DNA from: an uncultured Prevotellaceae bacterium
GTDB taxonomy: Bacteria > Bacteroidota > Bacteroidia > Bacteroidales > Bacteroidaceae
Assembly: GCA_902776545.1 (NCBI GenBank)
Contig: CACYQO010000015.1
Location: 1 to 64,000 of the forward strand
Direction of reading: 5' to 3'
Length of the DNA stretch: 64,000 nt
Shown here: positions 1-64,000 of the stretch, in pieces
How the letters are laid out: every line of letters starts with the position of its first letter
How positions within the stretch are numbered: position 1 is the stretch's first letter
Translations under genes and position numbers: made by a program
The notes under the pieces: model-generated
Databases searched by the model: none
What the model saw: the letters and a program-made list of their open reading frames with translations, nothing else
What the model was told of the DNA's origin: nothing

Positions 1-26
1 AGCCGGGTCATAAAGCCCGGTTTTTT
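1..26 (+). terminator. Rho-independent terminator at the left edge
   Basis: A CCGGG/CCCGG stem with a short loop is followed by six T residues. It probably ends a gene lying left of the window. The next 80 bases are a TAAGTTTG-like simple word repeated several times, with no gene. Confidence 0.6.
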
Positions 27-112
27 AGTCGTTAGTTTTTTAGTTCGTAAGTTTGTGAGTTTGTAAGTTTGTAAGTTTTCGGGATTTTGTTTGGATTTCT
101 GCTCGCTTTTTC

Positions 113-120
113 GTAATTTT
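113..120 (+). promoter_or_regulatory. Bacteroidetes-type -7 element TAATTTTG
   Basis: This matches the TAnnTTTG element of the Bacteroidetes primary sigma factor. It lies about 45 bases before the GH97-esterase start, so it is the likely promoter of that gene. Confidence 0.5.
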
Positions 121-164
121 GTCCCCCGAAAAGAAATCAATAATAACAATAGCTAAATTTTGAT

Positions 165-3100
165 ATGATGAAGACAAACAGACAAACCCGGTGGCGCCGC
201 ATTGTTGGCGCAACACTTTTCTTTCTACAAGTGTCGCTGGTGGCTGGCTTTGCACAGACAAAGCCCTCGCAGCAGGAGATCGTCAGCCCCGACGGGCGGA
301 TGAACGTGACGGTGACAGTGGCTGAAGGCGGCTGTCCGAAGTATGAGGTGAAGCTCGACGGACAGGTGTATGTCCAGCCCTCGCCGTTAGGCCTGAAGAT
401 GAACTTCGACGACCTGACGCAGGGCCTGACGCTGAAGTCGTGCGACGTGAGTAAGTTTGAGGATGAGTATTGTCTGAAGACCACGAAGCAGAGTCATGTG
501 AAGGTCGTGGCGACGGAGGGTGTCTGCCGTTTCGAGAAGGACGGCCGCGAGGCACTGGACGTGATCTTCCGCGTGACGAGCCGCGACGTGGCGTTCCGCT
601 ATAAGGTGTACCCGAAGAAGGTGCGCGGCGGCGAGACGATGTCGGGTGTCGTGGAGAGTGAGGCCAGCGGCTATGTGCTGCCCGAGGGGGCAACGACGTT
701 CCTCTGTCCGCAGATGAAGCCGATGACGGGCTTTGCCAGAACGGCGCCGAGCTATGAGACGGGCTATACACCAGACGATGTGATGGGGAAGAATGGCTGG
801 GGATTCGGATATACGTTCCCCTGTCTGTTTAAGTTGAAGGCGGAGAAGACGAATAAGGCGGATAAGGCGAATGAGGCGGTTCAGACCACCCCGCCTACCG
901 GCACCCCTCCTAACTTAGGAGGGGAAAGCGGCGGCTGGGTGCTGATCTCGGAGACGGGGACAGACGGAGGCTATGTAGGATGCAGGCTCGTGAACGAGAA
1001 GGGTAATGCCTATAAGATAGGGTTCCCGTTGGCGGAGGAGATGAACGGCACGGGGGCTGTGACGCCGCTGGTGGCGCTGCCGGCAATGACTCCGTGGCGG
1101 ACGATTACGATAGGTAAGACGCTGGCGCCCATCGTGGAGACGACGATTGCGAATGATCTGGTGAAACCGAAGTATGAGGCGAAGAAGGATTATACTTACG
1201 GCAAGGGCTCGTGGTCGTGGATCATCGGCATGGATCCCAGCTGTAACTTCGACGAGCAGAAGCGGTATATCGACTTCTCTGCCGCCATGGGCTATCGCAG
1301 CGTGCTCGTGGATGCGCTCTGGGATACGCAGATCGGCTATGAGAAGATGGAGGAACTGGCCCGATACGGACGGGAGAAGGGCGTAGGCCTGTTCTTGTGG
1401 TATAACTCGAACGGCACGTGGAACGATGCCCCGCAGGGACCTCGCGGCAAGATGGATAAGTCGGGACTGAGAAGGAAGGAGATGGCATGGATGCAGAAGA
1501 ACGGCATCCTGGGCATCAAGGTGGACTTCTTCGGCGGCGACAAGCAGCAGATGATGCAGTTGTATGAGGATATCCTCACCGACGCCAACGATTTCGGCAT
1601 ACAGGTGATCTTCCACGGTTGTACGCTGCCCAGAGGCTGGGAACGGATGTACCCGAACTTCGTGGCTGCAGAGGCGGTGCTGGCATCAGAGAACCTGCAC
1701 TTCGGGCAGGGTGCCTGCGATGCGGAGGCGTTTAATGCCTGTCTGCATCCGTTTATCCGCAATACTGTGGGATCGATGGATTTCGGCGGCTCGGCGCTGA
1801 ACAAGCGTTATAGCGCAGATAACCAGCACGGCACGGTGCGCAAGACGAGCGATGTGTTTGCGCTGGCGACGGCCGTGCTCTTCCAAAGCAGCGTGCAGCA
1901 TTTTGCGCTGGCACCGAATAACTTAGAGGATGCCCCGGCGTGGGCCATACAGTTTATGAAGGATGTGCCTACACTGTGGGATGAGACGAAGTTTATCGAC
2001 GGGTATCCTGGGAAGTATGTGATACTCGCCAGGCGCAGTGGCGACAAGTGGTATATAGCAGGCGTCACGGCGGATAAGACACCTTTGAAAGAGAAGATGG
2101 AGAAGAATGGGCAATTTGGGCCAAATGGGCAATTTGGGAGTAATAGTCAATTGTACGAGGATTCGGATGCGATTGTGATGGTGGCAGAGGCGAAAGAGCC
2201 GCTGCTGAGGACGCATGTGGAAACAGGCGATGTGGAAGGTGTGCTGGAAGGTGGACTGGCCGTGTATAAGGCCATTCCGTATGCAGCACCTCCTGTGGGA
2301 AATCTGAGATGGAAGGCCCCGCAGCCTGCCAAGGCTTGGGAGGGTGTGAGGAAGTGTGATACGTTTGGCCCGCTGCCTCCGCAGCCCACGAGGCCTGGAA
2401 GGACGGCAGACATGATGAGCGAGGACTGTCTGTACTTAGGCATTGCCACACCGGCGAAGTCGGCGAACGAGAAACTACCCGTGATGGTATGGATACACGG
2501 CGGCGGCTTCCAGACGGAGCACTATGGCGGCGATCTGTGGAGCCTGTTGGCCCAGCGCGGCGTGGTGATTGTGAGCGTGGAGTACAGGACGGGCGCGCTG
2601 GGATTTATGGCGCATCCGGAGCTGGCGAAGGAGAGTAATGATGGGCACTCTGGGAATTATGGCATCCTCGACCAGATCTATGCGCTGCAGTGGGTACAGC
2701 GGAATATTGAGAACTTCGGCGGCGACCCCTCGAAGGTGACGATTTTCGGCGAGAGTGCCGGAGCGATCAGCTGTAGTATTCTTTGTGCCTCGCCGCTGGC
2801 GAAAGGACTGTTCCACGGGTGTATCAGTCAGAGCGGTGGTTCGTTTGCTCCCTGGAGTGATGCGCCTCGTTCCATTGGTCTGGATGCCTCGCAGAAGGGT
2901 GCCGAAGAGCAGGGACTGGCCTTCCAGAAGCATCTGAAGAAGAAGTCGCTGAAGGAACTGCGCACGATGGATGCGATGGCTCTCTGCGACGGCGATGTGG
3001 GCTTCAGCGGGTTCTGGCCCTGCGTGGACGGCTATGTGATCTGCGACGATCAGTACCGGCTCTATGAGCGTGGAGAGTATAATGATGTGCCTGTGATCGT

Positions 3101-3707
3101 GATGACAAATTCCGACGAGGGTGCGCTGTTCACGCCGCCTACGGTGAAGGCTGAGGACTATCAGAAGAATGCCAGTCGGATGTTCGGCGATATGACCGAG
3201 GAGGCGCTGAAGGTGTATCCAGCCAATACCGATGAGGAGGCCTGGCACGCCAATGGTGACTCTTTCCGCGACCTCGGTTTCGCCTGGCCGTCGTATGCCT
3301 GGGTAAAGCTGCAGTCGCAGACGGGTAAGAGTCCGGCATACGCTGCGTATCTCGACCAGCCGTCGAAGATGAGCTTCTCGCAGAATCCGCTCCGTAGGGG
3401 TGTGGCCCATGCTGACGATATCATGTATCTGAACGGGATGTTCCTGAACCAGCCGGACAAGTTCCCTGCCGAGGCGGCCGTGTCGGAGATGATGCAGCAG
3501 TACTGGGTGAACTTTGCCAAGACGGGTAATCCGAACGGGAAGGGACTGCCGTACTGGCCATCCTTCGATGAGGCTCAGCCCACGACGATGCAGTTCCATA
3601 ACGGTGCGTCGCTCATCATGCGGCCGAACCGTGAGCAGGTCGATTTCATCGACCGCCTTATGAAGGCGAAACGGGAAGCAACAGAGAGCCTTAGAGGTAA
3701 GAGGTAA
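165..3707 (+). CDS. GH97 glycoside hydrolase fused to a type-B carboxylesterase
   Basis: This 1180-residue secreted protein joins two enzymes. Residues 1-30 are a signal peptide. Residues about 35-640 are a GH97 N-terminal beta domain and TIM barrel. Asp454 in KVDFF sits where retaining GH97 alpha-galactosidases keep their nucleophile, so I lean to that branch rather than the inverting SusB branch. From about residue 690 to 1165 is an alpha/beta hydrolase of the carboxylesterase type B family, with oxyanion motif HGGGF (about 778), nucleophile Ser864 in GESAGA and a late His in GVAHADD. The usual GH97 C-terminal beta domain looks cut short, and a low-complexity linker (about 645-665, repeated NGQFG) sits at the join. 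A palindromic repeat is inserted in frame near residues 239-254. The likely role is removing sugars and ester groups from plant polysaccharide. Confidence 0.85.
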   Translation: MMKTNRQTRWRRIVGATLFFLQVSLVAGFAQTKPSQQEIVSPDGRMNVTVTVAEGGCPKYEVKLDGQVYVQPSPLGLKMNFDDLTQGLTLKSCDVSKFEDEYCLKTTKQSHVKVVATEGVCRFEKDGREALDVIFRVTSRDVAFRYKVYPKKVRGGETMSGVVESEASGYVLPEGATTFLCPQMKPMTGFARTAPSYETGYTPDDVMGKNGWGFGYTFPCLFKLKAEKTNKADKANEAVQTTPPTGTPPNLGGESGGWVLISETGTDGGYVGCRLVNEKGNAYKIGFPLAEEMNGTGAVTPLVALPAMTPWRTITIGKTLAPIVETTIANDLVKPKYEAKKDYTYGKGSWSWIIGMDPSCNFDEQKRYIDFSAAMGYRSVLVDALWDTQIGYEKMEELARYGREKGVGLFLWYNSNGTWNDAPQGPRGKMDKSGLRRKEMAWMQKNGILGIKVDFFGGDKQQMMQLYEDILTDANDFGIQVIFHGCTLPRGWERMYPNFVAAEAVLASENLHFGQGACDAEAFNACLHPFIRNTVGSMDFGGSALNKRYSADNQHGTVRKTSDVFALATAVLFQSSVQHFALAPNNLEDAPAWAIQFMKDVPTLWDETKFIDGYPGKYVILARRSGDKWYIAGVTADKTPLKEKMEKNGQFGPNGQFGSNSQLYEDSDAIVMVAEAKEPLLRTHVETGDVEGVLEGGLAVYKAIPYAAPPVGNLRWKAPQPAKAWEGVRKCDTFGPLPPQPTRPGRTADMMSEDCLYLGIATPAKSANEKLPVMVWIHGGGFQTEHYGGDLWSLLAQRGVVIVSVEYRTGALGFMAHPELAKESNDGHSGNYGILDQIYALQWVQRNIENFGGDPSKVTIFGESAGAISCSILCASPLAKGLFHGCISQSGGSFAPWSDAPRSIGLDASQKGAEEQGLAFQKHLKKKSLKELRTMDAMALCDGDVGFSGFWPCVDGYVICDDQYRLYERGEYNDVPVIVMTNSDEGALFTPPTVKAEDYQKNASRMFGDMTEEALKVYPANTDEEAWHANGDSFRDLGFAWPSYAWVKLQSQTGKSPAYAAYLDQPSKMSFSQNPLRRGVAHADDIMYLNGMFLNQPDKFPAEAAVSEMMQQYWVNFAKTGNPNGKGLPYWPSFDEAQPTTMQFHNGASLIMRPNREQVDFIDRLMKAKREATESLRGKR
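880..926 (+). repeat. In-frame palindromic repeat (copy A) inside the GH97 domain
   Basis: The copy begins TTCAGACCACCCC and ends in the perfect palindrome CCCCTCC-TAACTTA-GGAGGGG (904-924). It is translated as VQTTPPTGTPPNLGGE. The same element occurs between genes at 3714-3823 and in menD. Confidence 0.8.
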
Positions 3708-3713
3708 CCGTTT

Positions 3714-3823
3714 CTCCCCCTAAGTTAGGGGGAGTCAGAGGGGGTCTGAACAAAGGCTGATTCAAGGGCAGAATTTGAGGCTGTTCAGACCACCCCTGGC
3801 CCCTCCTAACTTAGGAGGGGAAG
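3714..3823. repeat. Inverted pair of the palindromic repeat between convergent genes
   Basis: One copy (3714-3750) is inverted with respect to a second (3784-3823), so the pair can fold into a large hairpin. Each copy has its own internal palindrome around TAAGTTA/TAACTTA and the GGTCTGAA/TTCAGACC end. It lies between the convergent GH97-esterase and histidine kinase genes and may act as a bidirectional terminator. Confidence 0.75.
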
Positions 3824-3826
3824 AAA

Positions 3827-5290
3827 TTACATAAGGGGTAGCCGGATGATGAAACGACTACCTTTTTCGTAGGTAGTATCGAGAGACAGATCTCCACCCA
3901 TCAGACGGACGTAGTGACGACAGAGATACAGTCCGAGACCGAGACCCTCGGAGAAGGGCGTGTGTTTGAAGAAGTGGTCGAAGATGCGCTGCCGCTCCTC
4001 CGGTGGGATGCCTGGGCCTTCGTCTTCGATGGCGAAGTTGACGGTGCCGGGCGTCTCGTAGACCATGAGTTTCACCTTTCCGTCGGGGGCGAACTTCTTC
4101 GCGTTATAAAGCAGCTCGTGTAATATATAATATAGATGTGCATCGTCGGTATGCATCTGTACGTCGTTGTCGAGGGCAGTCTCAAAGATGACGGTGTCGT
4201 CTTTGCCGGGTGTGAAGCGGTGGAGGGCGTCGATGGCCTTGCGGGCCACGGCGTTGCAGCTCACGAGGTCGTGATATTCTAGTTTATGTCCCGTCTCGAG
4301 CCACGTGGCATCGTAGAGCATGTAGGCCATCCGTCGCAGGGAGAAGGCATTTCTCTGCATGAGGGCCATGATGTGTGCTTTTTCCCGAACCGAGAGGTCG
4401 GAGTTGTTCTTGAGCACCACGTTGAGGAAGCCCTGGATGATGTTCAGCGGCGTGCGTATCTGGTGCGACACATCCTGCAGGAAGGCAATCTTCTCGAGGC
4501 GGGCCTCCTGGGCAAGGTCGTTCAGACGCTGCAGCTCACGGTTGCGTTCCTCCGCCCGTTCATTGGCCTGTTGCAGTTGTCCAATCTGTTCTGCCAGCGA
4601 CTCCTGCATGGTGGAGAAGCTGTTCTGCAACTGTCCCACGAGGTCTGTCCGTCGGGTGCGGGCCATGGGTTCGCCGAAATGGCCTGAGGCGATGTACTGC
4701 GACTGGCTGACGAGTTGGTTCAACGGTGACACGAAACGGGTGATGGTGCGCATGAAGAAGATGAGCAGCAGGATGATCCCGATGGCCAGCACGGTGAAGA
4801 TGATGTATCCGAGCCGTTTGTAACTGCCCAGGATGTCGCGCTCGGGACAGATGAGGGCGATGCGCCCTCCCGTCTGTTGCAAGGCTTTCTGGAACACGTA
4901 GCATGGTTCGCCGCTGATGTCGGGCAGGGTGTCGTTGGGTTCCAGGATGAGGCAGTAGGAGTTGGGGTAGGGCTTATCCTCGTCGATGGTCTTGCTCAGT
5001 GTCAGGAAATGGTGGGTGAAGTTCTGAAGGCTGTCGGGCAACTGGTCCAGATCGGTTATCCTCTTGAGATTCTCCTCGACGGCTTCTTGCTCACTCAGGT
5101 AGCAGCTGACGCGCAGAACTGTCTTGTCGAGTGCTTTCTCGGCACGCTCCAGAGCCTCCTTTTTCACGAGCTGACGGGAACGGATGTAGAGCAGTCCCAC
5201 CGAAGAGACGAAGAGCAGGACGACGAAGGCGATGATGGTGACACCGAGCTTCAACGAGAGGGAATGGCGATGGAATCCGATCTTGCTCAT
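3827..5290 (-). CDS. Membrane sensor histidine kinase with short periplasmic domain
   Basis: This 487-residue protein has a first membrane segment (about 14-33), a short periplasmic part of about 120 residues, a second membrane segment (about 158-177), HAMP, coiled coil, HisKA and HATPase. The H box reads VSHQIRTPL near residue 275; the residue after His is Gln rather than the usual Glu or Asp. The ATPase keeps the N box (LLYNAKKFAPDG), G1 (DEGPGIPP) and G2 (GLGLGL). The periplasmic part looks like a reduced Cache domain compared with its neighbours. It is the last gene of a four-gene minus-strand cluster and overlaps the preceding gene by 4 bases. No response regulator lies nearby, so its partner is elsewhere. 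Confidence 0.85.
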   Translation of the reverse strand: MSKIGFHRHSLSLKLGVTIIAFVVLLFVSSVGLLYIRSRQLVKKEALERAEKALDKTVLRVSCYLSEQEAVEENLKRITDLDQLPDSLQNFTHHFLTLSKTIDEDKPYPNSYCLILEPNDTLPDISGEPCYVFQKALQQTGGRIALICPERDILGSYKRLGYIIFTVLAIGIILLLIFFMRTITRFVSPLNQLVSQSQYIASGHFGEPMARTRRTDLVGQLQNSFSTMQESLAEQIGQLQQANERAEERNRELQRLNDLAQEARLEKIAFLQDVSHQIRTPLNIIQGFLNVVLKNNSDLSVREKAHIMALMQRNAFSLRRMAYMLYDATWLETGHKLEYHDLVSCNAVARKAIDALHRFTPGKDDTVIFETALDNDVQMHTDDAHLYYILHELLYNAKKFAPDGKVKLMVYETPGTVNFAIEDEGPGIPPEERQRIFDHFFKHTPFSEGLGLGLYLCRHYVRLMGGDLSLDTTYEKGSRFIIRLPLM

Positions 5291-6756
5291 GCCTTGCCTC
5301 CTTCCTTCTGCGACACCTCCAACAGCTGGTAGAGCAAATCTGTGACGATGTCGGTCTCGGTGTGTATCTTGTTCATCATATCTTCTGCTTCCTGCTGAGT
5401 CATCTGGCGGTAATTTTTGCGCACATCACCAACCACCTGTTCGATGTTGACGACGGGCTGCAGCATCTGGTCGGAGAGATTGACCAGGAATTCGTTCATC
5501 GTCCGTTCTGCCTCCTGAGCCCGATCCGAGGCTTCCTGCAGCGCGGCGTTGCTGTCTTCCAGACGGGCGTTCACCTGCCGGATCTCGTCGATGCGGTTGG
5601 CGATGGACTCCTGCATGGCCTTGAAGCTGTTCTGCAGCGAACCGATTTCATCCACGCGCCGTGTGTCGGGCACGAGGTCGTCGTAGTGGCCTTCGGAGAG
5701 TCTGCGGGCCGTCTGTGCCAAGAGACCGAGGGGACGCACGTTACGGCTGATATAGAAGATGCAGAACAGGAGCAGCAGGATCAGTCCGACGATGGCAATG
5801 GCGAGCACAGCGCTCAGCAGTCTGGTGGTGCTGCCCATGATCTCGCTCTTCGGACAGACGATGGTGGCGATCCATCCCCTTTGGCGGAAGGGTTTATAGA
5901 AGACATAACACGACTGGCCGTCGATGTCCACTTCGTTGTAGCCAGTCTCGCCAGCAATCATCGATTCGATCAGCATCTCCATTTTCGTGTCGCGCTCAGT
6001 GCCGCTGATCCGTTCGAACACGCTGTGGTCGTCAACCTTGGTCGTGTCGGGATGGATGATATACCTTCCCCTGCGGCCAATCATCGCACAGTAGGAATTG
6101 GGGAAGGGCTTCGTGTCTTTGATAATGCCCGAGAACCAGTTGAGCGAGACATCCAGTCCGAGCACACCCACCGTATCCCGCTTGGCATCGCGGACGAGCA
6201 GGCTGTAGGTGGTGGGCTTCACATCGTATTCGCCTTGTTCATAAGGTCTCACCCAACTGTCCTCACGGTACTCCATGGGGTGGGTGTACCAGGTCTGCTC
6301 AAGATAGGAATTGTCGTCGTAGTGGTCGCTCTCGAGGACTTTCGAATGCCGTGCTGCGTCCTCGGTGCTGGTGTCTTCCCGATAGGTGTAGATGATGAAC
6401 TGCCGATGGAAGAAGGAGGTGTCCATGGCGATGGCACAGCCGATGAGCATGGGGTTGTCTTCAACCATCTTTCGGCAGTCGTGGCTCAGGGCCTTGGGAT
6501 CGTCGAGGTGGCGCTCCATGTTCCAGCGCATCATCCTGCCTGCCACCTCCACCTTGACGAGCACATTGTCGATGGCGAGTACTGTACGGTCGAGTGTCAG
6601 CATGGCCTTTGCCACCGCCTCCTCCTTCACTGCCTGGTGGGAGAAGTGGTACAAGACCGTCAGCGTCGCCACCAGCAGTATGGCCACAAACGTGACGACC
6701 CACAAGCTGAGGCGGACAGACATTCTGGCGCGTAGTAGTTTCAGTATCTTAGGCAT
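5287..6756 (-). CDS. dCache/HAMP sensor with degenerate HisKA and no ATPase domain
   Basis: This 489-residue membrane protein has a membrane segment (about 18-37), a double Cache ligand-binding domain (about 40-290, with the usual GVLGLDVSL strand), a second membrane segment (about 308-330), HAMP and a long coiled coil. It stops after a helix pair that aligns with HisKA: where the neighbouring kinases read VSHQIRTPL this reads LSDQMLQPV, so the phosphorylated His is Asp, and no HATPase domain follows. It cannot act as a kinase by itself. It lies immediately before a complete kinase and overlaps it by 4 bases, which suggests it pairs with that kinase as a ligand-sensing partner. Confidence 0.8.
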   Translation of the reverse strand: MPKILKLLRARMSVRLSLWVVTFVAILLVATLTVLYHFSHQAVKEEAVAKAMLTLDRTVLAIDNVLVKVEVAGRMMRWNMERHLDDPKALSHDCRKMVEDNPMLIGCAIAMDTSFFHRQFIIYTYREDTSTEDAARHSKVLESDHYDDNSYLEQTWYTHPMEYREDSWVRPYEQGEYDVKPTTYSLLVRDAKRDTVGVLGLDVSLNWFSGIIKDTKPFPNSYCAMIGRRGRYIIHPDTTKVDDHSVFERISGTERDTKMEMLIESMIAGETGYNEVDIDGQSCYVFYKPFRQRGWIATIVCPKSEIMGSTTRLLSAVLAIAIVGLILLLLFCIFYISRNVRPLGLLAQTARRLSEGHYDDLVPDTRRVDEIGSLQNSFKAMQESIANRIDEIRQVNARLEDSNAALQEASDRAQEAERTMNEFLVNLSDQMLQPVVNIEQVVGDVRKNYRQMTQQEAEDMMNKIHTETDIVTDLLYQLLEVSQKEGGKA

Positions 6757-6765
6757 TCTATAGTT

Positions 6766-8679
6766 TTAACTTACCTTTGGCAGTTCGATGATCATCCGGC
6801 ATCCCTCTGTGTAGTTCTCGTCGAGGAAGACGTTGCCTCCGAGGTTCTGGATATGGCGTTTGGTCAGTGCGAGCCCGAGGCCGAGGCCTTCGGAGAGGTC
6901 GTTGACCTTCGTGAACATCTCAAACATACGGTCGATCTCCTCCTTGGGGATGCCTGGGCCTTCGTCCTGTACGATGAAGCGGATCTTCGACAGGTATTCC
7001 GTCACCCTGAGCCATGCATAGCCGCCCGTAGAGTGGTTGGCGGCATTGATGAGCAGTTCGCGGACACTCAGCATCAGGTAGTGACGGTTGGCAGTGATGG
7101 AGAAGTCATCGGGCAGATCGACGGTGAGCCTGAAGTCGATGTCGGGATAGTTCTCATGGGCCTGCCTGATGCTCTCCTGAGCCACCTCCAGACAGGATAC
7201 CTCCTCGTTTTTGTTCGCGTAGAGTTCCTCGGTGGTGCCCCTGGCGGAACAGTCGGCGAGCATCAGCACCATCCTGTTGAGGAGTACGGCGTTGTGGCGC
7301 ATCATGTCGGTGATGCTTCTGGCCTCCTCGTCGGGCATGAGTCCTTTGCTCTCTTTCAGCACCTGCGCAAAGCCCATGATGATGTTGAGGGGCGTGCGGA
7401 TCTGGTGTGAAACGTTCTGTATGAAGAGTGACTTCTGCTGGCTGGAGGCCTTTGCCAGTTCACTGGTATGCACTAATTCTTCGTTGCGGCGCAAGGCTTC
7501 TTCGTTCATCTGACGGATCTCGTTCACATGGTCGTTGAGTGACTCCTGCATCGTCGCAAAGCTGTTCTGCAGACGGGAGACGACATCGTGTCGCGGATCG
7601 CGCGGAATCTGCTCGTCGTAGTGTCCTGTGGCAATGCGCTGCAGGTTACCCGCCAATCTGTAGAGCGGATGGATGGCCTGGGCAACGGTGATACTGCTGA
7701 ACAGCAACACCAGGATGAAGCCGATGACGAAGAGTGGGGCAATGATGTAGTTCAGGCGATTATAACTTCTGAGGATGCTCCGTTCAGAACAGACGAGGGC
7801 GAGGCTCCAGTCTGTGCCTGGCACGGCCTGATAACTGACGAGACACTGCTCGCCGTTGATCCTGACACTCATGCTGCCCGTCTTACCCGTGGTCATCTCA
7901 TGGCCCAAGGCAAAGATGTCGGCATTCTCGTGGGGAGTGGCATCGCTGTAGATGGTATTCACGAAGAGCTGCGTGGAGTCTGGATGCACGAGATAGTGCC
8001 CTTCGCTGCCTGTCATCATGAAGTACGAACCCTCGTAGGGCGTCTCAGAAGTGATGATCTTCGAGAGACGTATCAGCGAGAGGTCAGTGGAGATGACACC
8101 CACGAAGTGCTTATCCTCGTTGTACAGCGGCTTGCTATAGGAGGCAACCATACCGTCGAGGGTGAGGGCCAGTGAGTCGCTCTCGTCGTAATAGACCACC
8201 CAGCAGGGCTTGCCTTGGAGGTGGGGTGTCTTATACCATACCTTTTCGAAGTATTCATAGGGTTCTTCGATGACTGTGGTGATGGTGTCTGCCTCACGAA
8301 CGGTATAGGCGGAGAAGTTTCTGCCGTATTTCGGGAAGATGTTCGGCTCGGTGCTGATGGAACAGCCGTCGATATGGCCATTGAGTATGACGATGCCTCG
8401 GGAGATGGCGAGGATGGAGTCGGGATCCAGATGGGCGGTCACCTCCCAGTCGTTGACGTCGGTGGCCGTCTCCACGATATCCATATAGCGCGTGATGTGC
8501 TGCATCGTGGTGTTCACCACACTGGCGGCATGCTCCGTCGCCTCCTTCTTCACTTTGTCTCTGGAATGGATGAAGAGGAAACCTATCGACAGGACAAAGA
8601 TGGGAATGGCCATGAACAGGATGCCCAGGCTGAGCTTCCAGGAGAGGGATTGGCGGATATGTGTGATCAAGTTGCGCAT
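6766..8679 (-). CDS. dCache/HAMP sensor histidine kinase
   Basis: This 637-residue protein has the full set: membrane segment (about 15-36), double Cache periplasmic domain (about 40-300), second membrane segment (about 312-333), HAMP, coiled coil, HisKA with VSHQIRTPLNII, and HATPase with LLINAANHS, DEGPGIPKEE and GLGLGLALTKRH. As in the kinase at 3827-5290, the residue after the phospho-accepting His is Gln. It is second in the cluster, 13 bases after the first sensor and 9 bases before the next. The ligand is unknown; the family binds small molecules such as amino acids and organic acids. Confidence 0.88.
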   Translation of the reverse strand: MRNLITHIRQSLSWKLSLGILFMAIPIFVLSIGFLFIHSRDKVKKEATEHAASVVNTTMQHITRYMDIVETATDVNDWEVTAHLDPDSILAISRGIVILNGHIDGCSISTEPNIFPKYGRNFSAYTVREADTITTVIEEPYEYFEKVWYKTPHLQGKPCWVVYYDESDSLALTLDGMVASYSKPLYNEDKHFVGVISTDLSLIRLSKIITSETPYEGSYFMMTGSEGHYLVHPDSTQLFVNTIYSDATPHENADIFALGHEMTTGKTGSMSVRINGEQCLVSYQAVPGTDWSLALVCSERSILRSYNRLNYIIAPLFVIGFILVLLFSSITVAQAIHPLYRLAGNLQRIATGHYDEQIPRDPRHDVVSRLQNSFATMQESLNDHVNEIRQMNEEALRRNEELVHTSELAKASSQQKSLFIQNVSHQIRTPLNIIMGFAQVLKESKGLMPDEEARSITDMMRHNAVLLNRMVLMLADCSARGTTEELYANKNEEVSCLEVAQESIRQAHENYPDIDFRLTVDLPDDFSITANRHYLMLSVRELLINAANHSTGGYAWLRVTEYLSKIRFIVQDEGPGIPKEEIDRMFEMFTKVNDLSEGLGLGLALTKRHIQNLGGNVFLDENYTEGCRMIIELPKVS

Positions 8680-8692
8680 CTCTGTTTATTCT

Positions 8693-10045
8693 TTATCCCT
8701 TGTCCATGATTTTCTCTGACTCGGAGATGAGCTGGTTCAGCAGTGCTGTCACTTTCTCACCCCGTTGCTGTATGCCGTCCACCAGCTGGGTGGTCTCCTC
8801 CTCTGTCAGTTTCCCGTTGGTATTGCTGATGGTCAGCACTCGTTTGCGGATACCTTCCACGGGTGCCATCATCTGGTCTGACATGTTATAGAGGAAGTTC
8901 GTCTTCATGCGTTCTGCCGCCTGTGCCTGTTCGTAGGTGGCCTGCAGCTCCTCGCCTCGTTCCTTGAGTGTTGCCGAGAGCTGTTCCATCTCTCCCATAC
9001 GGGTGGCGAGTGTCTGCTGCATCTCACGGAAATGGTTCTGCAGACGGCCCACCTCGTCACGCCTTCTGCTGTATTGGATGGATTTGTTGTAATCCCCCTC
9101 GGCAATGTGTTGTGCCGACTTCTCCAGTTTCCTCAGCGGCAGCAGTTGGTGACGGATGTAGAAACGGCAGGACAGGAACAGCAATATCAGTCCGATGACG
9201 GCGATGATGAGTACGGTGTAGAGCAGATGGTTGTAGTCGCCGAAGATGTCATCCTCAGGATAGATGACGCCGGCACTCCATCCGAGCCTCGACATGGCAC
9301 GGCCCATGACTTCAGCACGTTCAAAGGGCTTATAGAACACGTAGTAGTCTTCGCCGTCCAGATCGAAATACTTATAGCCTGTCCCTCCGTCCAGCATGGC
9401 TTGTGCCGCCTCTGCCATCGAGGGGTGCTTGCCTTTGACGAACTCAAGGATGTTCTTGTTCAGCGCAACACTGTCGGGGTGGACGATGACCGTACCATCG
9501 TTCTTCAGCAGTGTACAGAAAGAGTTGGGCGACGGCTTTGCTTCGAGCACGAGTTTTGAAATGAGTGCCAGCGACACATCGACATCCATCACACCCACTT
9601 TCCTCCGGCCGTCGAAGACCGGCAGACGGAAGGTGGTGATGGCTTTCACGTTTTTCTTCTCAGGGTTGATCCAGCCGGAGAAGATGGAGTCTGTGGCGTT
9701 GGAATCAGTATCCCACGTGATGGTACAGTCGGTGATGTAGGGCGTCGTCTCCACGAGTTTGCGGGTGTAGAGTTCCAGTTTCTCAGGCTGGTGGATATGG
9801 GCCAGCATCTTCCAGTAGATATTGCCTGACGACTGTTCCACTTTCAGCAGGATATTGTCGATTCGCTGCATGGTGGCCTCCAGGGTCTGTCCGGCATCCT
9901 GAAGGGCTTCCTCCTTCACGGCCTTACGGGAAAAAACAAAAATAATCAGCAATGCTACCAGCAAGAGTGTTGCCAGCGCTGCAATGACTGTCAGACTGAG
10001 TCTGAAAGACAAGGTCTTGGTGATTATTCTAGGTAGTTTGCCCAT
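8693..10045 (-). CDS. Cache/HAMP sensor with degenerate HisKA and no ATPase domain
   Basis: This 450-residue protein resembles 5287-6756: membrane segment, periplasmic Cache domain, second membrane segment, HAMP, coiled coil and a final helix pair reading MSDQMMAPV where kinases have VSHQIRTPL. The phospho-His is replaced by Asp and there is no ATPase domain. I chose ATG 10045 rather than the TTG at 10057, because the promoter element at 10055-10062 would place the transcript start within a few bases of ATG 10045. It is the first gene of the cluster, so the order is truncated sensor, kinase, truncated sensor, kinase. Confidence 0.8.
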   Translation of the reverse strand: MGKLPRIITKTLSFRLSLTVIAALATLLLVALLIIFVFSRKAVKEEALQDAGQTLEATMQRIDNILLKVEQSSGNIYWKMLAHIHQPEKLELYTRKLVETTPYITDCTITWDTDSNATDSIFSGWINPEKKNVKAITTFRLPVFDGRRKVGVMDVDVSLALISKLVLEAKPSPNSFCTLLKNDGTVIVHPDSVALNKNILEFVKGKHPSMAEAAQAMLDGGTGYKYFDLDGEDYYVFYKPFERAEVMGRAMSRLGWSAGVIYPEDDIFGDYNHLLYTVLIIAVIGLILLFLSCRFYIRHQLLPLRKLEKSAQHIAEGDYNKSIQYSRRRDEVGRLQNHFREMQQTLATRMGEMEQLSATLKERGEELQATYEQAQAAERMKTNFLYNMSDQMMAPVEGIRKRVLTISNTNGKLTEEETTQLVDGIQQRGEKVTALLNQLISESEKIMDKG

Positions 10046-10054
10046 ATTCTGCGG

Positions 10055-10062
10055 CAAATATA
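10055..10062 (-). promoter_or_regulatory. -7 element TATATTTG for the sensor-kinase cluster
   Basis: On the minus strand TATATTTG ends about 9 bases before ATG 10045, which implies a nearly leaderless transcript. Confidence 0.55.
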
Positions 10063-10137
10063 CGAAAAAACTTTGAATACAAAGTCACAAAATCGGAAAA
10101 ATTATTAAAAATAAGTATAATCTACCAACTTTTTTCG

Positions 10138-10145
10138 TATATTTG
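10138..10145 (+). promoter_or_regulatory. -7 element TATATTTG for the amidohydrolase operon
   Basis: TATATTTG lies 28 bases before ATG 10174. It diverges from the sensor-cluster promoter across about 75 A+T-rich bases. Confidence 0.55.
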
Positions 10146-10173
10146 CACCCATAAAACCATAACTCGGGCAAAA

Positions 10174-11112
10174 ATGAACCTATTCCCCATCATTGATGCA
10201 CATAGCCATCTGTGGCTTTGGCAGGATACTCATTGGGACGGAAAGCCGATCCGTACCCTCACCAACGGGCGTTCCCTCTTCCTCGGCGAAGAGGTGCAGA
10301 TGCTGCCTCCTTTCATGATCGACGGACGGAATACCGCCGAGGTGTTTCTCTCGAATATGAACTACGCCCAGGTGTCGGCAGCCGTCGTCGTACAGGAATT
10401 CATCGACGGCATCCAGAACGACTACCTCGCGGAGGTCATGCAGAAGTATTCAGACCGTTTCTTCGTTTTCGGCATGGTCGATTATCTGCACGACGGCTTC
10501 TTTGCCCAGGCACAGGCGTTGCTGGGGCAGGGCTTCCGTGGCCTCGCCATCCCTGGGCACAGGCTTTTGGGACGGTCACTTACCAGTGATGAGATGATGC
10601 GCATGTTCCGGCTGATGGAGTCAAGAGGAGCACTGCTCTCCATCACCCTTGCCGATGGCGACCGTCAGGTGGAGGAGTTACAGGAGGTCATTACCGAGTG
10701 TCCGAAGCTGAAGATAGCCATAGGACATCTGGGCATGGCTAATCCGCCTGTCACTCCCCCATGGGAGAACGAGAGCTGGCGACGGCAGATCCTCCTGGCA
10801 AGTCATGAGAATGTCTATGTCGAGACGGGTGGCATCACCTGGCTCTATAACTCAGAGTTCTATCCCTTCCCCTCTGCCGTGCGGGCCATCCGTGAGGCGG
10901 CGGAACTCGTTGGTATGGAGAAACTGATGTGGGGCAGTGACTATCCTCGCACTATCACAGCCATCACCTATCGTATGTCTTACGACTTCCTCGTGAAGTC
11001 CGATGAGTACTCCGAGGACGAGAAACGCCAACTCTTAGGTCTCAACGCCCAGTGCCTCTATGGCTTCGAAGACCTCAAACCTCTTCCCTACATCAAGAAC
11101 ATGTCGGAATGA
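10174..11112 (+). CDS. Amidohydrolase-2 family metal-dependent hydrolase
   Basis: This 312-residue cytoplasmic protein has the HxH metal motif in IDAHSHLW near the start and the late WGSDYPR motif, both typical of the amidohydrolase-2 (TIM-barrel) family that includes sugar lactonases. Length fits the family. It precedes a zinc alcohol dehydrogenase on the same strand, which suggests oxidation of a sugar and opening of the lactone. The exact substrate cannot be read from sequence. Confidence 0.75.
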   Translation: MNLFPIIDAHSHLWLWQDTHWDGKPIRTLTNGRSLFLGEEVQMLPPFMIDGRNTAEVFLSNMNYAQVSAAVVVQEFIDGIQNDYLAEVMQKYSDRFFVFGMVDYLHDGFFAQAQALLGQGFRGLAIPGHRLLGRSLTSDEMMRMFRLMESRGALLSITLADGDRQVEELQEVITECPKLKIAIGHLGMANPPVTPPWENESWRRQILLASHENVYVETGGITWLYNSEFYPFPSAVRAIREAAELVGMEKLMWGSDYPRTITAITYRMSYDFLVKSDEYSEDEKRQLLGLNAQCLYGFEDLKPLPYIKNMSE

Positions 11113-11122
11113 AAGTAAAAAG

Positions 11123-11225
11123 AGCCACAGATTACACAGATTACACAGATGATCACAGAAGGAATGATTATCACAGATATCTGTGTGAATCTCTTAATCT
11201 GTGAGAATCGGTGTAATCTGTGGCT
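11123..11225. repeat. Intergenic inverted repeat built on AGCCACAGATTACAC
   Basis: The left arm AGCCACAGATTACAC matches the right arm GTGTAATCTGTGGCT, and inner parts (ACAGATGATCACAG, ATCTGTG) also pair. The hairpin fills most of the 136-base gap between the amidohydrolase and the dehydrogenase. Confidence 0.75.
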
Positions 11226-11248
11226 ATATAACATAAAATTAGATAAAC

Positions 11249-12271
11249 GTGAAAGCAATTCAGATTTTAGAGCCGTCGGTGATGAAGGTCATCGACCTGG
11301 CAGCGCCCCAGGCGGGCGATGATGAAGTACTCCTGAAGTTGGAGTACGTGGGTTTTTGTGGTAGTGACCTCAGCACCTTCCGTGGTGGCAATCCGATGGT
11401 GCGCATGCCGGTGGTGCCTGGCCATGAGGTGGGTGCCACAATCGTCAGCATCGGCAAGAATGTGCCTGAAGGCCTGAAGCCCGGCATGACCGTGACCGTC
11501 AATCCCTATACAAACTGTGGCAAGTGTGCTTCCTGCCGTAACGGTCGTGTGAATGCCTGTCAGCATAACGAGACACTTGGTGTGCAGCGCTGGGGAGCCA
11601 TGCGCGAGTATATCGCTTTGCCGTGGGAGAAAGTCATTCCCGCAGGACTGCTCACACCCCGTACCTGTGCCCTCATCGAACCCATGAGTGTGGGTTTCCA
11701 CGCCGTCAGCCGTGCACAGGTGACGGATATCGACGTGGTGATGATCATCGGCTGTGGTATGGTTGGTATGGGTGCCATTGTGCGCAGTGCCTCTCGTGGT
11801 GCCACCGTCATTGCTGCGGATATCGACGACGAGAAACTCGCCATCGCCCGTGAGATGGGTGCCAGCTATACCGTCAACACATTGAAGGATGATGTCCATG
11901 CCCGTCTGCTGGAGATGACCTCCGGCTTCGGCCCTGATGTGGTCATCGAGGCTGTAGGCAGTTCTGCCACCTATCAGATGGCCGTCGATGAGGTTGCCTT
12001 CACAGGACGTGTCATCTGCATCGGCTATGCGAAGACGGAGGTGTCGTTCCAGACGAAATACTTCGTGCAGAAGGAACTCGACATCCGTGGTTCGCGCAAT
12101 GCGCAGCCTTCAGACTTCCGTGCCGTTATCCACTATTTAGAGCGTGGCACGTGTCCTGTAGACCGTCTCATCACCCGTGAGGTCAGTCCCGAGGAGGCTC
12201 CGGAGACCATGCAGTGGTGGCATGAAAACCCTGGAAAGGTGTTCCGCATCTTGGTAAAATTTAAAAATTGA
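11249..12271 (+). CDS. Zinc-dependent alcohol dehydrogenase (MDR family)
   Basis: This 340-residue enzyme is of the sorbitol/threonine/galactonate dehydrogenase type. Catalytic zinc ligands are seen in GFCGSD and PGHEVG, and the structural zinc site has four cysteines in CGKCASCRNGRVNAC. A Rossmann glycine motif (GCGMVGMGA) follows at about residue 168. It starts with GTG. It probably oxidises a sugar acid or polyol together with the hydrolase before it and the two glycosidases after it; which one is not clear. Confidence 0.8.
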   Translation: MKAIQILEPSVMKVIDLAAPQAGDDEVLLKLEYVGFCGSDLSTFRGGNPMVRMPVVPGHEVGATIVSIGKNVPEGLKPGMTVTVNPYTNCGKCASCRNGRVNACQHNETLGVQRWGAMREYIALPWEKVIPAGLLTPRTCALIEPMSVGFHAVSRAQVTDIDVVMIIGCGMVGMGAIVRSASRGATVIAADIDDEKLAIAREMGASYTVNTLKDDVHARLLEMTSGFGPDVVIEAVGSSATYQMAVDEVAFTGRVICIGYAKTEVSFQTKYFVQKELDIRGSRNAQPSDFRAVIHYLERGTCPVDRLITREVSPEEAPETMQWWHENPGKVFRILVKFKN

Positions 12272-12308
12272 AGAATTAAAAAATTAAAGCAATAAGATAG
12301 AACAGTTC

Positions 12309-14663
12309 ATGAAGAAGTTATTGTTCCTATTCGCCGCCTGCCTTACGACCATTGCAGTGCTGGCACAGCCAGAAGTGAAGATAGAGTTCTTCACGCCGAG
12401 TATCGTACACATCGTGAAAGGCCAGCCCACGAAGAGCCTGGTAATCACTGCCAAGCCTGAGCAGGTGGAGGTCATACAACAGGGCAACACTTGGAAAAGT
12501 AGTGAACTCATTGTCAAGTATGATCCTGCCATGATGAGTTTTACGTTCTGCACTGCCAAAGGCCGTGTCCTACTGCGTGAACAGGGGTGGAGCACCATCC
12601 GGCAGAACCTGGAAGATTTCAAGGTGAGCCAGACGTTCCTCCTCGACAAGGATGAGGCCATCTACGGCCTCGGCACTATCCAGAACGGCAAGATGAACCG
12701 TCGTGGCGAGCACAAGCGCATGGAACAGTCGAACCTCGAGGATTTCCAAAATGTCCTTCAGTCTGTGAAGGGCTGGGGCCTCTACTGGGAGAACTATTCA
12801 CCCACGCAGTTTGATGACGATGCCAACGGCATGACCTTCACCTCTGAGGCCGGCAATGGCATCGACTATTACTTCATGTATGGTGGTTCTGCCGATGGTG
12901 TCATCGCCCAGATGCGCCACCTCTCTGGCGACGTGCCTATGTTCCCCCTCTGGACCTATGGTTTCTGGCAGTCGAAGGAACGCTATAAGAGTGCTGCAGA
13001 GACGGAAGGCATCGTCGATCAGTACCGTACCCTGCAGGTGCCCCTCGACGGCATCATCCAGGACTGGCAATACTGGGGATCCAACTACCTGTGGAACGCC
13101 ATGGACTTCCTCTCTGAGGACTTCGCTACTGGTCCGCAATTGATTCAGAACGTCCACGCCAAGCATGCCCATTTCATGATTTCCATCTGGGCAAGTTTCG
13201 GCCCGCAGACTCAGCAATTCCGCGAACTCAACGAAAAAGGTCTTTTGTTGCCCATCGAGACATGGCCGCAGAGCGGACTCTCGCATATCTGGCCTCCGCG
13301 CATGGATTATCCCTCAGGTGTGAAGGTCTATGATGCCTTCAGTCCCGTGGCCCGTGACATTTATTGGAAACACCTAAAGCGCCTTTACGATTACGGCACG
13401 GATGCTTGGTGGATGGACTCTACTGATCCCGATTTCTTCAATCCTCGTGAGTCCGATTACGCCCATCCCGTCACAGGCGGCACTTGGCGTCAACTCCGTA
13501 ATGCCTTCCCCCTCGAAACCGTCCGTGGTGTCTATCAGGCACAACGCAGGGTGGGGGAGGAAAAGCGTGTTTTCATCATGACGCGCTCTGCCTTTGCAGG
13601 ACAGCAACACTATGGTTCAAACATGTGGAGTGGTGACGTGAACTCCTCTTGGGACATGCTCCGCAAACAGGTGCCAGCAGGACTCAGTTTCTCTCTGACA
13701 GGCGATCCCAACTTCAATACCGACATCGGCGGTTTCTTCTGTAATGCCTATAACACCCGTGGCCCTGGCTCGGCTCCCAAGAATCCGCAGTTCCAGGAGC
13801 TTTACGTGCGTTGGATGCAGTACGGTCTCTTCTGTCCAGTATTCCGTAGTCACGGTGCTGATGCTCCCCGTGAGATCTGGCAGTTTGGTAAGAAGGGCGA
13901 ACCCGTCTACGATGCCATCGAACAGCAGATCCGTCTGCGCTATCGTCTGATACCTTATTTATATAGTATCGCCTGGCAGGTGACCTCCAACAACGAGAGT
14001 TACCTCCGTCCTTTGTTCAGCGACTTCGCCCAAGACCGTAAGGTGTGGGACATCGCCGACGAGTTCATGTTCGGCCGTAGCATTCTTGCAGCCCCCATCC
14101 TCGACCCTCAGTACACGGAGGAGAAGATCGTTCGCACAGATGCCATGACAGGGTGGGATAGGAAAAAGGAGTCAGGAGAGAGTAGTCAGGAGACAGTAGT
14201 GGATTGGACGGAAACGAAGACTGCTACAAAGTATCTGCCGAAAGGTACCACTTGGTATGATTTCTGGACGAATAAGATGTATAAGGGCGGACAGACTGTC
14301 ACCCTTACCACCACCCTCAACCGTGTGCCGATGTTCGTGCGTGCTGGTAGCATCCTGCCCCTCGGCCCAGAGATGCAGTACGTGGGTGAGAAATCTTGGG
14401 ACGACCTCGAGATCCGCGTCTATCCCGGTGCCGACGGCTCGTTCACTCTCTATGAAGACGAAGGTGACGGCTACAATTATGAGAAAGGCTACTATGCCAC
14501 CATCACCTTCCGCTGGAACGATAAGGCCCGCCAACTCACCATCGGCACGCGCCAGGGTGGTTATAAGGGCATGATACTCGATCGTAAGTTCACCATCGTA
14601 CTCCCTGATGGCACCACGCGCACTATCTCCCACGATGGCAACGAACAGAGAATTCAATTATAA
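12309..14663 (+). CDS. GH31 glycoside hydrolase, alpha-xylosidase/alpha-glucosidase type
   Basis: This 784-residue exported enzyme has a signal peptide (about 1-19), a GH31 N-terminal beta domain, a TIM barrel with GFWQSKERY and nucleophile Asp370 in WWMDSTDPD, and C-terminal beta domains. The acid/base region around GDVNSSWDML is present. Length fits the family. It is followed 22 bases later by a GH43 enzyme, and the pair suggests release of xylose or arabinose side chains from hemicellulose. A stretch near residues 618-635 (KKESGESSQETVVDWTETK) looks like a low-complexity insertion. Confidence 0.88.
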   Translation: MKKLLFLFAACLTTIAVLAQPEVKIEFFTPSIVHIVKGQPTKSLVITAKPEQVEVIQQGNTWKSSELIVKYDPAMMSFTFCTAKGRVLLREQGWSTIRQNLEDFKVSQTFLLDKDEAIYGLGTIQNGKMNRRGEHKRMEQSNLEDFQNVLQSVKGWGLYWENYSPTQFDDDANGMTFTSEAGNGIDYYFMYGGSADGVIAQMRHLSGDVPMFPLWTYGFWQSKERYKSAAETEGIVDQYRTLQVPLDGIIQDWQYWGSNYLWNAMDFLSEDFATGPQLIQNVHAKHAHFMISIWASFGPQTQQFRELNEKGLLLPIETWPQSGLSHIWPPRMDYPSGVKVYDAFSPVARDIYWKHLKRLYDYGTDAWWMDSTDPDFFNPRESDYAHPVTGGTWRQLRNAFPLETVRGVYQAQRRVGEEKRVFIMTRSAFAGQQHYGSNMWSGDVNSSWDMLRKQVPAGLSFSLTGDPNFNTDIGGFFCNAYNTRGPGSAPKNPQFQELYVRWMQYGLFCPVFRSHGADAPREIWQFGKKGEPVYDAIEQQIRLRYRLIPYLYSIAWQVTSNNESYLRPLFSDFAQDRKVWDIADEFMFGRSILAAPILDPQYTEEKIVRTDAMTGWDRKKESGESSQETVVDWTETKTATKYLPKGTTWYDFWTNKMYKGGQTVTLTTTLNRVPMFVRAGSILPLGPEMQYVGEKSWDDLEIRVYPGADGSFTLYEDEGDGYNYEKGYYATITFRWNDKARQLTIGTRQGGYKGMILDRKFTIVLPDGTTRTISHDGNEQRIQL

Positions 14664-14685
14664 GAACATTATAAAACTAATCGTT

Positions 14686-16347
14686 ATGAACAAAAAATCA
14701 TTTCTGAGGATTTTGGTATTCTCTTTCCTCTTTCCTCTTTCCTCTTTCCTCTCTTCGGCTTTCGCTGAGGACTACGAGACCATCAACACCCCGCCCATCA
14801 AGAACCCCATGCTCTGGGCAGACGTTCCCGACCCCGACGTGATCCGTGTGGACGACACGTTCTATCTCGTTTCCACCACCATGCACCTCATGCCTGGTGC
14901 TCCCGTGATGGCATCGAAAGATCTGAAGAACTGGGAGACCGTCGGCTACATCTTCGACCGTCTCACCGATTCCCCGAAGTACGACCTGCAACAGGGTACT
15001 GCCTACGGTCGCGGACAGTGGGCCACCTCTCTGAAATATCACAACGGCAAGTTCTATGCCCTTCTGGCTCCCAACGAACAGGGTGCCATGGGTGATACCT
15101 ATATCTTCTCCGCCGAGAAGGCTGAAGGACCCTGGGAACTTGTCTCCCGTATGCGCCACTTCCACGACTGTTCGCTGTTCTTCGATGACGATGGCCGTGT
15201 GTACGTCATCTACGGCACAGGCGAACTGATGGAACTCAAGCCCGACCTCTCCGACGTCATCGAGGGCACTTACATGCACATCTTCGAACGTGAGGAAGAC
15301 GAGAAAGGTCTCCTTGAAGGTTCTCGCGTCATCAAGAAAGACGGCAAATACTACCTCCTCATGATCTCCCACACCTATGCTCCAGGCCGTCACCGTCGTG
15401 AGGTGTGCTATCGTGCCGACGATATCCACGGTCCTTACGAGAAGCAGGTGATTCTCGAGAGTGAGTTCGGTGGATTCTCTTATGAGGCTCAGGGCACCAT
15501 CGTCGACAGTCCCTCTGGCGACTGGTATGGCATCATCTTCCAGGACCGTGGTGGTGTGGGCCGTGTGCTCACCGTTATGCCCTGTCGCTGGATCAACGGT
15601 TGGCCGATGCTTGGCGATGAGAACGGCAAGGTGCCTGACACCGTACGTCCTTTCGTCACCGGACAGCCCGAGGCTGCCATCGTCAAGGCCGACGACTTTT
15701 CAGAGTCGAAACTCGGTCTTCACTGGCAGTGGAACCATAATCCCGTCGATGCTGCTTGGAGTCTCACGGAGCGTCCCGGATTCCTCCGTCTGAAGACCAA
15801 CCGTGTGGTTAACACCCTCTACCTCGCTCCGAATACCCTTACCCAGCGTATGGAAGGTCCGCTGTGCTCTGGCTCCATCGTCATCGATTGTGCGAAGATG
15901 AAGGACGGCGACTGTGCCGGTCTTGCCGCTTTCAACAGTGACACAGGCGCTCTCGTCATCAAGAAGAATGGTAAGAAACTCTCTCTCCAGATGGTGGAGA
16001 TGAGTTGCCAGCTTTCCGACCGTGACAAGGAAGTGACCAGCTTCGAGGAGAAGGTCATCGAAGAGATCCCTCTCACCTCGACGAAGATATTCATCCGCAT
16101 CGATGCCGACTTCCGTCCGGGACAGGGCACGGGCCAGCGTCGTTTTGGTGGGGCAGACTGTGCTAACTTCTCCTATAGCCTCGACGGCGATACATGGACG
16201 AAGATCGGCACCGAGAACTACCGCCTCGGCTTCGACTGGCGCCGTTTCTTCATGGGCACCAAGTTCGGTCTCTTCAACTACGCCACGAAAAAAGCGGGCG
16301 GATATGTCGATATCGACGAGTTCTGCTACGAAAAAGCGGAGAAATAG
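14686..16347 (+). CDS. GH43 glycosidase (beta-xylosidase/arabinofuranosidase type)
   Basis: I start this 553-residue protein at ATG 14686, which opens a signal peptide; a longer reading frame from 14608 only overlaps the end of the GH31 gene. The five-bladed propeller shows the catalytic base in ADVPDPDVIRV and the acid Glu in SYEAQGTI. A C-terminal beta-sandwich of about 200 residues follows, as in GH43 xylosidases. The hydrophobic core of the signal peptide (FLFPLSSFLSS) is encoded by a CTTTCCTC simple repeat, the same word found in menF and trmO. Confidence 0.87.
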   Translation: MNKKSFLRILVFSFLFPLSSFLSSAFAEDYETINTPPIKNPMLWADVPDPDVIRVDDTFYLVSTTMHLMPGAPVMASKDLKNWETVGYIFDRLTDSPKYDLQQGTAYGRGQWATSLKYHNGKFYALLAPNEQGAMGDTYIFSAEKAEGPWELVSRMRHFHDCSLFFDDDGRVYVIYGTGELMELKPDLSDVIEGTYMHIFEREEDEKGLLEGSRVIKKDGKYYLLMISHTYAPGRHRREVCYRADDIHGPYEKQVILESEFGGFSYEAQGTIVDSPSGDWYGIIFQDRGGVGRVLTVMPCRWINGWPMLGDENGKVPDTVRPFVTGQPEAAIVKADDFSESKLGLHWQWNHNPVDAAWSLTERPGFLRLKTNRVVNTLYLAPNTLTQRMEGPLCSGSIVIDCAKMKDGDCAGLAAFNSDTGALVIKKNGKKLSLQMVEMSCQLSDRDKEVTSFEEKVIEEIPLTSTKIFIRIDADFRPGQGTGQRRFGGADCANFSYSLDGDTWTKIGTENYRLGFDWRRFFMGTKFGLFNYATKKAGGYVDIDEFCYEKAEK

Positions 16348-16421
16348 CCCATAAATAGTTAAACTTTCGTAAAAGATGACGCTTTTTGAGCGTGAGACGT
16401 GCAACTTACAAAAGAATTTTG

Positions 16422-16429
16422 TACCTTTG
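16422..16429 (+). promoter_or_regulatory. -7 element TACCTTTG for rpoD
   Basis: TACCTTTG lies 28 bases before ATG 16458 and fits the Bacteroidetes consensus exactly. Confidence 0.65.
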
Positions 16430-16457
16430 CGCACTTTTTCAGAGTAACAAAACATAT

Positions 16458-17330
16458 ATGAGGCAATTAAAGATTCAAAAAAGCATTACCAACCGTTCGA
16501 GTGAGGCCCTTGACAAGTACCTCGTAGAGATCGGTCGTCAGCCCCTCGTGACCATCGAGGAGGAAATCGAACTGGCGCAGGCTATCCGTAAGGGTGGTCC
16601 TGAGGGCGAAAAAGCCAAGGAACGTCTGGTCACAGCCAACCTCCGCTTCGTTGTCTCAGTGGCCAAACAGTACCAGCACCAGGGCTTGACGCTTACCGAC
16701 CTGATCGACGAGGGCAACATCGGACTGGTGAAGGCTGCTGAGAAATTTGACGAGACGCGTGGATTCAAATTCATTTCCTATGCCGTCTGGTGGATCCGTC
16801 AGAGCATCCTCCAGGCCATCGCTGAGCAGAGCCGCATCGTGCGACTCCCTCTCAACCAGAGCGGTGCACTGAGCAAGATCAATCAGGAGATCAACCGTTT
16901 CGAACAGATTCATCAGCGTCGCCCCTCAGTGACTGAGCTGGCGGAACTGACACAGATTGATGAAGCAAAGATTGAACAGACGGCAAAGGCCGACAGTCAC
17001 CACATGAGCATCGACGCCCCCTTCGGTGAGGACGACGATAACTCGATGGCAGACCTCCTGAGTTCTGGCGATGACAGCCGTACCGACAAGCATGTCGATT
17101 ACGAGTCTCTTACCAGCGATCTGGAGAACGTGTTGCGCAGTGTGCTCAAAGACCGTGAGTTGAAGATCGTGCGTGAGTGCTTCGGCATCGGTTGTCAGGA
17201 GCGCGGACTTGAAGAGATCGGCGCAGAGATGGGTCTTACCCGTGAGCGCGTCCGTCAGATCCGTGAGAAGAGCATCACCAAGCTCCACGACTCCGGCCAC
17301 GCCCGTATACTGATGAAATATCTTGGTTAA
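16458..17330 (+). CDS. rpoD: RNA polymerase primary sigma factor, short Bacteroidetes form
   Basis: This 290-residue sigma-70 has regions 1.2, 2, 3 and 4 but no long region 1.1, as in Bacteroidetes. Region 2 is clear in RFVVSVAKQYQHQGLTLTDLIDEGNIGL and in the aromatic -10 contact FISYAVWWIRQSI. Region 4 ends with the helix-turn-helix TRERVRQIREKSITKLH. Start ATG 16458 is chosen because MRQLKIQKSITNRS is the conserved N-terminus. It is expected to read the TAnnTTTG promoters seen throughout the window. Confidence 0.95.
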   Translation: MRQLKIQKSITNRSSEALDKYLVEIGRQPLVTIEEEIELAQAIRKGGPEGEKAKERLVTANLRFVVSVAKQYQHQGLTLTDLIDEGNIGLVKAAEKFDETRGFKFISYAVWWIRQSILQAIAEQSRIVRLPLNQSGALSKINQEINRFEQIHQRRPSVTELAELTQIDEAKIEQTAKADSHHMSIDAPFGEDDDNSMADLLSSGDDSRTDKHVDYESLTSDLENVLRSVLKDRELKIVRECFGIGCQERGLEEIGAEMGLTRERVRQIREKSITKLHDSGHARILMKYLG

Positions 17331-17344
17331 AATCAACACAAATT

Positions 17345-18199
17345 ATGAAAAAGAGTGTAATTATGATGGCTGTGGCATGTGGACTGATAGTGTCCAGCTG
17401 CGCCAGTAAGAAAGATCTGGAGAACTGCCAGACAGAGAACAAGTCGCTCACCGAGAGCCTGCAGGCTGCCAAGGAAGACCTGGCAGCAAAGAATGCCCGC
17501 ATCGCCAGCTTGGAGGAGCAACAGCGTGGTATGCAGCAGTTGCTGAAGAACGCTGAGGACAAGTATGCCAAACTGCAGGAGTCGCTCGATAAGAGTCTGA
17601 CGAACGCATCGCAGAACAATATCTCGATTGAGAAGCTCGTGGATCAGATCAACGAGTCGAACCAGTACATCCGTCATCTGGTGGAAGTGAAGTCGAAGAG
17701 TGACTCACTGAACATGGTGCTGACGAACAACCTTACGCGCTCACTCTCGAAGGAAGAGCTGAAGGAGGTGGACGTGCAGGTTCTGAAGGGTGTGGTCTAC
17801 ATCTCGTTGGCCGACAACATGCTCTATAAGAGCGGTTCATACGAGATCAACAGTCGTGCCGCCGAGACACTGTCGAAGATCGCGAAGATCATCAAGGACT
17901 ACAAGGACTACGACGTGCTGATCGAGGGTAACACGGACAATGTGCCCATCTCGAAGACGAACATTCGCAACAACTGGGATCTCTCTGCCCTCCGTGCTTC
18001 CAGCGTGGTTCAGGCCCTGCAGAACGACTACGGTGTGGATCCTAAGCGTCTGACGGCTGGTGGTCGTGGTGAGTACAACCCCATTGCTCCTAATGACACT
18101 GAGGTTGGCAAACAGCGCAACCGCCGTACGCAGATCATCATCACGCCGAAGCTCGATGAGTTCATGGATCTGATAGGAAAGGCTCCCGACAATGATTAA
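17345..18199 (+). CDS. OmpA-family outer-membrane lipoprotein
   Basis: This 284-residue protein has a lipoprotein signal (lipobox ending IVSSC, Cys20), a coiled coil (about 25-120) and a C-terminal OmpA/MotB peptidoglycan-binding domain with the typical NTDNVPI and LSALRASSVVQAL segments. It probably ties the outer membrane to the cell wall. It lies 14 bases after rpoD and is probably cotranscribed; a strong terminator follows. Confidence 0.9.
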   Translation: MKKSVIMMAVACGLIVSSCASKKDLENCQTENKSLTESLQAAKEDLAAKNARIASLEEQQRGMQQLLKNAEDKYAKLQESLDKSLTNASQNNISIEKLVDQINESNQYIRHLVEVKSKSDSLNMVLTNNLTRSLSKEELKEVDVQVLKGVVYISLADNMLYKSGSYEINSRAAETLSKIAKIIKDYKDYDVLIEGNTDNVPISKTNIRNNWDLSALRASSVVQALQNDYGVDPKRLTAGGRGEYNPIAPNDTEVGKQRNRRTQIIITPKLDEFMDLIGKAPDND

Positions 18200-18215
18200 T
18201 GATTAAATAAAAAAA

Positions 18216-18247
18216 GAAACGGGGTTCGCAATGGCGAGCCCCGTTTC
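18216..18247. terminator. Bidirectional rho-independent terminator
   Basis: A 14-base stem GAAACGGGGTTCGC / GCGAGCCCCGTTTC with one mismatch and a 4-base loop is flanked by A-rich and T-rich runs. It serves both the OmpA gene (plus) and the MBL hydrolase (minus). Confidence 0.9.
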
Positions 18248-18254
18248 TTTTTTT

Positions 18255-18998
18255 TTATTTGTAGTTGCGAATGCGGACGTCGATACCGCTACCGGCGAGT
18301 GCCATGGAGATCTTGTGGACGGGTGTGTCGTTGTAGTGGTAGGGGAAGAGCACCTTGGGTTTGATGATCTTCGCGGCATTGACACACTGATCTACGGTCA
18401 TGGTGTAGGGCTGGTTGCAGGGCAGGAAGGCGATGTCGATGTCCTTCAGCTCTGCCATCTCAGGGATGTCCTCGGTGTCGCCGGCGATGTAGATGCGGAG
18501 GCCGTCGAGGGTGAGCACGTAGCCGTTGTCACGTCCTTTGGGGTGGAACTGCTGGTGTTCGGGTGTCGTGTTGTAGGCAGGTACTGCCTCGATGATGATG
18601 TCGGAAGCGTATTTGCGTACGTCGCCGTTCTTCATCACGAGTCCGTTGCGGAAGTGTCCGAATACGGCCTGGTTTACGTAGATACTCGTGGCCGGCGTAC
18701 GGATCTCGTGGATGGCAGCACGGTCGAAGTGGTCTTTATGCTCATGGGTGACGAGGATGATGTTGGCCTTGGGGAATGTGGCATAGTCGGTCTCGGGCTT
18801 GAGCCACATGCCTACGGGGTCTACTTCGATCTCGACGCCGTTGTAGTTGATCTCCATGCTGGCGTGCTTGATGCAGGTGATGGTGACTTTCTTACCGCTC
18901 TTGGTGGTGAATTCGTCGGTCTTCAGCTGTGCCGAAGCAGTGAGCGTAAAGAGGAATGTGAAAAGTAAGGCGATGGGCCTCAGTGATGATTTTTTCAT
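18255..18998 (-). CDS. Secreted MBL-fold metal-dependent hydrolase
   Basis: This 247-residue protein has a signal peptide (about 1-24) and a metallo-beta-lactamase fold. The metal motif is VTHEHKDHFD near residue 80, with a further Asp in IAGDTED and a late His in FPYHYND. It resembles UPF0173-type hydrolases of unknown substrate. It starts 4 bases inside the stop of the upstream TPR histidine kinase, so the two are cotranscribed. Confidence 0.82.
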   Translation of the reverse strand: MKKSSLRPIALLFTFLFTLTASAQLKTDEFTTKSGKKVTITCIKHASMEINYNGVEIEVDPVGMWLKPETDYATFPKANIILVTHEHKDHFDRAAIHEIRTPATSIYVNQAVFGHFRNGLVMKNGDVRKYASDIIIEAVPAYNTTPEHQQFHPKGRDNGYVLTLDGLRIYIAGDTEDIPEMAELKDIDIAFLPCNQPYTMTVDQCVNAAKIIKPKVLFPYHYNDTPVHKISMALAGSGIDVRIRNYK

Positions 18999-20797
18999 TT
19001 TGCTTTATTTTTTATGGGTTTAATGGGTTTAATGGGCATGCTGGGGTCGATGGGTTCGAAGGGGAGGGTGACGACGAAACGGGCACCGGAGGTATAGCTG
19101 GTGTCGAGGGTGACGAGACCGCCCAACTGTTCGGCAAGTTTACGGCTCAGGGGTAGTCCGAGGCCGATGCCCTGCTTGAAGGAGTCGAGTTTGACGAAGC
19201 GCTCGAAGATGTGCTCCGCCTGATCTGCGGGGATGCCACAGCCCGTGTCCTCGACGGTGAGGAGGAGCGTCTGTGCGACGGTCTTGGCCTTGAGGGTGAT
19301 ATTACCTTTCTCTGTGTTTTTGATGGCGTTGTCGGTGATGGCACTCATGATGCGGTAGAGCATGTTCTTGTTGGTGGCGATGCTGAAATCGGGTTCCAGC
19401 TCGCTGTCCACGCGAAGTGCCACCTGCGACGGTACGGCGTCTTCATAATCGGCGATGACGTTTTCGAGCAGCTGGTTCACCTTGACGATATCGTCTTTCA
19501 CCACGGTGGTGGAGCTCTCAATGAGCGATAGGCCGATGATCTCGTCGATGAGGTTCGTGATCTGCTTGGCACTCTTCTGCATCATCGCTGCCATGTTCTG
19601 CCGTTCCTCGACGCTCTCGGTAAGCGAGGGGTCGGCGATGACCTGCGAGAAGCCACTGATGATGTTCAGCGGTGTGCGCACCTCGTGGCTGACGTTCTGG
19701 ATGAAGCGCGTCTTCATCTTGTCCGACTCCAAGGCATGCTGGTAGGCGGCATTGAGCTGTTTCATGTGACGGCGTCGCGAGAACACGATATAGAGCTGTG
19801 CCATGATCAGCATGACCAACAAGATAACACCTGCGAAGAGGGCGATGAGGCGGTTACGGGCCGACTTGTGCTCCATGTCGGTGATGGTCAGCTGGTCGCG
19901 GATGCCCTGCATGCTGTTCGCCAGGGCGACGTTGTTCACGGAGTCGTTGGCGGTATATGCCCTGCGCTGGGCTTCGAAGGCCTCCTTCCAGCGACCGGCC
20001 TTCTCGTAGATCTCGGTGATGGCCTCGTTGCTCTCGTCACCAAGCTCTTCCCTGGCCAGTGCCACGGCCTCGTCGGTCTTGCCCTGTGTGGCGAGGTAGT
20101 ACACTTCCAGTGACCTTCCGTGTACGGAGCTCTTGCCTTCCTCCACACCTTTCTTATAGGCTTTGTAGCCTTCGAAGAACTTGTCCATCTCGCCTGAGGA
20201 ATAGTAGCTGACGGTGCGTCGCGTCTCAATGTCGAATACACGCTCGGGGGAATATTTCTCGGCGATCTCCTTGGCTCTGTCGAGCAGGCGCATGGCCTCT
20301 TCGTGGTCGTCGTTTATCTCCACGTTGACGATGTTCATAAAGATCGGTGGCATGCTCTCGTAATAGCCGTACTTCTCCATCATGCCGATCACGGTGTAGA
20401 AGTTCCGCTTAGCAGCCTTTTTGTTCCCACAGAGGCGGTTGATGTGTCCGAGCATGTTGTAGGCCATATACATCTCGCTGTCGAGGCCCTTCTCGCGCAA
20501 TTCTAAGGAGAGCTGACGTCCCAGCATATATGCCTCGAACACCTTCCTCTGGTTCATCTCAAACACAATCTCATTACAGCGCTGGGTATAGTAGGCGTGC
20601 ATATCGCCCTTCTTGAGCAGATAGTCCTGCAGGGCCTTGACGGCAGGGAAGAAACGCACGCTGTCGCCGTCGTTAAACGCATGGTGCATGGAGTCGCGCA
20701 GGGCCAGATACTCGGGCTCTTGCTTATAGTTTTGATCAGCCGCTGCAGTACGTAGGAAGACTGTCAGCGTCAGGGTTAATAGTAGAAATCTTATCAT
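18995..20797 (-). CDS. TPR-containing sensor histidine kinase
   Basis: This 600-residue protein starts at ATG 20797, which opens a signal peptide; the longer frame upstream has no family support. Periplasmic TPR-like helices fill about residues 30-320, then a membrane segment (about 335-355, LIALFAGVILLVMLIMAQL), HisKA with VSHEVRTPLNII and a HATPase with DNAIKNTEKG, EDTGCGIPAD and GIGLGLPLS. Unlike the kinases at 3827-8679 it keeps Glu after the phospho-His. The C-terminal tail repeats PIKPIKPIK. No response regulator is adjacent. Confidence 0.88.
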   Translation of the reverse strand: MIRFLLLTLTLTVFLRTAAADQNYKQEPEYLALRDSMHHAFNDGDSVRFFPAVKALQDYLLKKGDMHAYYTQRCNEIVFEMNQRKVFEAYMLGRQLSLELREKGLDSEMYMAYNMLGHINRLCGNKKAAKRNFYTVIGMMEKYGYYESMPPIFMNIVNVEINDDHEEAMRLLDRAKEIAEKYSPERVFDIETRRTVSYYSSGEMDKFFEGYKAYKKGVEEGKSSVHGRSLEVYYLATQGKTDEAVALAREELGDESNEAITEIYEKAGRWKEAFEAQRRAYTANDSVNNVALANSMQGIRDQLTITDMEHKSARNRLIALFAGVILLVMLIMAQLYIVFSRRRHMKQLNAAYQHALESDKMKTRFIQNVSHEVRTPLNIISGFSQVIADPSLTESVEERQNMAAMMQKSAKQITNLIDEIIGLSLIESSTTVVKDDIVKVNQLLENVIADYEDAVPSQVALRVDSELEPDFSIATNKNMLYRIMSAITDNAIKNTEKGNITLKAKTVAQTLLLTVEDTGCGIPADQAEHIFERFVKLDSFKQGIGLGLPLSRKLAEQLGGLVTLDTSYTSGARFVVTLPFEPIDPSMPIKPIKPIKNKAK

Positions 20798-20827
20798 GAC
20801 CGGTTGATTTCGTTCATATCTTTGGTG

Positions 20828-20835
20828 CAAAAATA
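20828..20835 (-). promoter_or_regulatory. -7 element TATTTTTG for the TPR kinase
   Basis: TATTTTTG on the minus strand lies about 30 bases before ATG 20797. Confidence 0.5.
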
Positions 20836-20897
20836 CAAAAAGAATCTGAAAATCCCAACTTTTTATGGAAAAAATTGGTGTTAATATAAAAATTCCG

Positions 20898-20905
20898 TAT
20901 CTTTG
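20898..20905 (+). promoter_or_regulatory. -7 element TATCTTTG abutting the trmO start
   Basis: TATCTTTG ends only 4 bases before ATG 20910, so the message is probably leaderless. Confidence 0.6.
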
Positions 20906-20909
20906 CCGC

Positions 20910-21659
20910 ATGGATATACAACCAATTGCGCATTTTGAGTCACCATTGAAGTCGAAATTCGGCATTCCGCGACAGAGTGGACTGGTGGAAGAACTGAGGG
21001 GAAGGATCGTTTTCGAGAAGCCCTTCCGTCAGCCCGAAGCCGTCCGAGGTCTGGAGTCATTCGATTACCTCTGGCTCATCTGGGAGTTCTCTGCGAATGG
21101 GAGTGGAAAGTGGAAAGAGGAAAGTGGAAAGAGAAATCTCACAGTGCGGCCACCCAGACTTGGCGGCAATAAACGGATGGGGGTTTTTTCGACGCGCTCG
21201 CCCTTCCGTCCGAATCCCTTAGGACTCTCGTGCGTCAGGATAGACCGTGTGGAGGAAGACCGGCAGTTAGGCCCTGTCATCTACGTGCGTGGGGCAGACC
21301 TCATGGACGGCACCCCCATCTACGACATCAAACCCTATGTGACCTATGCCGATGCCCATCCTGAGGCACGGAGTGGTTTCGTGGACGAAAAACAATGGGA
21401 GCCTCTGCACGTGGAGATCCCTGACAAACTGGCTGTCGAGATTCCCGCTCAGCATCTTGAGGCTTTGAAGGCGACACTGGCCCAGGATCCGCGCCCGGCC
21501 TTCCACGACGATCCCGAGCGTACCTACGGCATGCCCTTCCTCAATATGGATGTACGCTTCCGTGTGAAAGACGGTGTGCTAACGGTGGTGGAGTGTGCGG
21601 GCACGCCAAAGGTAGTTGCGCGTCTCGTGGACGATGACCCCGTTGAGACACAACAGTGA
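20910..21659 (+). CDS. trmO: tRNA (N6-threonylcarbamoyladenosine37-N6)-methyltransferase, TrmO/TsaA family
   Basis: This 249-residue protein begins MDIQPIAHFESPLKSKFGIPRQSG, the conserved TrmO start, so ATG 20910 is preferred over the upstream in-frame ATG. The signature stretch RPPRLGGNKRMGVFSTRSPFRPNPLGLS is present but interrupted just upstream by an in-frame insertion (NGSGKWKEESGKRN) encoded by the GTGGAAAG simple repeat. The family uses SAM to methylate t6A37 of tRNA-Thr. Its end overlaps the convergent symporter gene by 81 bases. Confidence 0.88.
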   Translation: MDIQPIAHFESPLKSKFGIPRQSGLVEELRGRIVFEKPFRQPEAVRGLESFDYLWLIWEFSANGSGKWKEESGKRNLTVRPPRLGGNKRMGVFSTRSPFRPNPLGLSCVRIDRVEEDRQLGPVIYVRGADLMDGTPIYDIKPYVTYADAHPEARSGFVDEKQWEPLHVEIPDKLAVEIPAQHLEALKATLAQDPRPAFHDDPERTYGMPFLNMDVRFRVKDGVLTVVECAGTPKVVARLVDDDPVETQQ

Positions 21660-22919
21660 CACGAGGTTCGGAATGGCCATCAGCGCGTTCATGCAGTCGG
21701 CGAGGTTCCACACCACGGCGAGGTTCATCACCGCACCCGCGAAGACGGCCATGATATAGACCACCCGATAACCTAACACCCAGTTCTTCCCTTTCAGATA
21801 TTCCACGGCCCGCTCGCCATAGTAGCACCACCCGAGGATGGTGGAGAAGGCGAAGGTGAGCAGTCCGAAGGTGAGTAGCGGACGTCCGATGACGGGGATC
21901 TTCGAGAAGGCATCCTTCGTGAGCGTGGCACCGTTGGAGAAGTCGATATCGGGGTAGGCGAGCACACTGCTCACGATGACCAGTCCCGTGAGGGCGCAGA
22001 TCACCACCGTGTCCCAGAACGTACCGCTCGATGAGACGAGCGCCTGTCGCACGGGATTACGCGTCTGTGCTGCAGCTGCCACGATGGGTGCAGAACCCAT
22101 ACCACTCTCGTTGGAGAACAGGCCTCGGGCGATACCGAAACGAGCTGCCATCATCACCGTCGAGCCGATGAATCCGCCACCTGCCGCCTCTGGCGAGAAG
22201 GCCGCTTTCACGATCAGACAGAGGGCAGGCCAGACGTAGGAAGCATTGACGATGAGGATATAGAGGCAGCCCAACACGTAGAACGCTGCCATCAGAGGCA
22301 CGAGCATCGAACACACACGGGCGATGCTCTTCACACCGCCGAGTACGACGGCCCCTGTCATCACACAGATAAAGGCGCCTGAGATATAGGGGGATATGCC
22401 GTACGACTCGTTAGCGACGGTGGCGATGGCGTTGGCCTGCACTGTGTTGCCGATGCCGAAGGCGGCGATGGCAGTGAAGATCGCGAAGAGCACGGCGAGC
22501 CACTTCCAGCCTAAGCCTTTTTCCAAGGCGTACATCGGACCGCCGAGCATCTTGCCGCTCTTCGTCTTCTCACGGTATTTGATGGCTAACAGTCCCTCCG
22601 CATACTTCGTCGAAATGCCGAACACACCCGTGAGCCAGCACCACAGCACGGCGCCCGGACCTCCAAGGGCGATGGCCGTCGCCACGCCGATGATGTTACC
22701 CGTACCGATGGTGGCGGCGAGGGCCGTGGCGAGCGAGGCGAACTGCGATACGTCGCCCTCGGCACCGCGGTCGCGCTTCAACGAGAGTCTCACGGCCTTG
22801 AAGATATGTCGTTGCGGGAATCTCAGTCGGATGGTCAGGAACACGTGCGTTCCCAACAGTAGGATGATCATCGGCCATCCCCACAAAAAGTCACTGATTG
22901 CAGATAATATCTCGTTCAT
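21579..22919 (-). CDS. Alanine/glycine:cation symporter (AGCS family)
   Basis: This 446-residue inner-membrane transporter has about 10 to 11 hydrophobic segments and AGCS motifs such as ATIGTGNIIGVATAIALGGPGA and GIARGLFSNESGMGSAPI. It imports alanine or a related small amino acid with sodium. ATG 22919 is chosen because the longer frame adds residues encoded by an intergenic TTTGAACTTTGA repeat. The last 27 codons run antiparallel to the end of trmO. Confidence 0.88.
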   Translation of the reverse strand: MNEILSAISDFLWGWPMIILLLGTHVFLTIRLRFPQRHIFKAVRLSLKRDRGAEGDVSQFASLATALAATIGTGNIIGVATAIALGGPGAVLWCWLTGVFGISTKYAEGLLAIKYREKTKSGKMLGGPMYALEKGLGWKWLAVLFAIFTAIAAFGIGNTVQANAIATVANESYGISPYISGAFICVMTGAVVLGGVKSIARVCSMLVPLMAAFYVLGCLYILIVNASYVWPALCLIVKAAFSPEAAGGGFIGSTVMMAARFGIARGLFSNESGMGSAPIVAAAAQTRNPVRQALVSSSGTFWDTVVICALTGLVIVSSVLAYPDIDFSNGATLTKDAFSKIPVIGRPLLTFGLLTFAFSTILGWCYYGERAVEYLKGKNWVLGYRVVYIMAVFAGAVMNLAVVWNLADCMNALMAIPNLVSLLCLNGVIVHETRNYLWRARTLHHR

Positions 22920-22978
22920 TGATACTTTGAACTTTGAGCTTTGAACTTTATGATTACATTTGAACGATAGCAAATTTA

Positions 22979-23569
22979 TCACTTTCCCCTTCCGAAGGTG
23001 ATCCTCACTTTCCGGTACCCCATGGTCTTCATGAGGCTGGTGATTTGTTCACGGGCGTTATCCTCGGCGGCTGTGAGGTTCTCCTTCGTCATTCCGTGCT
23101 GGAGCATCCGCTCCCGTGCCTGACGGTACAGCGCCTCACGGTCTTCGGGTTTCCACTTGCCCGTCTCGAAGAACGGCTTCGTGCGGGCCTCGTCGATGAA
23201 GTCACGGTCGAGGAGTGCCACCTTCGGCAACGATAGGCTCACACTGTCGCCCTCTGCTGTCAGCCATCCCGGCTCCACTTGGTGCATGTTGATGCCTAAG
23301 CGCAGGGTGCCGTAATAGATGCGGGCCAGTTCGTCGTCAGAGAAGAACCCTTTGCGCACGGTGTCTGCCAGTTCTTCAAGGCTCACGCTCAGGAACTCCC
23401 ACTCGCCGATGGCCTTGATGCTCTGTATCTGTGTGGGTGTGGCGTCGATGGCTTCATCGGCTCCTATCTCCAGATGGTCGCCCTTCGTGCAACTGCGTAG
23501 CCAGAACACGGCCACGATCACCAGCGAGACGCCCAACAGTATGATTCCAAGTTTGAATGATTTCCCCAT
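22979..23569 (-). CDS. DUF4230 membrane-anchored protein
   Basis: This protein of about 196 residues has one N-terminal membrane segment (LGIILLGVSLVIVAVFWL) and a DUF4230 domain. ATG 23569 is preferred over a GTG 12 bases upstream that falls within a simple repeat. It is a paralogue of the next gene upstream; both end in a helix (ENLTAAEDNAREQITSLM) and a final beta strand. Function is unknown. Confidence 0.75.
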   Translation of the reverse strand: MGKSFKLGIILLGVSLVIVAVFWLRSCTKGDHLEIGADEAIDATPTQIQSIKAIGEWEFLSVSLEELADTVRKGFFSDDELARIYYGTLRLGINMHQVEPGWLTAEGDSVSLSLPKVALLDRDFIDEARTKPFFETGKWKPEDREALYRQARERMLQHGMTKENLTAAEDNAREQITSLMKTMGYRKVRITFGRGK

Positions 23570-23717
23570 TTCACTTTTCACTTTTCACTCTTCACTTTTC
23601 ACTTTTCACTCTTCACTCTTCACTTTTCACTCTTCACTTTTCACTCTTCACTTTTCACTCTTCACTCTTCACTCTTCACTTTTCACTCTTCACTCTTCAC
23701 TTTTCACTCTTCACTCT
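23570..23717. repeat. Simple repeat of TTCACTCTTCAC / TTCACTTTTCAC
   Basis: About 12 imperfect 12-base units fill the gap between two DUF4230 paralogues. The repeat runs into the last codons of the upstream gene and supplies the ribosome-binding region of the downstream one. Confidence 0.9.
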
Positions 23718-24403
23718 TCCATCCTGATGAGACTCGGAATATCCGTCGCGTCGTAGTGCTTGCGGAAGGCGACGGTCACCTGGTGCTCATCGTAGCCCAT
23801 CTCCGTCAGCATGGGCACGAGCACCTTTGCCGCATTGGCCTGGGCCGTCTCGAGGATGCCGAGGTTGGGGATGTCGTTGATGATTGCGGCACGCCCCTGC
23901 TGTTCGTAGGCCGACATCTCCGCGTCGCTGAAGTTCGCACGCGCCAGGGCGACATACTGCTTCACGTGCTTCTGGTCGATCTTCGAACTTGTCATCGTCA
24001 CCTGCGGGTCTGGCAGGATAATTGTGATGTGGTCGCCACGCCGTTCGATGTTACGCTCGCTGATCTGGCTGAAGTCGATCCAGGCCTTCAGCTTTGCGTC
24101 GATGGGGATGGCGATCTTCCGGTCGCCTAAGGGCAGCTTGATGTTGAACTCCCGTTGCAGCACCGATCCCTTCAGGCGCAGTACGTCGTCGTGGGTCACG
24201 ATCTTATGCACGCGATACTCTGCCGTGTAGAGCTTCGAACACTTCCGTATCTGGGTGATGAGCATCGGCAGACTGTCGGTACTGCGGTAGTCACCCGACA
24301 TCTGACTCTCGTCGCCAGACTCCTGTACGACGGTGCCCTGACACATCAGCACGCCGATCACGACGATGACTGCTACCAGCAGAAGGATAAAGAATTTCTT
24401 CAT
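23711..24403 (-). CDS. DUF4230 membrane-anchored protein
   Basis: This 230-residue protein starts at ATG 24403 with one membrane segment (FFILLLVAVIVVIGVLMC). The DUF4230 domain follows, with TAEYRVHKIVTHDD and a beta-rich middle. It is paralogous to 22979-23569. The longer frame from 24532 is rejected because the promoter element at 24433-24440 lies within it. Confidence 0.78.
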   Translation of the reverse strand: MKKFFILLLVAVIVVIGVLMCQGTVVQESGDESQMSGDYRSTDSLPMLITQIRKCSKLYTAEYRVHKIVTHDDVLRLKGSVLQREFNIKLPLGDRKIAIPIDAKLKAWIDFSQISERNIERRGDHITIILPDPQVTMTSSKIDQKHVKQYVALARANFSDAEMSAYEQQGRAAIINDIPNLGILETAQANAAKVLVPMLTEMGYDEHQVTVAFRKHYDATDIPSLIRMEE

Positions 24404-24432
24404 GTGTAAACAATGCTCTTTGAATCTTGTTG

Positions 24433-24440
24433 CAAAGGTA
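24433..24440 (-). promoter_or_regulatory. -7 element TACCTTTG for the DUF4230 pair
   Basis: TACCTTTG on the minus strand lies about 30 bases before ATG 24403. Confidence 0.6.
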
Positions 24441-24542
24441 CAAAAAAATAAGGAGAACACCAAAAGAAATAAAGTTTTTCTTTTGGTTAACTTATTTTTT
24501 GTTTTTTCTATCAAATTATTCTTTGTTCTCAAAAAAAATGCT

Positions 24543-24550
24543 TAACTTTG
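24543..24550 (+). promoter_or_regulatory. -7 element TAACTTTG for the SpoIIE-type gene
   Basis: TAACTTTG ends 10 bases before ATG 24561, so the leader is at most a few bases. Confidence 0.55.
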
Positions 24551-24560
24551 CAGACGTGTT

Positions 24561-26924
24561 ATGAAGAAAAGAACGTTTGCAAACAGATTAAGCCTGAGAA
24601 TCATGGTGGTGCTGCTGGTCATGTTCACTGCCATCATGATCATTATCTATGCCATTACCAAAGACAGTATGGCCCGTGAGGCCGAGTCGCGCTATGAGAG
24701 CATCATCCTCCATGCGAACGAGAAAATCCGTGGTGTGCTCTCTGACGTGTACGTGGGTGCCATCAACAATATCAACGATATAGAGTGCGATCTGGACAAT
24801 CCTGACAAACTGCAGAAGCATCTGGAACGGATGGTGAACCAGAACATGTATATGTCGAGCTGTCGCCTGATCTTTGAGCCGGACTTCTATCCTCAGAAGG
24901 GACACAACTTTGAGATCTACGCCTGGCGCGACTCAAGTGGTGTGATCAGGGGCAAGCAGATGAACGAGGAGCATCCCGACTTCCTCACACACAGCTGGTA
25001 TCAGGAAGCCTTCGACAAACCCGAAGGAGACTGGACGCCTCCCTATTTCGACCGTGCCGCATCGCAACAGCTCACGACCACCTACATGACGCATATCCAC
25101 GACCAACAGGGCCGTAAGGTGGGCATGCTGGGTGCAGACGTGTCGCTGGAGTGGCTCAGACTGCGACATAAGCGTGTTGACGCTGAGAACCACGAACGTT
25201 TCGAGAAAGGTTTTAAGGATCAGTCTTACAGTTTCATCATCGACAGCGACGGCACCTACCTGATCCATCCCGATGAGAACAGGGTGCTGAAGCAGAAGTT
25301 GCAGGACGTCACCGCCCTGACACCAGACACGCTCGACGATGTGATGGTGCAGAAGATGATGGCAGGCGAGAGCGGTGTCAGCCTCATCCTGAATGACGAC
25401 ATCGACTCGTGGGTGTTCTACTCGTTTGTGAAATACGCCGAGTGGACGGTGGTGATCGTCGTGCCTGAGGCCATCATCCATCACAACGGCAACGTATTAG
25501 TCTATATCATCCTCAGCGTGCTTTTCTTTGGCCTGGTAATCATCTATCTGCTGAGCCATTATCTTATCAAGAAGAACATGCGTCCGCTGGCACGTTTCGT
25601 CACTGCCGCAGGCGAGGTGGCACAAGGCAATTTCGACATCGAACTGCCTGAGGTGAAGAGCCGTGAGGTGAACAACTTGCGCGATGCCTTCAAGGACATG
25701 CAGAGCTCGCTGACGAACTATGTGGAGAAACTGAAGCAGACCACCGCCTCGAATGTGGCGTTGGAGCAGGAACTCAAGATCGCCAGCGACATCCAGCAGC
25801 AGATGCTGCCCAAGGTCTATCCGCCGTTCCCGGAACGTACTGACATCGACATCTTCGGTGAGGTGGTGACGGCCAAGCAGGTGGGTGGCGACCTCTTCGA
25901 CTTCTTCATCCGCGACGAGAAGCTCTATTTCAGCATCGGCGACGTGGCTGGCAAGGGTGTACCAGCCTCCTTGGTGATGGCCGTGACCCGAAGCATGTTC
26001 CGCAGTGCCTCGATGATGCATACCTCGCCAAAGCTCATCGTCGAATCCATCAACCGCTCCGTGTGCCAGAGCAACGACTCCTTCATGTTCGTCACCCTCT
26101 TCATGGGTGTGCTCGACCTCGCCACGGGCCGTCTGCTCTATGCCAATGCCGGCCATGAGCCTCCCGTGCTGGTGGGTGGTGCCCACACCCGTTTCCTCAA
26201 TGTGAACAACAATATCCCTTTAGGTCTGCGCCCGGACTGGGAATACACGGAACAGAAATCGCTCATCGACAAGGGCACCACGCTGTTCCTCTATACCGAC
26301 GGCTATCCCGAGGCTGAGACGGTGGAGCGTGAGCAGTTCGGTAAGGAACGGATGTGCGCAGAGGCCCTGCGCCTCTCTGCCGAGCACCTCGACTCCCGCA
26401 CTTTCGTCCAGAAGATCCGACTGGCAGAGCGTGAATTTGTGAATTACATCCCCCAAGGCGACGATATCTCCCTGCTCGCCATCAAGTATCGGGGCAGCAT
26501 GAGCATCCCTCACTACCACCGAGGCATCTCGCTGGTCAACGACGTGAAGGAGATCCCCGCTCTGGCCATCTTCGTGGGAAGCATCTGCGAGGATATGCAG
26601 TTCGACGAACTGACGGAGTCGGGCGTGAGACTGGCTGTCGAGGAGGCTGTGGTCAACGTGATGAACTACGCCTTCCCGGAGGGTGTCCGTTCCACGATCC
26701 TTCTGGAGGTCGATGCCGACGACAATCAGGTGACCTTCGAGTTGCGTGACGAGGGTGCTCCCTTTGATCCCACAACCAAGGAAGTCGATGTCGACAGCCA
26801 TGTGAAGAATGGTGTCATCGGCGGTCTCGGCATCCATCTGATACGTCACTATATGGACACCGTGACCTACGAGCGCAAAGACGGTCAGAACATTCTGACG
26901 ATGAGGAAGGCGAGAAAAAATTAA
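24561..26924 (+). CDS. Cache/HAMP sensor with SpoIIE phosphatase and anti-sigma-type ATPase domains
   Basis: This 787-residue protein combines a full partner-switch. It has membrane segment (about 13-33), double Cache domain (about 40-300), second membrane segment (about 312-335), HAMP, coiled coil, a PP2C-type SpoIIE phosphatase (about 410-640; motifs GEVVTAKQVGGDLFDFF, GDVAGKGVPASLVMA, YTDGYPEAE, DDISLLAIKY) and a C-terminal HATPase of the RsbW type (EEAVVNVMNYAFPEG, DEGAPFDPT). The phosphatase should dephosphorylate, and the ATPase phosphorylate, the STAS protein encoded just downstream. Stimulus and final target are unknown. Confidence 0.88.
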   Translation: MKKRTFANRLSLRIMVVLLVMFTAIMIIIYAITKDSMAREAESRYESIILHANEKIRGVLSDVYVGAINNINDIECDLDNPDKLQKHLERMVNQNMYMSSCRLIFEPDFYPQKGHNFEIYAWRDSSGVIRGKQMNEEHPDFLTHSWYQEAFDKPEGDWTPPYFDRAASQQLTTTYMTHIHDQQGRKVGMLGADVSLEWLRLRHKRVDAENHERFEKGFKDQSYSFIIDSDGTYLIHPDENRVLKQKLQDVTALTPDTLDDVMVQKMMAGESGVSLILNDDIDSWVFYSFVKYAEWTVVIVVPEAIIHHNGNVLVYIILSVLFFGLVIIYLLSHYLIKKNMRPLARFVTAAGEVAQGNFDIELPEVKSREVNNLRDAFKDMQSSLTNYVEKLKQTTASNVALEQELKIASDIQQQMLPKVYPPFPERTDIDIFGEVVTAKQVGGDLFDFFIRDEKLYFSIGDVAGKGVPASLVMAVTRSMFRSASMMHTSPKLIVESINRSVCQSNDSFMFVTLFMGVLDLATGRLLYANAGHEPPVLVGGAHTRFLNVNNNIPLGLRPDWEYTEQKSLIDKGTTLFLYTDGYPEAETVEREQFGKERMCAEALRLSAEHLDSRTFVQKIRLAEREFVNYIPQGDDISLLAIKYRGSMSIPHYHRGISLVNDVKEIPALAIFVGSICEDMQFDELTESGVRLAVEEAVVNVMNYAFPEGVRSTILLEVDADDNQVTFELRDEGAPFDPTTKEVDVDSHVKNGVIGGLGIHLIRHYMDTVTYERKDGQNILTMRKARKN

Positions 26925-26999
26925 AAAATTAAAAAATTAAAAGATTAAAAAATTAAAAAATTAGGAAATTAAAAGATTAGAAAATTACGAAATTAAATA
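26925..26999. repeat. A+T-rich ATTAAAAA word repeat
   Basis: About nine imperfect units of ATTAAAAA/ATTAAAAG fill the gap between the phosphatase and the STAS gene. Confidence 0.8.
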
Positions 27000-27000
27000 T

Positions 27001-27306
27001 ATGGAAGCAACAATTAGAAAAGACGACGACAATCAGGTGACCTTGATTCTTGACGGTTACCTCGATACCTCTGTCACTCCACAGACGGAGAAGGAAGTAG
27101 AACCCCTCTACCAGTTCAGCGACAGTGAAATCGTGATTGACTGTAGCCGCCTGCAGTACATCTCCTCCAGCGGCCTTCGACTGCTGATGGCCATCAACCA
27201 GCGCTGTCGCGCCAACCACTGCCGCCTTTATATCAAAGGCTTGCAGGAGAAGGTAAAGGATGTGTTTGTGACAACTGGCTTTACCAACCTGTTCGAGTTC
27301 AAGTAG
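27001..27306 (+). CDS. STAS-domain anti-anti-sigma factor homologue
   Basis: This 101-residue protein is a single STAS domain. The phosphorylatable serine lies in the conserved loop CSRLQYISSSGLRLL (about residues 42-56). It follows the SpoIIE/HATPase protein and is its likely substrate, by analogy with RsbV/RsbW/RsbU. No alternative sigma factor is nearby, so it may act on another output. Confidence 0.88.
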   Translation: MEATIRKDDDNQVTLILDGYLDTSVTPQTEKEVEPLYQFSDSEIVIDCSRLQYISSSGLRLLMAINQRCRANHCRLYIKGLQEKVKDVFVTTGFTNLFEFK

Positions 27307-27424
27307 TTTAGTAGAACGACATGGCGATGAAAGGGTCGCTCAGGATAGCCTCGTATTTGTGCACGATGTTGCGTGCGGCGTGGTAGGCCTCCATCTCTGA
27401 GGTCGCGTCCGACACGGCGTGGCA
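27307..27424 (-). pseudogene. 3-prime remnant of an unknown minus-strand gene
   Basis: The minus strand ends in a codon-like reading (MEAYHAARNIVHKYEAILSDPFIAMSFY, stop at 27308) that looks like a genuine C-terminus. Upstream of about 27430 the frame loses coding character. I do not recognise the family. It may instead be chance. Confidence 0.3.
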
Positions 27425-27739
27425 AAGGAGAATCTGCACCTCATGGAGTTGCAGGCGGAAATGTTGTGACTCATCAGCACACCAGACAGAGAAAAGTTCA
27501 CAGAAGTCACCGAACAGCTGAAGGCAGAGTGTCAGCGCCAGGGCGACGAACGCCTGTTCTATGTCGCCTGGGGTAACCAGTCCACCTACGAGGCCACTCG
27601 CCAGAACGAGTTCATCAACAACATCACCAACGAACTGCGCGCAGGTATTCCGTTGGAGCGTTACGAGCACGTCTTCGACACCTTCCGTGAGATTCTTCGA
27701 ACTTCCTATGAAACAAGGATAAGAATATACAGATTATGA
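27401..27739 (+). pseudogene. Fragment of an unknown gene with an in-frame stop
   Basis: Reading 27401-27739 gives a coding-like sequence (KENLHLMELQAEML, stop TGA at 27467-27469, then LISTPDREKFTEV and FYVAWGNQSTYEATRQNEF), ending at TGA 27737. There is no start codon or ribosome site upstream. I read it as a broken gene of unknown family. With the opposing remnant it explains the gap of about 510 bases between the STAS gene and the DUF4738 gene. Confidence 0.45.
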
Positions 27740-27781
27740 TGAAAAAGTTCTGTCAAAATTGCGGAATCTGAGGTAAATTTA

Positions 27782-27789
27782 TTACTTTT
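27782..27789 (+). promoter_or_regulatory. -7 element TACTTTTG for the DUF4738 lipoprotein
   Basis: TACTTTTG ends 28 bases before ATG 27818. Confidence 0.55.
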
Positions 27790-27817
27790 GCATCCGACAA
27801 ACGATAAATCAAGAATA

Positions 27818-28432
27818 ATGAAGTATCTGAACAAACGAGAATTGACACGACTCAGCACAGTGGTCGTTATGATAACAGTAGCCCTCGGAACCACGATGCT
27901 TACGGGTTGTAAGCAGAAGAAACAGAGAGAGGATATCATCGTCCGCAAGGCGGAAACACCGAAACCGCAGGCACCCATCCGGATGCAGGATTACAGTCAG
28001 GTGAAGGATGTGGAGTGGCTGGATCGCATTTATCAGGTGGACATCCACCGTATGGCCAACGACAGTCTGAAGATGGTGAAGGATGAGACGGGTCAGAAGT
28101 TCGTCGACAACAGCATCCAGCTGAAGGTGATCCGTCAGGATGGTAGCGTGTTCTTCAGCCAGACGTTCACGAAGGCTGATTTCAATGATTATCTTGACGA
28201 CGACTATCGCGCAACGGGTATTCTGGAGGGACTGGTCTTCGACCGTGTCGATGGTTATCAGTTGATCTTCGCCGGTAGTGTGAGTCATCCGCAGACGGAT
28301 GAGTATATCCCGTTGGTGATTACACTGAGTAACTTCGGGGACTTGACCATCAGCCGTGATACGCAGATGGACACCAGCGGTAACGAGGAATTAAACGACA
28401 AGAGTGTTATTGAAGACTCCCTGGACATCTAA
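27818..28432 (+). CDS. DUF4738-type lipoprotein
   Basis: This protein of 204 residues starts at ATG 27818. It has a lipoprotein signal with lipobox TMLTGC (Cys near residue 32) and a beta-rich domain resembling DUF4738 (DDYRATGILEGLVFDRVDG). It is probably anchored in a membrane facing the periplasm; function unknown. Its stop is 9 bases from the stop of the convergent HAD gene. Confidence 0.72.
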   Translation: MKYLNKRELTRLSTVVVMITVALGTTMLTGCKQKKQREDIIVRKAETPKPQAPIRMQDYSQVKDVEWLDRIYQVDIHRMANDSLKMVKDETGQKFVDNSIQLKVIRQDGSVFFSQTFTKADFNDYLDDDYRATGILEGLVFDRVDGYQLIFAGSVSHPQTDEYIPLVITLSNFGDLTISRDTQMDTSGNEELNDKSVIEDSLDI

Positions 28433-28441
28433 ATGTTGTCG

Positions 28442-29158
28442 TTAAAAAAGTCGCCAGTTGTTGTATAACTCTACGACGGAGGGGAAAAGTAAGTCTGCTC
28501 CGGCGTCGAGGAGCGTCTGGCCTGGTAAGGGACCTGTGTTCACGGCAATGGTGAAGATCTTGGCAGCAGCACCTGCACGCACGCCAAGGGGTGCATTCTC
28601 CACGACAATGGCTTCCCAAGGTTTTATGTTTCCAGCCTTGCTGAGTCCCATGAGATAGGGATCAGGCGCAGGCTTGCCTCTACGGACATCGTAGGCGGTG
28701 GTGATGTGGTCTTCGGTGACGAAGGCACCAAAGTCGCTGAGGATACGGTGGATGAGGGGGCGCTGTCCACTGCCCGTGACGACACAGCACAGGAGACCGT
28801 CAGCCGTGATTTTCTGCATCAGTTCGAGCATACCCGGCATGACGGGAGCCTCGGGCAGGGAGTGGAAGATCTGCGTCTTCACATCGTACATGCGCTGGGC
28901 CTCGGCCTCGTCGATCTCACGGCCTTGTTGTTTTAGCACCATATTCTTGATCGTGTCCACACCACGGGCACCCTCGGTGGCGTAGGCATCGTCAGCGGTC
29001 ATCATGATGCCGAACTGCGCCATGGACTGTTGCCAGGCTATGGCGTGGTTGGGCATAGAGTTGTAGAGCACGCCGTCCATGTCAAAGAGCACGGCCTTGG
29101 GGCGCAATGCCTCAAAGCCGTGTCTTCCCAAGTATTGTGATATTGCAATCTTAAACAT
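28442..29158 (-). CDS. HAD-superfamily hydrolase, beta-phosphoglucomutase-like
   Basis: This 238-residue protein has HAD motif I in FDMDGVLYNSMP, motif II in VVTGSG, and a later GKPAPDPYLMGL/VVENAPLGVRAG pair for motifs III and IV. A four-helix cap follows motif I, as in beta-phosphoglucomutases and sugar phosphatases. It ends the lysS-gpsA-pgi gene series. The substrate is probably a sugar phosphate. Confidence 0.85.
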   Translation of the reverse strand: MFKIAISQYLGRHGFEALRPKAVLFDMDGVLYNSMPNHAIAWQQSMAQFGIMMTADDAYATEGARGVDTIKNMVLKQQGREIDEAEAQRMYDVKTQIFHSLPEAPVMPGMLELMQKITADGLLCCVVTGSGQRPLIHRILSDFGAFVTEDHITTAYDVRRGKPAPDPYLMGLSKAGNIKPWEAIVVENAPLGVRAGAAAKIFTIAVNTGPLPGQTLLDAGADLLFPSVVELYNNWRLF

Positions 29159-29164
29159 AGTTTT

Positions 29165-29278
29165 ATTTGTTTATGGTTTAAAGTTTATAGTTTATAGTTG
29201 AATACCTCGCAAACCATTCGGATTGTTCCAGACTACAGAAGTAATCATCTATAAACTATAAACCATAAACTATAAACT
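29165..29278. repeat. Inverted repeat of AAACTATAAACT words
   Basis: The left side carries TTTATGGTTTAAAGTTTATAG-like words and the right side their complement, so the gap between pgi and the HAD gene can fold into a long hairpin. The same word appears in frame inside menD. Confidence 0.75.
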
Positions 29279-30629
29279 ATTCATTCTCAAGGCGAGCCTT
29301 GATGGCCTTGCTGTCTTCCTCGTAGCCGGGCTTGTCGAGCAGGGCGAACATGTTCTTCTTGTAGGCCTCCACACCGGGCTGGTTGAAGGGGTTCACGCCA
29401 AGCACGTTGCCACTGATGCCACAACCGATCTCGAAGAAGTAGATGAGCTGTCCGAGATAACGCTCGTTGAGGCGTGGCATGGTGATGCGGATGTTGGGCA
29501 CGCCACCGTCGACATGGGCCAGACGGGTGCCGAGCTCTGCCATCTTGTTCACTTCGTCCACACGCTTGCCAGCGAGGAAGTTCAGACCGTCGAGGTTCTC
29601 CTCGTCCTCAGGGAAGAGCAGTTTCTTCTCAGGCTCCTCAACGCTGATGACGGTCTCGAAGATGGTGCGCTCGCCGTCCTGGATCCACTGACCCATGGAG
29701 TGGAGGTCGGTGGTGAAGTCGACGCTTGCGGGGAAGATACCCTTCTTGTCCTTACCCTCCGACTCGCCGTAGAGCTGCTTCCACCACTCGCTCATGAAGT
29801 GGAGCTTCGGCTGGAAGTTGACCATGATTTCAATCTTCTTACCCTTCTGGTAGAGACCGTTGCGCACAGCTGCATACTGGGCGGCTGGGTTCTCGGCAAA
29901 AGGTGTGTCCTTGCCACAAGCCTTCTCCATGTCCTGGGCACCGGCGACGAGTTCGCGGATGTCGAAACCAGCACAGGCGATAGGCAGGAGACCTACGGGA
30001 GTGAGCACGGAGAAACGGCCACCGACGTTGTCGGGGATGATGAATGAGGTGTAACCCTCTTTGTCGGCACAGGTACGGGCAGCACCGCGCTTGGCGTCGG
30101 TGATGGCGACGATGACCTTCTTGGCCTCGTCCTTACCGCGCTGGGCCTCACACTGCTTCTTCAACAGACGGAAGGTGAGGGCGGTCTCGGTGGTGGTACC
30201 GGACTTAGAGATGTTGATCACACCGAACTTCTTGTCCTTCAGGTACTCGGTGAGCTCGAAGAGATAGTCCTCACCGATGTTGTTGCCTGCGAAGAGGATG
30301 GTGGGGTTCTTCTTGTCGGCTACGAGCCATGAGAAAGAGTTGCTGAGGGCCTCGATGACGGCACGGGCACCAAGATAGCTGCCACCGATGCCGGCTACGA
30401 CGATGGCCTCGCAGTTGGAGCGGAGCACATCGGCACAGGCCTGCAGTTCGTCGAGGAACGCAGGGGTGATGCTCGAAGGCAGATGGAGCCATCCGAGGAA
30501 ATCATTACCGGGACACGTGCCGTCTTCCAGTGCTTGCTGGGCGGCCTTCACTTTGGGCTCAAAAGCCTCTACTGCGCCAGCTTCTAAGAAGCAGGCGGCC
30601 TTTGTGATGTCAAGACTGATATTTTTCAT
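29277..30629 (-). CDS. pgi: Glucose-6-phosphate isomerase
   Basis: This 450-residue enzyme is of the shorter Bacteroidetes/Firmicutes form. It has the sugar-phosphate isomerase motifs [28 protein letters not shown] and, near the end, [23 protein letters not shown]. It interconverts glucose-6-phosphate and fructose-6-phosphate in glycolysis. Confidence 0.95.
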
Positions 30630-30664
30630 TGTGATACATTATTTATATATTAAAGGATAAAAAG

Positions 30665-31660
30665 TTATCGGAAACTGTCGGTCAGGAGTTTGATCTCAAT
30701 CTGCGGTGAGATGCGCTCGTAGAGGATGTTATAGACGGCATCGAGGATGGGCATGTTCACATGACAGTGACGGTTGATCTCCTTCATGCACTTCGTGCCG
30801 AAATAGCCCTCGGCAATCATCTCCATCTCGATCTGTGCCGACTTCACGCTGTAGCCCTTGCCGATCATCGTACCGAAGGTGCGGTTGCGCGAGAAGTTGC
30901 TGTAGCCCGTCACGAGCAGGTCGCCTAAATAGACGGAGTCGTAGGCGTTGCGGTCCAGGGGATGGACGGCGGTGAGGAAACGGTTCATCTCCTGCACGGC
31001 GTTCGCCATGAGCACCGCCTGGAAGTTGTCTCCGTATTTCAGTCCTGAACAGATGCCGGCTGCGATGGCATAGACATTCTTCAGCACAGAGGAGTATTCG
31101 ATGCCCACCACGTCGGTGGAGGTCTTCGTCTTGATAAACTCACTGGTGAGTATCTCGCAGAAAGCCTGGGCTTTCTCACGGTCGGCACAGCCCACGGTGA
31201 GATAACTCAGACGCTCGAGGGCCACTTCCTCGGCATGGGAGGGACCTCCGATGCAGGCGAGGTTCTCGTAGGGCACGTCATAGACCTGATGGAAGTATTC
31301 TGAGCAGACGAGGTTCTCATCGGGCACGATACCTTTGATGGCGGTGATGACGAACTTGTCGTGCAGACGGGTCTTGAGTTTCTTGAGGTGACTCTTGAGA
31401 TAGGGTGAGGGGGTGACGAATACCAGCGTGTTGTACTGTTGGGCAATGCGGTTCAGGTCGCTGTCGAAGTGGATCTCGTTGATGTCGAAGTGGACGCTGG
31501 TGAGATAGGCGGGGTTGTGTCCCAGGCGCCGGAAGTCGTCGATACGGTCGTCACGACGCATGTACCAGCCGATGTGGTGGGTGTGACTCACCACAATCTT
31601 CGCGATAGCCGTTGCCCAGCTACCGCCACCGATAATCGCTATCTTACCACAGTCGAACAT
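30665..31660 (-). CDS. gpsA: NAD(P)-dependent glycerol-3-phosphate dehydrogenase
   Basis: This 331-residue enzyme starts at ATG 31660, giving MFDCGKIAIIGGGSWATA with the Rossmann glycine motif at once. Catalytic Lys lies in SVLKNVYAIAAGI. It makes sn-glycerol-3-phosphate for phospholipids. It lies between lysS and pgi, as in other Bacteroidales. Confidence 0.94.
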   Translation of the reverse strand: MFDCGKIAIIGGGSWATAIAKIVVSHTHHIGWYMRRDDRIDDFRRLGHNPAYLTSVHFDINEIHFDSDLNRIAQQYNTLVFVTPSPYLKSHLKKLKTRLHDKFVITAIKGIVPDENLVCSEYFHQVYDVPYENLACIGGPSHAEEVALERLSYLTVGCADREKAQAFCEILTSEFIKTKTSTDVVGIEYSSVLKNVYAIAAGICSGLKYGDNFQAVLMANAVQEMNRFLTAVHPLDRNAYDSVYLGDLLVTGYSNFSRNRTFGTMIGKGYSVKSAQIEMEMIAEGYFGTKCMKEINRHCHVNMPILDAVYNILYERISPQIEIKLLTDSFR

Positions 31661-31679
31661 ATTCCACTTTTCTTTGTTT

Positions 31680-31768
31680 GGCACGGATTAACACGGCTCT
31701 CATATTGAGAGACACTGCTTTTCCGCGCAGCCTGCCGTGTCTTTATTTAAAGCCGTGTAATCCGTGCC
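31680..31768. repeat. Intergenic inverted repeat GGCACGGATTAACACGGCT
   Basis: The left arm GGCACGGATTAACACGGCT pairs with AGCCGTGTAATCCGTGCC at the right end, with further internal pairing around the central GCGC. It fills the gap between lysS and gpsA. Confidence 0.8.
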
Positions 31769-31773
31769 TATTA

Positions 31774-33504
31774 TCATATTGCTGCTTTTTCAATCCACTT
31801 GGCGATGTCATCGACAGAGGGCTTCTGAAGGTCGAGCTTGAATTTCTTCACGATGTCACCGATCTTCTGCTGGAGGCCCTGGGCCTTTTCGGAAGCGATG
31901 TTCTGCACGAGGTTGAAGCCGGCCTTGCGGAGGACGGGTACCCACTCTTCAGCGACACCGATGGCTGCCCACTCTGCGGGCGTGCTCTGCGGAATCTTCT
32001 TCTCAGGCTTCATCTGGGGGAAGAAGAGCACTTCCTGGATGAAAGTCTTGCCCGTCATGAGCATCACCAGACGGTCGATGCCGATGCCGATACCCGAGGT
32101 GGGAGGCATACCGTACTGCAGGGCACGGAGGAAGTCCTGATCGATGATCATGGCCTCGTCGTCGCCCTTGTCAGCCAATTTCATCTGTTCGATGAAACGT
32201 TCCTCCTGATCGATGGGATCGTTAAGCTCGGAGTAGGCATTGGCCAGCTCCTTACCATTCACCATCAACTCGAAACGCTCGGTGAGTCCGGGCTTAGAGC
32301 GGTGCATCTTCGTCAGAGGAGACATCTCCACGGGATAGTCGGTGATGAAGGTGGGCTGGATGAAGGTGCCCTCGCAGAACTCACCGAAGAGTTCGTCGAT
32401 GAGCTTACCCTTGCCCATGGTCTCGTCCACATCCATACCCTTGGAGAGACAGAAGGCACGGATCTCTTCTTCCGTCTTGCCGTTGCAGTCGAAACCGGTC
32501 TTCTCCTGAATGGCCTCGAGGATGGGCAGACGGCGATAGGGCGCCTTGAAGCTGACGATGTTACCGTCGATCTCACGCTCGGGCTTGCCGTTGACGGCAA
32601 TACAGATGGTCTCTAAGAGTTTCTCCGTGAACGACATCATCCAGTTGTAGTCCTTATACTGCACATAGAGCTCCATGCAGGTGAACTCCGGGTTGTGGTT
32701 GCGGTCCATACCCTCGTTGCGGAAGTTCTTGCCAATCTCATAGACGCCTTCGAAACCGCCCACGATGAGACGCTTCAGATAGAGCTCGGTGGCGATACGC
32801 ATATACATATCCTGGTCGAGGGCGTTGAAGTGGGTGATGAACGGACGGGCCGAAGCACCACCGGCAATCATCTGCAGGGTAGGGGTCTCTACTTCCGTAT
32901 ATCCGGCGTCATCCAGCACCTTGCGCAGGGTACGGATGACCGTCGCACGCTGGAGGAATGTATCCTTCACACCCTCATTCACTACGAGGTCTACATATCG
33001 CTGACGATAGCGGAGCTCGGGATCATCGAACTTATCGTAGGCCACACCGTCCTTATATTTCACAATGGGCAGTGGCTTCAGGGCCTTCGACAACAGGGTG
33101 AGCTCCTGGGCATGCACACTGATCTCGCCCGTCTGCGTACGGAACACGAAGCCCTTCACACCGATGAAGTCACCGATGTCGAGCAGGCGCTTGAACACAT
33201 TATTATATAAGTCCTTGTTCTCGCCAGGGCAGAGGTCGTCGCGGGTGATATACACCTGAATGCGGCCCTTGGAGTCCTGTATCTCTGCAAACGAGGCCTT
33301 TCCCATGACCCGACGGCTCATCATACGGCCGGCAATAGACACCTGGCGGGGCTTGTCTTCGTCACGGAAATTGTCACGTATGTCTGTGGAAAATGCATTA
33401 GTGGGGTATTCGGCTGCGGGATAGGGATCGATGCCCATGTTACGCAGCTCTTGCAGACTCTCGCGTCTGCCGATTTCTTGTTCACTTAATTCTAAAATGT
33501 TCAT
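31774..33504 (-). CDS. lysS: Lysyl-tRNA synthetase, class II
   Basis: This 576-residue enzyme has an N-terminal OB-fold anticodon-binding domain (about 60-165) and a class II catalytic core with motif 1 (TVIRTLRKVLDDAGYTEVETPTLQ), motif 2 (FRNEGMDRNHNPEFTCMELY) and motif 3 (GIGIGIDRLVML). A C-terminal extension of about 75 residues follows, which is seen in Bacteroidetes LysS. Confidence 0.96.
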   Translation of the reverse strand: MNILELSEQEIGRRESLQELRNMGIDPYPAAEYPTNAFSTDIRDNFRDEDKPRQVSIAGRMMSRRVMGKASFAEIQDSKGRIQVYITRDDLCPGENKDLYNNVFKRLLDIGDFIGVKGFVFRTQTGEISVHAQELTLLSKALKPLPIVKYKDGVAYDKFDDPELRYRQRYVDLVVNEGVKDTFLQRATVIRTLRKVLDDAGYTEVETPTLQMIAGGASARPFITHFNALDQDMYMRIATELYLKRLIVGGFEGVYEIGKNFRNEGMDRNHNPEFTCMELYVQYKDYNWMMSFTEKLLETICIAVNGKPEREIDGNIVSFKAPYRRLPILEAIQEKTGFDCNGKTEEEIRAFCLSKGMDVDETMGKGKLIDELFGEFCEGTFIQPTFITDYPVEMSPLTKMHRSKPGLTERFELMVNGKELANAYSELNDPIDQEERFIEQMKLADKGDDEAMIIDQDFLRALQYGMPPTSGIGIGIDRLVMLMTGKTFIQEVLFFPQMKPEKKIPQSTPAEWAAIGVAEEWVPVLRKAGFNLVQNIASEKAQGLQQKIGDIVKKFKLDLQKPSVDDIAKWIEKAAI

Positions 33505-33537
33505 CTCAAATATTCGAATATTTTACTTTTATGGGTG

Positions 33538-33545
33538 CAAAGATA
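33538..33545 (-). promoter_or_regulatory. -7 element TATCTTTG for lysS
   Basis: TATCTTTG on the minus strand lies about 33 bases before the lysS ATG. Confidence 0.6.
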
Positions 33546-33623
33546 CATCCCGAAAAATGCAAGATTAGGGTAAATATTTGCAAAAAAAGTTGTTAAAGAT
33601 TTGGTTGTTTATCAAATTGTTCC

Positions 33624-33631
33624 TATTTTTG
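33624..33631 (+). promoter_or_regulatory. -7 element TATTTTTG for the ROK operon
   Basis: TATTTTTG ends 25 bases before ATG 33657 and would drive all three ROK genes. Confidence 0.55.
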
Positions 33632-33656
33632 TAGCAGAATAACTAAAGAAGTAGCT

Positions 33657-34637
33657 ATGGATCAAAAAACGGTAAAGAAAAGAGTTATTGGAGTTGATAT
33701 TAGTCTTGAGGCCACATCTTATGCTATTGTAGATGTCCGAGGAAACATCTTGGTGAAAGATAGTTTCCCCACAGAGGAGTACCCGGAGATAGGGGCTTTT
33801 GTGACGAAATTGAGTGAAGGCATCGTCCAGATGATTGACGCCAATGGCGGTTACGATACCATCCGTTCGGTGGGTGTCAGTGCGCCAAGCTCGAACTATA
33901 AGCAGGGCAGTATCGTGAACTCCCCCAATTTTCCGTGGAAGGGTGTCTTCCCCCTTTCTGCCTTGTTGCGCGACAGATTAGGACTGGCAGTGGCCGTAGC
34001 CAACAACTCCCATGTGGTGGCTCTTGGTGAGCATGCTTTCGGTTGTGCTCATGGCATGAAGGACTTTATCGTGATTACCCTCGGTTCGGGCATGGGCAGT
34101 TGTCTCTTCTCCGACGGCATCGTGAAGTTGGGCTCTGACGGTTATGCCGGTGAGATCGGACATACCTGCGTGCATCACGATGGTCGTCAGTGCGGTTGTG
34201 GCAACAAAGGTTGTCTGGAGGCTTATACCGCAGCAAAAGGCATCGTCCGTACGGCCCGTGAGGTCATGACAGAGTCGGGTGAGCCTACGAAACTGCGTCG
34301 TGTGCCGAAGCTGACACCGAGAGTGATTGCAGAGCTGTGCGACGAGGGTGATGCGATGGCCATCGAAACATTCCGTCGGACGGGCGAGGCGCTGGGTATA
34401 GGACTTGCTAACTATGCTTCCGTCATCGATCCTGAGGCCATCATCTTCACTGGTGGTATCGTCAGGGCCGGCAAGTGGCTGTTGGAACCTGCCAAGAAAG
34501 CTTTCGAGGAACATGTGTTCCATAATATCAAAGGTAAAGTGAAATTCTTGACCTCTGAATTGGATGAAGGTGAACGTAATATCCTCGGAGCGAGTGTATT
34601 GGCCTGGGATGTGAAGGAGTATTCGTTGTTTGTGTAA
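33657..34637 (+). CDS. ROK-family protein, first of three, with altered catalytic residue
   Basis: This 326-residue ROK protein has the two actin-like domains and the zinc motif GHTCVHHDGRQCGCGNKGCLEAY (about 176-198). Where ROK sugar kinases have catalytic Asp in NDAN/NDAH, this one has Asn117 (NNSH); both paralogues after it keep NDAH. It has no N-terminal DNA-binding helix-turn-helix. I infer that it may be inactive as a kinase and serve to bind or regulate. Spacing to the next gene is 25 bases. Confidence 0.82.
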   Translation: MDQKTVKKRVIGVDISLEATSYAIVDVRGNILVKDSFPTEEYPEIGAFVTKLSEGIVQMIDANGGYDTIRSVGVSAPSSNYKQGSIVNSPNFPWKGVFPLSALLRDRLGLAVAVANNSHVVALGEHAFGCAHGMKDFIVITLGSGMGSCLFSDGIVKLGSDGYAGEIGHTCVHHDGRQCGCGNKGCLEAYTAAKGIVRTAREVMTESGEPTKLRRVPKLTPRVIAELCDEGDAMAIETFRRTGEALGIGLANYASVIDPEAIIFTGGIVRAGKWLLEPAKKAFEEHVFHNIKGKVKFLTSELDEGERNILGASVLAWDVKEYSLFV

Positions 34638-34662
34638 TGTGGAATGAGTAAAGCAAAACGAT

Positions 34663-35646
34663 ATGGAAGAAGTTGATCAGATCAAAACGCGAGTCATTGG
34701 TGTTGATATCCGTGAAGTAAGGACCACCTATGCGCTGGTGGATATCCGTGGCGAGATTATCGCGATGGACTATTTTATGACGATGGACTATCCTGAAGTG
34801 TCGGAATATGTCACTGCCCTGAGTGAGAAGATCATCACGCTTGTCGAGGAGAATGGTGGCTATGAGAAGGTGCGCTCCGTAGGCTTGAGTGCGCCCAGCG
34901 GCAACTTCAGGACTGGTTGTATCGAGAATGCCGCCAATATGCCGTGGAAGGGTGTCATTCCTATGGCTGCCATGTTGCGCGACCGTCTCGGACTGGCAGT
35001 GGCGCTGGCTAACGATGCACATGTCACGGCCCTGGGCGAGAAAGCCTTCGGCAGTGCCCACGGTTTGAAGGACTTCGTAGTGGTGTCTATCAGTCACGGT
35101 GGTCTCGGCAGTTGTATCTTCATGGACGGAGTTCCTCATCTGGGCGTGAATGGCTTTGCCGGAGAAGTGGGACACTCTTGTGTGGTGGTCGATGGTCGCG
35201 AGTGTGGCTGTGGACGCAAGGGTTGTCTGGAGACCTATTGTTCTGATAAGGGTCTTGTGAAGACTGTAGAAGAACTGCTGGCAGAGGGTATGCCCTCGGC
35301 ATTGAAGGGAATGAAGAATATCAGTATCCAGACGGTTACCTATTATTGCGATCAGGGCGACCAGGTGGCCATTGAGGCCTTGCGGCGCGTGGGATTCATG
35401 CTTGGACTGGGTCTGGCCAACTATGCCTCAGTCCTGAATCCTGAGGCCATCATCCTGACGGGTGATATGATGCTGGCGGGTAAGTGGCTGCTGAAGCCCA
35501 TGCGGAAGTCGTTCGAGGAACATGTCTTCCATAATATTCAGGGTGAGACACGACTGCTGGTTTCTATTCTGAAGGAAGGTGAGCGCGATGTGCTGGGTGC
35601 CAGTGCCCTCGCATGGGACGTGAAGGAATATTCGTTGTTTAAGTAA
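34663..35646 (+). CDS. ROK-family sugar kinase, second of three
   Basis: This 327-residue protein resembles its neighbours along its whole length. It keeps the catalytic Asp in ANDAHVTALGEKAFG and the zinc motif GHSCVVVDGRECGCGRKGCLETY. It lacks a helix-turn-helix, so it is more likely a glucokinase- or N-acyl-hexosamine-kinase-like enzyme than a repressor. The sugar is not known. Confidence 0.85.
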   Translation: MEEVDQIKTRVIGVDIREVRTTYALVDIRGEIIAMDYFMTMDYPEVSEYVTALSEKIITLVEENGGYEKVRSVGLSAPSGNFRTGCIENAANMPWKGVIPMAAMLRDRLGLAVALANDAHVTALGEKAFGSAHGLKDFVVVSISHGGLGSCIFMDGVPHLGVNGFAGEVGHSCVVVDGRECGCGRKGCLETYCSDKGLVKTVEELLAEGMPSALKGMKNISIQTVTYYCDQGDQVAIEALRRVGFMLGLGLANYASVLNPEAIILTGDMMLAGKWLLKPMRKSFEEHVFHNIQGETRLLVSILKEGERDVLGASALAWDVKEYSLFK

Positions 35647-35664
35647 TACATTTATATATACGTT

Positions 35665-36645
35665 ATGTTAGAACAGAACATCAAGTCGAAAGTGGTAGGC
35701 GTTGACATCAGCAACGAACTGACCACCTATGCTATTGTAGATGTTAGAGGTAATATTCTGGCGGAGAGTTCTTTCCCCACGACCGATTATCCTGACGTGA
35801 ACAATTTCGTAACCGCACTCAGCGAGAAGATTGTCATGCTGGTTGAGAACAATGGCGGTTATGAGAATATCCGCTCCATCGGTATGAGCAGTCCGAGCGC
35901 CAGCTCTGTATCGGGGTGTCTCGAGAATGCGGCAAACCTGCCCTGGAAGGGGGTTATCCCCATGGCAGCGATGCTTCGTGACCGTCTGGGACTGGCTGTC
36001 GCCCTCTCCAACGATGCCCACGTGTCAGCACTGGGCGAATACACCTTCGGCTGTGCCCATGGTATGAAGAACTTCATCATCATCAGTCTGGGTGTCGGAC
36101 TGGGCAGTTGTTTCTTCACGGAAGGCGAAGACCATAAGGGACATCTCGGCTATGCCGGTGAGTTCGGACATACCTGCGTGGTGGACGGCGGTCGTGAGTG
36201 CGGCTGTGGTCACAAAGGATGTCTCGAAGCCTATGCCGGTGCTGCTGGTATCGTCCGTACAGCGAAGGAGATGATGGCAGAGTCTGACGCACCGTCGCTG
36301 ATGCGCGATCTGGAACGCGTCACACCACGTACCATCAACGAGTGCTGCGAGAAGGACGACGAGATGGCTAAGGAGGTGTACCGTCGTACGGGTTATATGT
36401 TAGGTCTCGGCCTCGCTAACTACGCCTCAATCATCGATCCGGAGGCCATCATCCTCACGGGTGGTATCTCCCATGCAGGCGAGTGGCTCTATGATCCGCT
36501 GAAGGAATCGTTTGAGGAGCATGTCTTCGGCAATATGCATGGTAAGGTGAAGATCCTGGTGTCTGAGCTCAACGACCGCGAGCGCGATGTGCTGGGAGCC
36601 AGTGCCCTGGCCTGGAGTGTGCCTGAATACTCCTTATTTAAATAG
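35665..36645 (+). CDS. ROK-family sugar kinase, third of three
   Basis: This 326-residue paralogue keeps the catalytic Asp in SNDAHVSALGEYTFG and the zinc motif GHTCVVDGGRECGCGHKGCLEAY. All three ROK proteins end EYSLF[VK], which points to tandem duplication. A 71-base inverted repeat follows before the menaquinone genes. Confidence 0.87.
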   Translation: MLEQNIKSKVVGVDISNELTTYAIVDVRGNILAESSFPTTDYPDVNNFVTALSEKIVMLVENNGGYENIRSIGMSSPSASSVSGCLENAANLPWKGVIPMAAMLRDRLGLAVALSNDAHVSALGEYTFGCAHGMKNFIIISLGVGLGSCFFTEGEDHKGHLGYAGEFGHTCVVDGGRECGCGHKGCLEAYAGAAGIVRTAKEMMAESDAPSLMRDLERVTPRTINECCEKDDEMAKEVYRRTGYMLGLGLANYASIIDPEAIILTGGISHAGEWLYDPLKESFEEHVFGNMHGKVKILVSELNDRERDVLGASALAWSVPEYSLFK

Positions 36646-36669
36646 ACAGAAGAACATTTTTATATTTTT

Positions 36670-36740
36670 AGACATAAGTACATAAGAACATAAGTCATTT
36701 TCTGAGAAAGATAATAATATGTTCTTATGTTCTTATGTCT
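36670..36740. repeat. Inverted repeat of AGACATAAG/CTTATGTCT words
   Basis: AGACATAAGTACATAAGAAC on the left pairs with GTTCTTATGTCT-type words on the right. It may terminate the ROK transcript. Confidence 0.8.
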
Positions 36741-36757
36741 AAAAAAAAGAATGAAGA

Positions 36758-37171
36758 GTGAATATTGAAGTCGTAAAGATTATTGTCGAAGGCAGCATGA
36801 ACCTGAGTACCGCCCTCGGGATGGAGTTCCTCTCCACGCCCGAGGACGATACGTGTATGGCGCGTATGCAGGTTGACGAGCGCAATCGTCAGCCCTTCGG
36901 ATTCCTCAGTGGCGGGGCGTCATTAGCTTTGGCGGAGAATGTGGCAGGTGTGGGATCGTCAGCCCTCTGTCCTGGCTGTGCCTGTGTGGGCATCGAGGTC
37001 AGCGGCAGTCATGTGAAGGCGGTGGCCGAGGGTGACACCGTGACGGCCTATGCCCGTCTGTTGCACCGTGGAACGACCCTCCATGTCTGGAATGTGGATA
37101 TCAAGGACACGACGGGCGACCTGATCTCGAATGTCCGAGTCACTAATTATATCATCAAACAGAAGAAGTAA
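36758..37171 (+). CDS. Hotdog-fold acyl-CoA thioesterase, probably DHNA-CoA thioesterase
   Basis: This 137-residue protein is a PaaI-type hotdog thioesterase with QPFGFLSGGASLALAENVA and a late GTTLHVWNVDI strand. The GTG start at 36758 is chosen because the N-terminal helix fits the family. The residue in the usual HGG motif is SGG, a change at His worth noting. It lies next to menF and menD, so hydrolysis of 1,4-dihydroxy-2-naphthoyl-CoA is likely. Its stop overlaps the menF start by one base. Confidence 0.78.
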   Translation: MNIEVVKIIVEGSMNLSTALGMEFLSTPEDDTCMARMQVDERNRQPFGFLSGGASLALAENVAGVGSSALCPGCACVGIEVSGSHVKAVAEGDTVTAYARLLHRGTTLHVWNVDIKDTTGDLISNVRVTNYIIKQKK

Positions 37172-38271
37172 TGTCTGCTTTTGCCATCTATCGTTTGCCG
37201 CATGAAGATTGTGCGACACTTGTTCAGCAGACGGAAGGTGAGCCTGCGGAATTTCTTTCTTGTACAGAACTCAACGGCAAGCACGGCTTTGTCGTTGCTC
37301 CCTTTGAGGTAACAGCGCAACAGCCTATTCTCTTGATTCGACCTGACAAGGTAGAATCGAGGAAAGTGGAAAGTGGAAAGTGGAAAGAGGAAGGAGATAT
37401 CCTTTCCGCAGAAGAATCAATAGCAGAGTATTCTCTTTCCTCTTTCCACTTTCCTCTTTCCTCTAAATCAACCTATTTCATCGACTTCGCCAACTATCAT
37501 GCCCAGCTCGAGGCCGGTGTCTTCCGGAAGATCGTCCTGGCCCGTTGTGCAGAAGAGGTGTCGGAAGAAGCGATAGACCCCATGGAACTCTTCAGCCGAG
37601 CCTGTGAGTTATACCCTCGGATGTTCATCTCGCTGGTGTCCACCTCCAAGAGTGGGGTATGGCTGATAGCCACGCCGGAGATCCTGTTGGAGGGAAAGGC
37701 GCACGACTGGCATACCGTAGCCTTGGCAGGTACGATGAAACTGGAAGGGGATTCTCTGATGGGCGAAGGTGAGAAAGTTACCTGGGCTACGAAGGACATC
37801 CAGGAACAGCGTATCGTCACCACTTATATCGCAGAGTGTCTGGAACAGTTTACGGGTGATTTCCATGAAGAGGGTCCCCGTACCGTCCGTGCAGCCAATC
37901 TGGTTCATCTACGGAGTGATTTTTCCTTTAAACTGCCTGATGGTCAACACTTGGGTGATTTGCTTCATGCACTCCATCCCACGCCTGCCGTCTGTGGCTT
38001 ACCGAAACGAGAGACGTTCAAGTTCATCATCCAGAACGAACATACGCCCCGTCGTTACTACAGTGGTTTTATGGGGATGCTCGACCCTGACGGCGGCACC
38101 CATCTCTATGTGTCTCTCCGTTGCATGAATATCGAGGGCAATCGTTATCACCTCTATGCCGGTGGCGGACTGTTGACAGACAGTACCGTCTCGCAGGAAT
38201 GGCTCGAAACGGAGGCAAAACTTGAAACAATGCGAAGGGTGATAAGCCAAAGTAACGTGTTAAAGACATAG
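37171..38271 (+). CDS. menF: Isochorismate synthase
   Basis: This 366-residue chorismate-binding enzyme catalyses the first committed step to menaquinone. The C-terminal half shows typical stretches (RKIVLARCAEEV, LVHLRSDFSF, HPTPAVCGLPK, RRYYSGFMGM, YAGGGLL). The N-terminal half carries an in-frame insertion of about 40 residues (KVESGKWKEEGD to SSFHFPLSS), encoded by a GTGGAAAG repeat and its inverted copy, which would form a hairpin in the mRNA. Confidence 0.9.
   Translation: MSAFAIYRLPHEDCATLVQQTEGEPAEFLSCTELNGKHGFVVAPFEVTAQQPILLIRPDKVESRKVESGKWKEEGDILSAEESIAEYSLSSFHFPLSSKSTYFIDFANYHAQLEAGVFRKIVLARCAEEVSEEAIDPMELFSRACELYPRMFISLVSTSKSGVWLIATPEILLEGKAHDWHTVALAGTMKLEGDSLMGEGEKVTWATKDIQEQRIVTTYIAECLEQFTGDFHEEGPRTVRAANLVHLRSDFSFKLPDGQHLGDLLHALHPTPAVCGLPKRETFKFIIQNEHTPRRYYSGFMGMLDPDGGTHLYVSLRCMNIEGNRYHLYAGGGLLTDSTVSQEWLETEAKLETMRRVISQSNVLKT
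37361..37468 (+). repeat. In-frame inverted pair of the GTGGAAAG word repeat in menF
   Basis: GAAAGTGGAAAGTGGAAAG at the left and CTTTCCTCTTTCCACTTTCC-like words at the right are complementary, spaced by about 35 bases. Both arms are translated. Confidence 0.8.
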
Positions 38272-38289
38272 TAACATAATAACAAGTTA

Positions 38290-40044
38290 ATGTATTGTAA
38301 TAAGGAGAATGTAAATATATTGACTGCTTTGCTCGTGGCGCATGGCGTCCGTCATGCGGTCTGTTGTCCTGGCAGCCGCAATGCTCCCATCGTTCATAAT
38401 CTCAACGAGTGTCCTGACATCCAGTGCTATCCCGTGACGGATGAGCGTAGTGCAGGATTCTATGCCTTAGGCATGTCGCAGGCGTTGTCACAGCCTGTGG
38501 CCGTCTGTGTCACCAGTGGTACGGCGTTGCTGAATCTGGCTCCTGCCGTGGCTGAGGCCTATTATCAGCAGCGTCCCCTGATTGTCATCTCCGCAGACCG
38601 TCCCCCACAGTGGATCGACCAGCTCGACGGTCAGACATTGCCACAGCCTGATGCCCTCGGACGTTTCGTCCGCAAGGCCGTCACCCTCCCAGAGGTATCC
38701 TCTTCCCCTCCTAAGTTAGGAGGGGTTAGGGGTGGTCTGAACGAGGAAACTGATGCCTCTTCCCCTCCTAAGTTAGGAGGGGTTAGGGGTGGTCTGAACT
38801 CGGCTGAAGGACGCTTGCTACCGGAGGGACGCAAAAAGGGGGGGACTGATGCGCTTGTTCAGACCACCCCGCCTGCCGGCACCCCTCCTGACTCAGGAGG
38901 GGAATGGGGCTGGTATTGCAATCGCCTCGTCAACGAAGCCCTGCTCGAACCCTATGGCCCCGTGCATATCAACGTTCCCATCAGCGAACCTCTCTTTGAC
39001 TTCTCCGTGCCCTCATTACCAAAAGAGCGTGTCATCTCTCGCATCCTGCCCGATATCTCCGGCAACACCCTGCGCCATATCGGCCAGATGTTCATGCTCT
39101 CCAAACGACCCATGCTCATCGACGGTCAGCCGATGAACCCTCTCCTTGATGAGGCTGTGTCATTGATAGGCGACGATGAGAGTTATGTGCCCGACTTCGT
39201 GCTCTACATCGGAGGCTCCATCGTCAGCAAACGTGTCAAGCATTTCCTCAGGAAAGCCCGTGAGACCTGGGTGGTCAATGCCACAGGCGAGGTCACAGAT
39301 ACCTTTATGAATCTCACCCAAGTCATTCAGGGTGACGGTAAAGTGGTGGCCGATCATGTGCGCTTCCTCTGCGAGGACCGTCCGCATCCCTTCGTCCAGA
39401 AGTGGGAAGAGCTTCTTTCTTCCCTCCGTCAGAAGACCGATGCCCTCACTCCCGCCTTCTCCCAGCTCGCCGCCGTCAAACTCTTCGAAGATAAACTCTC
39501 CGCTCGGCCAAAGGCCGCTTGCTACCAACGGGACGCAAGAACTATAAACTATAAACTCTCAACTATAAACTTTAAATTTTCAACTCACTACGCCAACAGT
39601 ACCGCCATCCGCTTGGCCAACAGCTTCGCCCGTCATCCCGTCTGGTGCAACCGTGGTGTGAATGGCATCGACGGCTCACTCTCTACCGCAGCAGGCTTCT
39701 CGTGTGTGACAGATGAAAAAGTGTTCTGTGTCATTGGCGACCTGAGTTTCTTCTACGATCAGAATGCCTTGTGGAATCAGAACCTGCGAGGGAACTTCCG
39801 CATTCTCTTACTGAATAACGGCCGTGGAGGCATCTTCTCCACACTTCCTGGCTTGGATCAGAGTCCTGCCCGCGACAAATATGTCGCAGCAGAACACCAT
39901 ACCTCTGCCGAGGGCATCTGCATGCAGAACAATGTCGTCTATCTGAAGGCTGTAAACATGGAAGAACTTCAGACAGGCATCGACACCTTATTATATATAG
40001 ATAGCGATCGTCCCGTTCTCCTCGAAGTCTGTTCTTCTGTCTAA
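38290..40044 (+). CDS. menD: 2-succinyl-5-enolpyruvyl-6-hydroxy-3-cyclohexene-1-carboxylate synthase
   Basis: This 584-residue thiamine-diphosphate enzyme is the second step of menaquinone synthesis. The start holds VAHGVRHAVCCPGSRNAPI, and the diphosphate site lies in GDLSFFYDQNALWN. It carries three palindromic repeats in frame near residues 138-205 and a simple-word insertion near 416-434 (INYKLSTINFKFS), so it is longer than usual. The normal followers menB, menC and menE are not here. It overlaps the convergent kinase gene by 4 bases. Confidence 0.92.
   Translation: MYCNKENVNILTALLVAHGVRHAVCCPGSRNAPIVHNLNECPDIQCYPVTDERSAGFYALGMSQALSQPVAVCVTSGTALLNLAPAVAEAYYQQRPLIVISADRPPQWIDQLDGQTLPQPDALGRFVRKAVTLPEVSSSPPKLGGVRGGLNEETDASSPPKLGGVRGGLNSAEGRLLPEGRKKGGTDALVQTTPPAGTPPDSGGEWGWYCNRLVNEALLEPYGPVHINVPISEPLFDFSVPSLPKERVISRILPDISGNTLRHIGQMFMLSKRPMLIDGQPMNPLLDEAVSLIGDDESYVPDFVLYIGGSIVSKRVKHFLRKARETWVVNATGEVTDTFMNLTQVIQGDGKVVADHVRFLCEDRPHPFVQKWEELLSSLRQKTDALTPAFSQLAAVKLFEDKLSARPKAACYQRDARTINYKLSTINFKFSTHYANSTAIRLANSFARHPVWCNRGVNGIDGSLSTAAGFSCVTDEKVFCVIGDLSFFYDQNALWNQNLRGNFRILLLNNGRGGIFSTLPGLDQSPARDKYVAAEHHTSAEGICMQNNVVYLKAVNMEELQTGIDTLLYIDSDRPVLLEVCSSV
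38703..38904 (+). repeat. Three in-frame copies of the palindromic repeat in menD
   Basis: Copies at 38703-38742 and 38760-38799 are in one orientation (translated SSPPKLGGVRGGLN twice) and the copy at 38858-38904 is inverted (VQTTPPAGTPPDSGGE). Each contains CCCCTCC...GGAGGGG. The reading frame is kept through all of them. Confidence 0.85.
39538..39590 (+). repeat. In-frame AACTATAAACT word repeat in menD
   Basis: Four to five units of CTATAAACT and CAACT are translated as TINYKLSTINFKFST. The same word makes the hairpin at 29165-29278. Confidence 0.75.
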
Positions 40045-41738
40045 TATTTAAAACTTGACCCTCCGAGGAACTCCCGCATGATGGATGTCGGTGGAATCTC
40101 CTTGTCGCTGATGGGCAGGAAGTAATGCAGGAACTTCAGCAGCCTGTGCGCCTCCGCATACTCCGTACAGTTCTTCGGCACGGAGGTGAGGATGATCTCC
40201 GCATGAATCCTCAGCACGGCAAACTCGATGTTCAGCGCAGAGTTGAACATCACATCGGCAGACTCCTGAAACGGTGTGATCCATTGATCCTCCGATGCCA
40301 GCACGTTCTTCCATTGCGCGATGGTCTGCTGGGCGGTGTATGCGCCCTTGTTATAGTCACGGATGATACGGCGCAGCAGACGGTTGTCACGCGTTGGAAT
40401 CCAGTTGTGGTCGTCCAATGAGATGCTTGTGAGGGCAGAGATGAAGATCTTGTATTTCGTGGCATCGGGAATCTTCTTCGTCAGCAGCGGGTTCAGGGCG
40501 TGGATGCCTTCGATGATGAGCACCGTGTCGCTGCCCAACTTCAGTTTCTTGCCGTTATACTCCCGTTTGCCCGTCACGAAGTTATATTCAGGAATCTCCA
40601 CCCTTTCCCCCTGCATCAGCCTGAGCAGATGGTCTTCGAGCAGCGCATATTCCACCGTCTCGATATTGTCGAAGTCATAGTCGCCGTTGGGTAGCTTGGG
40701 GGTGTCCACACGGTTCACGAAATAGTCGTCCGTAGAGAACGATACCGGTCTCAGTCCGCAGGCGAGCAGCTGTACGGAGAGACGTTTGCAAAAGGTGGTC
40801 TTGCCCGAGCTCGACGGTCCAGTGATGAGCACTAACCTCACAGGATCCTTCTCCCGGTGGAACCGGCGTTCTATCTCCTCGGCTATCTGCACGATCTTCT
40901 TCTCCTGCAGGGCCTCAGACACCTGGATAAGCTCTGAGGCATAGCCACGCATGACGGCTTTGTTCACATCACCGGCATTCGACAGGCGCATGATGATGTC
41001 CCAGCGTGTCTTCTCGGCAAACATCTCAAAGGTCTTCGGCTGTGGCATCTTCTCTGCCAGCACCGACGGATGGTTCCAGTCCGGCACCCTCAACAGCAGA
41101 CCGTCTTCGTAGCGCTCCAGTCCCCACACCGTCAGATAGCCTGCCGACGGCACTAATGGTCCGTAGTAATAGTCCACGGTATCGCCCAACGTATAGTAGT
41201 CGCTGTAAATCTGTCCGCTCGTCTCCAACAGCTTCACCTTGTCCTGGAATCCCCGCTCGGCAAACACGCGGATGGCTTCCTCGTTGGTCGCCTCCGTACG
41301 ACGGAAGGGCATGTCGAGGGCGATGATCTCCTGCATCCGCTGCCTGATCTTTTCCACATCCTCATCGGTAATCTTTCTCCCTTCCCTTCGGGAGGGGTTG
41401 GGGGTAGGTCTGAAGTTGCAATAGTATCCGCGGCAGAGCGAGTGCTCGATAAAGAGCTTAGAACCAGGGAACACATCCTGCGTCGCCTTGTATAGCACAA
41501 AACTCAGCGATCTGACATACACCCTGTGACCGGACCCCTCGCGGGCATCAAGAAACTCCACGTCGCGGTTCTGGAAGAGTCTGAACTTCAGACCTTCCGA
41601 GGTGTTGTTCACTCTTGCCGATACCACGGGGTATGGCAGGCGGATCTCGTCGGCAAACTCCTGATACACGTCGAGCAGTGAGATTCCCTCGGGGAAACTC
41701 CTCGTCACATTGATGTTCTTACAGCGGATTTGTAGCAT
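40041..41738 (-). CDS. Nucleoside (uridine) kinase with TGS-like N-terminal domain
   Basis: This 565-residue protein has an N-terminal TGS-type domain (about 1-65), a threonyl-tRNA-synthetase-like second domain (about 70-260) and a phosphoribulokinase/uridine-kinase domain (about 280-560) with Walker A GPSSSGKTTF. This layout is known in Bacteroidetes and Firmicutes nucleoside kinases. A palindromic repeat variant is read in frame as FRPTPNPSRREGRKI (41377-41415). The protein ends at the convergent menD. Its start overlaps the end of the preceding phytase-like gene by 20 bases. Confidence 0.85.
   Translation of the reverse strand: MLQIRCKNINVTRSFPEGISLLDVYQEFADEIRLPYPVVSARVNNTSEGLKFRLFQNRDVEFLDAREGSGHRVYVRSLSFVLYKATQDVFPGSKLFIEHSLCRGYYCNFRPTPNPSRREGRKITDEDVEKIRQRMQEIIALDMPFRRTEATNEEAIRVFAERGFQDKVKLLETSGQIYSDYYTLGDTVDYYYGPLVPSAGYLTVWGLERYEDGLLLRVPDWNHPSVLAEKMPQPKTFEMFAEKTRWDIIMRLSNAGDVNKAVMRGYASELIQVSEALQEKKIVQIAEEIERRFHREKDPVRLVLITGPSSSGKTTFCKRLSVQLLACGLRPVSFSTDDYFVNRVDTPKLPNGDYDFDNIETVEYALLEDHLLRLMQGERVEIPEYNFVTGKREYNGKKLKLGSDTVLIIEGIHALNPLLTKKIPDATKYKIFISALTSISLDDHNWIPTRDNRLLRRIIRDYNKGAYTAQQTIAQWKNVLASEDQWITPFQESADVMFNSALNIEFAVLRIHAEIILTSVPKNCTEYAEAHRLLKFLHYFLPISDKEIPPTSIMREFLGGSSFKY
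41377..41415 (-). repeat. In-frame palindromic repeat variant in the nucleoside kinase
   Basis: The variant has the palindrome CTCCC-TTCCCTTC-GGGAGGGG and the end GGTAGGTCTGAAG, close to the GGTCTGAA end of the copies in menD and GH97. It is translated on the minus strand as RPTPNPSRREG. Confidence 0.7.
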
Positions 41739-42744
41739 AGTCGTTGGGATTGAATGATATGTCGGAAATGACGATGGTCTTGAACCAGTCTTTGAGATAG
41801 CCCTTATACTGATTCTGGGAGTCTGCCACTAACAGCAGCACCTGCCGTCCGTCGGCCAGCTTCGGCCCGGCACAGATACCTTCATAGTTGGCGAAACTAC
41901 GCTTTGTCAGGTTGATGCGTGTGCGGAACTCCGTGAGCAGTTGTTTCCTCAGGGTGTCGCCAGGCTGTTGCTGCTGCGGGTTTACCACGAAGAGCTTTAC
42001 ATGTACGAAGCTGCCGATGCCCTTTGGCGTCTTTCTCACTTCCCGTTCCAATACGATTACCTGTCCGTCATCGAGGGCAGCCAGACCACTCACGCCTAAG
42101 GTACTTTTGCCCTTCGTACCCTCTACGGCTGAGGAGTCTGTCACGTACCAGTATTGTTCCTTCGGTTGCAGGTCGTCGCTGAAACTTTGCAGGCGCAGCC
42201 TGTTGGCGATTTTCTTTCTGATGCTGGGCTGTTCGCCGTCCGCCTTCAGCGTATTCTCTGTGGTGGTCCAGAAACGATGTGTCTTCGCGTTGTAGGTCAG
42301 TGCCTCGAAACCTTTGTTGCCATGCGAAACGCTGAACACGTCAGGGATGTTCAGTTTCCGTCCCGTCAGCTGTCCTTCGAGCGTGTACTCCACGATCTGC
42401 CCGTCGCTCTCGCCACTCAGAAACAGCGTATTCATCGGAGCCACGTAACAGATGCCCTCCTCGTCGCGGTTCGGCTGATTTGAGGTCATGAAACTGTCAG
42501 CCCTCACGTCCTCGATCTTGCCTGTGATGGAGTCGAGGCGGATGTTCACTAACAGGAAACCCGCTGTTGCCGACTTGTCGTTGCAGACGGCATAGCGGTC
42601 GCCGCCTAACCACGTCACGCCGCTGTAGTTCCCTGCCGGCACCGCCTTCTTGAAGTGGCTCTGTTTGTTCTGCACCACCTGCTGCGCTGTCACCTGCACT
42701 GTCGCTATCAACAGCAAAGCAAGATATATGACCTTTCTTCTCAT
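41719..42744 (-). CDS. Secreted esterase-like/phytase-like beta-propeller protein
   Basis: This 341-residue protein starts at ATG 42744 with a signal peptide (about 1-20). The rest is beta-rich with phytase-like-domain motifs (SGVTWLGGDRYAVCNDKS, GFEALTYNAKTHRFW, NYEGICAGPKLADGRQVLLLVADS). The family includes esterase-like propellers of uncertain activity. Promoter element TATCTTTG ends 8 bases before the ATG, so the message may be leaderless. Confidence 0.8.
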   Translation of the reverse strand: MRRKVIYLALLLIATVQVTAQQVVQNKQSHFKKAVPAGNYSGVTWLGGDRYAVCNDKSATAGFLLVNIRLDSITGKIEDVRADSFMTSNQPNRDEEGICYVAPMNTLFLSGESDGQIVEYTLEGQLTGRKLNIPDVFSVSHGNKGFEALTYNAKTHRFWTTTENTLKADGEQPSIRKKIANRLRLQSFSDDLQPKEQYWYVTDSSAVEGTKGKSTLGVSGLAALDDGQVIVLEREVRKTPKGIGSFVHVKLFVVNPQQQQPGDTLRKQLLTEFRTRINLTKRSFANYEGICAGPKLADGRQVLLLVADSQNQYKGYLKDWFKTIVISDISFNPNDYATNPL

Positions 42745-42752
42745 TCCAGCTG

Positions 42753-42760
42753 CAAAGATA
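42753..42760 (-). promoter_or_regulatory. -7 element TATCTTTG for the phytase-like gene
   Basis: It abuts the ATG at 42744 with 8 bases between, suggesting leaderless transcription. Confidence 0.55.
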
Positions 42761-43077
42761 CTATTTTTATTTTGATACTGCAACAATTATCCGAATTTGT
42801 TTGGTAGAATCAAAAACTTTTCTTATATTTGCAACCAATTAATATTATCCACACCGGGTCACATCAGAACAGATGTGGGAAAACCTGTACAAAAAGTATC
42901 CATGGTTAAGGTAATATCAAAAATTGAGGGGAAATTTGCTTTTTTTCGATTTATAAGGTTTATGTGAGAATTATTTTGTACCTTTGCACCCGCTATCACG
43001 CCGTACTTGCCCCAAGGGGCAGTGAAGGTGTGGGCGAGACATATTGAAATTGGCGTCTTACAACGCTGTGTTTTTGG
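42761..43077 (+). promoter_or_regulatory. Leader region with two tandem promoters before the antiterminator gene
   Basis: Two -7 elements are visible, TATATTTG at 42824-42831 and TACCTTTG at 42979-42986. Between them is a perfect CACATC-AGAACA-GATGTG hairpin and a 21-codon open frame (42902-42967), which may be chance. After the second promoter is a TGCCCC-AA-GGGGCA hairpin near 43009-43022. The layout suits a regulated leader, but no known riboswitch is recognised. Confidence 0.45.
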
Positions 43078-43725
43078 TTGCTTGAACCTAGGAAATTCAA
43101 TCGATTATCTCAAGAACATTGCAGAGAACGTTCCTTTATCCCCAATCCAACCGACTCTCAGAAGGCCATCCCGGCCAACGACCCAGGCAGGCCCTATAGC
43201 TGGTTCCCCATGTACGTCAGATACTGTAAGGAACTGGAAGTGAAGGCCGTCATGGATACCAACGACTTCCGTACTTTCATTCCCATGGAGACCTATCATG
43301 TCAAGCGTGGTGCCAGTGTCCGGGCCGAAGAGCGCCCCGCCATCCACAACCTCCTGTTTGTCTATTCCTTCAGGGAGCGCATCACGTGGATGAAGATGTA
43401 CAACCGTGAGTGTCAGAACCTCCAGTATATGAGTCGTCACCATCTGGACGGCAGTTCAGAGGTCATCACCGTCTCCGAGCTGGCGATGGACAATCTGATC
43501 CGGGCCTCCCGTGTCGACGATCCCCATGGCCAGCGTACTTACACCGATCGCCCGCTCTCCATCACCGACCTTGATCGTCGCATCAAGTTCACGGCAGGTC
43601 CCTTCTTAGGCATCGAAGGTATCATCAAGCGCATCGACGGCAACCGTGCCATGGTCATCCCCGTCGCTGAAGGCATCAGCATGAAGATCACCATCACCCG
43701 CGCCTCCGAAATCGAGTTCTTGTAA
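43078..43725 (+). CDS. UpxY/NusG-like transcription antiterminator
   Basis: This protein of about 215 residues has a NusG-type N-terminal fold (WFPMYVRYCKELEVKAVMD, DFRTFIPMETY) and a KOW-like C-terminal part (GPFLGIEGIIKRIDGNRAMVIPV). UpxY proteins in Bacteroides let polymerase read through long polysaccharide operons. No ATG is available upstream; I use TTG 43078, with ATG 43210 a possible alternative start. No polysaccharide operon follows, only toxin-antitoxin remnants. Confidence 0.78.
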   Translation: MLEPRKFNRLSQEHCRERSFIPNPTDSQKAIPANDPGRPYSWFPMYVRYCKELEVKAVMDTNDFRTFIPMETYHVKRGASVRAEERPAIHNLLFVYSFRERITWMKMYNRECQNLQYMSRHHLDGSSEVITVSELAMDNLIRASRVDDPHGQRTYTDRPLSITDLDRRIKFTAGPFLGIEGIIKRIDGNRAMVIPVAEGISMKITITRASEIEFL

Positions 43726-43760
43726 TTACATGGCTGATTACATGGCAATTAATGTTTTAA
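43723..43760 (+). repeat. Left copy of a 38-bp direct repeat
   Basis: It begins at the stop codon of the UpxY-like gene and contains TTACATGGCTGATTACATGG. It matches 44549-44586 with one mismatch (C for T). Confidence 0.9.
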
Positions 43761-43784
43761 TAAGTTCCGTGCCCCAAAAACCGT

Positions 43785-43838
43785 GAGTTAACTCAAATCA
43801 TCCATCGAGTTAACTCAACCGACAAATCGAGTTAACTC
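43785..43838. repeat. Array of three GAGTTAACTC palindromes at 22-bp steps
   Basis: Perfect palindromes lie at 43785-43794, 43807-43816 and 43829-43838, with 12-base spacers of different sequence. The array lies 66 bases before the -7 element of the antitoxin-like gene. Confidence 0.9.
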
Positions 43839-43903
43839 AGGGTTTTTCGGAGCTCATTTCAAGTGTTTTGCAAAAAATAAGCAGATAGATGCTCTTTATT
43901 TGT

Positions 43904-43911
43904 ATCTTTGC
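43904..43911 (+). promoter_or_regulatory. -7 element TATCTTTG for the antitoxin-like gene
   Basis: TATCTTTG is followed by AAAGGAG, a purine-rich ribosome site rarely this clear in Bacteroidales, and ATG 43943. Confidence 0.6.
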
Positions 43912-43942
43912 ACCATTCAAACACTAAAAGGAGAAATAAGAT

Positions 43943-44239
43943 ATGGCAACTATAGTATTAGACGTGCAGGATGAGAGCCTGCTGACGCAGATTAAGAGAG
44001 CATGCCAACTGCTAAAAGGCGTGGCTTCTGTGAAGGTTGTGAGTAAGCGAGAGAAAAGTCAAGCTTGCTTGAACTCTTCCGAGAGTGAACAAGCTCAAGC
44101 AGAGCTTAAGGTGCATAAGACCAAGAACGAGGATATCACCAAAACGGCTGGATACAAGGAGGCCATGGACGATATTAAGCATGGCCGAGTGTATCATGCT
44201 GAGAGTGTGGATGACATGTTTAAGCAGATTCTGGGCTGA
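43943..44239 (+). CDS. Antitoxin-like protein (RelB/DinJ position)
   Basis: This 98-residue protein begins MATIVLDVQDESLLTQIKRACQLLKGV and ends HAESVDDMFKQILG, which fits short antitoxins that pair with RelE/YafQ toxins. Its stop TGA overlaps the ATG of a truncated toxin (TGATG), the usual arrangement in these modules. The middle is polar and low in complexity. The toxin is broken, so the antitoxin may be a relic or a trans-acting antidote. Confidence 0.65.
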   Translation: MATIVLDVQDESLLTQIKRACQLLKGVASVKVVSKREKSQACLNSSESEQAQAELKVHKTKNEDITKTAGYKEAMDDIKHGRVYHAESVDDMFKQILG

Positions 44240-44331
44240 TGTATAGCATTAATTATACCCATCAGTTCAAGAAAGACATGCGTAAGTGTGTCAGTTTGAA
44301 AAGTTGTATCTTTGCACCGACGATATATTAA
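44239..44331 (+). pseudogene. Truncated YafQ/RelE-type toxin
   Basis: The frame starts MYSINYTHQFKKDMRKC, a good match to the start of YafQ-type mRNA interferases, then runs into unrelated codons and stops at 44331 after 30 residues. The catalytic C-terminal half is missing. The break near 44290 is followed at once by a new promoter. Confidence 0.7.
44307..44314 (+). promoter_or_regulatory. -7 element TATCTTTG within the toxin remnant
   Basis: TATCTTTGCACC repeats the promoter text before the antitoxin gene (43904). It ends 23 bases before ATG 44338. Confidence 0.5.
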
Positions 44332-44337
44332 GAAGTT

Positions 44338-44517
44338 ATGATGACAACAACATATCCGCAAGTTGAAGTGTCTCCTGTTGGTGCTAAAAAAATCACACAG
44401 AAGATAAAGGCTCTGGAGAATGACTCGGAGGGATTCTTCAAATTGGGAGGTTTTATGGCTGATTCTAGCAGCAATGCTGAAGAACTTCTTGAAGAGGCAC
44501 TAAACACTCCATCGTGA
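44338..44517 (+). CDS. Small acidic protein, possible orphan antitoxin
   Basis: This 59-residue frame begins MMTTTYPQVEVSPVGAKKI and ends AEELLEEALNTPS. It has a promoter of its own and a position typical of a second antitoxin. I do not recognise the family. No toxin follows; the second 38-bp direct repeat begins 31 bases after the stop. Confidence 0.5.
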   Translation: MMTTTYPQVEVSPVGAKKITQKIKALENDSEGFFKLGGFMADSSSNAEELLEEALNTPS

Positions 44518-44548
44518 GTCCTGGCTTTTCAAAACGGGATATAACGAA

Positions 44549-44586
44549 TAATTACATGGCTGATTACATGGTAATTAATGTTTTAA
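44549..44586 (+). repeat. Right copy of the 38-bp direct repeat
   Basis: It matches 43723-43760 with one mismatch. The two copies, 826 bases apart, bracket the toxin-antitoxin remnants, as would a duplicated target or a recombination site. Confidence 0.9.
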
Positions 44587-44626
44587 GTGCAATCAGTGGG
44601 ATCCGTGTGAGTTCTCGCCCCCTCTC

Positions 44627-44670
44627 TATATACCCCCCACCTCCTCTCTCTATAGAGAGGTGGGGGTATA
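44627..44670. repeat. Large imperfect palindrome CCCCCACCTC...GAGGTGGGGG
   Basis: TATACCCCCCACCTC pairs with GAGGTGGGGGTATA around a CTCTCTATAGAGAG centre. It resembles the CCCCTCC...GGAGGGG repeats in shape, and GTGGTCTGAACCACG lies about 60 bases later. Confidence 0.75.
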
Positions 44671-44864
44671 GTAAGAGGGGCTACGAACATACCGGGATAA
44701 CCACCACCCCGCACTTCATCCAATCCATCGTGGTCTGAACCACGCGACGGTCGATGGCCATACGAAATACTTTGTCGCAATATTTCCCGGTCAATGGTCA
44801 TGACACATATATCCGTCATAGTTGTTAATATCTTTAACGCTTTTAACATAGCCCCCCTAAATTT

Positions 44865-44940
44865 GGCTCGAGCCAAAACCCCATTTAGCTCGAGCCAAAA
44901 CCCCTTTTGGTTCGAGCCAACTCCCAAATTGGCTCTAAAG
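44865..44940. repeat. Array of GGCTCGAGCC-type palindromes at 22-bp steps
   Basis: Units lie at 44865-44874 (GGCTCGAGCC), 44887-44896 (AGCTCGAGCC), 44909-44918 (GGTTCGAGCC) and a half-decayed 44931-44940 (GGCTCTAAAG). The 12-base spacers are similar (AAAACCCC with T-rich ends). Confidence 0.88.
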
Positions 44941-44959
44941 GAGTGATATAGTGGTAACG

Positions 44960-44991
44960 AACATATGTTAAATGGCTCACGAACATATGTT
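44960..44991. repeat. Two AACATATGTT palindromes 22 bp apart
   Basis: Perfect palindromes at 44960-44969 and 44982-44991 share the same 10 + 12 geometry as the other two arrays. Confidence 0.85.
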
Positions 44992-45021
44992 CATCTGAAT
45001 ATTCAGCCTTGAACCAAAGAG

Positions 45022-45420
45022 TGAACGGACATGGGCCGGAAAAAGACCGAACACACCAGACCCCGCGTCACGACTGAACGGGTATGCTCCGGAAAAAGGC
45101 GATGTCGATGGCATCAGTCCGTCCATCCTGTGAACGGGTATCGGGCGGAAAAGAATTGATACCCAAGTCCGATTGAACGGATATGGGGCGGAAAAAAGTC
45201 GCTTCCGTGCCTCCGTTTTGGAGGTGAACGGGTATCAGCCGGAAAAATGTCGTTTCAATGTCCATAATGTTCACTTTTCGTTCTTTTTCAGAATGAATAG
45301 ACATCAAAACAAGGCTTTTTCATGCCTCATTGGGGCTTTGAATAGCCCCCGGAAAGTGAACGGGTATGGGGCGGATTACGCAGCCGTGCGAAGACAGATT
45401 GCACGGATATGGAGAGCCGA
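45022..45420 (+). repeat. Dispersed degenerate repeat TGAACGGGTATGGGGCGGAAAAA
   Basis: Copies start near 45022, 45075, 45131, 45174, 45225, 45357 and (weak) 45400. The TGAACGG and CGGAAAA ends are best kept. Spacing varies from 43 to 132 bases. Confidence 0.85.
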
Positions 45421-45447
45421 GAATGCACATCTGCATCCTCGGCTCTC
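45412..45447 (-). terminator. Long hairpin after the radical SAM operon
   Basis: A 16-base stem (GAGAGCCGAGAATGCA with TGCATCCTCGGCTCTC, one mismatch) and a 4-base loop lie 19 bases after the stop of the last operon gene. No T run follows, so it may stabilise the mRNA end rather than terminate by itself. Confidence 0.6.
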
Positions 45448-45465
45448 GGTGTATATAAGTCCTAA

Positions 45466-45966
45466 TTACTGCTCTACTGCAAAATGAAGAGATTCGTATG
45501 ACTTATACTGATATATCAGCTTTAATGCTAATTCTGCAGCGATTCCATCGGCCTTCATACGTGCAGATTCAACGGTATCTGATTCTTCTATAATAAAAGA
45601 AGATTGGAATATGATATTTCCCGCATCAACATGTTTGGTCATTTGATGTAATGTGACGCCACTTTCTCGTTCTTTGTTATGGAATATTTTATCCCAGGGA
45701 TTCAGCCCTGGATATTTTGGTAGAAGCGAAGGATGTATATTAAAAGAACCTATGTGACATTGTTCAAAAATTCTCTTTGGAAGAATGTAAGGGCATCGAT
45801 ATGTAATTAATAGGTCTGGAATGGAATCATGAAAAATACGCTCTATCGCTTCTAATACATTTACACCTAATGTTGCACAATCAATCGTAAGGAGTTTGAT
45901 TGTTTTCTCTCGCTCAAGTGCCGCTCTTACAGCATTGGTTGAGGTAGTGACAAGCAAAATAAACAT
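45466..45966 (-). CDS. Formyltransferase-fold protein
   Basis: This 166-residue protein has the formyl-transfer core seen in Met-tRNA and glycinamide ribonucleotide formyltransferases: NIHPSLLPKYPGLNPW (catalytic His in the HPSLLP loop) and GVTLHQMTKHVDAGNII (with a conserved Asp). It is shorter than Fmt and lacks the C-terminal OB domain. It starts 1 base after the stop of the B12 radical SAM gene and is the last gene of the operon. I infer that it formylates the peptide, an amino sugar or another small amine. Confidence 0.75.
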   Translation of the reverse strand: MFILLVTTSTNAVRAALEREKTIKLLTIDCATLGVNVLEAIERIFHDSIPDLLITYRCPYILPKRIFEQCHIGSFNIHPSLLPKYPGLNPWDKIFHNKERESGVTLHQMTKHVDAGNIIFQSSFIIEESDTVESARMKADGIAAELALKLIYQYKSYESLHFAVEQ

Positions 45967-45967
45967 A

Positions 45968-47305
45968 TTATCTGTCTATGTAATATTTTACGTTATATTG
46001 TCTGTTATTAATTTTTTCTATGTCCTTTATTAATCTTTTAAAATCTTCATCATTCATTTTAGAGACATTAACAACCGGACATCCATCCTTCAGAAATTGT
46101 ACAGGATCAGGGATGATGCCACTCTTACAGGCTCGCTTGTAGAGCACGGAGCCAGGGAAAGAGATGATCATGTCTGCAAATAATTGATAGCGCTTGCGGT
46201 TCTGAAGATACCACTGAAGTGTAGAACGTGCAGCGTCGTAAGTTTCCTCTGAGTCACCAAAAATGACACCGGAACGTGATTTAAGACCTGCTGTTCTCAA
46301 CATTTCCAACGCGCGTTCTATCTGGCACCGAGTGATACCCTTTCTCATACTTTTCAGAACCTTGTCGTTGGCACTTTCCACTCCCACGAATACATAGCGG
46401 CAGCGAGTGATCTTCAGTATATCAACCAACTCTTGGTCGATGCTATCAATGCGCAGTTGTATAGACCAGTCGACATTGTATTTCTCCATACGTTGACAAA
46501 ACGCCCTAACCCGCTCATTATCTGTTGCGAAAAGTTCTTCTCGTAGAGCGATGTAGGAGATGTCGTAATGGCTTACCAGATAGTCTATCTCAGAGAATAT
46601 AGAGTCCAGCGAGCGCTGGCGGTATTTTGTTCCTGATGGATGGAAGCAGAACGTACAGTTATACTTGCACGAACGTCCTCCGATAACCGATACCTGAGAA
46701 TACTTCTTTCCCTCGTCGCTTAAATCAGGGTTCTGTTCAAGATATGTCTGATAGTTGAAGCCCTCATAGTCGGGAAAAGGCAGACTATCCAGATCCATTA
46801 TCTCTGACCGGGGAGGAGTCCTTTCCAAAATGCCGTTCTTGCGGAAGATGATGCCCTTGATTGTTGTTAGAGATTTGTCATCCGATAATGCTTGCAGCAG
46901 TTCTAAAGAGGTCTGTTCCCCCTCTCCAATGATACCACAGTCGGCATCGTCGAAAGCTTGCATCGTCACCTCTGGGTCGGCAGTCATAATCCCTCCTCCT
47001 ACGATGATAAACATTTGCGGGTTGATGGAACGTGCATATCGAACAATGCGTGCCAGATCCAGATACTCGCCAGACAATCCCCCTACTCCTATTACTTGAA
47101 TATCATTGGTATGGCAAAAATCGGCCAAGGCACGGTACTCATCACCAGCTACATGGTTCAGGTTTAATGTGTGAACCATGCAGACCCTTTTCTGTTTCAA
47201 AAAAGCCGAGACATATAGAATGCCCATAGGCATAACGTAGTGTCCACTTGAGCCATATACCTTGTAGCGTGGTATAACGAGTAGAATATTTATTCTCCGT
47301 TTCAT
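45968..47305 (-). CDS. B12-binding-domain radical SAM enzyme
   Basis: This 445-residue enzyme has an N-terminal cobalamin-binding-type Rossmann domain (about 1-145; GVGGLSGEYLDLARIVRY, IVGGGIMTADPEVTM) and a radical SAM core with the cluster cysteines in CKYNCTFC (Cys213, 217, 220). No DxHxxG motif is evident, which is usual for this class. Members methylate or rearrange unreactive carbons; in peptide systems they often methylate. It begins 3 bases after the M42 peptidase stop. Confidence 0.85.
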   Translation of the reverse strand: MKRRINILLVIPRYKVYGSSGHYVMPMGILYVSAFLKQKRVCMVHTLNLNHVAGDEYRALADFCHTNDIQVIGVGGLSGEYLDLARIVRYARSINPQMFIIVGGGIMTADPEVTMQAFDDADCGIIGEGEQTSLELLQALSDDKSLTTIKGIIFRKNGILERTPPRSEIMDLDSLPFPDYEGFNYQTYLEQNPDLSDEGKKYSQVSVIGGRSCKYNCTFCFHPSGTKYRQRSLDSIFSEIDYLVSHYDISYIALREELFATDNERVRAFCQRMEKYNVDWSIQLRIDSIDQELVDILKITRCRYVFVGVESANDKVLKSMRKGITRCQIERALEMLRTAGLKSRSGVIFGDSEETYDAARSTLQWYLQNRKRYQLFADMIISFPGSVLYKRACKSGIIPDPVQFLKDGCPVVNVSKMNDEDFKRLIKDIEKINNRQYNVKYYIDR

Positions 47306-47308
47306 TAT

Positions 47309-48373
47309 CTAAGATCTCTTTTCTTCCAAATGCTGCCAGGGCACAAATACTGGCTCAGGCATCTTGTCCAATCGTTTCACCAAAGCCACCACAACCTTTA
47401 CAGCAGCTTCAATATCACGAATGTCGCACATCTCGCTATGGGTATGCATATAGCGAAGCGGTAGATTGACGTTTAGGGTGGCTATGTTTCCCATGGTTCC
47501 TAACTGGGCGGCATCAGTGCCTCCAGAAAGGTTCCTGCTGACAGTTGGCTGCAGGGCGATACCTTGTTTAGCGGCTTCTTCAACGAGCATGTTCCTTAAG
47601 ACAGGATTAGAGTCGGCATTCATGTTGATACCGACACCTCCCCCCAGTTTCAGCAAACCTGTTTCTGAATGAGCGGTCGGAATATCTGTTGCATAGTCAA
47701 CATCAAGGATTATAGCAACGTCAAGCGGTTTGCGGCAGGCCTTAATGCCACGTGTACTAATCTCCTCTTGTACAGAAGATATAGCCAAAACTTCAGCGGA
47801 TAACGAACACTCTTTCAGTTCGCGTAGTGATTTCAACATCACATATAGCCCTAAGCGATCATCAAGAGCCTTCGAGACGATACGATATTCCCCTAAACGG
47901 GTAAAAGTGGCATTAAACACGACAAAATCGCCTAACCTGACCATACTTTCTGCCTCTTGACGTGATTCGGCTCCAATGTCTATCCATAAATCACGGGTTG
48001 CCATTAGAATACCTTTTTCTGTACCATTATCGTTCATCGGGTCACTTCCTACAATGCCATCAATGGGGCCTTTGTGGGTGAGTACTTTTACTTGGTGTCC
48101 GTCAAGTGACGTGGCACGCAGTCCACCTATTTTCCTAAATCGAAGAAGACCGTCATCGGTTATACAGTTCACCTGCATACCTATCTCGTCTGCATGTGCG
48201 ATGATTCCTATTTTTAATGGGCCAGGGTTGTTCCATGAGGCATACAGATTTCCAATGGCATCACCTTCACATACCATCCGGATTTTGCAGCATTCTTCTG
48301 CGACCAAGCGTTGTACGTCCCACTCATGGGCTGTCGGCCCATAGGCACTACACAATTTTTCTAACAATTCCAT
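47309..48373 (-). CDS. M42-family metallopeptidase
   Basis: This 354-residue protein starts at ATG 48373 (MELLEKLCSAYGPTAHEWD), 4 bases from the stop of the gene before it. Metal ligands and catalytic residues are visible in IAHADEIGMQV, the VQEEISTRG pair of Glu, ILDVDYATD and the late YMHTHSEMCDI. The family are zinc or cobalt aminopeptidases acting on short peptides. In this operon it may trim the leader or recycle the product. Confidence 0.88.
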   Translation of the reverse strand: MELLEKLCSAYGPTAHEWDVQRLVAEECCKIRMVCEGDAIGNLYASWNNPGPLKIGIIAHADEIGMQVNCITDDGLLRFRKIGGLRATSLDGHQVKVLTHKGPIDGIVGSDPMNDNGTEKGILMATRDLWIDIGAESRQEAESMVRLGDFVVFNATFTRLGEYRIVSKALDDRLGLYVMLKSLRELKECSLSAEVLAISSVQEEISTRGIKACRKPLDVAIILDVDYATDIPTAHSETGLLKLGGGVGINMNADSNPVLRNMLVEEAAKQGIALQPTVSRNLSGGTDAAQLGTMGNIATLNVNLPLRYMHTHSEMCDIRDIEAAVKVVVALVKRLDKMPEPVFVPWQHLEEKRS

Positions 48374-48377
48374 ATCA

Positions 48378-49676
48378 TTATTCTTTGAGTAATATCGGAT
48401 AAACATGGTTGACTGGTAATCGTTGTTCAACCTTGTAATAAATTATCTGCGCGACAAACTGACGGGTGAAATCGCAGACCACACGGCGATAAGATTCGTC
48501 ATAGCTTGCATATTGATAAAAGCATCCGCCACCACAATTCCATTTCACCTTACAGGACTGGCATTCTGCTCGTTCATATACGTCGTGAGCCTTCAGTTCA
48601 TTATAGCGGGTCATGTCAAAATGTATATGGTTGTACATATCAATCCATCCATAGCGAGTCTGGGAAAACAGATGGTCACGAGGCGAGGCAACGCAATAAC
48701 AGCCAGAAAATTGTCCGTCAGCGGTGAGGCAGAGTTCGCCTGGGCAAGCCCGTTCAAGGGGGTAAATGGTGCGCAGATAGACGAATGACGTGAGGCTGAT
48801 TTTCGCTTTTTCGGCACGACGAAGACACTGCACAAATTGTTTGGTGTAGAGATTGTAAAAACGTTCCATCTCCTGGGGGGTAGCAAATAACTGCTGTCCG
48901 GTTACCGGTTCAAACATGGCGTTTTTGACCTGATCGTATTCTTTTAACAGCCATTCAAACGTTTCTTCCATCCGCTCGACATTAGCCAGAGTTATCGTTA
49001 CATTGATTTGCACGTTGATACCACTGTCAAGCAGTCGTTTGACATTCTTTTCCACGATATCGTAATTCTTACGTTGCAGATTCTGAATGTCGCGTAAAAG
49101 CTCGAATGAAACAGAAACGTCGATATTGTGCTCCCGCAGAAAGTCAATAGAGGAATTGTCAAGTATGGAACCGTTAGTGATAATACGGTGTCGAATACGC
49201 AAATGACGCTTTATGGCTTGCTCCTCAGCATATAATATACCACTTTTCACTAATGACCAGGAGAGCATGGGTTCGCCTCCTCCCATATAGGAAATCGTAA
49301 GCGGTCGGCCAAAGGTGTCCGGCTTGGAACCAATGAAATAATCGATGGCAGCCTTTAGATGAGCCTCTTTCAGATACGACCCATTTCGACCTGCAGCTGA
49401 ATAGCAGTAGCTACATGAAAAATTGCATACGTTGTTGGGCAGGATAGTAAGCAATGTGTAGTCAGCAGGAGCTAATACTTTTTTTTGACGGTTTATCGGG
49501 GCGTAATCGGCCAGCGCACCAAACACATCAGCAAAACGACCATCAGTGAGGTAAGCTTCCAATTGACTATTTGAGGCAACGGCATAGCGGCGGGCGATGG
49601 GCGAATAGAAAATAGACAATTCTTTTTCCCACTCATAACGGTATATAGCGTATCTTTCCAACCACTCCTCGCTCAT
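48378..49676 (-). CDS. Radical SAM/SPASM peptide-modifying enzyme
   Basis: This 432-residue enzyme has an N-terminal domain of about 80 residues with a YSPIARRYAVAS core, a radical SAM barrel with CNFSCSYC (Cys84, 88, 91) followed by YSAAGRN, a GGGEPMLSW glycine motif and a C-terminal SPASM domain (ECQSCKVKWNCGGGCF) for auxiliary iron-sulphur clusters. Such enzymes make thioether or C-C links in RiPPs. It overlaps the preceding radical SAM gene by 4 bases. Confidence 0.9.
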   Translation of the reverse strand: MSEEWLERYAIYRYEWEKELSIFYSPIARRYAVASNSQLEAYLTDGRFADVFGALADYAPINRQKKVLAPADYTLLTILPNNVCNFSCSYCYSAAGRNGSYLKEAHLKAAIDYFIGSKPDTFGRPLTISYMGGGEPMLSWSLVKSGILYAEEQAIKRHLRIRHRIITNGSILDNSSIDFLREHNIDVSVSFELLRDIQNLQRKNYDIVEKNVKRLLDSGINVQINVTITLANVERMEETFEWLLKEYDQVKNAMFEPVTGQQLFATPQEMERFYNLYTKQFVQCLRRAEKAKISLTSFVYLRTIYPLERACPGELCLTADGQFSGCYCVASPRDHLFSQTRYGWIDMYNHIHFDMTRYNELKAHDVYERAECQSCKVKWNCGGGCFYQYASYDESYRRVVCDFTRQFVAQIIYYKVEQRLPVNHVYPILLKE

Positions 49677-50929
49677 CTTGTTACGTATTTTAATGTCTCA
49701 ACAATCATCTGTCTCATAAAACTGCAATAGACAGGCATTCGCTCTGCCAGTACTTTTCTTGCCAGGAGACATCCCCCACCACAGTGCCACTGGGCAATGC
49801 AGCCGCTACAGTCTTTATAGAGTAGGGCATTTTGACTCATCAGCCAGTTGTATTTGTCTTCGTCAACAATAACTCCACTGGAATCAATATGACCATATTG
49901 GAATAGGTTGTAGTGAGGTTCTTTGTCAGAAGATATACGGGAACAGGCCGACAGAATGCCGTCGGGGGTGACGACTAGTTTACCAGGACAGGCTCTGAGT
50001 TTACGACAGCCCACGCTGTTAAAAATAGTGTTACTGATTTCAATTCCGTAACATTCGCCCAACGATCTTGCCTGAAAGAAACCATTCACGAAATCCTTAT
50101 AGAATGCTGTTTGTTCTTCTATGGTCTCAAACAGTTCTCGGCTCAGTACAGCTTCAAAGGCTGCGCTCATTACTTGCGGGAAATCCTTGTGAAGCGTTTC
50201 TACCATTTCACATTGGCGGTTGACGTTCAGTGGAGTAATTGTCGACCGAAGGCCAAAAGGCAGACCGGCATTGGCTATGCGTAGTAACGTGTCTGCTACA
50301 GTGTCAAAGTGGGATCGTTGCTTATCGTGTACATCTTTTAATATGTCGAACGAAAGAACCATTTCTACTTCATGATCCTTCAGAAAGTTGATTTGGTCGT
50401 CAGTGAGTGTCGAACCATTTGTCACCAAGCCAATAGCCAAGGCGATTTCTTGCTTTATTGCTAACTTCTCTGCATAGTTGACGGCTTCCTGAAATTTGTC
50501 GAACGACAATAAGGGGTCGCCACCGCCTGAAAACACAAGCTTCAAATGCAGTCCTCTGCTTCGTTTCACGAAAAAATCTAAAACCTGATGTATCCGGGCC
50601 GTATTTAGTTCTGCTTTCGATCGTCCCAGTGCAGAGTAGCAGTAAGTACAAGAGAAATTGCAACGCTGGTTTAACAGAATGGTCATCTCGTCGATGTCAA
50701 TCGGTGAAGAACAGACCAACACAGAATCTTTGGCTCGCAACATATTCCATGCATCAACGCTTTCCTGCGTTGATAGCAACCCAAAGGCTGCTTTTTTTAT
50801 ATTCTCAGCCTCTTCGCTGCTGGTGCGGAGTGCCAATCCGGCTAATGGAGCGTATATTAGAACTTCTTCCTCTCCGATTAATTCAAAGAAGATGTTTTTT
50901 TTAGAATTTTTCCGTTTCTTGTTAGCCAT
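49673..50929 (-). CDS. Radical SAM/SPASM peptide-modifying enzyme
   Basis: This 418-residue enzyme has the same modules: an N-terminal YAPLAGLALRTS domain (about 20-55), radical SAM CNFSCTYC (Cys90, 94, 97) with YSALGRSK, GGGDPLLSF and a SPASM end (CSGCIAQWHCGGGCL). Its first 52 bases overlap the end of the channel-like gene before it. Confidence 0.9.
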   Translation of the reverse strand: MANKKRKNSKKNIFFELIGEEEVLIYAPLAGLALRTSSEEAENIKKAAFGLLSTQESVDAWNMLRAKDSVLVCSSPIDIDEMTILLNQRCNFSCTYCYSALGRSKAELNTARIHQVLDFFVKRSRGLHLKLVFSGGGDPLLSFDKFQEAVNYAEKLAIKQEIALAIGLVTNGSTLTDDQINFLKDHEVEMVLSFDILKDVHDKQRSHFDTVADTLLRIANAGLPFGLRSTITPLNVNRQCEMVETLHKDFPQVMSAAFEAVLSRELFETIEEQTAFYKDFVNGFFQARSLGECYGIEISNTIFNSVGCRKLRACPGKLVVTPDGILSACSRISSDKEPHYNLFQYGHIDSSGVIVDEDKYNWLMSQNALLYKDCSGCIAQWHCGGGCLLARKVLAERMPVYCSFMRQMIVETLKYVTR

Positions 50930-52977
50930 TCCAGAACCTCTTCTATATATTCTTTCAATCTCTTGTCGCGTTTGAGAAATGATTCGCCACCTGCTTTTCT
51001 AAGTTCATCATAGGTGAACAATTCATTAAGGCAGCCGTTATCCTCATCGTTTTCTGAACTCGGACTATTAGTTGGTATATTTCCAGCTGCAATATAAGAG
51101 CCCACGTATATTCTTTGTAGAATATCCTTTGTAATGTCTCCCAGAAGAGCATCCCTTCCTGGATCTTCTTTATTAGGTTTCTTGTCAGGATTTTCAACAA
51201 CACTCAATTCCAACTCTTGTAAGAGGATTGATAGACCTTGAGCACAACTTATATGAGTACGCCTGACGTTATTATATGGACTTGCTTCCCATCGTGCTCT
51301 TGCATCATTGGTTTCTTTTTTAAAGACTTTTTCCCAATAATTGAGGAATGACCGTTTATCGCTCTCTGTTTTTTTAAGAAAACCTTTATTTATTCCATGA
51401 AGGAAAAAAAGTTCTTGCGCTATCTCCAATCCTAATGAGAAGGAAATGTCATTATTGTGAAATCCGAAAAAGTGAATGTTACCGAAACGTTTGTTGTTAG
51501 CATGGAATCTCTGCTCTAAAGTGTAACTATTGTGGTCGAATTGTACTAAAATTGGCACGCCTTTTTTGTACACTTCTGATGGAAGATGAGTGGCAAGCAT
51601 GAAATTGTTGGTATTGTTGTCTGAGCAGATAACAATATATGGTCGTTCTTTCTCATTAGAAACTGTGTTCTTTAGATCATCCATTGTCTCTTTAGCGTAT
51701 GGACTTTGAATGTTATAGTCAATATCCATATCAAAAACTCTCCCGTTAATATTAGGATATCGCCGCAGAAATCTGTTCTGGGCTTCTTGATTTTCAGTAA
51801 ATATGCTTATCATTGTATTAGCACAATTTGAAAAATGTGCCCATTTTAAGGCGGCCTTAAGCACCTCTTGTCCCATTGCATTGAATCCCAATATATATAG
51901 GTGGAGAGGCTTCTTTTCCGAAATATTTGAAAGTCCGGGATAATTATTTTTATCGCATAGTAGTTTGTTGCCCCATACATTGGCAATGCAAAGTTCATAA
52001 TAATTGAAAGGGTAGAAATAGACATGGGAGACATCTAAATCCTTATTAAAAAAGCACATGAAATAGGCATCATCATAATATGACACATAAATGGGAAGCG
52101 GCCTTTTACGTTTTTTCATTTGAAAAGACGATCGATAGATAAGGTCTGCGATATTCGTATTGTTTATGTCACTATTCTCTATGGGTTCGTCCCCAATAAC
52201 AACTACTTGCTTGCACTTTGATAAATTGAGCTGTTTTAGGACATTGTATTTTTCTTCGTCCAATTGTTTTACATTGGAACTATTCGATGGCTTCTCGCTG
52301 GTACTATGAGAGTGTTGCCAGGGGAAATGCCATTTTTTTTTCTTTACAGGAATCCAATTGAATATATTATCTCTATAAATAATTAAATTATTGTCATCTA
52401 TTACACCCATTTTCCGTATTCGAGCCCTTGTTTTTTCGGCATCTTCAGTGGTTAAGACAAGAGTAATCCTTTTAATTCTCTTTTTTACCATTTTGTTGTG
52501 TTTACCTTTTTTTTCAAGCATGAGATGCCTCATGGCAGGCTCCAACAACTCATTAGTACCAATAATAATATTGTGGCCATGTAGATGTGAATAGCGTACT
52601 TCTCCCTTGGTATAAGAATCAACTCGGCGCTGAATGATATTTGAAATGGTAGAAATAAGAATACCACCGAAACAGACAGCTCCTGCGAGAGACACGATTA
52701 AATCGTAGATATTTCTATCCATATTTAATTTGGGATCTACATTTAATGCTTGACTAAACACACCAAACAGTTTGAAAAGTTTGTCGTTGTCTAAAGTAGG
52801 AGATAATACATAGTAAATAAGTACTAACAATACAAACACAAAGGCCACGAATAATATAAGCAGGATAATCTGACGCCCAGTTTTTTTCATAGCAAAGTCT
52901 ATCCTATTGACCTTAATGAAATGATTAATGACAAAGAGCAGAGTCAGAATAAAAAACAGAATAATTATAAATATCAT
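50878..52977 (-). CDS. CASTOR/POLLUX-like ion channel with RCK-type domains
   Basis: This 699-residue membrane protein has hydrophobic segments at about 1-21 and 35-57, a short re-entrant stretch (LFKLFGVFSQALNVDPKLN) and a third segment (about 90-117). The large soluble part begins GHNIIIGTNELLEPAMRHL, a Rossmann-like RCK start, with a second such unit at LYILGFNAMGQEVLKAAL. This layout matches plant CASTOR/POLLUX and bacterial relatives. It has a poly-Lys region near 210. Its position among radical SAM genes is unusual; I infer either export or self-protection. Confidence 0.7.
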   Translation of the reverse strand: MIFIIILFFILTLLFVINHFIKVNRIDFAMKKTGRQIILLILFVAFVFVLLVLIYYVLSPTLDNDKLFKLFGVFSQALNVDPKLNMDRNIYDLIVSLAGAVCFGGILISTISNIIQRRVDSYTKGEVRYSHLHGHNIIIGTNELLEPAMRHLMLEKKGKHNKMVKKRIKRITLVLTTEDAEKTRARIRKMGVIDDNNLIIYRDNIFNWIPVKKKKWHFPWQHSHSTSEKPSNSSNVKQLDEEKYNVLKQLNLSKCKQVVVIGDEPIENSDINNTNIADLIYRSSFQMKKRKRPLPIYVSYYDDAYFMCFFNKDLDVSHVYFYPFNYYELCIANVWGNKLLCDKNNYPGLSNISEKKPLHLYILGFNAMGQEVLKAALKWAHFSNCANTMISIFTENQEAQNRFLRRYPNINGRVFDMDIDYNIQSPYAKETMDDLKNTVSNEKERPYIVICSDNNTNNFMLATHLPSEVYKKGVPILVQFDHNSYTLEQRFHANNKRFGNIHFFGFHNNDISFSLGLEIAQELFFLHGINKGFLKKTESDKRSFLNYWEKVFKKETNDARARWEASPYNNVRRTHISCAQGLSILLQELELSVVENPDKKPNKEDPGRDALLGDITKDILQRIYVGSYIAAGNIPTNSPSSENDEDNGCLNELFTYDELRKAGGESFLKRDKRLKEYIEEVLEWLTRNGKILKKTSSLN

Positions 52978-52978
52978 A

Positions 52979-54319
52979 TCAGTAGGATTTAATAGTTTCT
53001 TCTAAAGATTCTCCGTCTTCAGCGTATGTATTTGCCAACCGTTCAAGTAATAGGCGCTTGCTAAAACGGCGTGTAAAGTCGCAAATCACATCAAGAATGT
53101 CATCATTGTATTGGTTGTTTTGCATCATGCAACCACCTCCACAGTTCCATTTGACAAAACAGTTGTGACATCTCGGCTGTGTATATATAGTGTTTCGCTC
53201 TATCAGATTCCTGAACTTGGTCTGGTCTATCATGAGGGAGCCATCGTCGCCAATACGTGCATAAATATAGTCCTCGTAGCGTTGTTCAAATGGTGACGAA
53301 ACCTGATGGCAAATGGTAACGGTGCCCTCAGGGGTGATACAGAACTCACCTGTACAGAACCGTTCGACTACCATATCAAGATTTCGAAGCGGTGTGCATC
53401 CAAGATTTATTCCATAATGAACGGCCAACTGTCTGGCTTCAAGGAAACAGTTGTAGTAAGAATCATAGAAATGACGTGTGAAAACGGGGTCTGCAAATGT
53501 TTCAGCTGATGTAATGGGGTCAAACAATACGGTTTTGATTACGGGGAATCGGTCATGCAGTTGCTGAATCATTTGCGGCATGAGTTCTACGTTGTCAGGT
53601 GTTATCATTGACCGGACCATTGTGGTGACACCTCCCCGGCAAAGCATATCAATACCACGGCACACGTTGGCATATTGTCCGCGCTGTAGGTTCTGTATTT
53701 CCTCTAAAATTTCAAATGATATCCGGGGACGTACGTCATATCGGCTGAAAGTATCAACCATATCCTGACTGATGACGGATCCGTTAGTTACTATGGTTGT
53801 CATCATTCTTATACCTTGTTGGCGAGAACGCATATCGGCATACTCTATGCCGAATTTCACCAAATCCCAAGAAATGGTTGGTTCTCCGCCTCCTAGATAG
53901 CTGATGGCAAGCTGGTCTGTCCGAACCCGGTTGGAGTCAATGAAATAGTCAAGAACTGTCTTTAAATGCTCTTTCTTCATTACCTTTTTGGAACGTCCTT
54001 TCGCTGAGAAACAGTACGAACATGAGAAGTTACAGATGTAGTTTGGAAGTACATACATCCGCAGAAAATCGTCTACCCGTCTGACTGTACTGTCGCGTTT
54101 GTCAACAGGTGTTCCAATAGTAAGGGAATCAACGATAAGAGCCATGTCACTCGTGACTTCGTTAGGATGATCTATCAAGTATCTCAACTGTCGGCACTCT
54201 GCGTCAGATGCGATGAGCATATTGCCTGCTACAGGAGCGTAAACAAGGAACACGTCGTTACGACCATACTCTTCAGTAAGTGGTAGCTGGTATATATTAT
54301 ATTTCTGAAAAGAATCCAT
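52979..54319 (-). CDS. Radical SAM/SPASM peptide-modifying enzyme
   Basis: This 446-residue enzyme has YAPVAGNMLIAS (about 27-38), radical SAM CNFSCSYC (Cys96, 100, 103) with FSAKGRSKK, GGGEPTISWD and SPASM (CHNCFVKWNCGGGCM). It lies 5 bases after the double radical SAM gene and 1 base before the channel gene, so it is in the same operon. Confidence 0.9.
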   Translation of the reverse strand: MDSFQKYNIYQLPLTEEYGRNDVFLVYAPVAGNMLIASDAECRQLRYLIDHPNEVTSDMALIVDSLTIGTPVDKRDSTVRRVDDFLRMYVLPNYICNFSCSYCFSAKGRSKKVMKKEHLKTVLDYFIDSNRVRTDQLAISYLGGGEPTISWDLVKFGIEYADMRSRQQGIRMMTTIVTNGSVISQDMVDTFSRYDVRPRISFEILEEIQNLQRGQYANVCRGIDMLCRGGVTTMVRSMITPDNVELMPQMIQQLHDRFPVIKTVLFDPITSAETFADPVFTRHFYDSYYNCFLEARQLAVHYGINLGCTPLRNLDMVVERFCTGEFCITPEGTVTICHQVSSPFEQRYEDYIYARIGDDGSLMIDQTKFRNLIERNTIYTQPRCHNCFVKWNCGGGCMMQNNQYNDDILDVICDFTRRFSKRLLLERLANTYAEDGESLEETIKSY

Positions 54320-54324
54320 AGAAC

Positions 54325-56922
54325 TTAAGACATTATATTAAGACGCTGTATGATGAGGCGGCGTGTCATTTCGCGTGTGAACCAGCAGAAATCCAAATCT
54401 TGGAGTCCTTCATTCTTGTCGTTGTTATGCATACATCCACCAGCACAATTCCACTTTGCAAAGCATGTCTTACACCAGGAATGGCTATGAATATTGTTGC
54501 CGAGAAGTTCTAACAACCGTTGGTGATTAATAACTACAGAGCCGTCATCATCAATTTTCCCATAAATATATGAATGATAATGTGGCTCTGCTGATGAAGA
54601 CACACACGGGCAGATTGTCAAAGAGCCATCGGCACACAGTGCCATTTCACCGGCACAATAGCGTTCGATGGTCTGGTCAACCTTCCTGGAGGCTGAGCAA
54701 GAGAGTTGAATGCCATAGGCTTCTGCGAGGTTCTTTGCTTTTAAGAAATGAGTAATAAAAAGACGATAGAAGTTACGACGATCGGGCATCTGTAGGTCAA
54801 TAACGGGTTCCATCGACAAATACTTCACTTCCGGGAACATTCTGTGTAATTGATCTAAGGACTCTTCTATTCTGCTTACATTAAGTGGCGTTACGACGGT
54901 ATTAATAGCAGGGACTATACCATTTGCTATCATTTGCCTGATATGTCCTGTTACCAAGTCGTAATGGCACCGCTGATGATTCTGAACATCACGCAAAATT
55001 TCATAAGAGACAACCAGGTCTACATGGCAATTCTTGCATATAGATACGAAATCATTAGGCAGTATAGAACCATTTGTTATCAGCGTCGGTATGATGTGCC
55101 GATGTTGCACTGTTTCCTGATTGTGAAGGTAGCAGAGTATAGGCTTAACGACTTCGTCCCAAGACATCAAAGGCTCGCCTCCGCCAAAAATACTAACGGT
55201 AAGCTGTTCGCTATTGTTGCGTTCTGGCGAAAGAAAAAAATCGACAGCAGCCTTAGCTTTGGCGTAAGAGAGTCGTTGACCGGATCGCCCTTTTGCTGAA
55301 TAGCAGTAAGAACAAGAGAAATTGCAGACGTTGTTTGGCAGTATGCTCAGGTTGATAAAGTCTTTGACAGAACGGACGTATCCGTCCCGTTTTGCAACAG
55401 GAATCACGTCGGTTATATCGTTAAGAAGATCCTTTGCTTCTTGGTCAGCTGCTGTAGCTATACGGCGTATTTCGTTAAAGCTGAAAAGAGCGGCACAATC
55501 GGCGAGTGGGGCATATAGGAGCCATTTGTTTTCATCGGATGGTATGATAAAAATATCTTTCTGCCTTAACAGATTTATCTCTGCCTGGAGAACCACTTCA
55601 CGTAAGGTGAGTCCCTGCGTATCCATCATCTCCTGATCTAATCGCTCTTTCAAAAGGAGCATAAGCCATTGGCGGTTAAAGCGGCATACCTCGTCCATGT
55701 ATTCTTGCGGATAAGTGTCATTACGGGCCATGCACTCGCCGCCGCAGTTCCATCGTGCAAAGCAATCGTCACACCGGTGTTTGGAAAGCATATTGTCTTC
55801 GTAGAGCTGCTGGAAATGGTCTTCGTCGATTTCTATGTGCCCATCATCATAGACCTTTCCGTACACACACTTTTCATAGCGGTTTTCTTTTGGTGAGGTA
55901 GCGAGATGACAAGCAGTGATTGTTGCATCAGCAGTAAGGCAAAACTTCCCCGGGCAATGACGGACAACCGTACTTTTCAATGCTTCGTCCATTGCAAAGC
56001 GTATATGTAATCCATGCTCTCTGGCTATTCGTTTCGCTCTGGTGTATTCGTCAATAAATGTGTCATAGAATTGGCGCATCTCGGAAGCCGTATGAAATAG
56101 TTCGACACTTGTGACGGGTTCCATTGTAAACTGTCTGACGAACGGGTAGCATTTGATAATTTCAGATGTCATCTCTGCCATACGTCTCACACTGTTAGGC
56201 GTAATTGTCGCATTAATCATAGTATCTACGCCTGCTTGACCTAATATTTCTATTGAATGCCTGACAATGTCATAATGACCGCGCTGACAGTTTTGCAGTT
56301 CTTCTAATACTTCAAATGACACACACACACTACAATTTTTCTCCTTCAGCCATATCGCTTTCTCCATCGTCAATAGTGAGCCATTTGTAATAAGAGATAT
56401 GCGCAGTTTAAATCCCTGCGACAAGGCTCTCTGGCGTGCGTAGTCTATACTCTGAGAAACAATGTCCCATGATAGTAGTGGCTCTCCTCCACCAGAAATA
56501 AACAAGGAAAGTGGCTGAGAGGTATCGATTCTTTTGCAATCTATAAAGTAGTTGAGTGCCGATTCTGTTTTTTCCCAGCTGATTGTTCCTTTGGAACGTC
56601 CCTTTGAAGAATAGCAGTAAGAACAAGAAAAATTACATCTGTAGTTTGGCATGAGGGACATGTGACTGGACTGACTTGCCAGAGGTGCTTTTATGCTGGG
56701 AGGACGATTCGTATTCACCAAATTGTCGGCAAGCTCAATCAATTCCTTATTTTCCGGCGTTTTATTGTATTCTATATAATTGCGTAGCATCTGAACATCT
56801 GCTTTTTCCATAAAGCAAATGTCCTGTGATATGGGGGCATATAATATATAGAAATCTTCCTTTTCGGTACCGACTAAATGACCAGCAGGCAATAAGTACA
56901 ACTCTGCATGTTCTATTTTCAT
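54325..56922 (-). CDS. Tandem double radical SAM/SPASM enzyme
   Basis: This protein of about 865 residues is two complete enzymes in one chain. Module 1 (about 1-425): YAPISQDICFME, CNFSCSYC (Cys96, 100, 103), GGGEPLLSWD, SPASM CDDCFARWNCGGECM. Module 2 (about 440-865): YAPLADCAALFS, CNFSCSYC (near 533-540), GGGEPLMSWDE, SPASM CKTCFAKWNCAGGCM. ATG 56922 is chosen over a start 75 bases upstream because it follows GAAGA and avoids the hairpin at 56958-56990. It is the first enzyme after the precursor peptide. Confidence 0.9.
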   Translation of the reverse strand: MKIEHAELYLLPAGHLVGTEKEDFYILYAPISQDICFMEKADVQMLRNYIEYNKTPENKELIELADNLVNTNRPPSIKAPLASQSSHMSLMPNYRCNFSCSYCYSSKGRSKGTISWEKTESALNYFIDCKRIDTSQPLSLFISGGGEPLLSWDIVSQSIDYARQRALSQGFKLRISLITNGSLLTMEKAIWLKEKNCSVCVSFEVLEELQNCQRGHYDIVRHSIEILGQAGVDTMINATITPNSVRRMAEMTSEIIKCYPFVRQFTMEPVTSVELFHTASEMRQFYDTFIDEYTRAKRIAREHGLHIRFAMDEALKSTVVRHCPGKFCLTADATITACHLATSPKENRYEKCVYGKVYDDGHIEIDEDHFQQLYEDNMLSKHRCDDCFARWNCGGECMARNDTYPQEYMDEVCRFNRQWLMLLLKERLDQEMMDTQGLTLREVVLQAEINLLRQKDIFIIPSDENKWLLYAPLADCAALFSFNEIRRIATAADQEAKDLLNDITDVIPVAKRDGYVRSVKDFINLSILPNNVCNFSCSYCYSAKGRSGQRLSYAKAKAAVDFFLSPERNNSEQLTVSIFGGGEPLMSWDEVVKPILCYLHNQETVQHRHIIPTLITNGSILPNDFVSICKNCHVDLVVSYEILRDVQNHQRCHYDLVTGHIRQMIANGIVPAINTVVTPLNVSRIEESLDQLHRMFPEVKYLSMEPVIDLQMPDRRNFYRLFITHFLKAKNLAEAYGIQLSCSASRKVDQTIERYCAGEMALCADGSLTICPCVSSSAEPHYHSYIYGKIDDDGSVVINHQRLLELLGNNIHSHSWCKTCFAKWNCAGGCMHNNDKNEGLQDLDFCWFTREMTRRLIIQRLNIMS

Positions 56923-56957
56923 TTCTTCATAATTATTGGTAGATGGAAATGATGAAT

Positions 56958-56990
56958 GGTCGTGGACAAAACAATGATTCGTCCACGACC
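56958..56990 (-). promoter_or_regulatory. Intercistronic hairpin between precursor and first maturase
   Basis: A perfect 10-base stem, GGTCGTGGAC with GTCCACGACC, has a 13-base loop and sits 12 bases after the precursor stop. There is no T run. It could partly stop or stabilise the transcript so that more precursor than enzyme is made. Confidence 0.75.
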
Positions 56991-57002
56991 CTGTCAATAC
57001 TC

Positions 57003-57095
57003 TTAGTCATTGCAACGGCAACCACCACCAAAGCAGTCGCAGCATCCTGCAGAGTTCGACTTTGCGTTCTTAACCTTTACAACTTTCATAGTCAT
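57003..57095 (-). CDS. Cysteine-rich RiPP precursor peptide
   Basis: This 30-residue peptide has a basic N-terminal part (MTMKVVKVKNAK, then SNSAG) and a C-terminal core CCDCFGGGCRC followed by ND. Five cysteines (positions 18, 19, 21, 26 and 28) and a GGG run make it a natural substrate for radical SAM maturases. It sits in the operon just before five radical SAM/SPASM modules. I know of no family with exactly this core. It has no double-glycine cleavage site in the leader. Confidence 0.85.
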   Translation of the reverse strand: MTMKVVKVKNAKSNSAGCCDCFGGGCRCND

Positions 57096-57145
57096 TTATA
57101 ATTAAGAATACCCCTACTCGTTTCTGGCTTTTCGGGTTCCGCCAT
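57092..57145 (-). other. Possible 17-codon frame overlapping the precursor start
   Basis: MAEPEKPETSRGILNYK ends in TGA that overlaps the precursor ATG as ATGA. It could couple translation of the peptide to the operon. It may also be chance; I give it low confidence. Confidence 0.3.
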
Positions 57146-57149
57146 TTTA

Positions 57150-58196
57150 TTATTTTGTCAGTTGTTTCCTCAGCAAATCTGCTGTTTTCTTGGACTCAAT
57201 AGTATCTTGGTCCAGAATCTCCTTAATACGGTCATTAATTTGTTTTTTCATGAACCAGTACCCGGCAGCCCACGCAATAAGGCAGACAACAGCTACAGTA
57301 AAATTCACAACGAATAAAGCTACAATCGCAAGAATCCAGCCCCATTTCATTATCTTTACCTGTTTAATCTTGTCTGGCATTTCTTCCTCAACAATCTGCT
57401 CGGGAGACTTGCCTGTCCCTCTTTCACCAGGAACTTTACAATTTACAAGACCTTTTTTGTCAGCCATCATTGCCATATAATAAGTCTGACCTTCGAATTG
57501 ATATTCAAGAACATAAAACGGAATAAGTACGGGAATAGGATCTTCCGTCACGCTATTACGAGAAGTAACTGCAACATCTCTGGAATTGAAATCCTGCCTA
57601 TTAAATATACTCATCGACTGCTGAATAACTTCAAGTGGGATAATGTCGAGGGCCACATAAGCTACAGCTGTGTTTTTAGACATATCGTTAGCTAAAGGAA
57701 GCAGGTAGTTATCAACAATTTCATTTCCGTATTTCATCCATGCAGAATGAGGATTGCCAGAATTATCTCCTTCTATCACGCCTCCTGATGCAGATACGTA
57801 TGATTGCGGTTGGAAATTGTCACTTTCAAATCCTATTTTGCAGAATTTCCTTGCCCACTCTGGTGTAGCCTGGTTGTCGTTAATAACGAGAATGTCGAAA
57901 TCTGCCTCAGGGAAACTACCAGAGTAGGGAGTTCCATCTTTGATATTTACCTCCTGATTGTTCACCGTGATTTTGGGTGAGCCATCTACTTTAGCAGACC
58001 ATGCTCCTTCAGCTTTTCCCTTATAGCGATTACCCCATAGATAAACAAGCCTTAGCTTTCTAGGATCAATGCTTTCAATGGCACCTTTTGGCCATCTGTA
58101 ACTCCCAAGCTTTTGGGCATTAAGATTAATAAAATCTTGCTGAGTGACTTGCGGTACTGCGACTTGCACTTGTTGAGTGATTTTGCTTTCGTCCAT
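57150..58196 (-). CDS. Unknown protein with two C-terminal membrane segments
   Basis: This 348-residue protein has a soluble N-terminal part of about 285 residues, then WILAIVALFVVNFTVAVVCLIAWAAGYWF (probably two closely spaced membrane helices) and a charged tail. No known domain is recognised. It sits between the coiled-coil protein and the precursor, so it may bind the peptide or anchor the maturation complex. Confidence 0.6.
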   Translation of the reverse strand: MDESKITQQVQVAVPQVTQQDFINLNAQKLGSYRWPKGAIESIDPRKLRLVYLWGNRYKGKAEGAWSAKVDGSPKITVNNQEVNIKDGTPYSGSFPEADFDILVINDNQATPEWARKFCKIGFESDNFQPQSYVSASGGVIEGDNSGNPHSAWMKYGNEIVDNYLLPLANDMSKNTAVAYVALDIIPLEVIQQSMSIFNRQDFNSRDVAVTSRNSVTEDPIPVLIPFYVLEYQFEGQTYYMAMMADKKGLVNCKVPGERGTGKSPEQIVEEEMPDKIKQVKIMKWGWILAIVALFVVNFTVAVVCLIAWAAGYWFMKKQINDRIKEILDQDTIESKKTADLLRKQLTK

Positions 58197-58217
58197 AATT
58201 GTAATTTGATTAAATTG

Positions 58218-59321
58218 TTATTCTGATTTTGTGATGACAAGATACTCCGTTTTGCTCCAGAATGAATTTATATCCTTAATCACTAATATTTTTGTTTTAT
58301 TAATAATGCGAATATCATAGCTATCAGCTGGAATGTCTGAAATTACATCAAAATCAGACTTCTCACTTCCAAGAAGAATGCTTTTATCTTTTCCACTCAA
58401 GAAAGCAAACAAATCTTTATTGGGGTTGGAGGTTACTTTTAATCCACCAAACAACCCTCCAGAAGTAACAATTCCTTTTTCTTTGAGTTCATCTTCTGAA
58501 CCAATAATAATATAGAATGTTTTGTTTGCTATTTTTTTCCCGTCTGAACCCTTCTCAGGATCATCTTCATGACCATCTTCATGACCATCTTCATGACCAC
58601 CTCCTGGGGGTAATTCACCTAATTTCTTATTTATCTTTTCTATTTCGTGGGTACATTTGTCTATGGACTCTTTTAATTCTTTCAGCATTTTTTTGCTTGT
58701 GTTTATTTCAGTTGTCAGAGAACTCAACTTAATATTTAGTTCACTAATATAATTTTCGATTTTCGTCTTTTCTTTGTAATAATCTCCAGAGAGTATTTTG
58801 TCGTATTTTGAAACATAGTCTTTCAAACTCTCAATTTTATCTTTCAACTCTTTTTGTTCCTTTGTAAGAGCGTCGATTTTTGCTCTTACATCATCGTATT
58901 TATTATTAAGAATGTTGACATATGTATTATGCTCGTCAATCCAATTTGTTAGATTAATCTGGTTATTTTTTGTATTCTTGATAGTGTTATTGTGATTCGA
59001 AATTGTCTGATTATAATTATTGACAAGTTTATTGACAGAATTGAACTCCTCTTGTATGTTGATATTTGTGGAACTGATGTTCGTGATGTCGTTATTACAT
59101 ATTCCTATTTGTGTAATACAGACACCAATAAACTCAGCTGCATTTTTGGGCTTTTCTTTATCCAGCTCGTCAATATACTTTTGACGGTCACAACTTGTCA
59201 ATGGGTTTAAAAAAACATCTAACATTCTATCTGCAATACTCCCCTTACAATCTTCAAGCACGCTAATGATTATGCCTAACACAACCATAAACCCAACAAT
59301 CTTATATACAATCTTTTCCAT
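58218..59321 (-). CDS. Membrane-anchored coiled-coil protein
   Basis: This 367-residue protein has one N-terminal membrane segment (about 8-24), a long coiled coil (about 70-235), a repeat HEDGHEDGHEDD (about 246-257) and a C-terminal beta domain (TFYIIIGSEDELKEKGIVTSGG and following). A similar end, with ELKEKGI, is found in other uncharacterised Bacteroidetes coiled-coil proteins. The repeat is encoded by three 12-base units near 58562-58600, which could vary in number. Confidence 0.65.
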   Translation of the reverse strand: MEKIVYKIVGFMVVLGIIISVLEDCKGSIADRMLDVFLNPLTSCDRQKYIDELDKEKPKNAAEFIGVCITQIGICNNDITNISSTNINIQEEFNSVNKLVNNYNQTISNHNNTIKNTKNNQINLTNWIDEHNTYVNILNNKYDDVRAKIDALTKEQKELKDKIESLKDYVSKYDKILSGDYYKEKTKIENYISELNIKLSSLTTEINTSKKMLKELKESIDKCTHEIEKINKKLGELPPGGGHEDGHEDGHEDDPEKGSDGKKIANKTFYIIIGSEDELKEKGIVTSGGLFGGLKVTSNPNKDLFAFLSGKDKSILLGSEKSDFDVISDIPADSYDIRIINKTKILVIKDINSFWSKTEYLVITKSE

Positions 59322-59331
59322 ATTAGTAACA

Positions 59332-60084
59332 TTATTTTATTGTTATGACAATAGCACTTATATTATCGTGACCACCTTTTGCTTTAGCTGCATTAACGAG
59401 GGAAGAAGCACTGCTAAATTTTCTCAGATGTGCTTCAATCTCTTCTTCACTCAGTTCGTCATACAAGCCATCGCTACATAAAAGGAACATGTCGTTCTCG
59501 AATACCTTGCCTGTTAATTCTGTGACATCGGCGAAGGCTGAATCCCCTCCTCCTCCGAGGCAATTGTAAATCATGTTGGAAGGAAGGGTGTAGTCATTGT
59601 TCTTATTCTGTACAGAATGATCTGTTGTGAGTTGATACAAAATACCGTTGCGCATTCTATAAGCCCTGCTATCACCTGCATTTACAAGATAAATTCGGTT
59701 TTCATATGTCAGCAATGAAACCAAAGTTGTTCCCATTCCATTGCATGCAGAGTTGGCATAGCCATGCTTTGTAAGGACTCTGTGAATTTCTTTTATTTCA
59801 TTGTCTAATTTGAACCTGAAATCATTGTCAATTAAATTTCCAGATAGATTCACAATGAAATCATCGAAATGATTAAGTGCCATCTCGCTGGCTATTTCAC
59901 CAGCATTATGACCACCCATACCGTCAGCAACTGCTGCAACAAATCGACCATTATTCTGTATAACGGTTGAGAAGTCATCGCTGCTATTTCGATATTTTTC
60001 ACCTGATATGAGAATCATATCCTCATTGATTGTCCGGAAGCAACCAATGTCGCATGCTAAAGATATCTGTAATTCATATTCCAT
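59332..60084 (-). CDS. PP2C-family serine/threonine phosphatase
   Basis: This 250-residue phosphatase keeps all the metal-binding motifs: INEDMILI, VADGMGGHNAGEIAS, NAGDSRAYRMR, CSDGLYDELS and GGHDNISAIVI. It is a stand-alone Stp1/PppL-type enzyme that removes phosphate from Ser/Thr. It lies 1 base from the FHA gene, so a phospho-threonine switch is likely. No Ser/Thr kinase is in the window. Confidence 0.92.
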   Translation of the reverse strand: MEYELQISLACDIGCFRTINEDMILISGEKYRNSSDDFSTVIQNNGRFVAAVADGMGGHNAGEIASEMALNHFDDFIVNLSGNLIDNDFRFKLDNEIKEIHRVLTKHGYANSACNGMGTTLVSLLTYENRIYLVNAGDSRAYRMRNGILYQLTTDHSVQNKNNDYTLPSNMIYNCLGGGGDSAFADVTELTGKVFENDMFLLCSDGLYDELSEEEIEAHLRKFSSASSLVNAAKAKGGHDNISAIVITIK

Positions 60085-60085
60085 A

Positions 60086-60574
60086 CTATTCTGACACTAA
60101 AAATTCAACATCAGCAAACTTTAAGATATCATTAACATTGATAGGAGTCGGTTTGTTTTTTTCAAGTTTCTCTCCATTGAGATACGTTCCGAAACTTGAT
60201 CCTAAATCCATAATTTGCCATATCCCTTCAACACATAATAATTGAGCATGATTACCAGATACAGAATGAAACTGCTGGAATGTATTACCATAATTCCCAC
60301 GTCTACCTATTATGGCTTCATGGCTTAAGCCAAGACGTATGTTAGCAGACATACATACAAGATGACCAGGTACATGTTTGCTGTTTGGGTTTGATGCAGG
60401 TTCACCAGCATTTATTTCTTCGGTGGGATGTCCACATTTAGCGCATCTTTTAGACTTAGCAAAAGCTCCACAGGATGGACAATAACGGAGTTTTTCTCCG
60501 CAAACATCGCAATAGACACTATCTTCGGGGATTGGAGTCTTGCAATATGGGCATTGTTTCAAATTTAATTTCAT
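60086..60574 (-). CDS. Zinc-ribbon and FHA-domain protein
   Basis: This 162-residue protein has two zinc ribbons at the N-terminus (CPYC...CDVC and CPSC...CAKC) and a C-terminal FHA domain with IIGRRGNYGN, SGNHAQL and DLGSSFGTYLNG, the phosphothreonine-binding residues. It overlaps the AAA+ gene by 4 bases. It probably docks phosphorylated partners onto the AAA+ protein. Confidence 0.9.
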   Translation of the reverse strand: MKLNLKQCPYCKTPIPEDSVYCDVCGEKLRYCPSCGAFAKSKRCAKCGHPTEEINAGEPASNPNSKHVPGHLVCMSANIRLGLSHEAIIGRRGNYGNTFQQFHSVSGNHAQLLCVEGIWQIMDLGSSFGTYLNGEKLEKNKPTPINVNDILKFADVEFLVSE

Positions 60575-63500
60575 TGTGCATTTATTATATCTTTTACCGT
60601 CAATTCTGTAAGAAGATTTTTGTCCAAATCAGGGTCGTCGAGATTAAATTCCGCAACACGATTGCTATGTGCTGTCTGTACATCCTCAAAGAAGTTACCA
60701 ACCGTTCGTGCATTGCCAAAATGCATATCTCGATTATTATATATGGATGTAAAATAGTCAAACACGGCCGACCGGGCATCGTCGGTCAGCTTATACGGAG
60801 AACGTTTAACCTTGTTTATGAATATCTCGGTGAGTTCTTCAGGAGTATAGTCCTCGAAAGTTATAGTCTTGGTAAACCTACTGCTAAGTCCTGGATTGCT
60901 ATGTAAGAAATCATTCATATTTGAACTATATCCAGCCACGATACATACAAATTTTTCTTTATAGGTTAGTAGCAATGTAAGTAAAGTGTTAAGCGCTTCC
61001 ATTCCAAAAGAGTCATTGGGACCTTGAACCAATGTGTATGCTTCATCGATAAATAGTACTCCACCTAAAGCACTCTGTACAACTTGCTTTACCTTTGGAG
61101 CCGTCTGTCCCGCATAACCTGCTACAAGGTCTTCGCGTTTTACCTCCACGAGTGTGTTTGTTGACAAAAGACCCATTGAGAATAAAACGTTGGCCATCAT
61201 CCTTGCAATAGTGGTCTTTCCAGTTCCCGGATTTCCCATAAACACATAATGGTCTAAGGCCTTGTCTATTGGACGGCCCTCCAAATCTGCAATTTTCTTT
61301 TTTAGGTTAATGGTGTTCACCATATTCCTCAATTCGGTCTTCACTCCATGAAGTCCCACAAAACCGTCAAGATTGGCGAGTATAGAAGTCGGATCAACTT
61401 TTTCTGGTCTTTCCACTGGAATATCCTCTGCCTCAATTGTTAGAAATGATTGATTATCAATTTCCTGTCCAGAACTCTTCATTTCATGCAGTCTTATAGA
61501 CTGACGCTCTACAACACTATTGAGAAGTTTGTCTATTTCACCAGCATTGCCAAAAGTTTCGCTTTTGGTATTTACCATTTGCTCAATCTTTATTTTTAAC
61601 CATCTTTCTGCGTCATCAGTGAGTATTAAGTTCTGCTTTTTTGCCTTAAGCATAAAAATCTGATAGAGTTCCTCGGCAGTATAATCATTGATGTTAAGGA
61701 AAGCTCTAAAGCGGCGTCTGAATCCCGGATTGGCTTTGTCTACAAAAGCATTCATTTCTTTAGGATATCCCGCCATTACTAGCACAAATTTTCCTGCGTC
61801 GTTGAGCATTCGGGTAATGAGAGCTCCGATGGCTTCCTTTCCTGTCTGGTCACCCTTTCCATTGGCATCAATATTCATTAGCATATAGGCCTCGTCAATA
61901 AATAGAATTCCTCCCATAGCTTCGTCTACAGCGTCATTCATAAGTTTTGCCGTCTCGTTAACATATGAGCTCTTAAGATCCTTCGCTTCTTTTTCTATAA
62001 CCTTGTCAGATGGTAATAGACCTATGGCGTGGAAGATGCTACCAAGCAGCTTGGCAACAGTCGTTTTTCCTGTGCCGGGATTACCCGTAATTACGATGTG
62101 CTGGGAACTGTTTTTGGGATCGAAAAGTCCACGTTCTATTCTTTCACGTTCTATTTCTAAAGAAATTCTCAGTTTCTTTACCGCCTCCTTCACTTCTGCC
62201 ATGCCAATCAGTTCGTCAAGATGAGCCATGGCTTCATCGATAGTCAATTCACTTGAACGGTCGCCCTCAATATCTTCTTTCGTGAAAACTCGCCTCAGAT
62301 TAGTTATGTCAAACCCTTGTGACCTTAACTCTTCTATGCGAGTGTTATGTCTTTCGATGGCACTTTCGAAGACATTCCTGACGGTACGTGCATTGGCAAA
62401 ATCTTTTCCCTTCTGATTATATATCGACTTAAAAAAAGACAGCAAATGCGGTTCATAGGCAGTTTCTACCATATATGGATGTGAACTTGCAGAGCACATG
62501 TTATTGAATATCTGGGTCAGTTCTTCTGGCTCGTAGTCTCGGAAGTTGATTGTCTTGTTGAATCTAGATTTCAGACCTGGATTCGAATCTACAAAACGTC
62601 TCATCTCGTTAGTATATCCTGCGGCTATGACAACGAATTTACCTCGATTATCCTCCATCAGTTTAAGTAGCGTGTCTACAGCCTCTTTGCCGAAACTGTC
62701 ATTATTATCCTTCACCAATGTATAGGCCTCATCTATAAACAGAATACCACCCAAGGCTTTTTGAACAATTTTGGTCACATTCTTTGCAGTTTCACCCACA
62801 TAAGATGAAACCATTTGCGACCTGTCAACCTCTACGATATGTCCGAGTGGTAGTGCCTCCAAGGCAGTGAGAACGTTGGAAAGCACTCTGGCAATTGTTG
62901 TCTTACCAGTGCCAGGATTGCCAAGGAAAAGATAATGATTTTTAAGCGTAAAACCTTCACCGTCTTCGGCCGCGACTTCAATACTATCGCCTATGCTTTT
63001 AATTTCTTTCCTGATTTCATCTATACCTACATATTTGTCAAGTTCAGAAATAGCCTCTTTATATGTTTTCTTAACATACTCCTTACCTTCAATATCTTCA
63101 GACTTAATAATCGTTGTCATCGCATCTCGTGCTTGTGATTTGTCAAAAATTTTATCAACAATTTTCAAAACGTATTTACCATTCTGTTCAAGATGCTTAT
63201 CTTTATCAATAACCATTTGCTTGTAAATACGCCTCAATTTCTCAACAGCCGCAGCCTCAACCATCATGGAATATGTCTGTGAAAGGAAATAAACAGTCAA
63301 GTTAACCAGTTCGTCAACAGAATAATCCTCTAAGTCGATTCTTTGACGGAAATTAGCTGCTATATTGCTATTGTTGTGAAGATATGCCGAAATATCCCCG
63401 TTGTCGATTCCTGTAACAACAATCATCATGTAATTTCCCTTACCCTCAACCATTGCCTTTACTTCATACAGACGTTCAAGTTCGGTAATGGCACTACCGT

Positions 63501-63963
63501 CCTTGGCATTGTGCGCTAATCCTTGAAAGGCATCAACACATAACAATGCTCCGGATATTTCATCAAGGTGCTTGTCTGCTTCATTAAGATAACTTTGCAA
63601 AGAAGTTACCGCATTAAGAACGATGGGCTCTTCCTTTGTAAGAATACCATTTTCATACAATACCTTAGCGAGAGATTTAACAATAAGACTTTTGCCTGTA
63701 CCGGAACTTCCAAATATTAGCAAATCGTTGTTCCTACTCCTTTTGATACCCCGAGCTATGTGGTTGAGATGAGTAGATATTATTGTTTTAGTGAGTTCTT
63801 TTAATGCTTTATGCCCAATTATTTCAGGCATAATAGAATCTAATTCAGCTGAATTCTGAGCGGTATTTGTGGCCAAACGTGCACCACATCTTCTACAGAA
63901 AGATGCCAAATTGCGATTCTCCTTTCCGCATATATCGCATTTTTTACTCTGTTCCTGGCACAT
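60571..63963 (-). CDS. Four-module AAA+ ATPase of the CbxX/CfqX type
   Basis: This 1130-residue protein starts with a zinc ribbon (CDICGKENRNLASFCRRCG) and has four AAA+ modules. Module 1 has GSSGTGKS (about 88). Modules 2 to 4 have GNPGTGKTT (about 351, 631 and 911), each with a Walker B GGILFIDEAY-type motif and CbxX/CfqX-like lids, related to SpoVK and to the EccA ATPase of type VII secretion. The N-terminal ribbon matches that of the FHA protein. It is the first gene of the operon inside the window; genes or a promoter may lie to the right. Confidence 0.92.
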   Translation of the reverse strand: MCQEQSKKCDICGKENRNLASFCRRCGARLATNTAQNSAELDSIMPEIIGHKALKELTKTIISTHLNHIARGIKRSRNNDLLIFGSSGTGKSLIVKSLAKVLYENGILTKEEPIVLNAVTSLQSYLNEADKHLDEISGALLCVDAFQGLAHNAKDGSAITELERLYEVKAMVEGKGNYMMIVVTGIDNGDISAYLHNNSNIAANFRQRIDLEDYSVDELVNLTVYFLSQTYSMMVEAAAVEKLRRIYKQMVIDKDKHLEQNGKYVLKIVDKIFDKSQARDAMTTIIKSEDIEGKEYVKKTYKEAISELDKYVGIDEIRKEIKSIGDSIEVAAEDGEGFTLKNHYLFLGNPGTGKTTIARVLSNVLTALEALPLGHIVEVDRSQMVSSYVGETAKNVTKIVQKALGGILFIDEAYTLVKDNNDSFGKEAVDTLLKLMEDNRGKFVVIAAGYTNEMRRFVDSNPGLKSRFNKTINFRDYEPEELTQIFNNMCSASSHPYMVETAYEPHLLSFFKSIYNQKGKDFANARTVRNVFESAIERHNTRIEELRSQGFDITNLRRVFTKEDIEGDRSSELTIDEAMAHLDELIGMAEVKEAVKKLRISLEIERERIERGLFDPKNSSQHIVITGNPGTGKTTVAKLLGSIFHAIGLLPSDKVIEKEAKDLKSSYVNETAKLMNDAVDEAMGGILFIDEAYMLMNIDANGKGDQTGKEAIGALITRMLNDAGKFVLVMAGYPKEMNAFVDKANPGFRRRFRAFLNINDYTAEELYQIFMLKAKKQNLILTDDAERWLKIKIEQMVNTKSETFGNAGEIDKLLNSVVERQSIRLHEMKSSGQEIDNQSFLTIEAEDIPVERPEKVDPTSILANLDGFVGLHGVKTELRNMVNTINLKKKIADLEGRPIDKALDHYVFMGNPGTGKTTIARMMANVLFSMGLLSTNTLVEVKREDLVAGYAGQTAPKVKQVVQSALGGVLFIDEAYTLVQGPNDSFGMEALNTLLTLLLTYKEKFVCIVAGYSSNMNDFLHSNPGLSSRFTKTITFEDYTPEELTEIFINKVKRSPYKLTDDARSAVFDYFTSIYNNRDMHFGNARTVGNFFEDVQTAHSNRVAEFNLDDPDLDKNLLTELTVKDIINAQ

Positions 63964-64000
63964 ATTCTAAATCAATATAATTTTCCTGATTGTTTATAGT

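Follow-up and report, generated by a model that had tools for sequence, protein, structure and literature searches.

The window, a stretch of 64,000 nucleotides from an uncultured Prevotellaceae bacterium, holds on its minus strand a run of 14 genes between positions 45466 and 63963, in which successive genes are separated by gaps of -53 to +80 bases. This run is present in full, as the initial annotation had described it, but it does not end at the window edge: a Ser/Thr kinase gene and then a zinc-ribbon gene carry it on to C15:68348. The right part of the window is also A+T-richer, as had been remarked (G+C of 0.412 in 44001-64000 vs 0.539 in 1-44000), and the limit of the low-G+C stretch, at 68-70 kb of the contig, coincides with the start of the operon. 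The features of the locus are the following:

45466..45966, minus strand: P0001, short formyltransferase-like protein (Pfam PF00551 Formyl_trans_N, 73.8 bits)
45968..47305, minus strand: P0002, B12-binding radical SAM protein, candidate C-methylase (Pfam B12-binding and Radical_SAM)
47309..48430, minus strand: P0003, M42 aminopeptidase (Pfam PF05343, 229.9 bits)
48378..49676, minus strand: P0004, radical SAM/SPASM maturase, module e (Pfam Radical_SAM, motif cysteines)
49673..50929, minus strand: P0005, radical SAM/SPASM maturase, module d (Pfam Radical_SAM, motif cysteines)
50878..52977, minus strand: P0006, predicted RCK-regulated membrane channel of GsuK/CASTOR-like fold (structure model)
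52979..54319, minus strand: P0007, radical SAM/SPASM maturase, module c (Pfam Radical_SAM)
54325..56922, minus strand: P0008, tandem radical SAM/SPASM maturase, modules a and b (two Pfam Radical_SAM stretches)
56958..56990, minus strand: stem-loop between the peptide and the first maturase gene (-23.3 kcal/mol)
57003..57089, minus strand: precursor peptide of 28 aa, MKVVKVKNAKSNSAGCCDCFGGGCRCND (unannotated ORF, read directly and translated)
57111..57145, minus strand: DUF805b RNA (RF02914), predicted cis-regulatory leader of the peptide (42.1 bits, gathering threshold 35.6)
57150..58196, minus strand: P0009, 348 aa, with two C-terminal membrane helices predicted by eye
58218..59321, minus strand: P0010, coiled-coil protein of the upstream block (coiled-coil type matches only)
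59332..60084, minus strand: P0011, PP2C phosphatase of the upstream block (Pfam PP2C_2 and PP2C)
60086..60574, minus strand: P0012, double zinc ribbon and FHA protein (Pfam DZR, FHA)
60571..63963, minus strand: P0013, zinc ribbon and four AAA+ modules of CbbX/SpoVK type (Pfam AAA, four stretches)
C15:63944-67399, continuation of the run outside the window: Ser/Thr kinase, 1151 aa
C15:67401-68348, continuation of the run outside the window: zinc-ribbon protein, 315 aa

The precursor, the five SPASM modules, the B12 radical SAM enzyme, the M42 peptidase and the formyltransferase-like gene that had been proposed were thus all confirmed in the run, and a look through the genes of the locus revealed neither a secretion ABC transporter nor a C39 peptidase. 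The precursor has a basic leader (KVVKVK) and all five of its cysteines lie within its final 13 residues. It matches no NCBIfam family. Related five-cysteine peptides occupy the same position in ten further genomes (L003, L004, G027, G303, G895, G919, G1112, G1261, G1264 and G1472), in which the maturases recur as well, so that a short encoded precursor lies beside maturase genes and is conserved jointly with them in 11 genomes, as befits a RiPP. Lack of conservation of the peptide had been set beforehand as refuting the system; the peptide is conserved, and purifying selection on the precursor is visible in its codons: the 14-codon core of the window and that of L003, a Bacteroides MAG, differ by 8 synonymous and 0 non-synonymous changes. 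Between G303 and G895 non-synonymous differences outnumber synonymous ones (5 vs 2), and every such test draws on few sites because the 14-residue core is short. As a whole, the core is nearly invariant while its maturases diverge to about 44% identity.

Two RNA elements flank the peptide gene. The DUF805b RNA, which begins 4 bases beyond the end of the P0009 gene, scores above the gathering threshold before the peptide in five of the nine loci also tested for the stem-loop described below (the window, L004, G895, G919 and G1472) and weakly in L003 (16.5 bits) and G1112 (14.3 bits), with no gathering-level match at G027, G303, G1261 or G1264. This RNA thereby gains a recurrent downstream gene, which opens its function to testing. 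On the other side, a stem-loop of -20.0 to -28.4 kcal/mol lies downstream of the peptide in all nine loci tested, a set that comprises every locus but G1261 and G1264; among 150 random pieces from the same locus, in each of eight loci, those equally stable numbered 2, 0, 4, 0, 11, 0, 0 and 11. The stem-loop is likely an attenuator giving peptide transcript in excess of enzyme transcript, and would in this manner hold enzyme levels under peptide levels. The longest open reading frame of P0008 extends to a TTG at 56997, ahead of the stem-loop, and the ATG at 56922 is the more likely start.

The claim that several radical SAM/SPASM maturases accompany a conserved precursor stands: two modules in P0008 and one each in P0007, P0005 and P0004 have the CX3CX2C motif and the SPASM cysteines intact, in both halves of P0008 as well, and P0007 exceeds the TIGR04085 cut-off (34.9 bits vs 27). 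Module a of P0008 pairs with module 1 of L003 and L004 and module b with module 2, P0005 pairs with their module 5, in a group that also takes in G1112_2 and G1472_2, and P0004 with their module 6. Since the five modules of the window match separate modules in these genomes, the enzymes look non-redundant. Peptide-bearing loci hold two to six modules per genome, with five to six in 9 of the 11 genomes and six in each of G303, L003 and L004. When grouped, the maturases of six out of eight loci fall into about five groups, to be set against five cysteines, two modules of G303 sharing one group with weak support (90/91 and 80/34 in two trees); the remaining two loci, G1112 and G1472, have two maturases each and five core cysteines.

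As to their chemistry, the curated model nearest to P0005, P0007 and P0008 is that of PapB (NF047865), whose cut-off of 340 is reached neither by P0005 (113.3), P0007 (102.3) and P0004 (97.6) nor by P0008, at 190.6 summed over two stretches. The SCIFF maturase model TIGR03974 gives 94.3 bits for P0007 against a cut-off of 425, and no SCIFF precursor family was matched. The nearest structures are CteB entries, and the N-terminus of P0007 (three strands followed by two helices) aligns with that of 5wgg and 8vpo, a region that in CteB we take to be an RRE. Matches over the full length of the model, N-terminal domain included, go to the thioether-type maturases 5wgg/5why and to TigE. The modules might instead perform some other chemistry, such as carbon-carbon bond formation, epimerisation or formylglycine-like oxidation, leaving free cysteines in a metal-binding or redox peptide. 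Those full-length matches speak against it, and five non-redundant oxidising enzymes would presumably exceed the needs of a plain metal-binding peptide; hence, we regard this explanation as unlikely.

The family is thinly spread. In partly overlapping draws of genomes, the peptide profile found 12 matches at E <= 0.1 among 395 genomes of the class (1.7e-16 for the window's own, 0.0017 for the next best), P0008 found 4 at E <= 1e-30 among 393 genomes of the order, and P0007 found 4 at E <= 1e-60 among 399 genomes of the family, 3 in 19 of the family of G303 and 2 in 123 of the family of G394. A search with a simple pattern for short Cys-rich open reading frames near the other 11 profile matches returned none resembling the family. 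The small Cys-rich peptides of G183, one of the four genomes matched by P0008, form a different set, and G1342, in the family of G394, combines one maturase with a 62-residue Cys-rich peptide. No close relative was found on plasmids (32 records, each below 60% identity) or on viral contigs, and no description of this peptide and maturase family was found in the open-licence literature.

The accessory genes vary more from locus to locus. The model of P0006 (pLDDT 74.4, middling) matches GsuK (E 9e-7) and the CASTOR gating ring (E 4.6e-5), with pore helices ahead of Rossmann-like RCK domains, and P0006 is hence predicted to be an RCK-type channel, conduction being presumed from the fold. It has no significant Pfam match, and at least nine homologues at E <= 1e-5, its own entry included, appear among the matches listed from the protein database. 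The idea that a CASTOR-like channel belongs to the system holds for the operons of L004 (674 aa) and L003 (an N-terminal piece of 240 aa) and found no support in the other eight of the ten loci, where it is unmatched. The M42 gene adjoins the maturases also in G895, G919, G1112 and G1472, with no match in the L003, L004, G027, G303, G1261 and G1264 loci; P0003 is a candidate for trimming the leader. P0002, which reaches no NCBIfam cut-off, has relatives in L003 (51%), L004 (52%), G1112 (65%) and G1472 (72%), and P0001 has relatives in the same loci. Because both genes are present in all five loci with a Phe-Gly core, the window counted, and neither occurs in the three loci that lack Phe-Gly, the B12 enzyme, together with the formyltransferase, may act on the Phe-Gly of the core.

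Patchy distribution and a low-G+C block are also what transferred bacteriocin clusters show, and the predicted membrane proteins P0006 or P0009 could serve in immunity or export, so that the product might be an antimicrobial RiPP. The nearly invariant core argues against such a role, and so do the variation of accessory membrane proteins between loci and the operon's lack of a peptidase-type ABC exporter, which the part of the 2023 survey of Bacteroidales RiPPs drawn on here (PMC10352776) records in all but two of nine clusters. A bacteriocin therefore seems to us improbable.

The genes upstream of the DUF805b RNA tell a different story from the maturases. The initial annotation had made the FHA/PP2C/AAA+ block part of the system, and comparison did not support this: none of its kinase, FHA and PP2C genes had a match around the other ten loci, of which L003 and G1112 extend upstream only 1.7 and 1.1 kb before the contig end. 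The same genome has another zinc-ribbon/kinase/AAA copy on contig C84 (13.8 kb), where there is no maturase gene, and a PP2C gene on contig C71. A kinase homologue is found in 35 of 100 genomes of the genus (E <= 1e-30), as against P0008 in 2 of 265 (E <= 1e-60). The AAA+ part fares better, in that G027 and G1112 each have a CbbX-type AAA+ gene beside the maturase operon, the sole P0013-like gene found there at E <= 1e-20; the kinase, FHA and PP2C genes are unmatched in these loci and the N-terminal part of both AAA+ proteins is unlike P0013. P0013 itself exceeds the EccA, SpoVK and CbbX cut-offs simultaneously (681.9, 634.1 and 547.6 bits) because the scores of its four AAA+ modules sum. A ThiF/E2-like/JAB set takes the position of the block in G895 and G919, directly before the DUF805b RNA. 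For the block, PADLOC gave nothing more specific than generic matches of AAA+, kinase and coiled-coil type, and for G895 it gave E1/E2/JAB matches. P0009 has 52 homologues at E <= 1e-5 and shares contigs with maturases in metagenomes; for 7 of the 52 the longest contig equals in size that of a P0007 homologue (null mean 0.22). It has no match in the other ten loci, and one among 295 genomes of the order.

All 16 genes could nonetheless form one device, in which Thr phosphorylation by the kinase/FHA/PP2C set and AAA+ remodelling drive maturation or release of the peptide. The single strand, gaps that do not exceed 60 bases and the common low-G+C block are consistent with this, as are the co-location of P0009 with maturases, the ThiF/E2-like/JAB set in the same place and seven T[IV][RD]P repeats in the kinase, presumably possible FHA docking sites. 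A CbbX-type AAA+ gene adjoins the operon in three of eight loci, and the chance of at least three such neighbours is about 2e-5 (seven genomes counted, post hoc). Against it weigh the kinase, FHA and PP2C genes unmatched beside the other loci, the second copy on a contig without maturases, the wide occurrence of the kinase in the genus without the peptide and the differing N-terminal parts of the AAA+ proteins, and we give such a device little credence. A single operon of all genes as a conserved unit was rejected, the kinase, FHA and PP2C genes having no match beside the other ten loci. The kinase/FHA/PP2C/AAA+ block is likely an add-on controlling expression or use in this lineage.

The locus likely represents a new RiPP family with a multi-enzyme cysteine cross-linking line. 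By analogy with PapB and CteB, we consider it reasonably probable that the five SPASM modules act in turn on the 13-residue core and its five cysteines, each likely installing one thioether, so that the cysteines would probably be tied off one after another. Each maturase would bind the basic leader through its N-terminal domain, and the maturase fold, as modelled, agrees from end to end with a solved thioether maturase. Orthologous maturases may retain their own site on the core. A strict rule of one maturase per cysteine was not upheld as general: G1112 and G1472 make do with two maturases, and G303, L003 and L004 have six modules. In the pertinent part of PMC9413430 one PapB enzyme makes six thioethers, and many enzymes are thus unneeded for many bridges. 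The restriction of channel and M42 to some of the loci also counts against this reading. A nearly constant core served by diverging enzymes points to a constant task and not to that of an ever-changing antibiotic; hence, the product most likely acts on a partner that stays the same (a cofactor, signal or channel ligand) and not on a diversifying target, with the RCK channel P0006 as a candidate. A fuller scheme, in which a one-enzyme-per-cysteine line on a frozen core yields a cofactor or intracellular signal under DUF805b control, with one of the locus's membrane proteins, the RCK channel or another, as partner, and in which lineages would plug Thr kinase/FHA/PP2C/AAA+ or ThiF/E2/JAB cassettes directly upstream of the DUF805b RNA, is possible but rather doubtful.

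Known thioether RiPP enzymes, as far as the relevant parts of PMC9413430 and PMC8326336 go, work as a single promiscuous maturase that forms several links. In the present family, selection maintains five or six distinct enzymes for a stretch of 13 residues in 9 of 11 genomes, with the core almost fixed. If the proposed reading is true, the family would supply a collection of site-specific cross-linking enzymes and would allow the role of a non-diversifying RiPP in Bacteroidales to be tested.

Among known systems, GsuK and CASTOR channels are both matched by the P0006 model, although P0006 lies beyond the reach of Pfam and has at least nine homologues among the matches listed. The Bacteroidales RiPP clusters BGC1-9 share with the window the order and the presence of radical SAM enzymes; as portrayed in the consulted portion of PMC10352776, they differ in that their precursors carry a GG motif, their partners are LanC- or YcaO-like and most have a peptidase ABC exporter, and none is described with five maturases in its section 3.2. 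Sactipeptides, such as subtilosin A and thurincin H, likewise bear several cysteine thioethers made by radical SAM/SPASM enzymes, but their precursor model is unmatched by the window peptide, whose core is nearly invariant. They usually have one or two maturases. Polytheonamide and bottromycin involve several radical SAM enzymes per peptide, B12-type included, which act as epimerases or methylases on long or different cores, whereas the window family has paralogous SPASM enzymes and a five-Cys core. The ranthipeptides (freyrasin/PapB, SCIFF/CteB) resemble the window family in having a Cys-rich precursor, a short basic leader and a SPASM maturase with an N-terminal domain. The window maturases fall far under the PapB cut-off (best single module 113.3 of 340), and whereas in ranthipeptides, within the material cited from PMC9413430 and PMC8326336, one enzyme makes up to six links, the window family devotes five to six non-redundant modules to a single 13-residue core in 9 of 11 genomes.

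The system is best read as a RiPP in which several radical SAM maturases, none redundant with another, would cross-link the peptide core, although its chemistry, order of action and function are all inferred. The 28-residue, five-cysteine precursor at 57003-57089 is a real gene, and relatives of it adjoin maturase genes in ten other genomes.

Relatives of the peptide and the three forms of its core
L003 (Bacteroides MAG), L004 (Tannerella MAG): CCDCFGGGCRC, as in the window
G027, G303 (and its group), G895, G919: CCD[HQ]CGGC[QK]C
G1112, and G1472 of the window's own genus: CCDVFGYGC[TS]CAC
G1261, G1264: relatives also present

Every core holds five cysteines, and the G1472 peptide has a sixth in its leader part. 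Core codons of the window and L003 differ at eight synonymous and no non-synonymous positions, and pS exceeds pN in all six locus pairs compared, including G303 against G895 (five non-synonymous and two synonymous differences). Orthologous enzymes are about 41-47% (L003) and 39-48% (L004) identical to those of the window. The conservation on which the initial annotation made its proposal depend is thus borne out by the ten relatives and the unchanged window/L003 core. A diversifying bacteriocin would be one candidate product, but the nearly frozen core argues against it and in favor of a product with a fixed partner.

The peptide is also accompanied by RNA elements. A DUF805b RNA (RF02914), classed by Rfam as cis-regulatory and without mention found in the open-licence literature, lies 21 bases upstream of its start, and further copies exceed the Rfam threshold.

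DUF805b RNAs over threshold
57111-57145, window: ahead of peptide
L004 9788-9824: ahead of peptide
L082 9469-9503 (G895): ahead of peptide
L085 314-348 (G919): ahead of peptide
L123 14695-14729 (G1472): ahead of peptide
L123 9425-9461 (G1472): ahead of an unrelated 75-aa ORF
L035 (G000:C85:9343-9378) and L036 (G000:C146:1279-1314), own genome: ahead of unrelated small genes (172-aa and 268-aa ORFs)

Weak matches precede the peptide in L003 and G1112, and the peptide loci of G027, G303, G1261 and G1264 gave no threshold-level match. A stem-loop separates the peptide from the following gene in 9/9 loci tested; against 150 random pieces from each of eight loci, it was unusual in six (0-4 pieces as stable), whereas G303 and G1472, with 11 such pieces each, stood out less.

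All genes claimed for the run were confirmed at their stated positions in the window by sequence, Pfam and motif checks. The window covers the opening 64 kb of a contig 89 kb long. Beyond the window edge the run takes in two more genes, for a 1151-aa protein (a Pfam kinase domain and seven T[IV][RD]P repeats in its N-terminal part) and for a 315-aa zinc-ribbon protein (start C15:68348). Low G+C (0.35-0.46 vs 0.50-0.57 in the flanks) spans the whole run, outer genes included; within it, values differ between maturase genes (0.43-0.45), channel (0.35) and upstream block (0.32-0.41), which hints that these parts may be of different origin. A NusG-like gene (43078-43725, plus strand) lies just past the end of the run.

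Accessory genes vary among loci. The B12 radical SAM and formyltransferase-like genes co-occur in the window, L003, L004, G1112 and G1472, and have no match in the G027, G303-group and G895/G919 loci. Phe-Gly is present in the core of the five loci with this pair and missing from three without it (Fisher's test by hand, 1/56, sister genomes taken as one count). The M42 gene adjoins maturases in the window, G895, G919, G1112 and G1472. The channel, whose predicted structure matches GsuK and CASTOR, is found in the window and L004, and in L003 as a 240-aa N-terminal piece; elsewhere its place is taken by other membrane proteins, just some of which resemble each other.

Membrane proteins in the channel's place
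L082 9692-10402
L086 8043-8945
L123 14873-16015
L004 8978-9721

In G1112 the formyltransferase is fused to a kinase-like domain (L086 6355-8046; the Pkinase match, at 28.6 bits, falls short of its cut-off, while the ABC1 match, at 27.3 bits, exceeds its own). By eye, a short membrane protein starting MAKDGD is common to L003 (12008-12229) and L086 (about 830-1000). A domain without Pfam match is maturase-fused in G027 (L016 12033-13940) and a separate gene in G303 (L018 12041-12682) and G1264.

The initial annotation had also made the FHA/PP2C/AAA+ block part of the system. Searching for the same gene set recovered peptide and maturases in the ten genomes, but flank comparison found no match to the kinase, FHA or PP2C adjoining those loci (upstream sequence limited to 1.7 kb in L003 and 1.1 kb in G1112). 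The own genome carries a second zinc-ribbon/kinase/AAA copy on contig C84 (L050) and a PP2C on C71 (L053), neither with maturases there; the AAA+ reading frame with which C71 opens is interrupted by two in-frame stops. The kinase occurs in 35/100 genomes of the genus, and the maturase P0008 in 2/265. Hence, the block is probably a stand-alone module of the genus, here sited upstream of the peptide operon.

Two observations speak against this. In G027 and G1112 the maturase operon has a CbbX-type AAA+ gene next to it, in each the genome's sole one at E <= 1e-20; this makes 3/8 loci including the window, with a chance of about 2e-5 (a post hoc figure covering the seven genomes counted). The predicted membrane protein P0009 has no match in the second block copy or at the other ten loci, yet seven of its 52 homologues have a longest contig equal in size to that of one of the 120 homologues of maturase P0007 among the matches listed, our measure of contig sharing (null mean 0.22, maximum 4 in 20,000 trials). 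One of the seven comes from a near-identical relative, and one shared contig (11,332 bases) also holds a channel homologue. P0009 thus belongs with the peptide in the window's close relatives.

At other loci, different genes fill the slot directly ahead of the DUF805b RNA: a CD225 protein in L004, and in G895 and G919 a JAB/E2-like/ThiF/SH3 run, a putative ubiquitin-like conjugation set in the kinase block's place.

JAB/E2-like/ThiF/SH3 genes, ending one base ahead of the RNA
L082 5893-9468 (G895)
L085 349-3954 (G919)

More distant loci resemble the system in part. In G183 (L020 4543-7627), a distant maturase is accompanied by an M42 peptidase and by four small peptides, each 37-41 residues long and Cys-rich. 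G1342 (L113 14832-16480) has just one related maturase; its Cys-rich peptide is about 62 residues long and the next gene is very long. This locus would represent a one-enzyme cousin of the five-cysteine peptide system.
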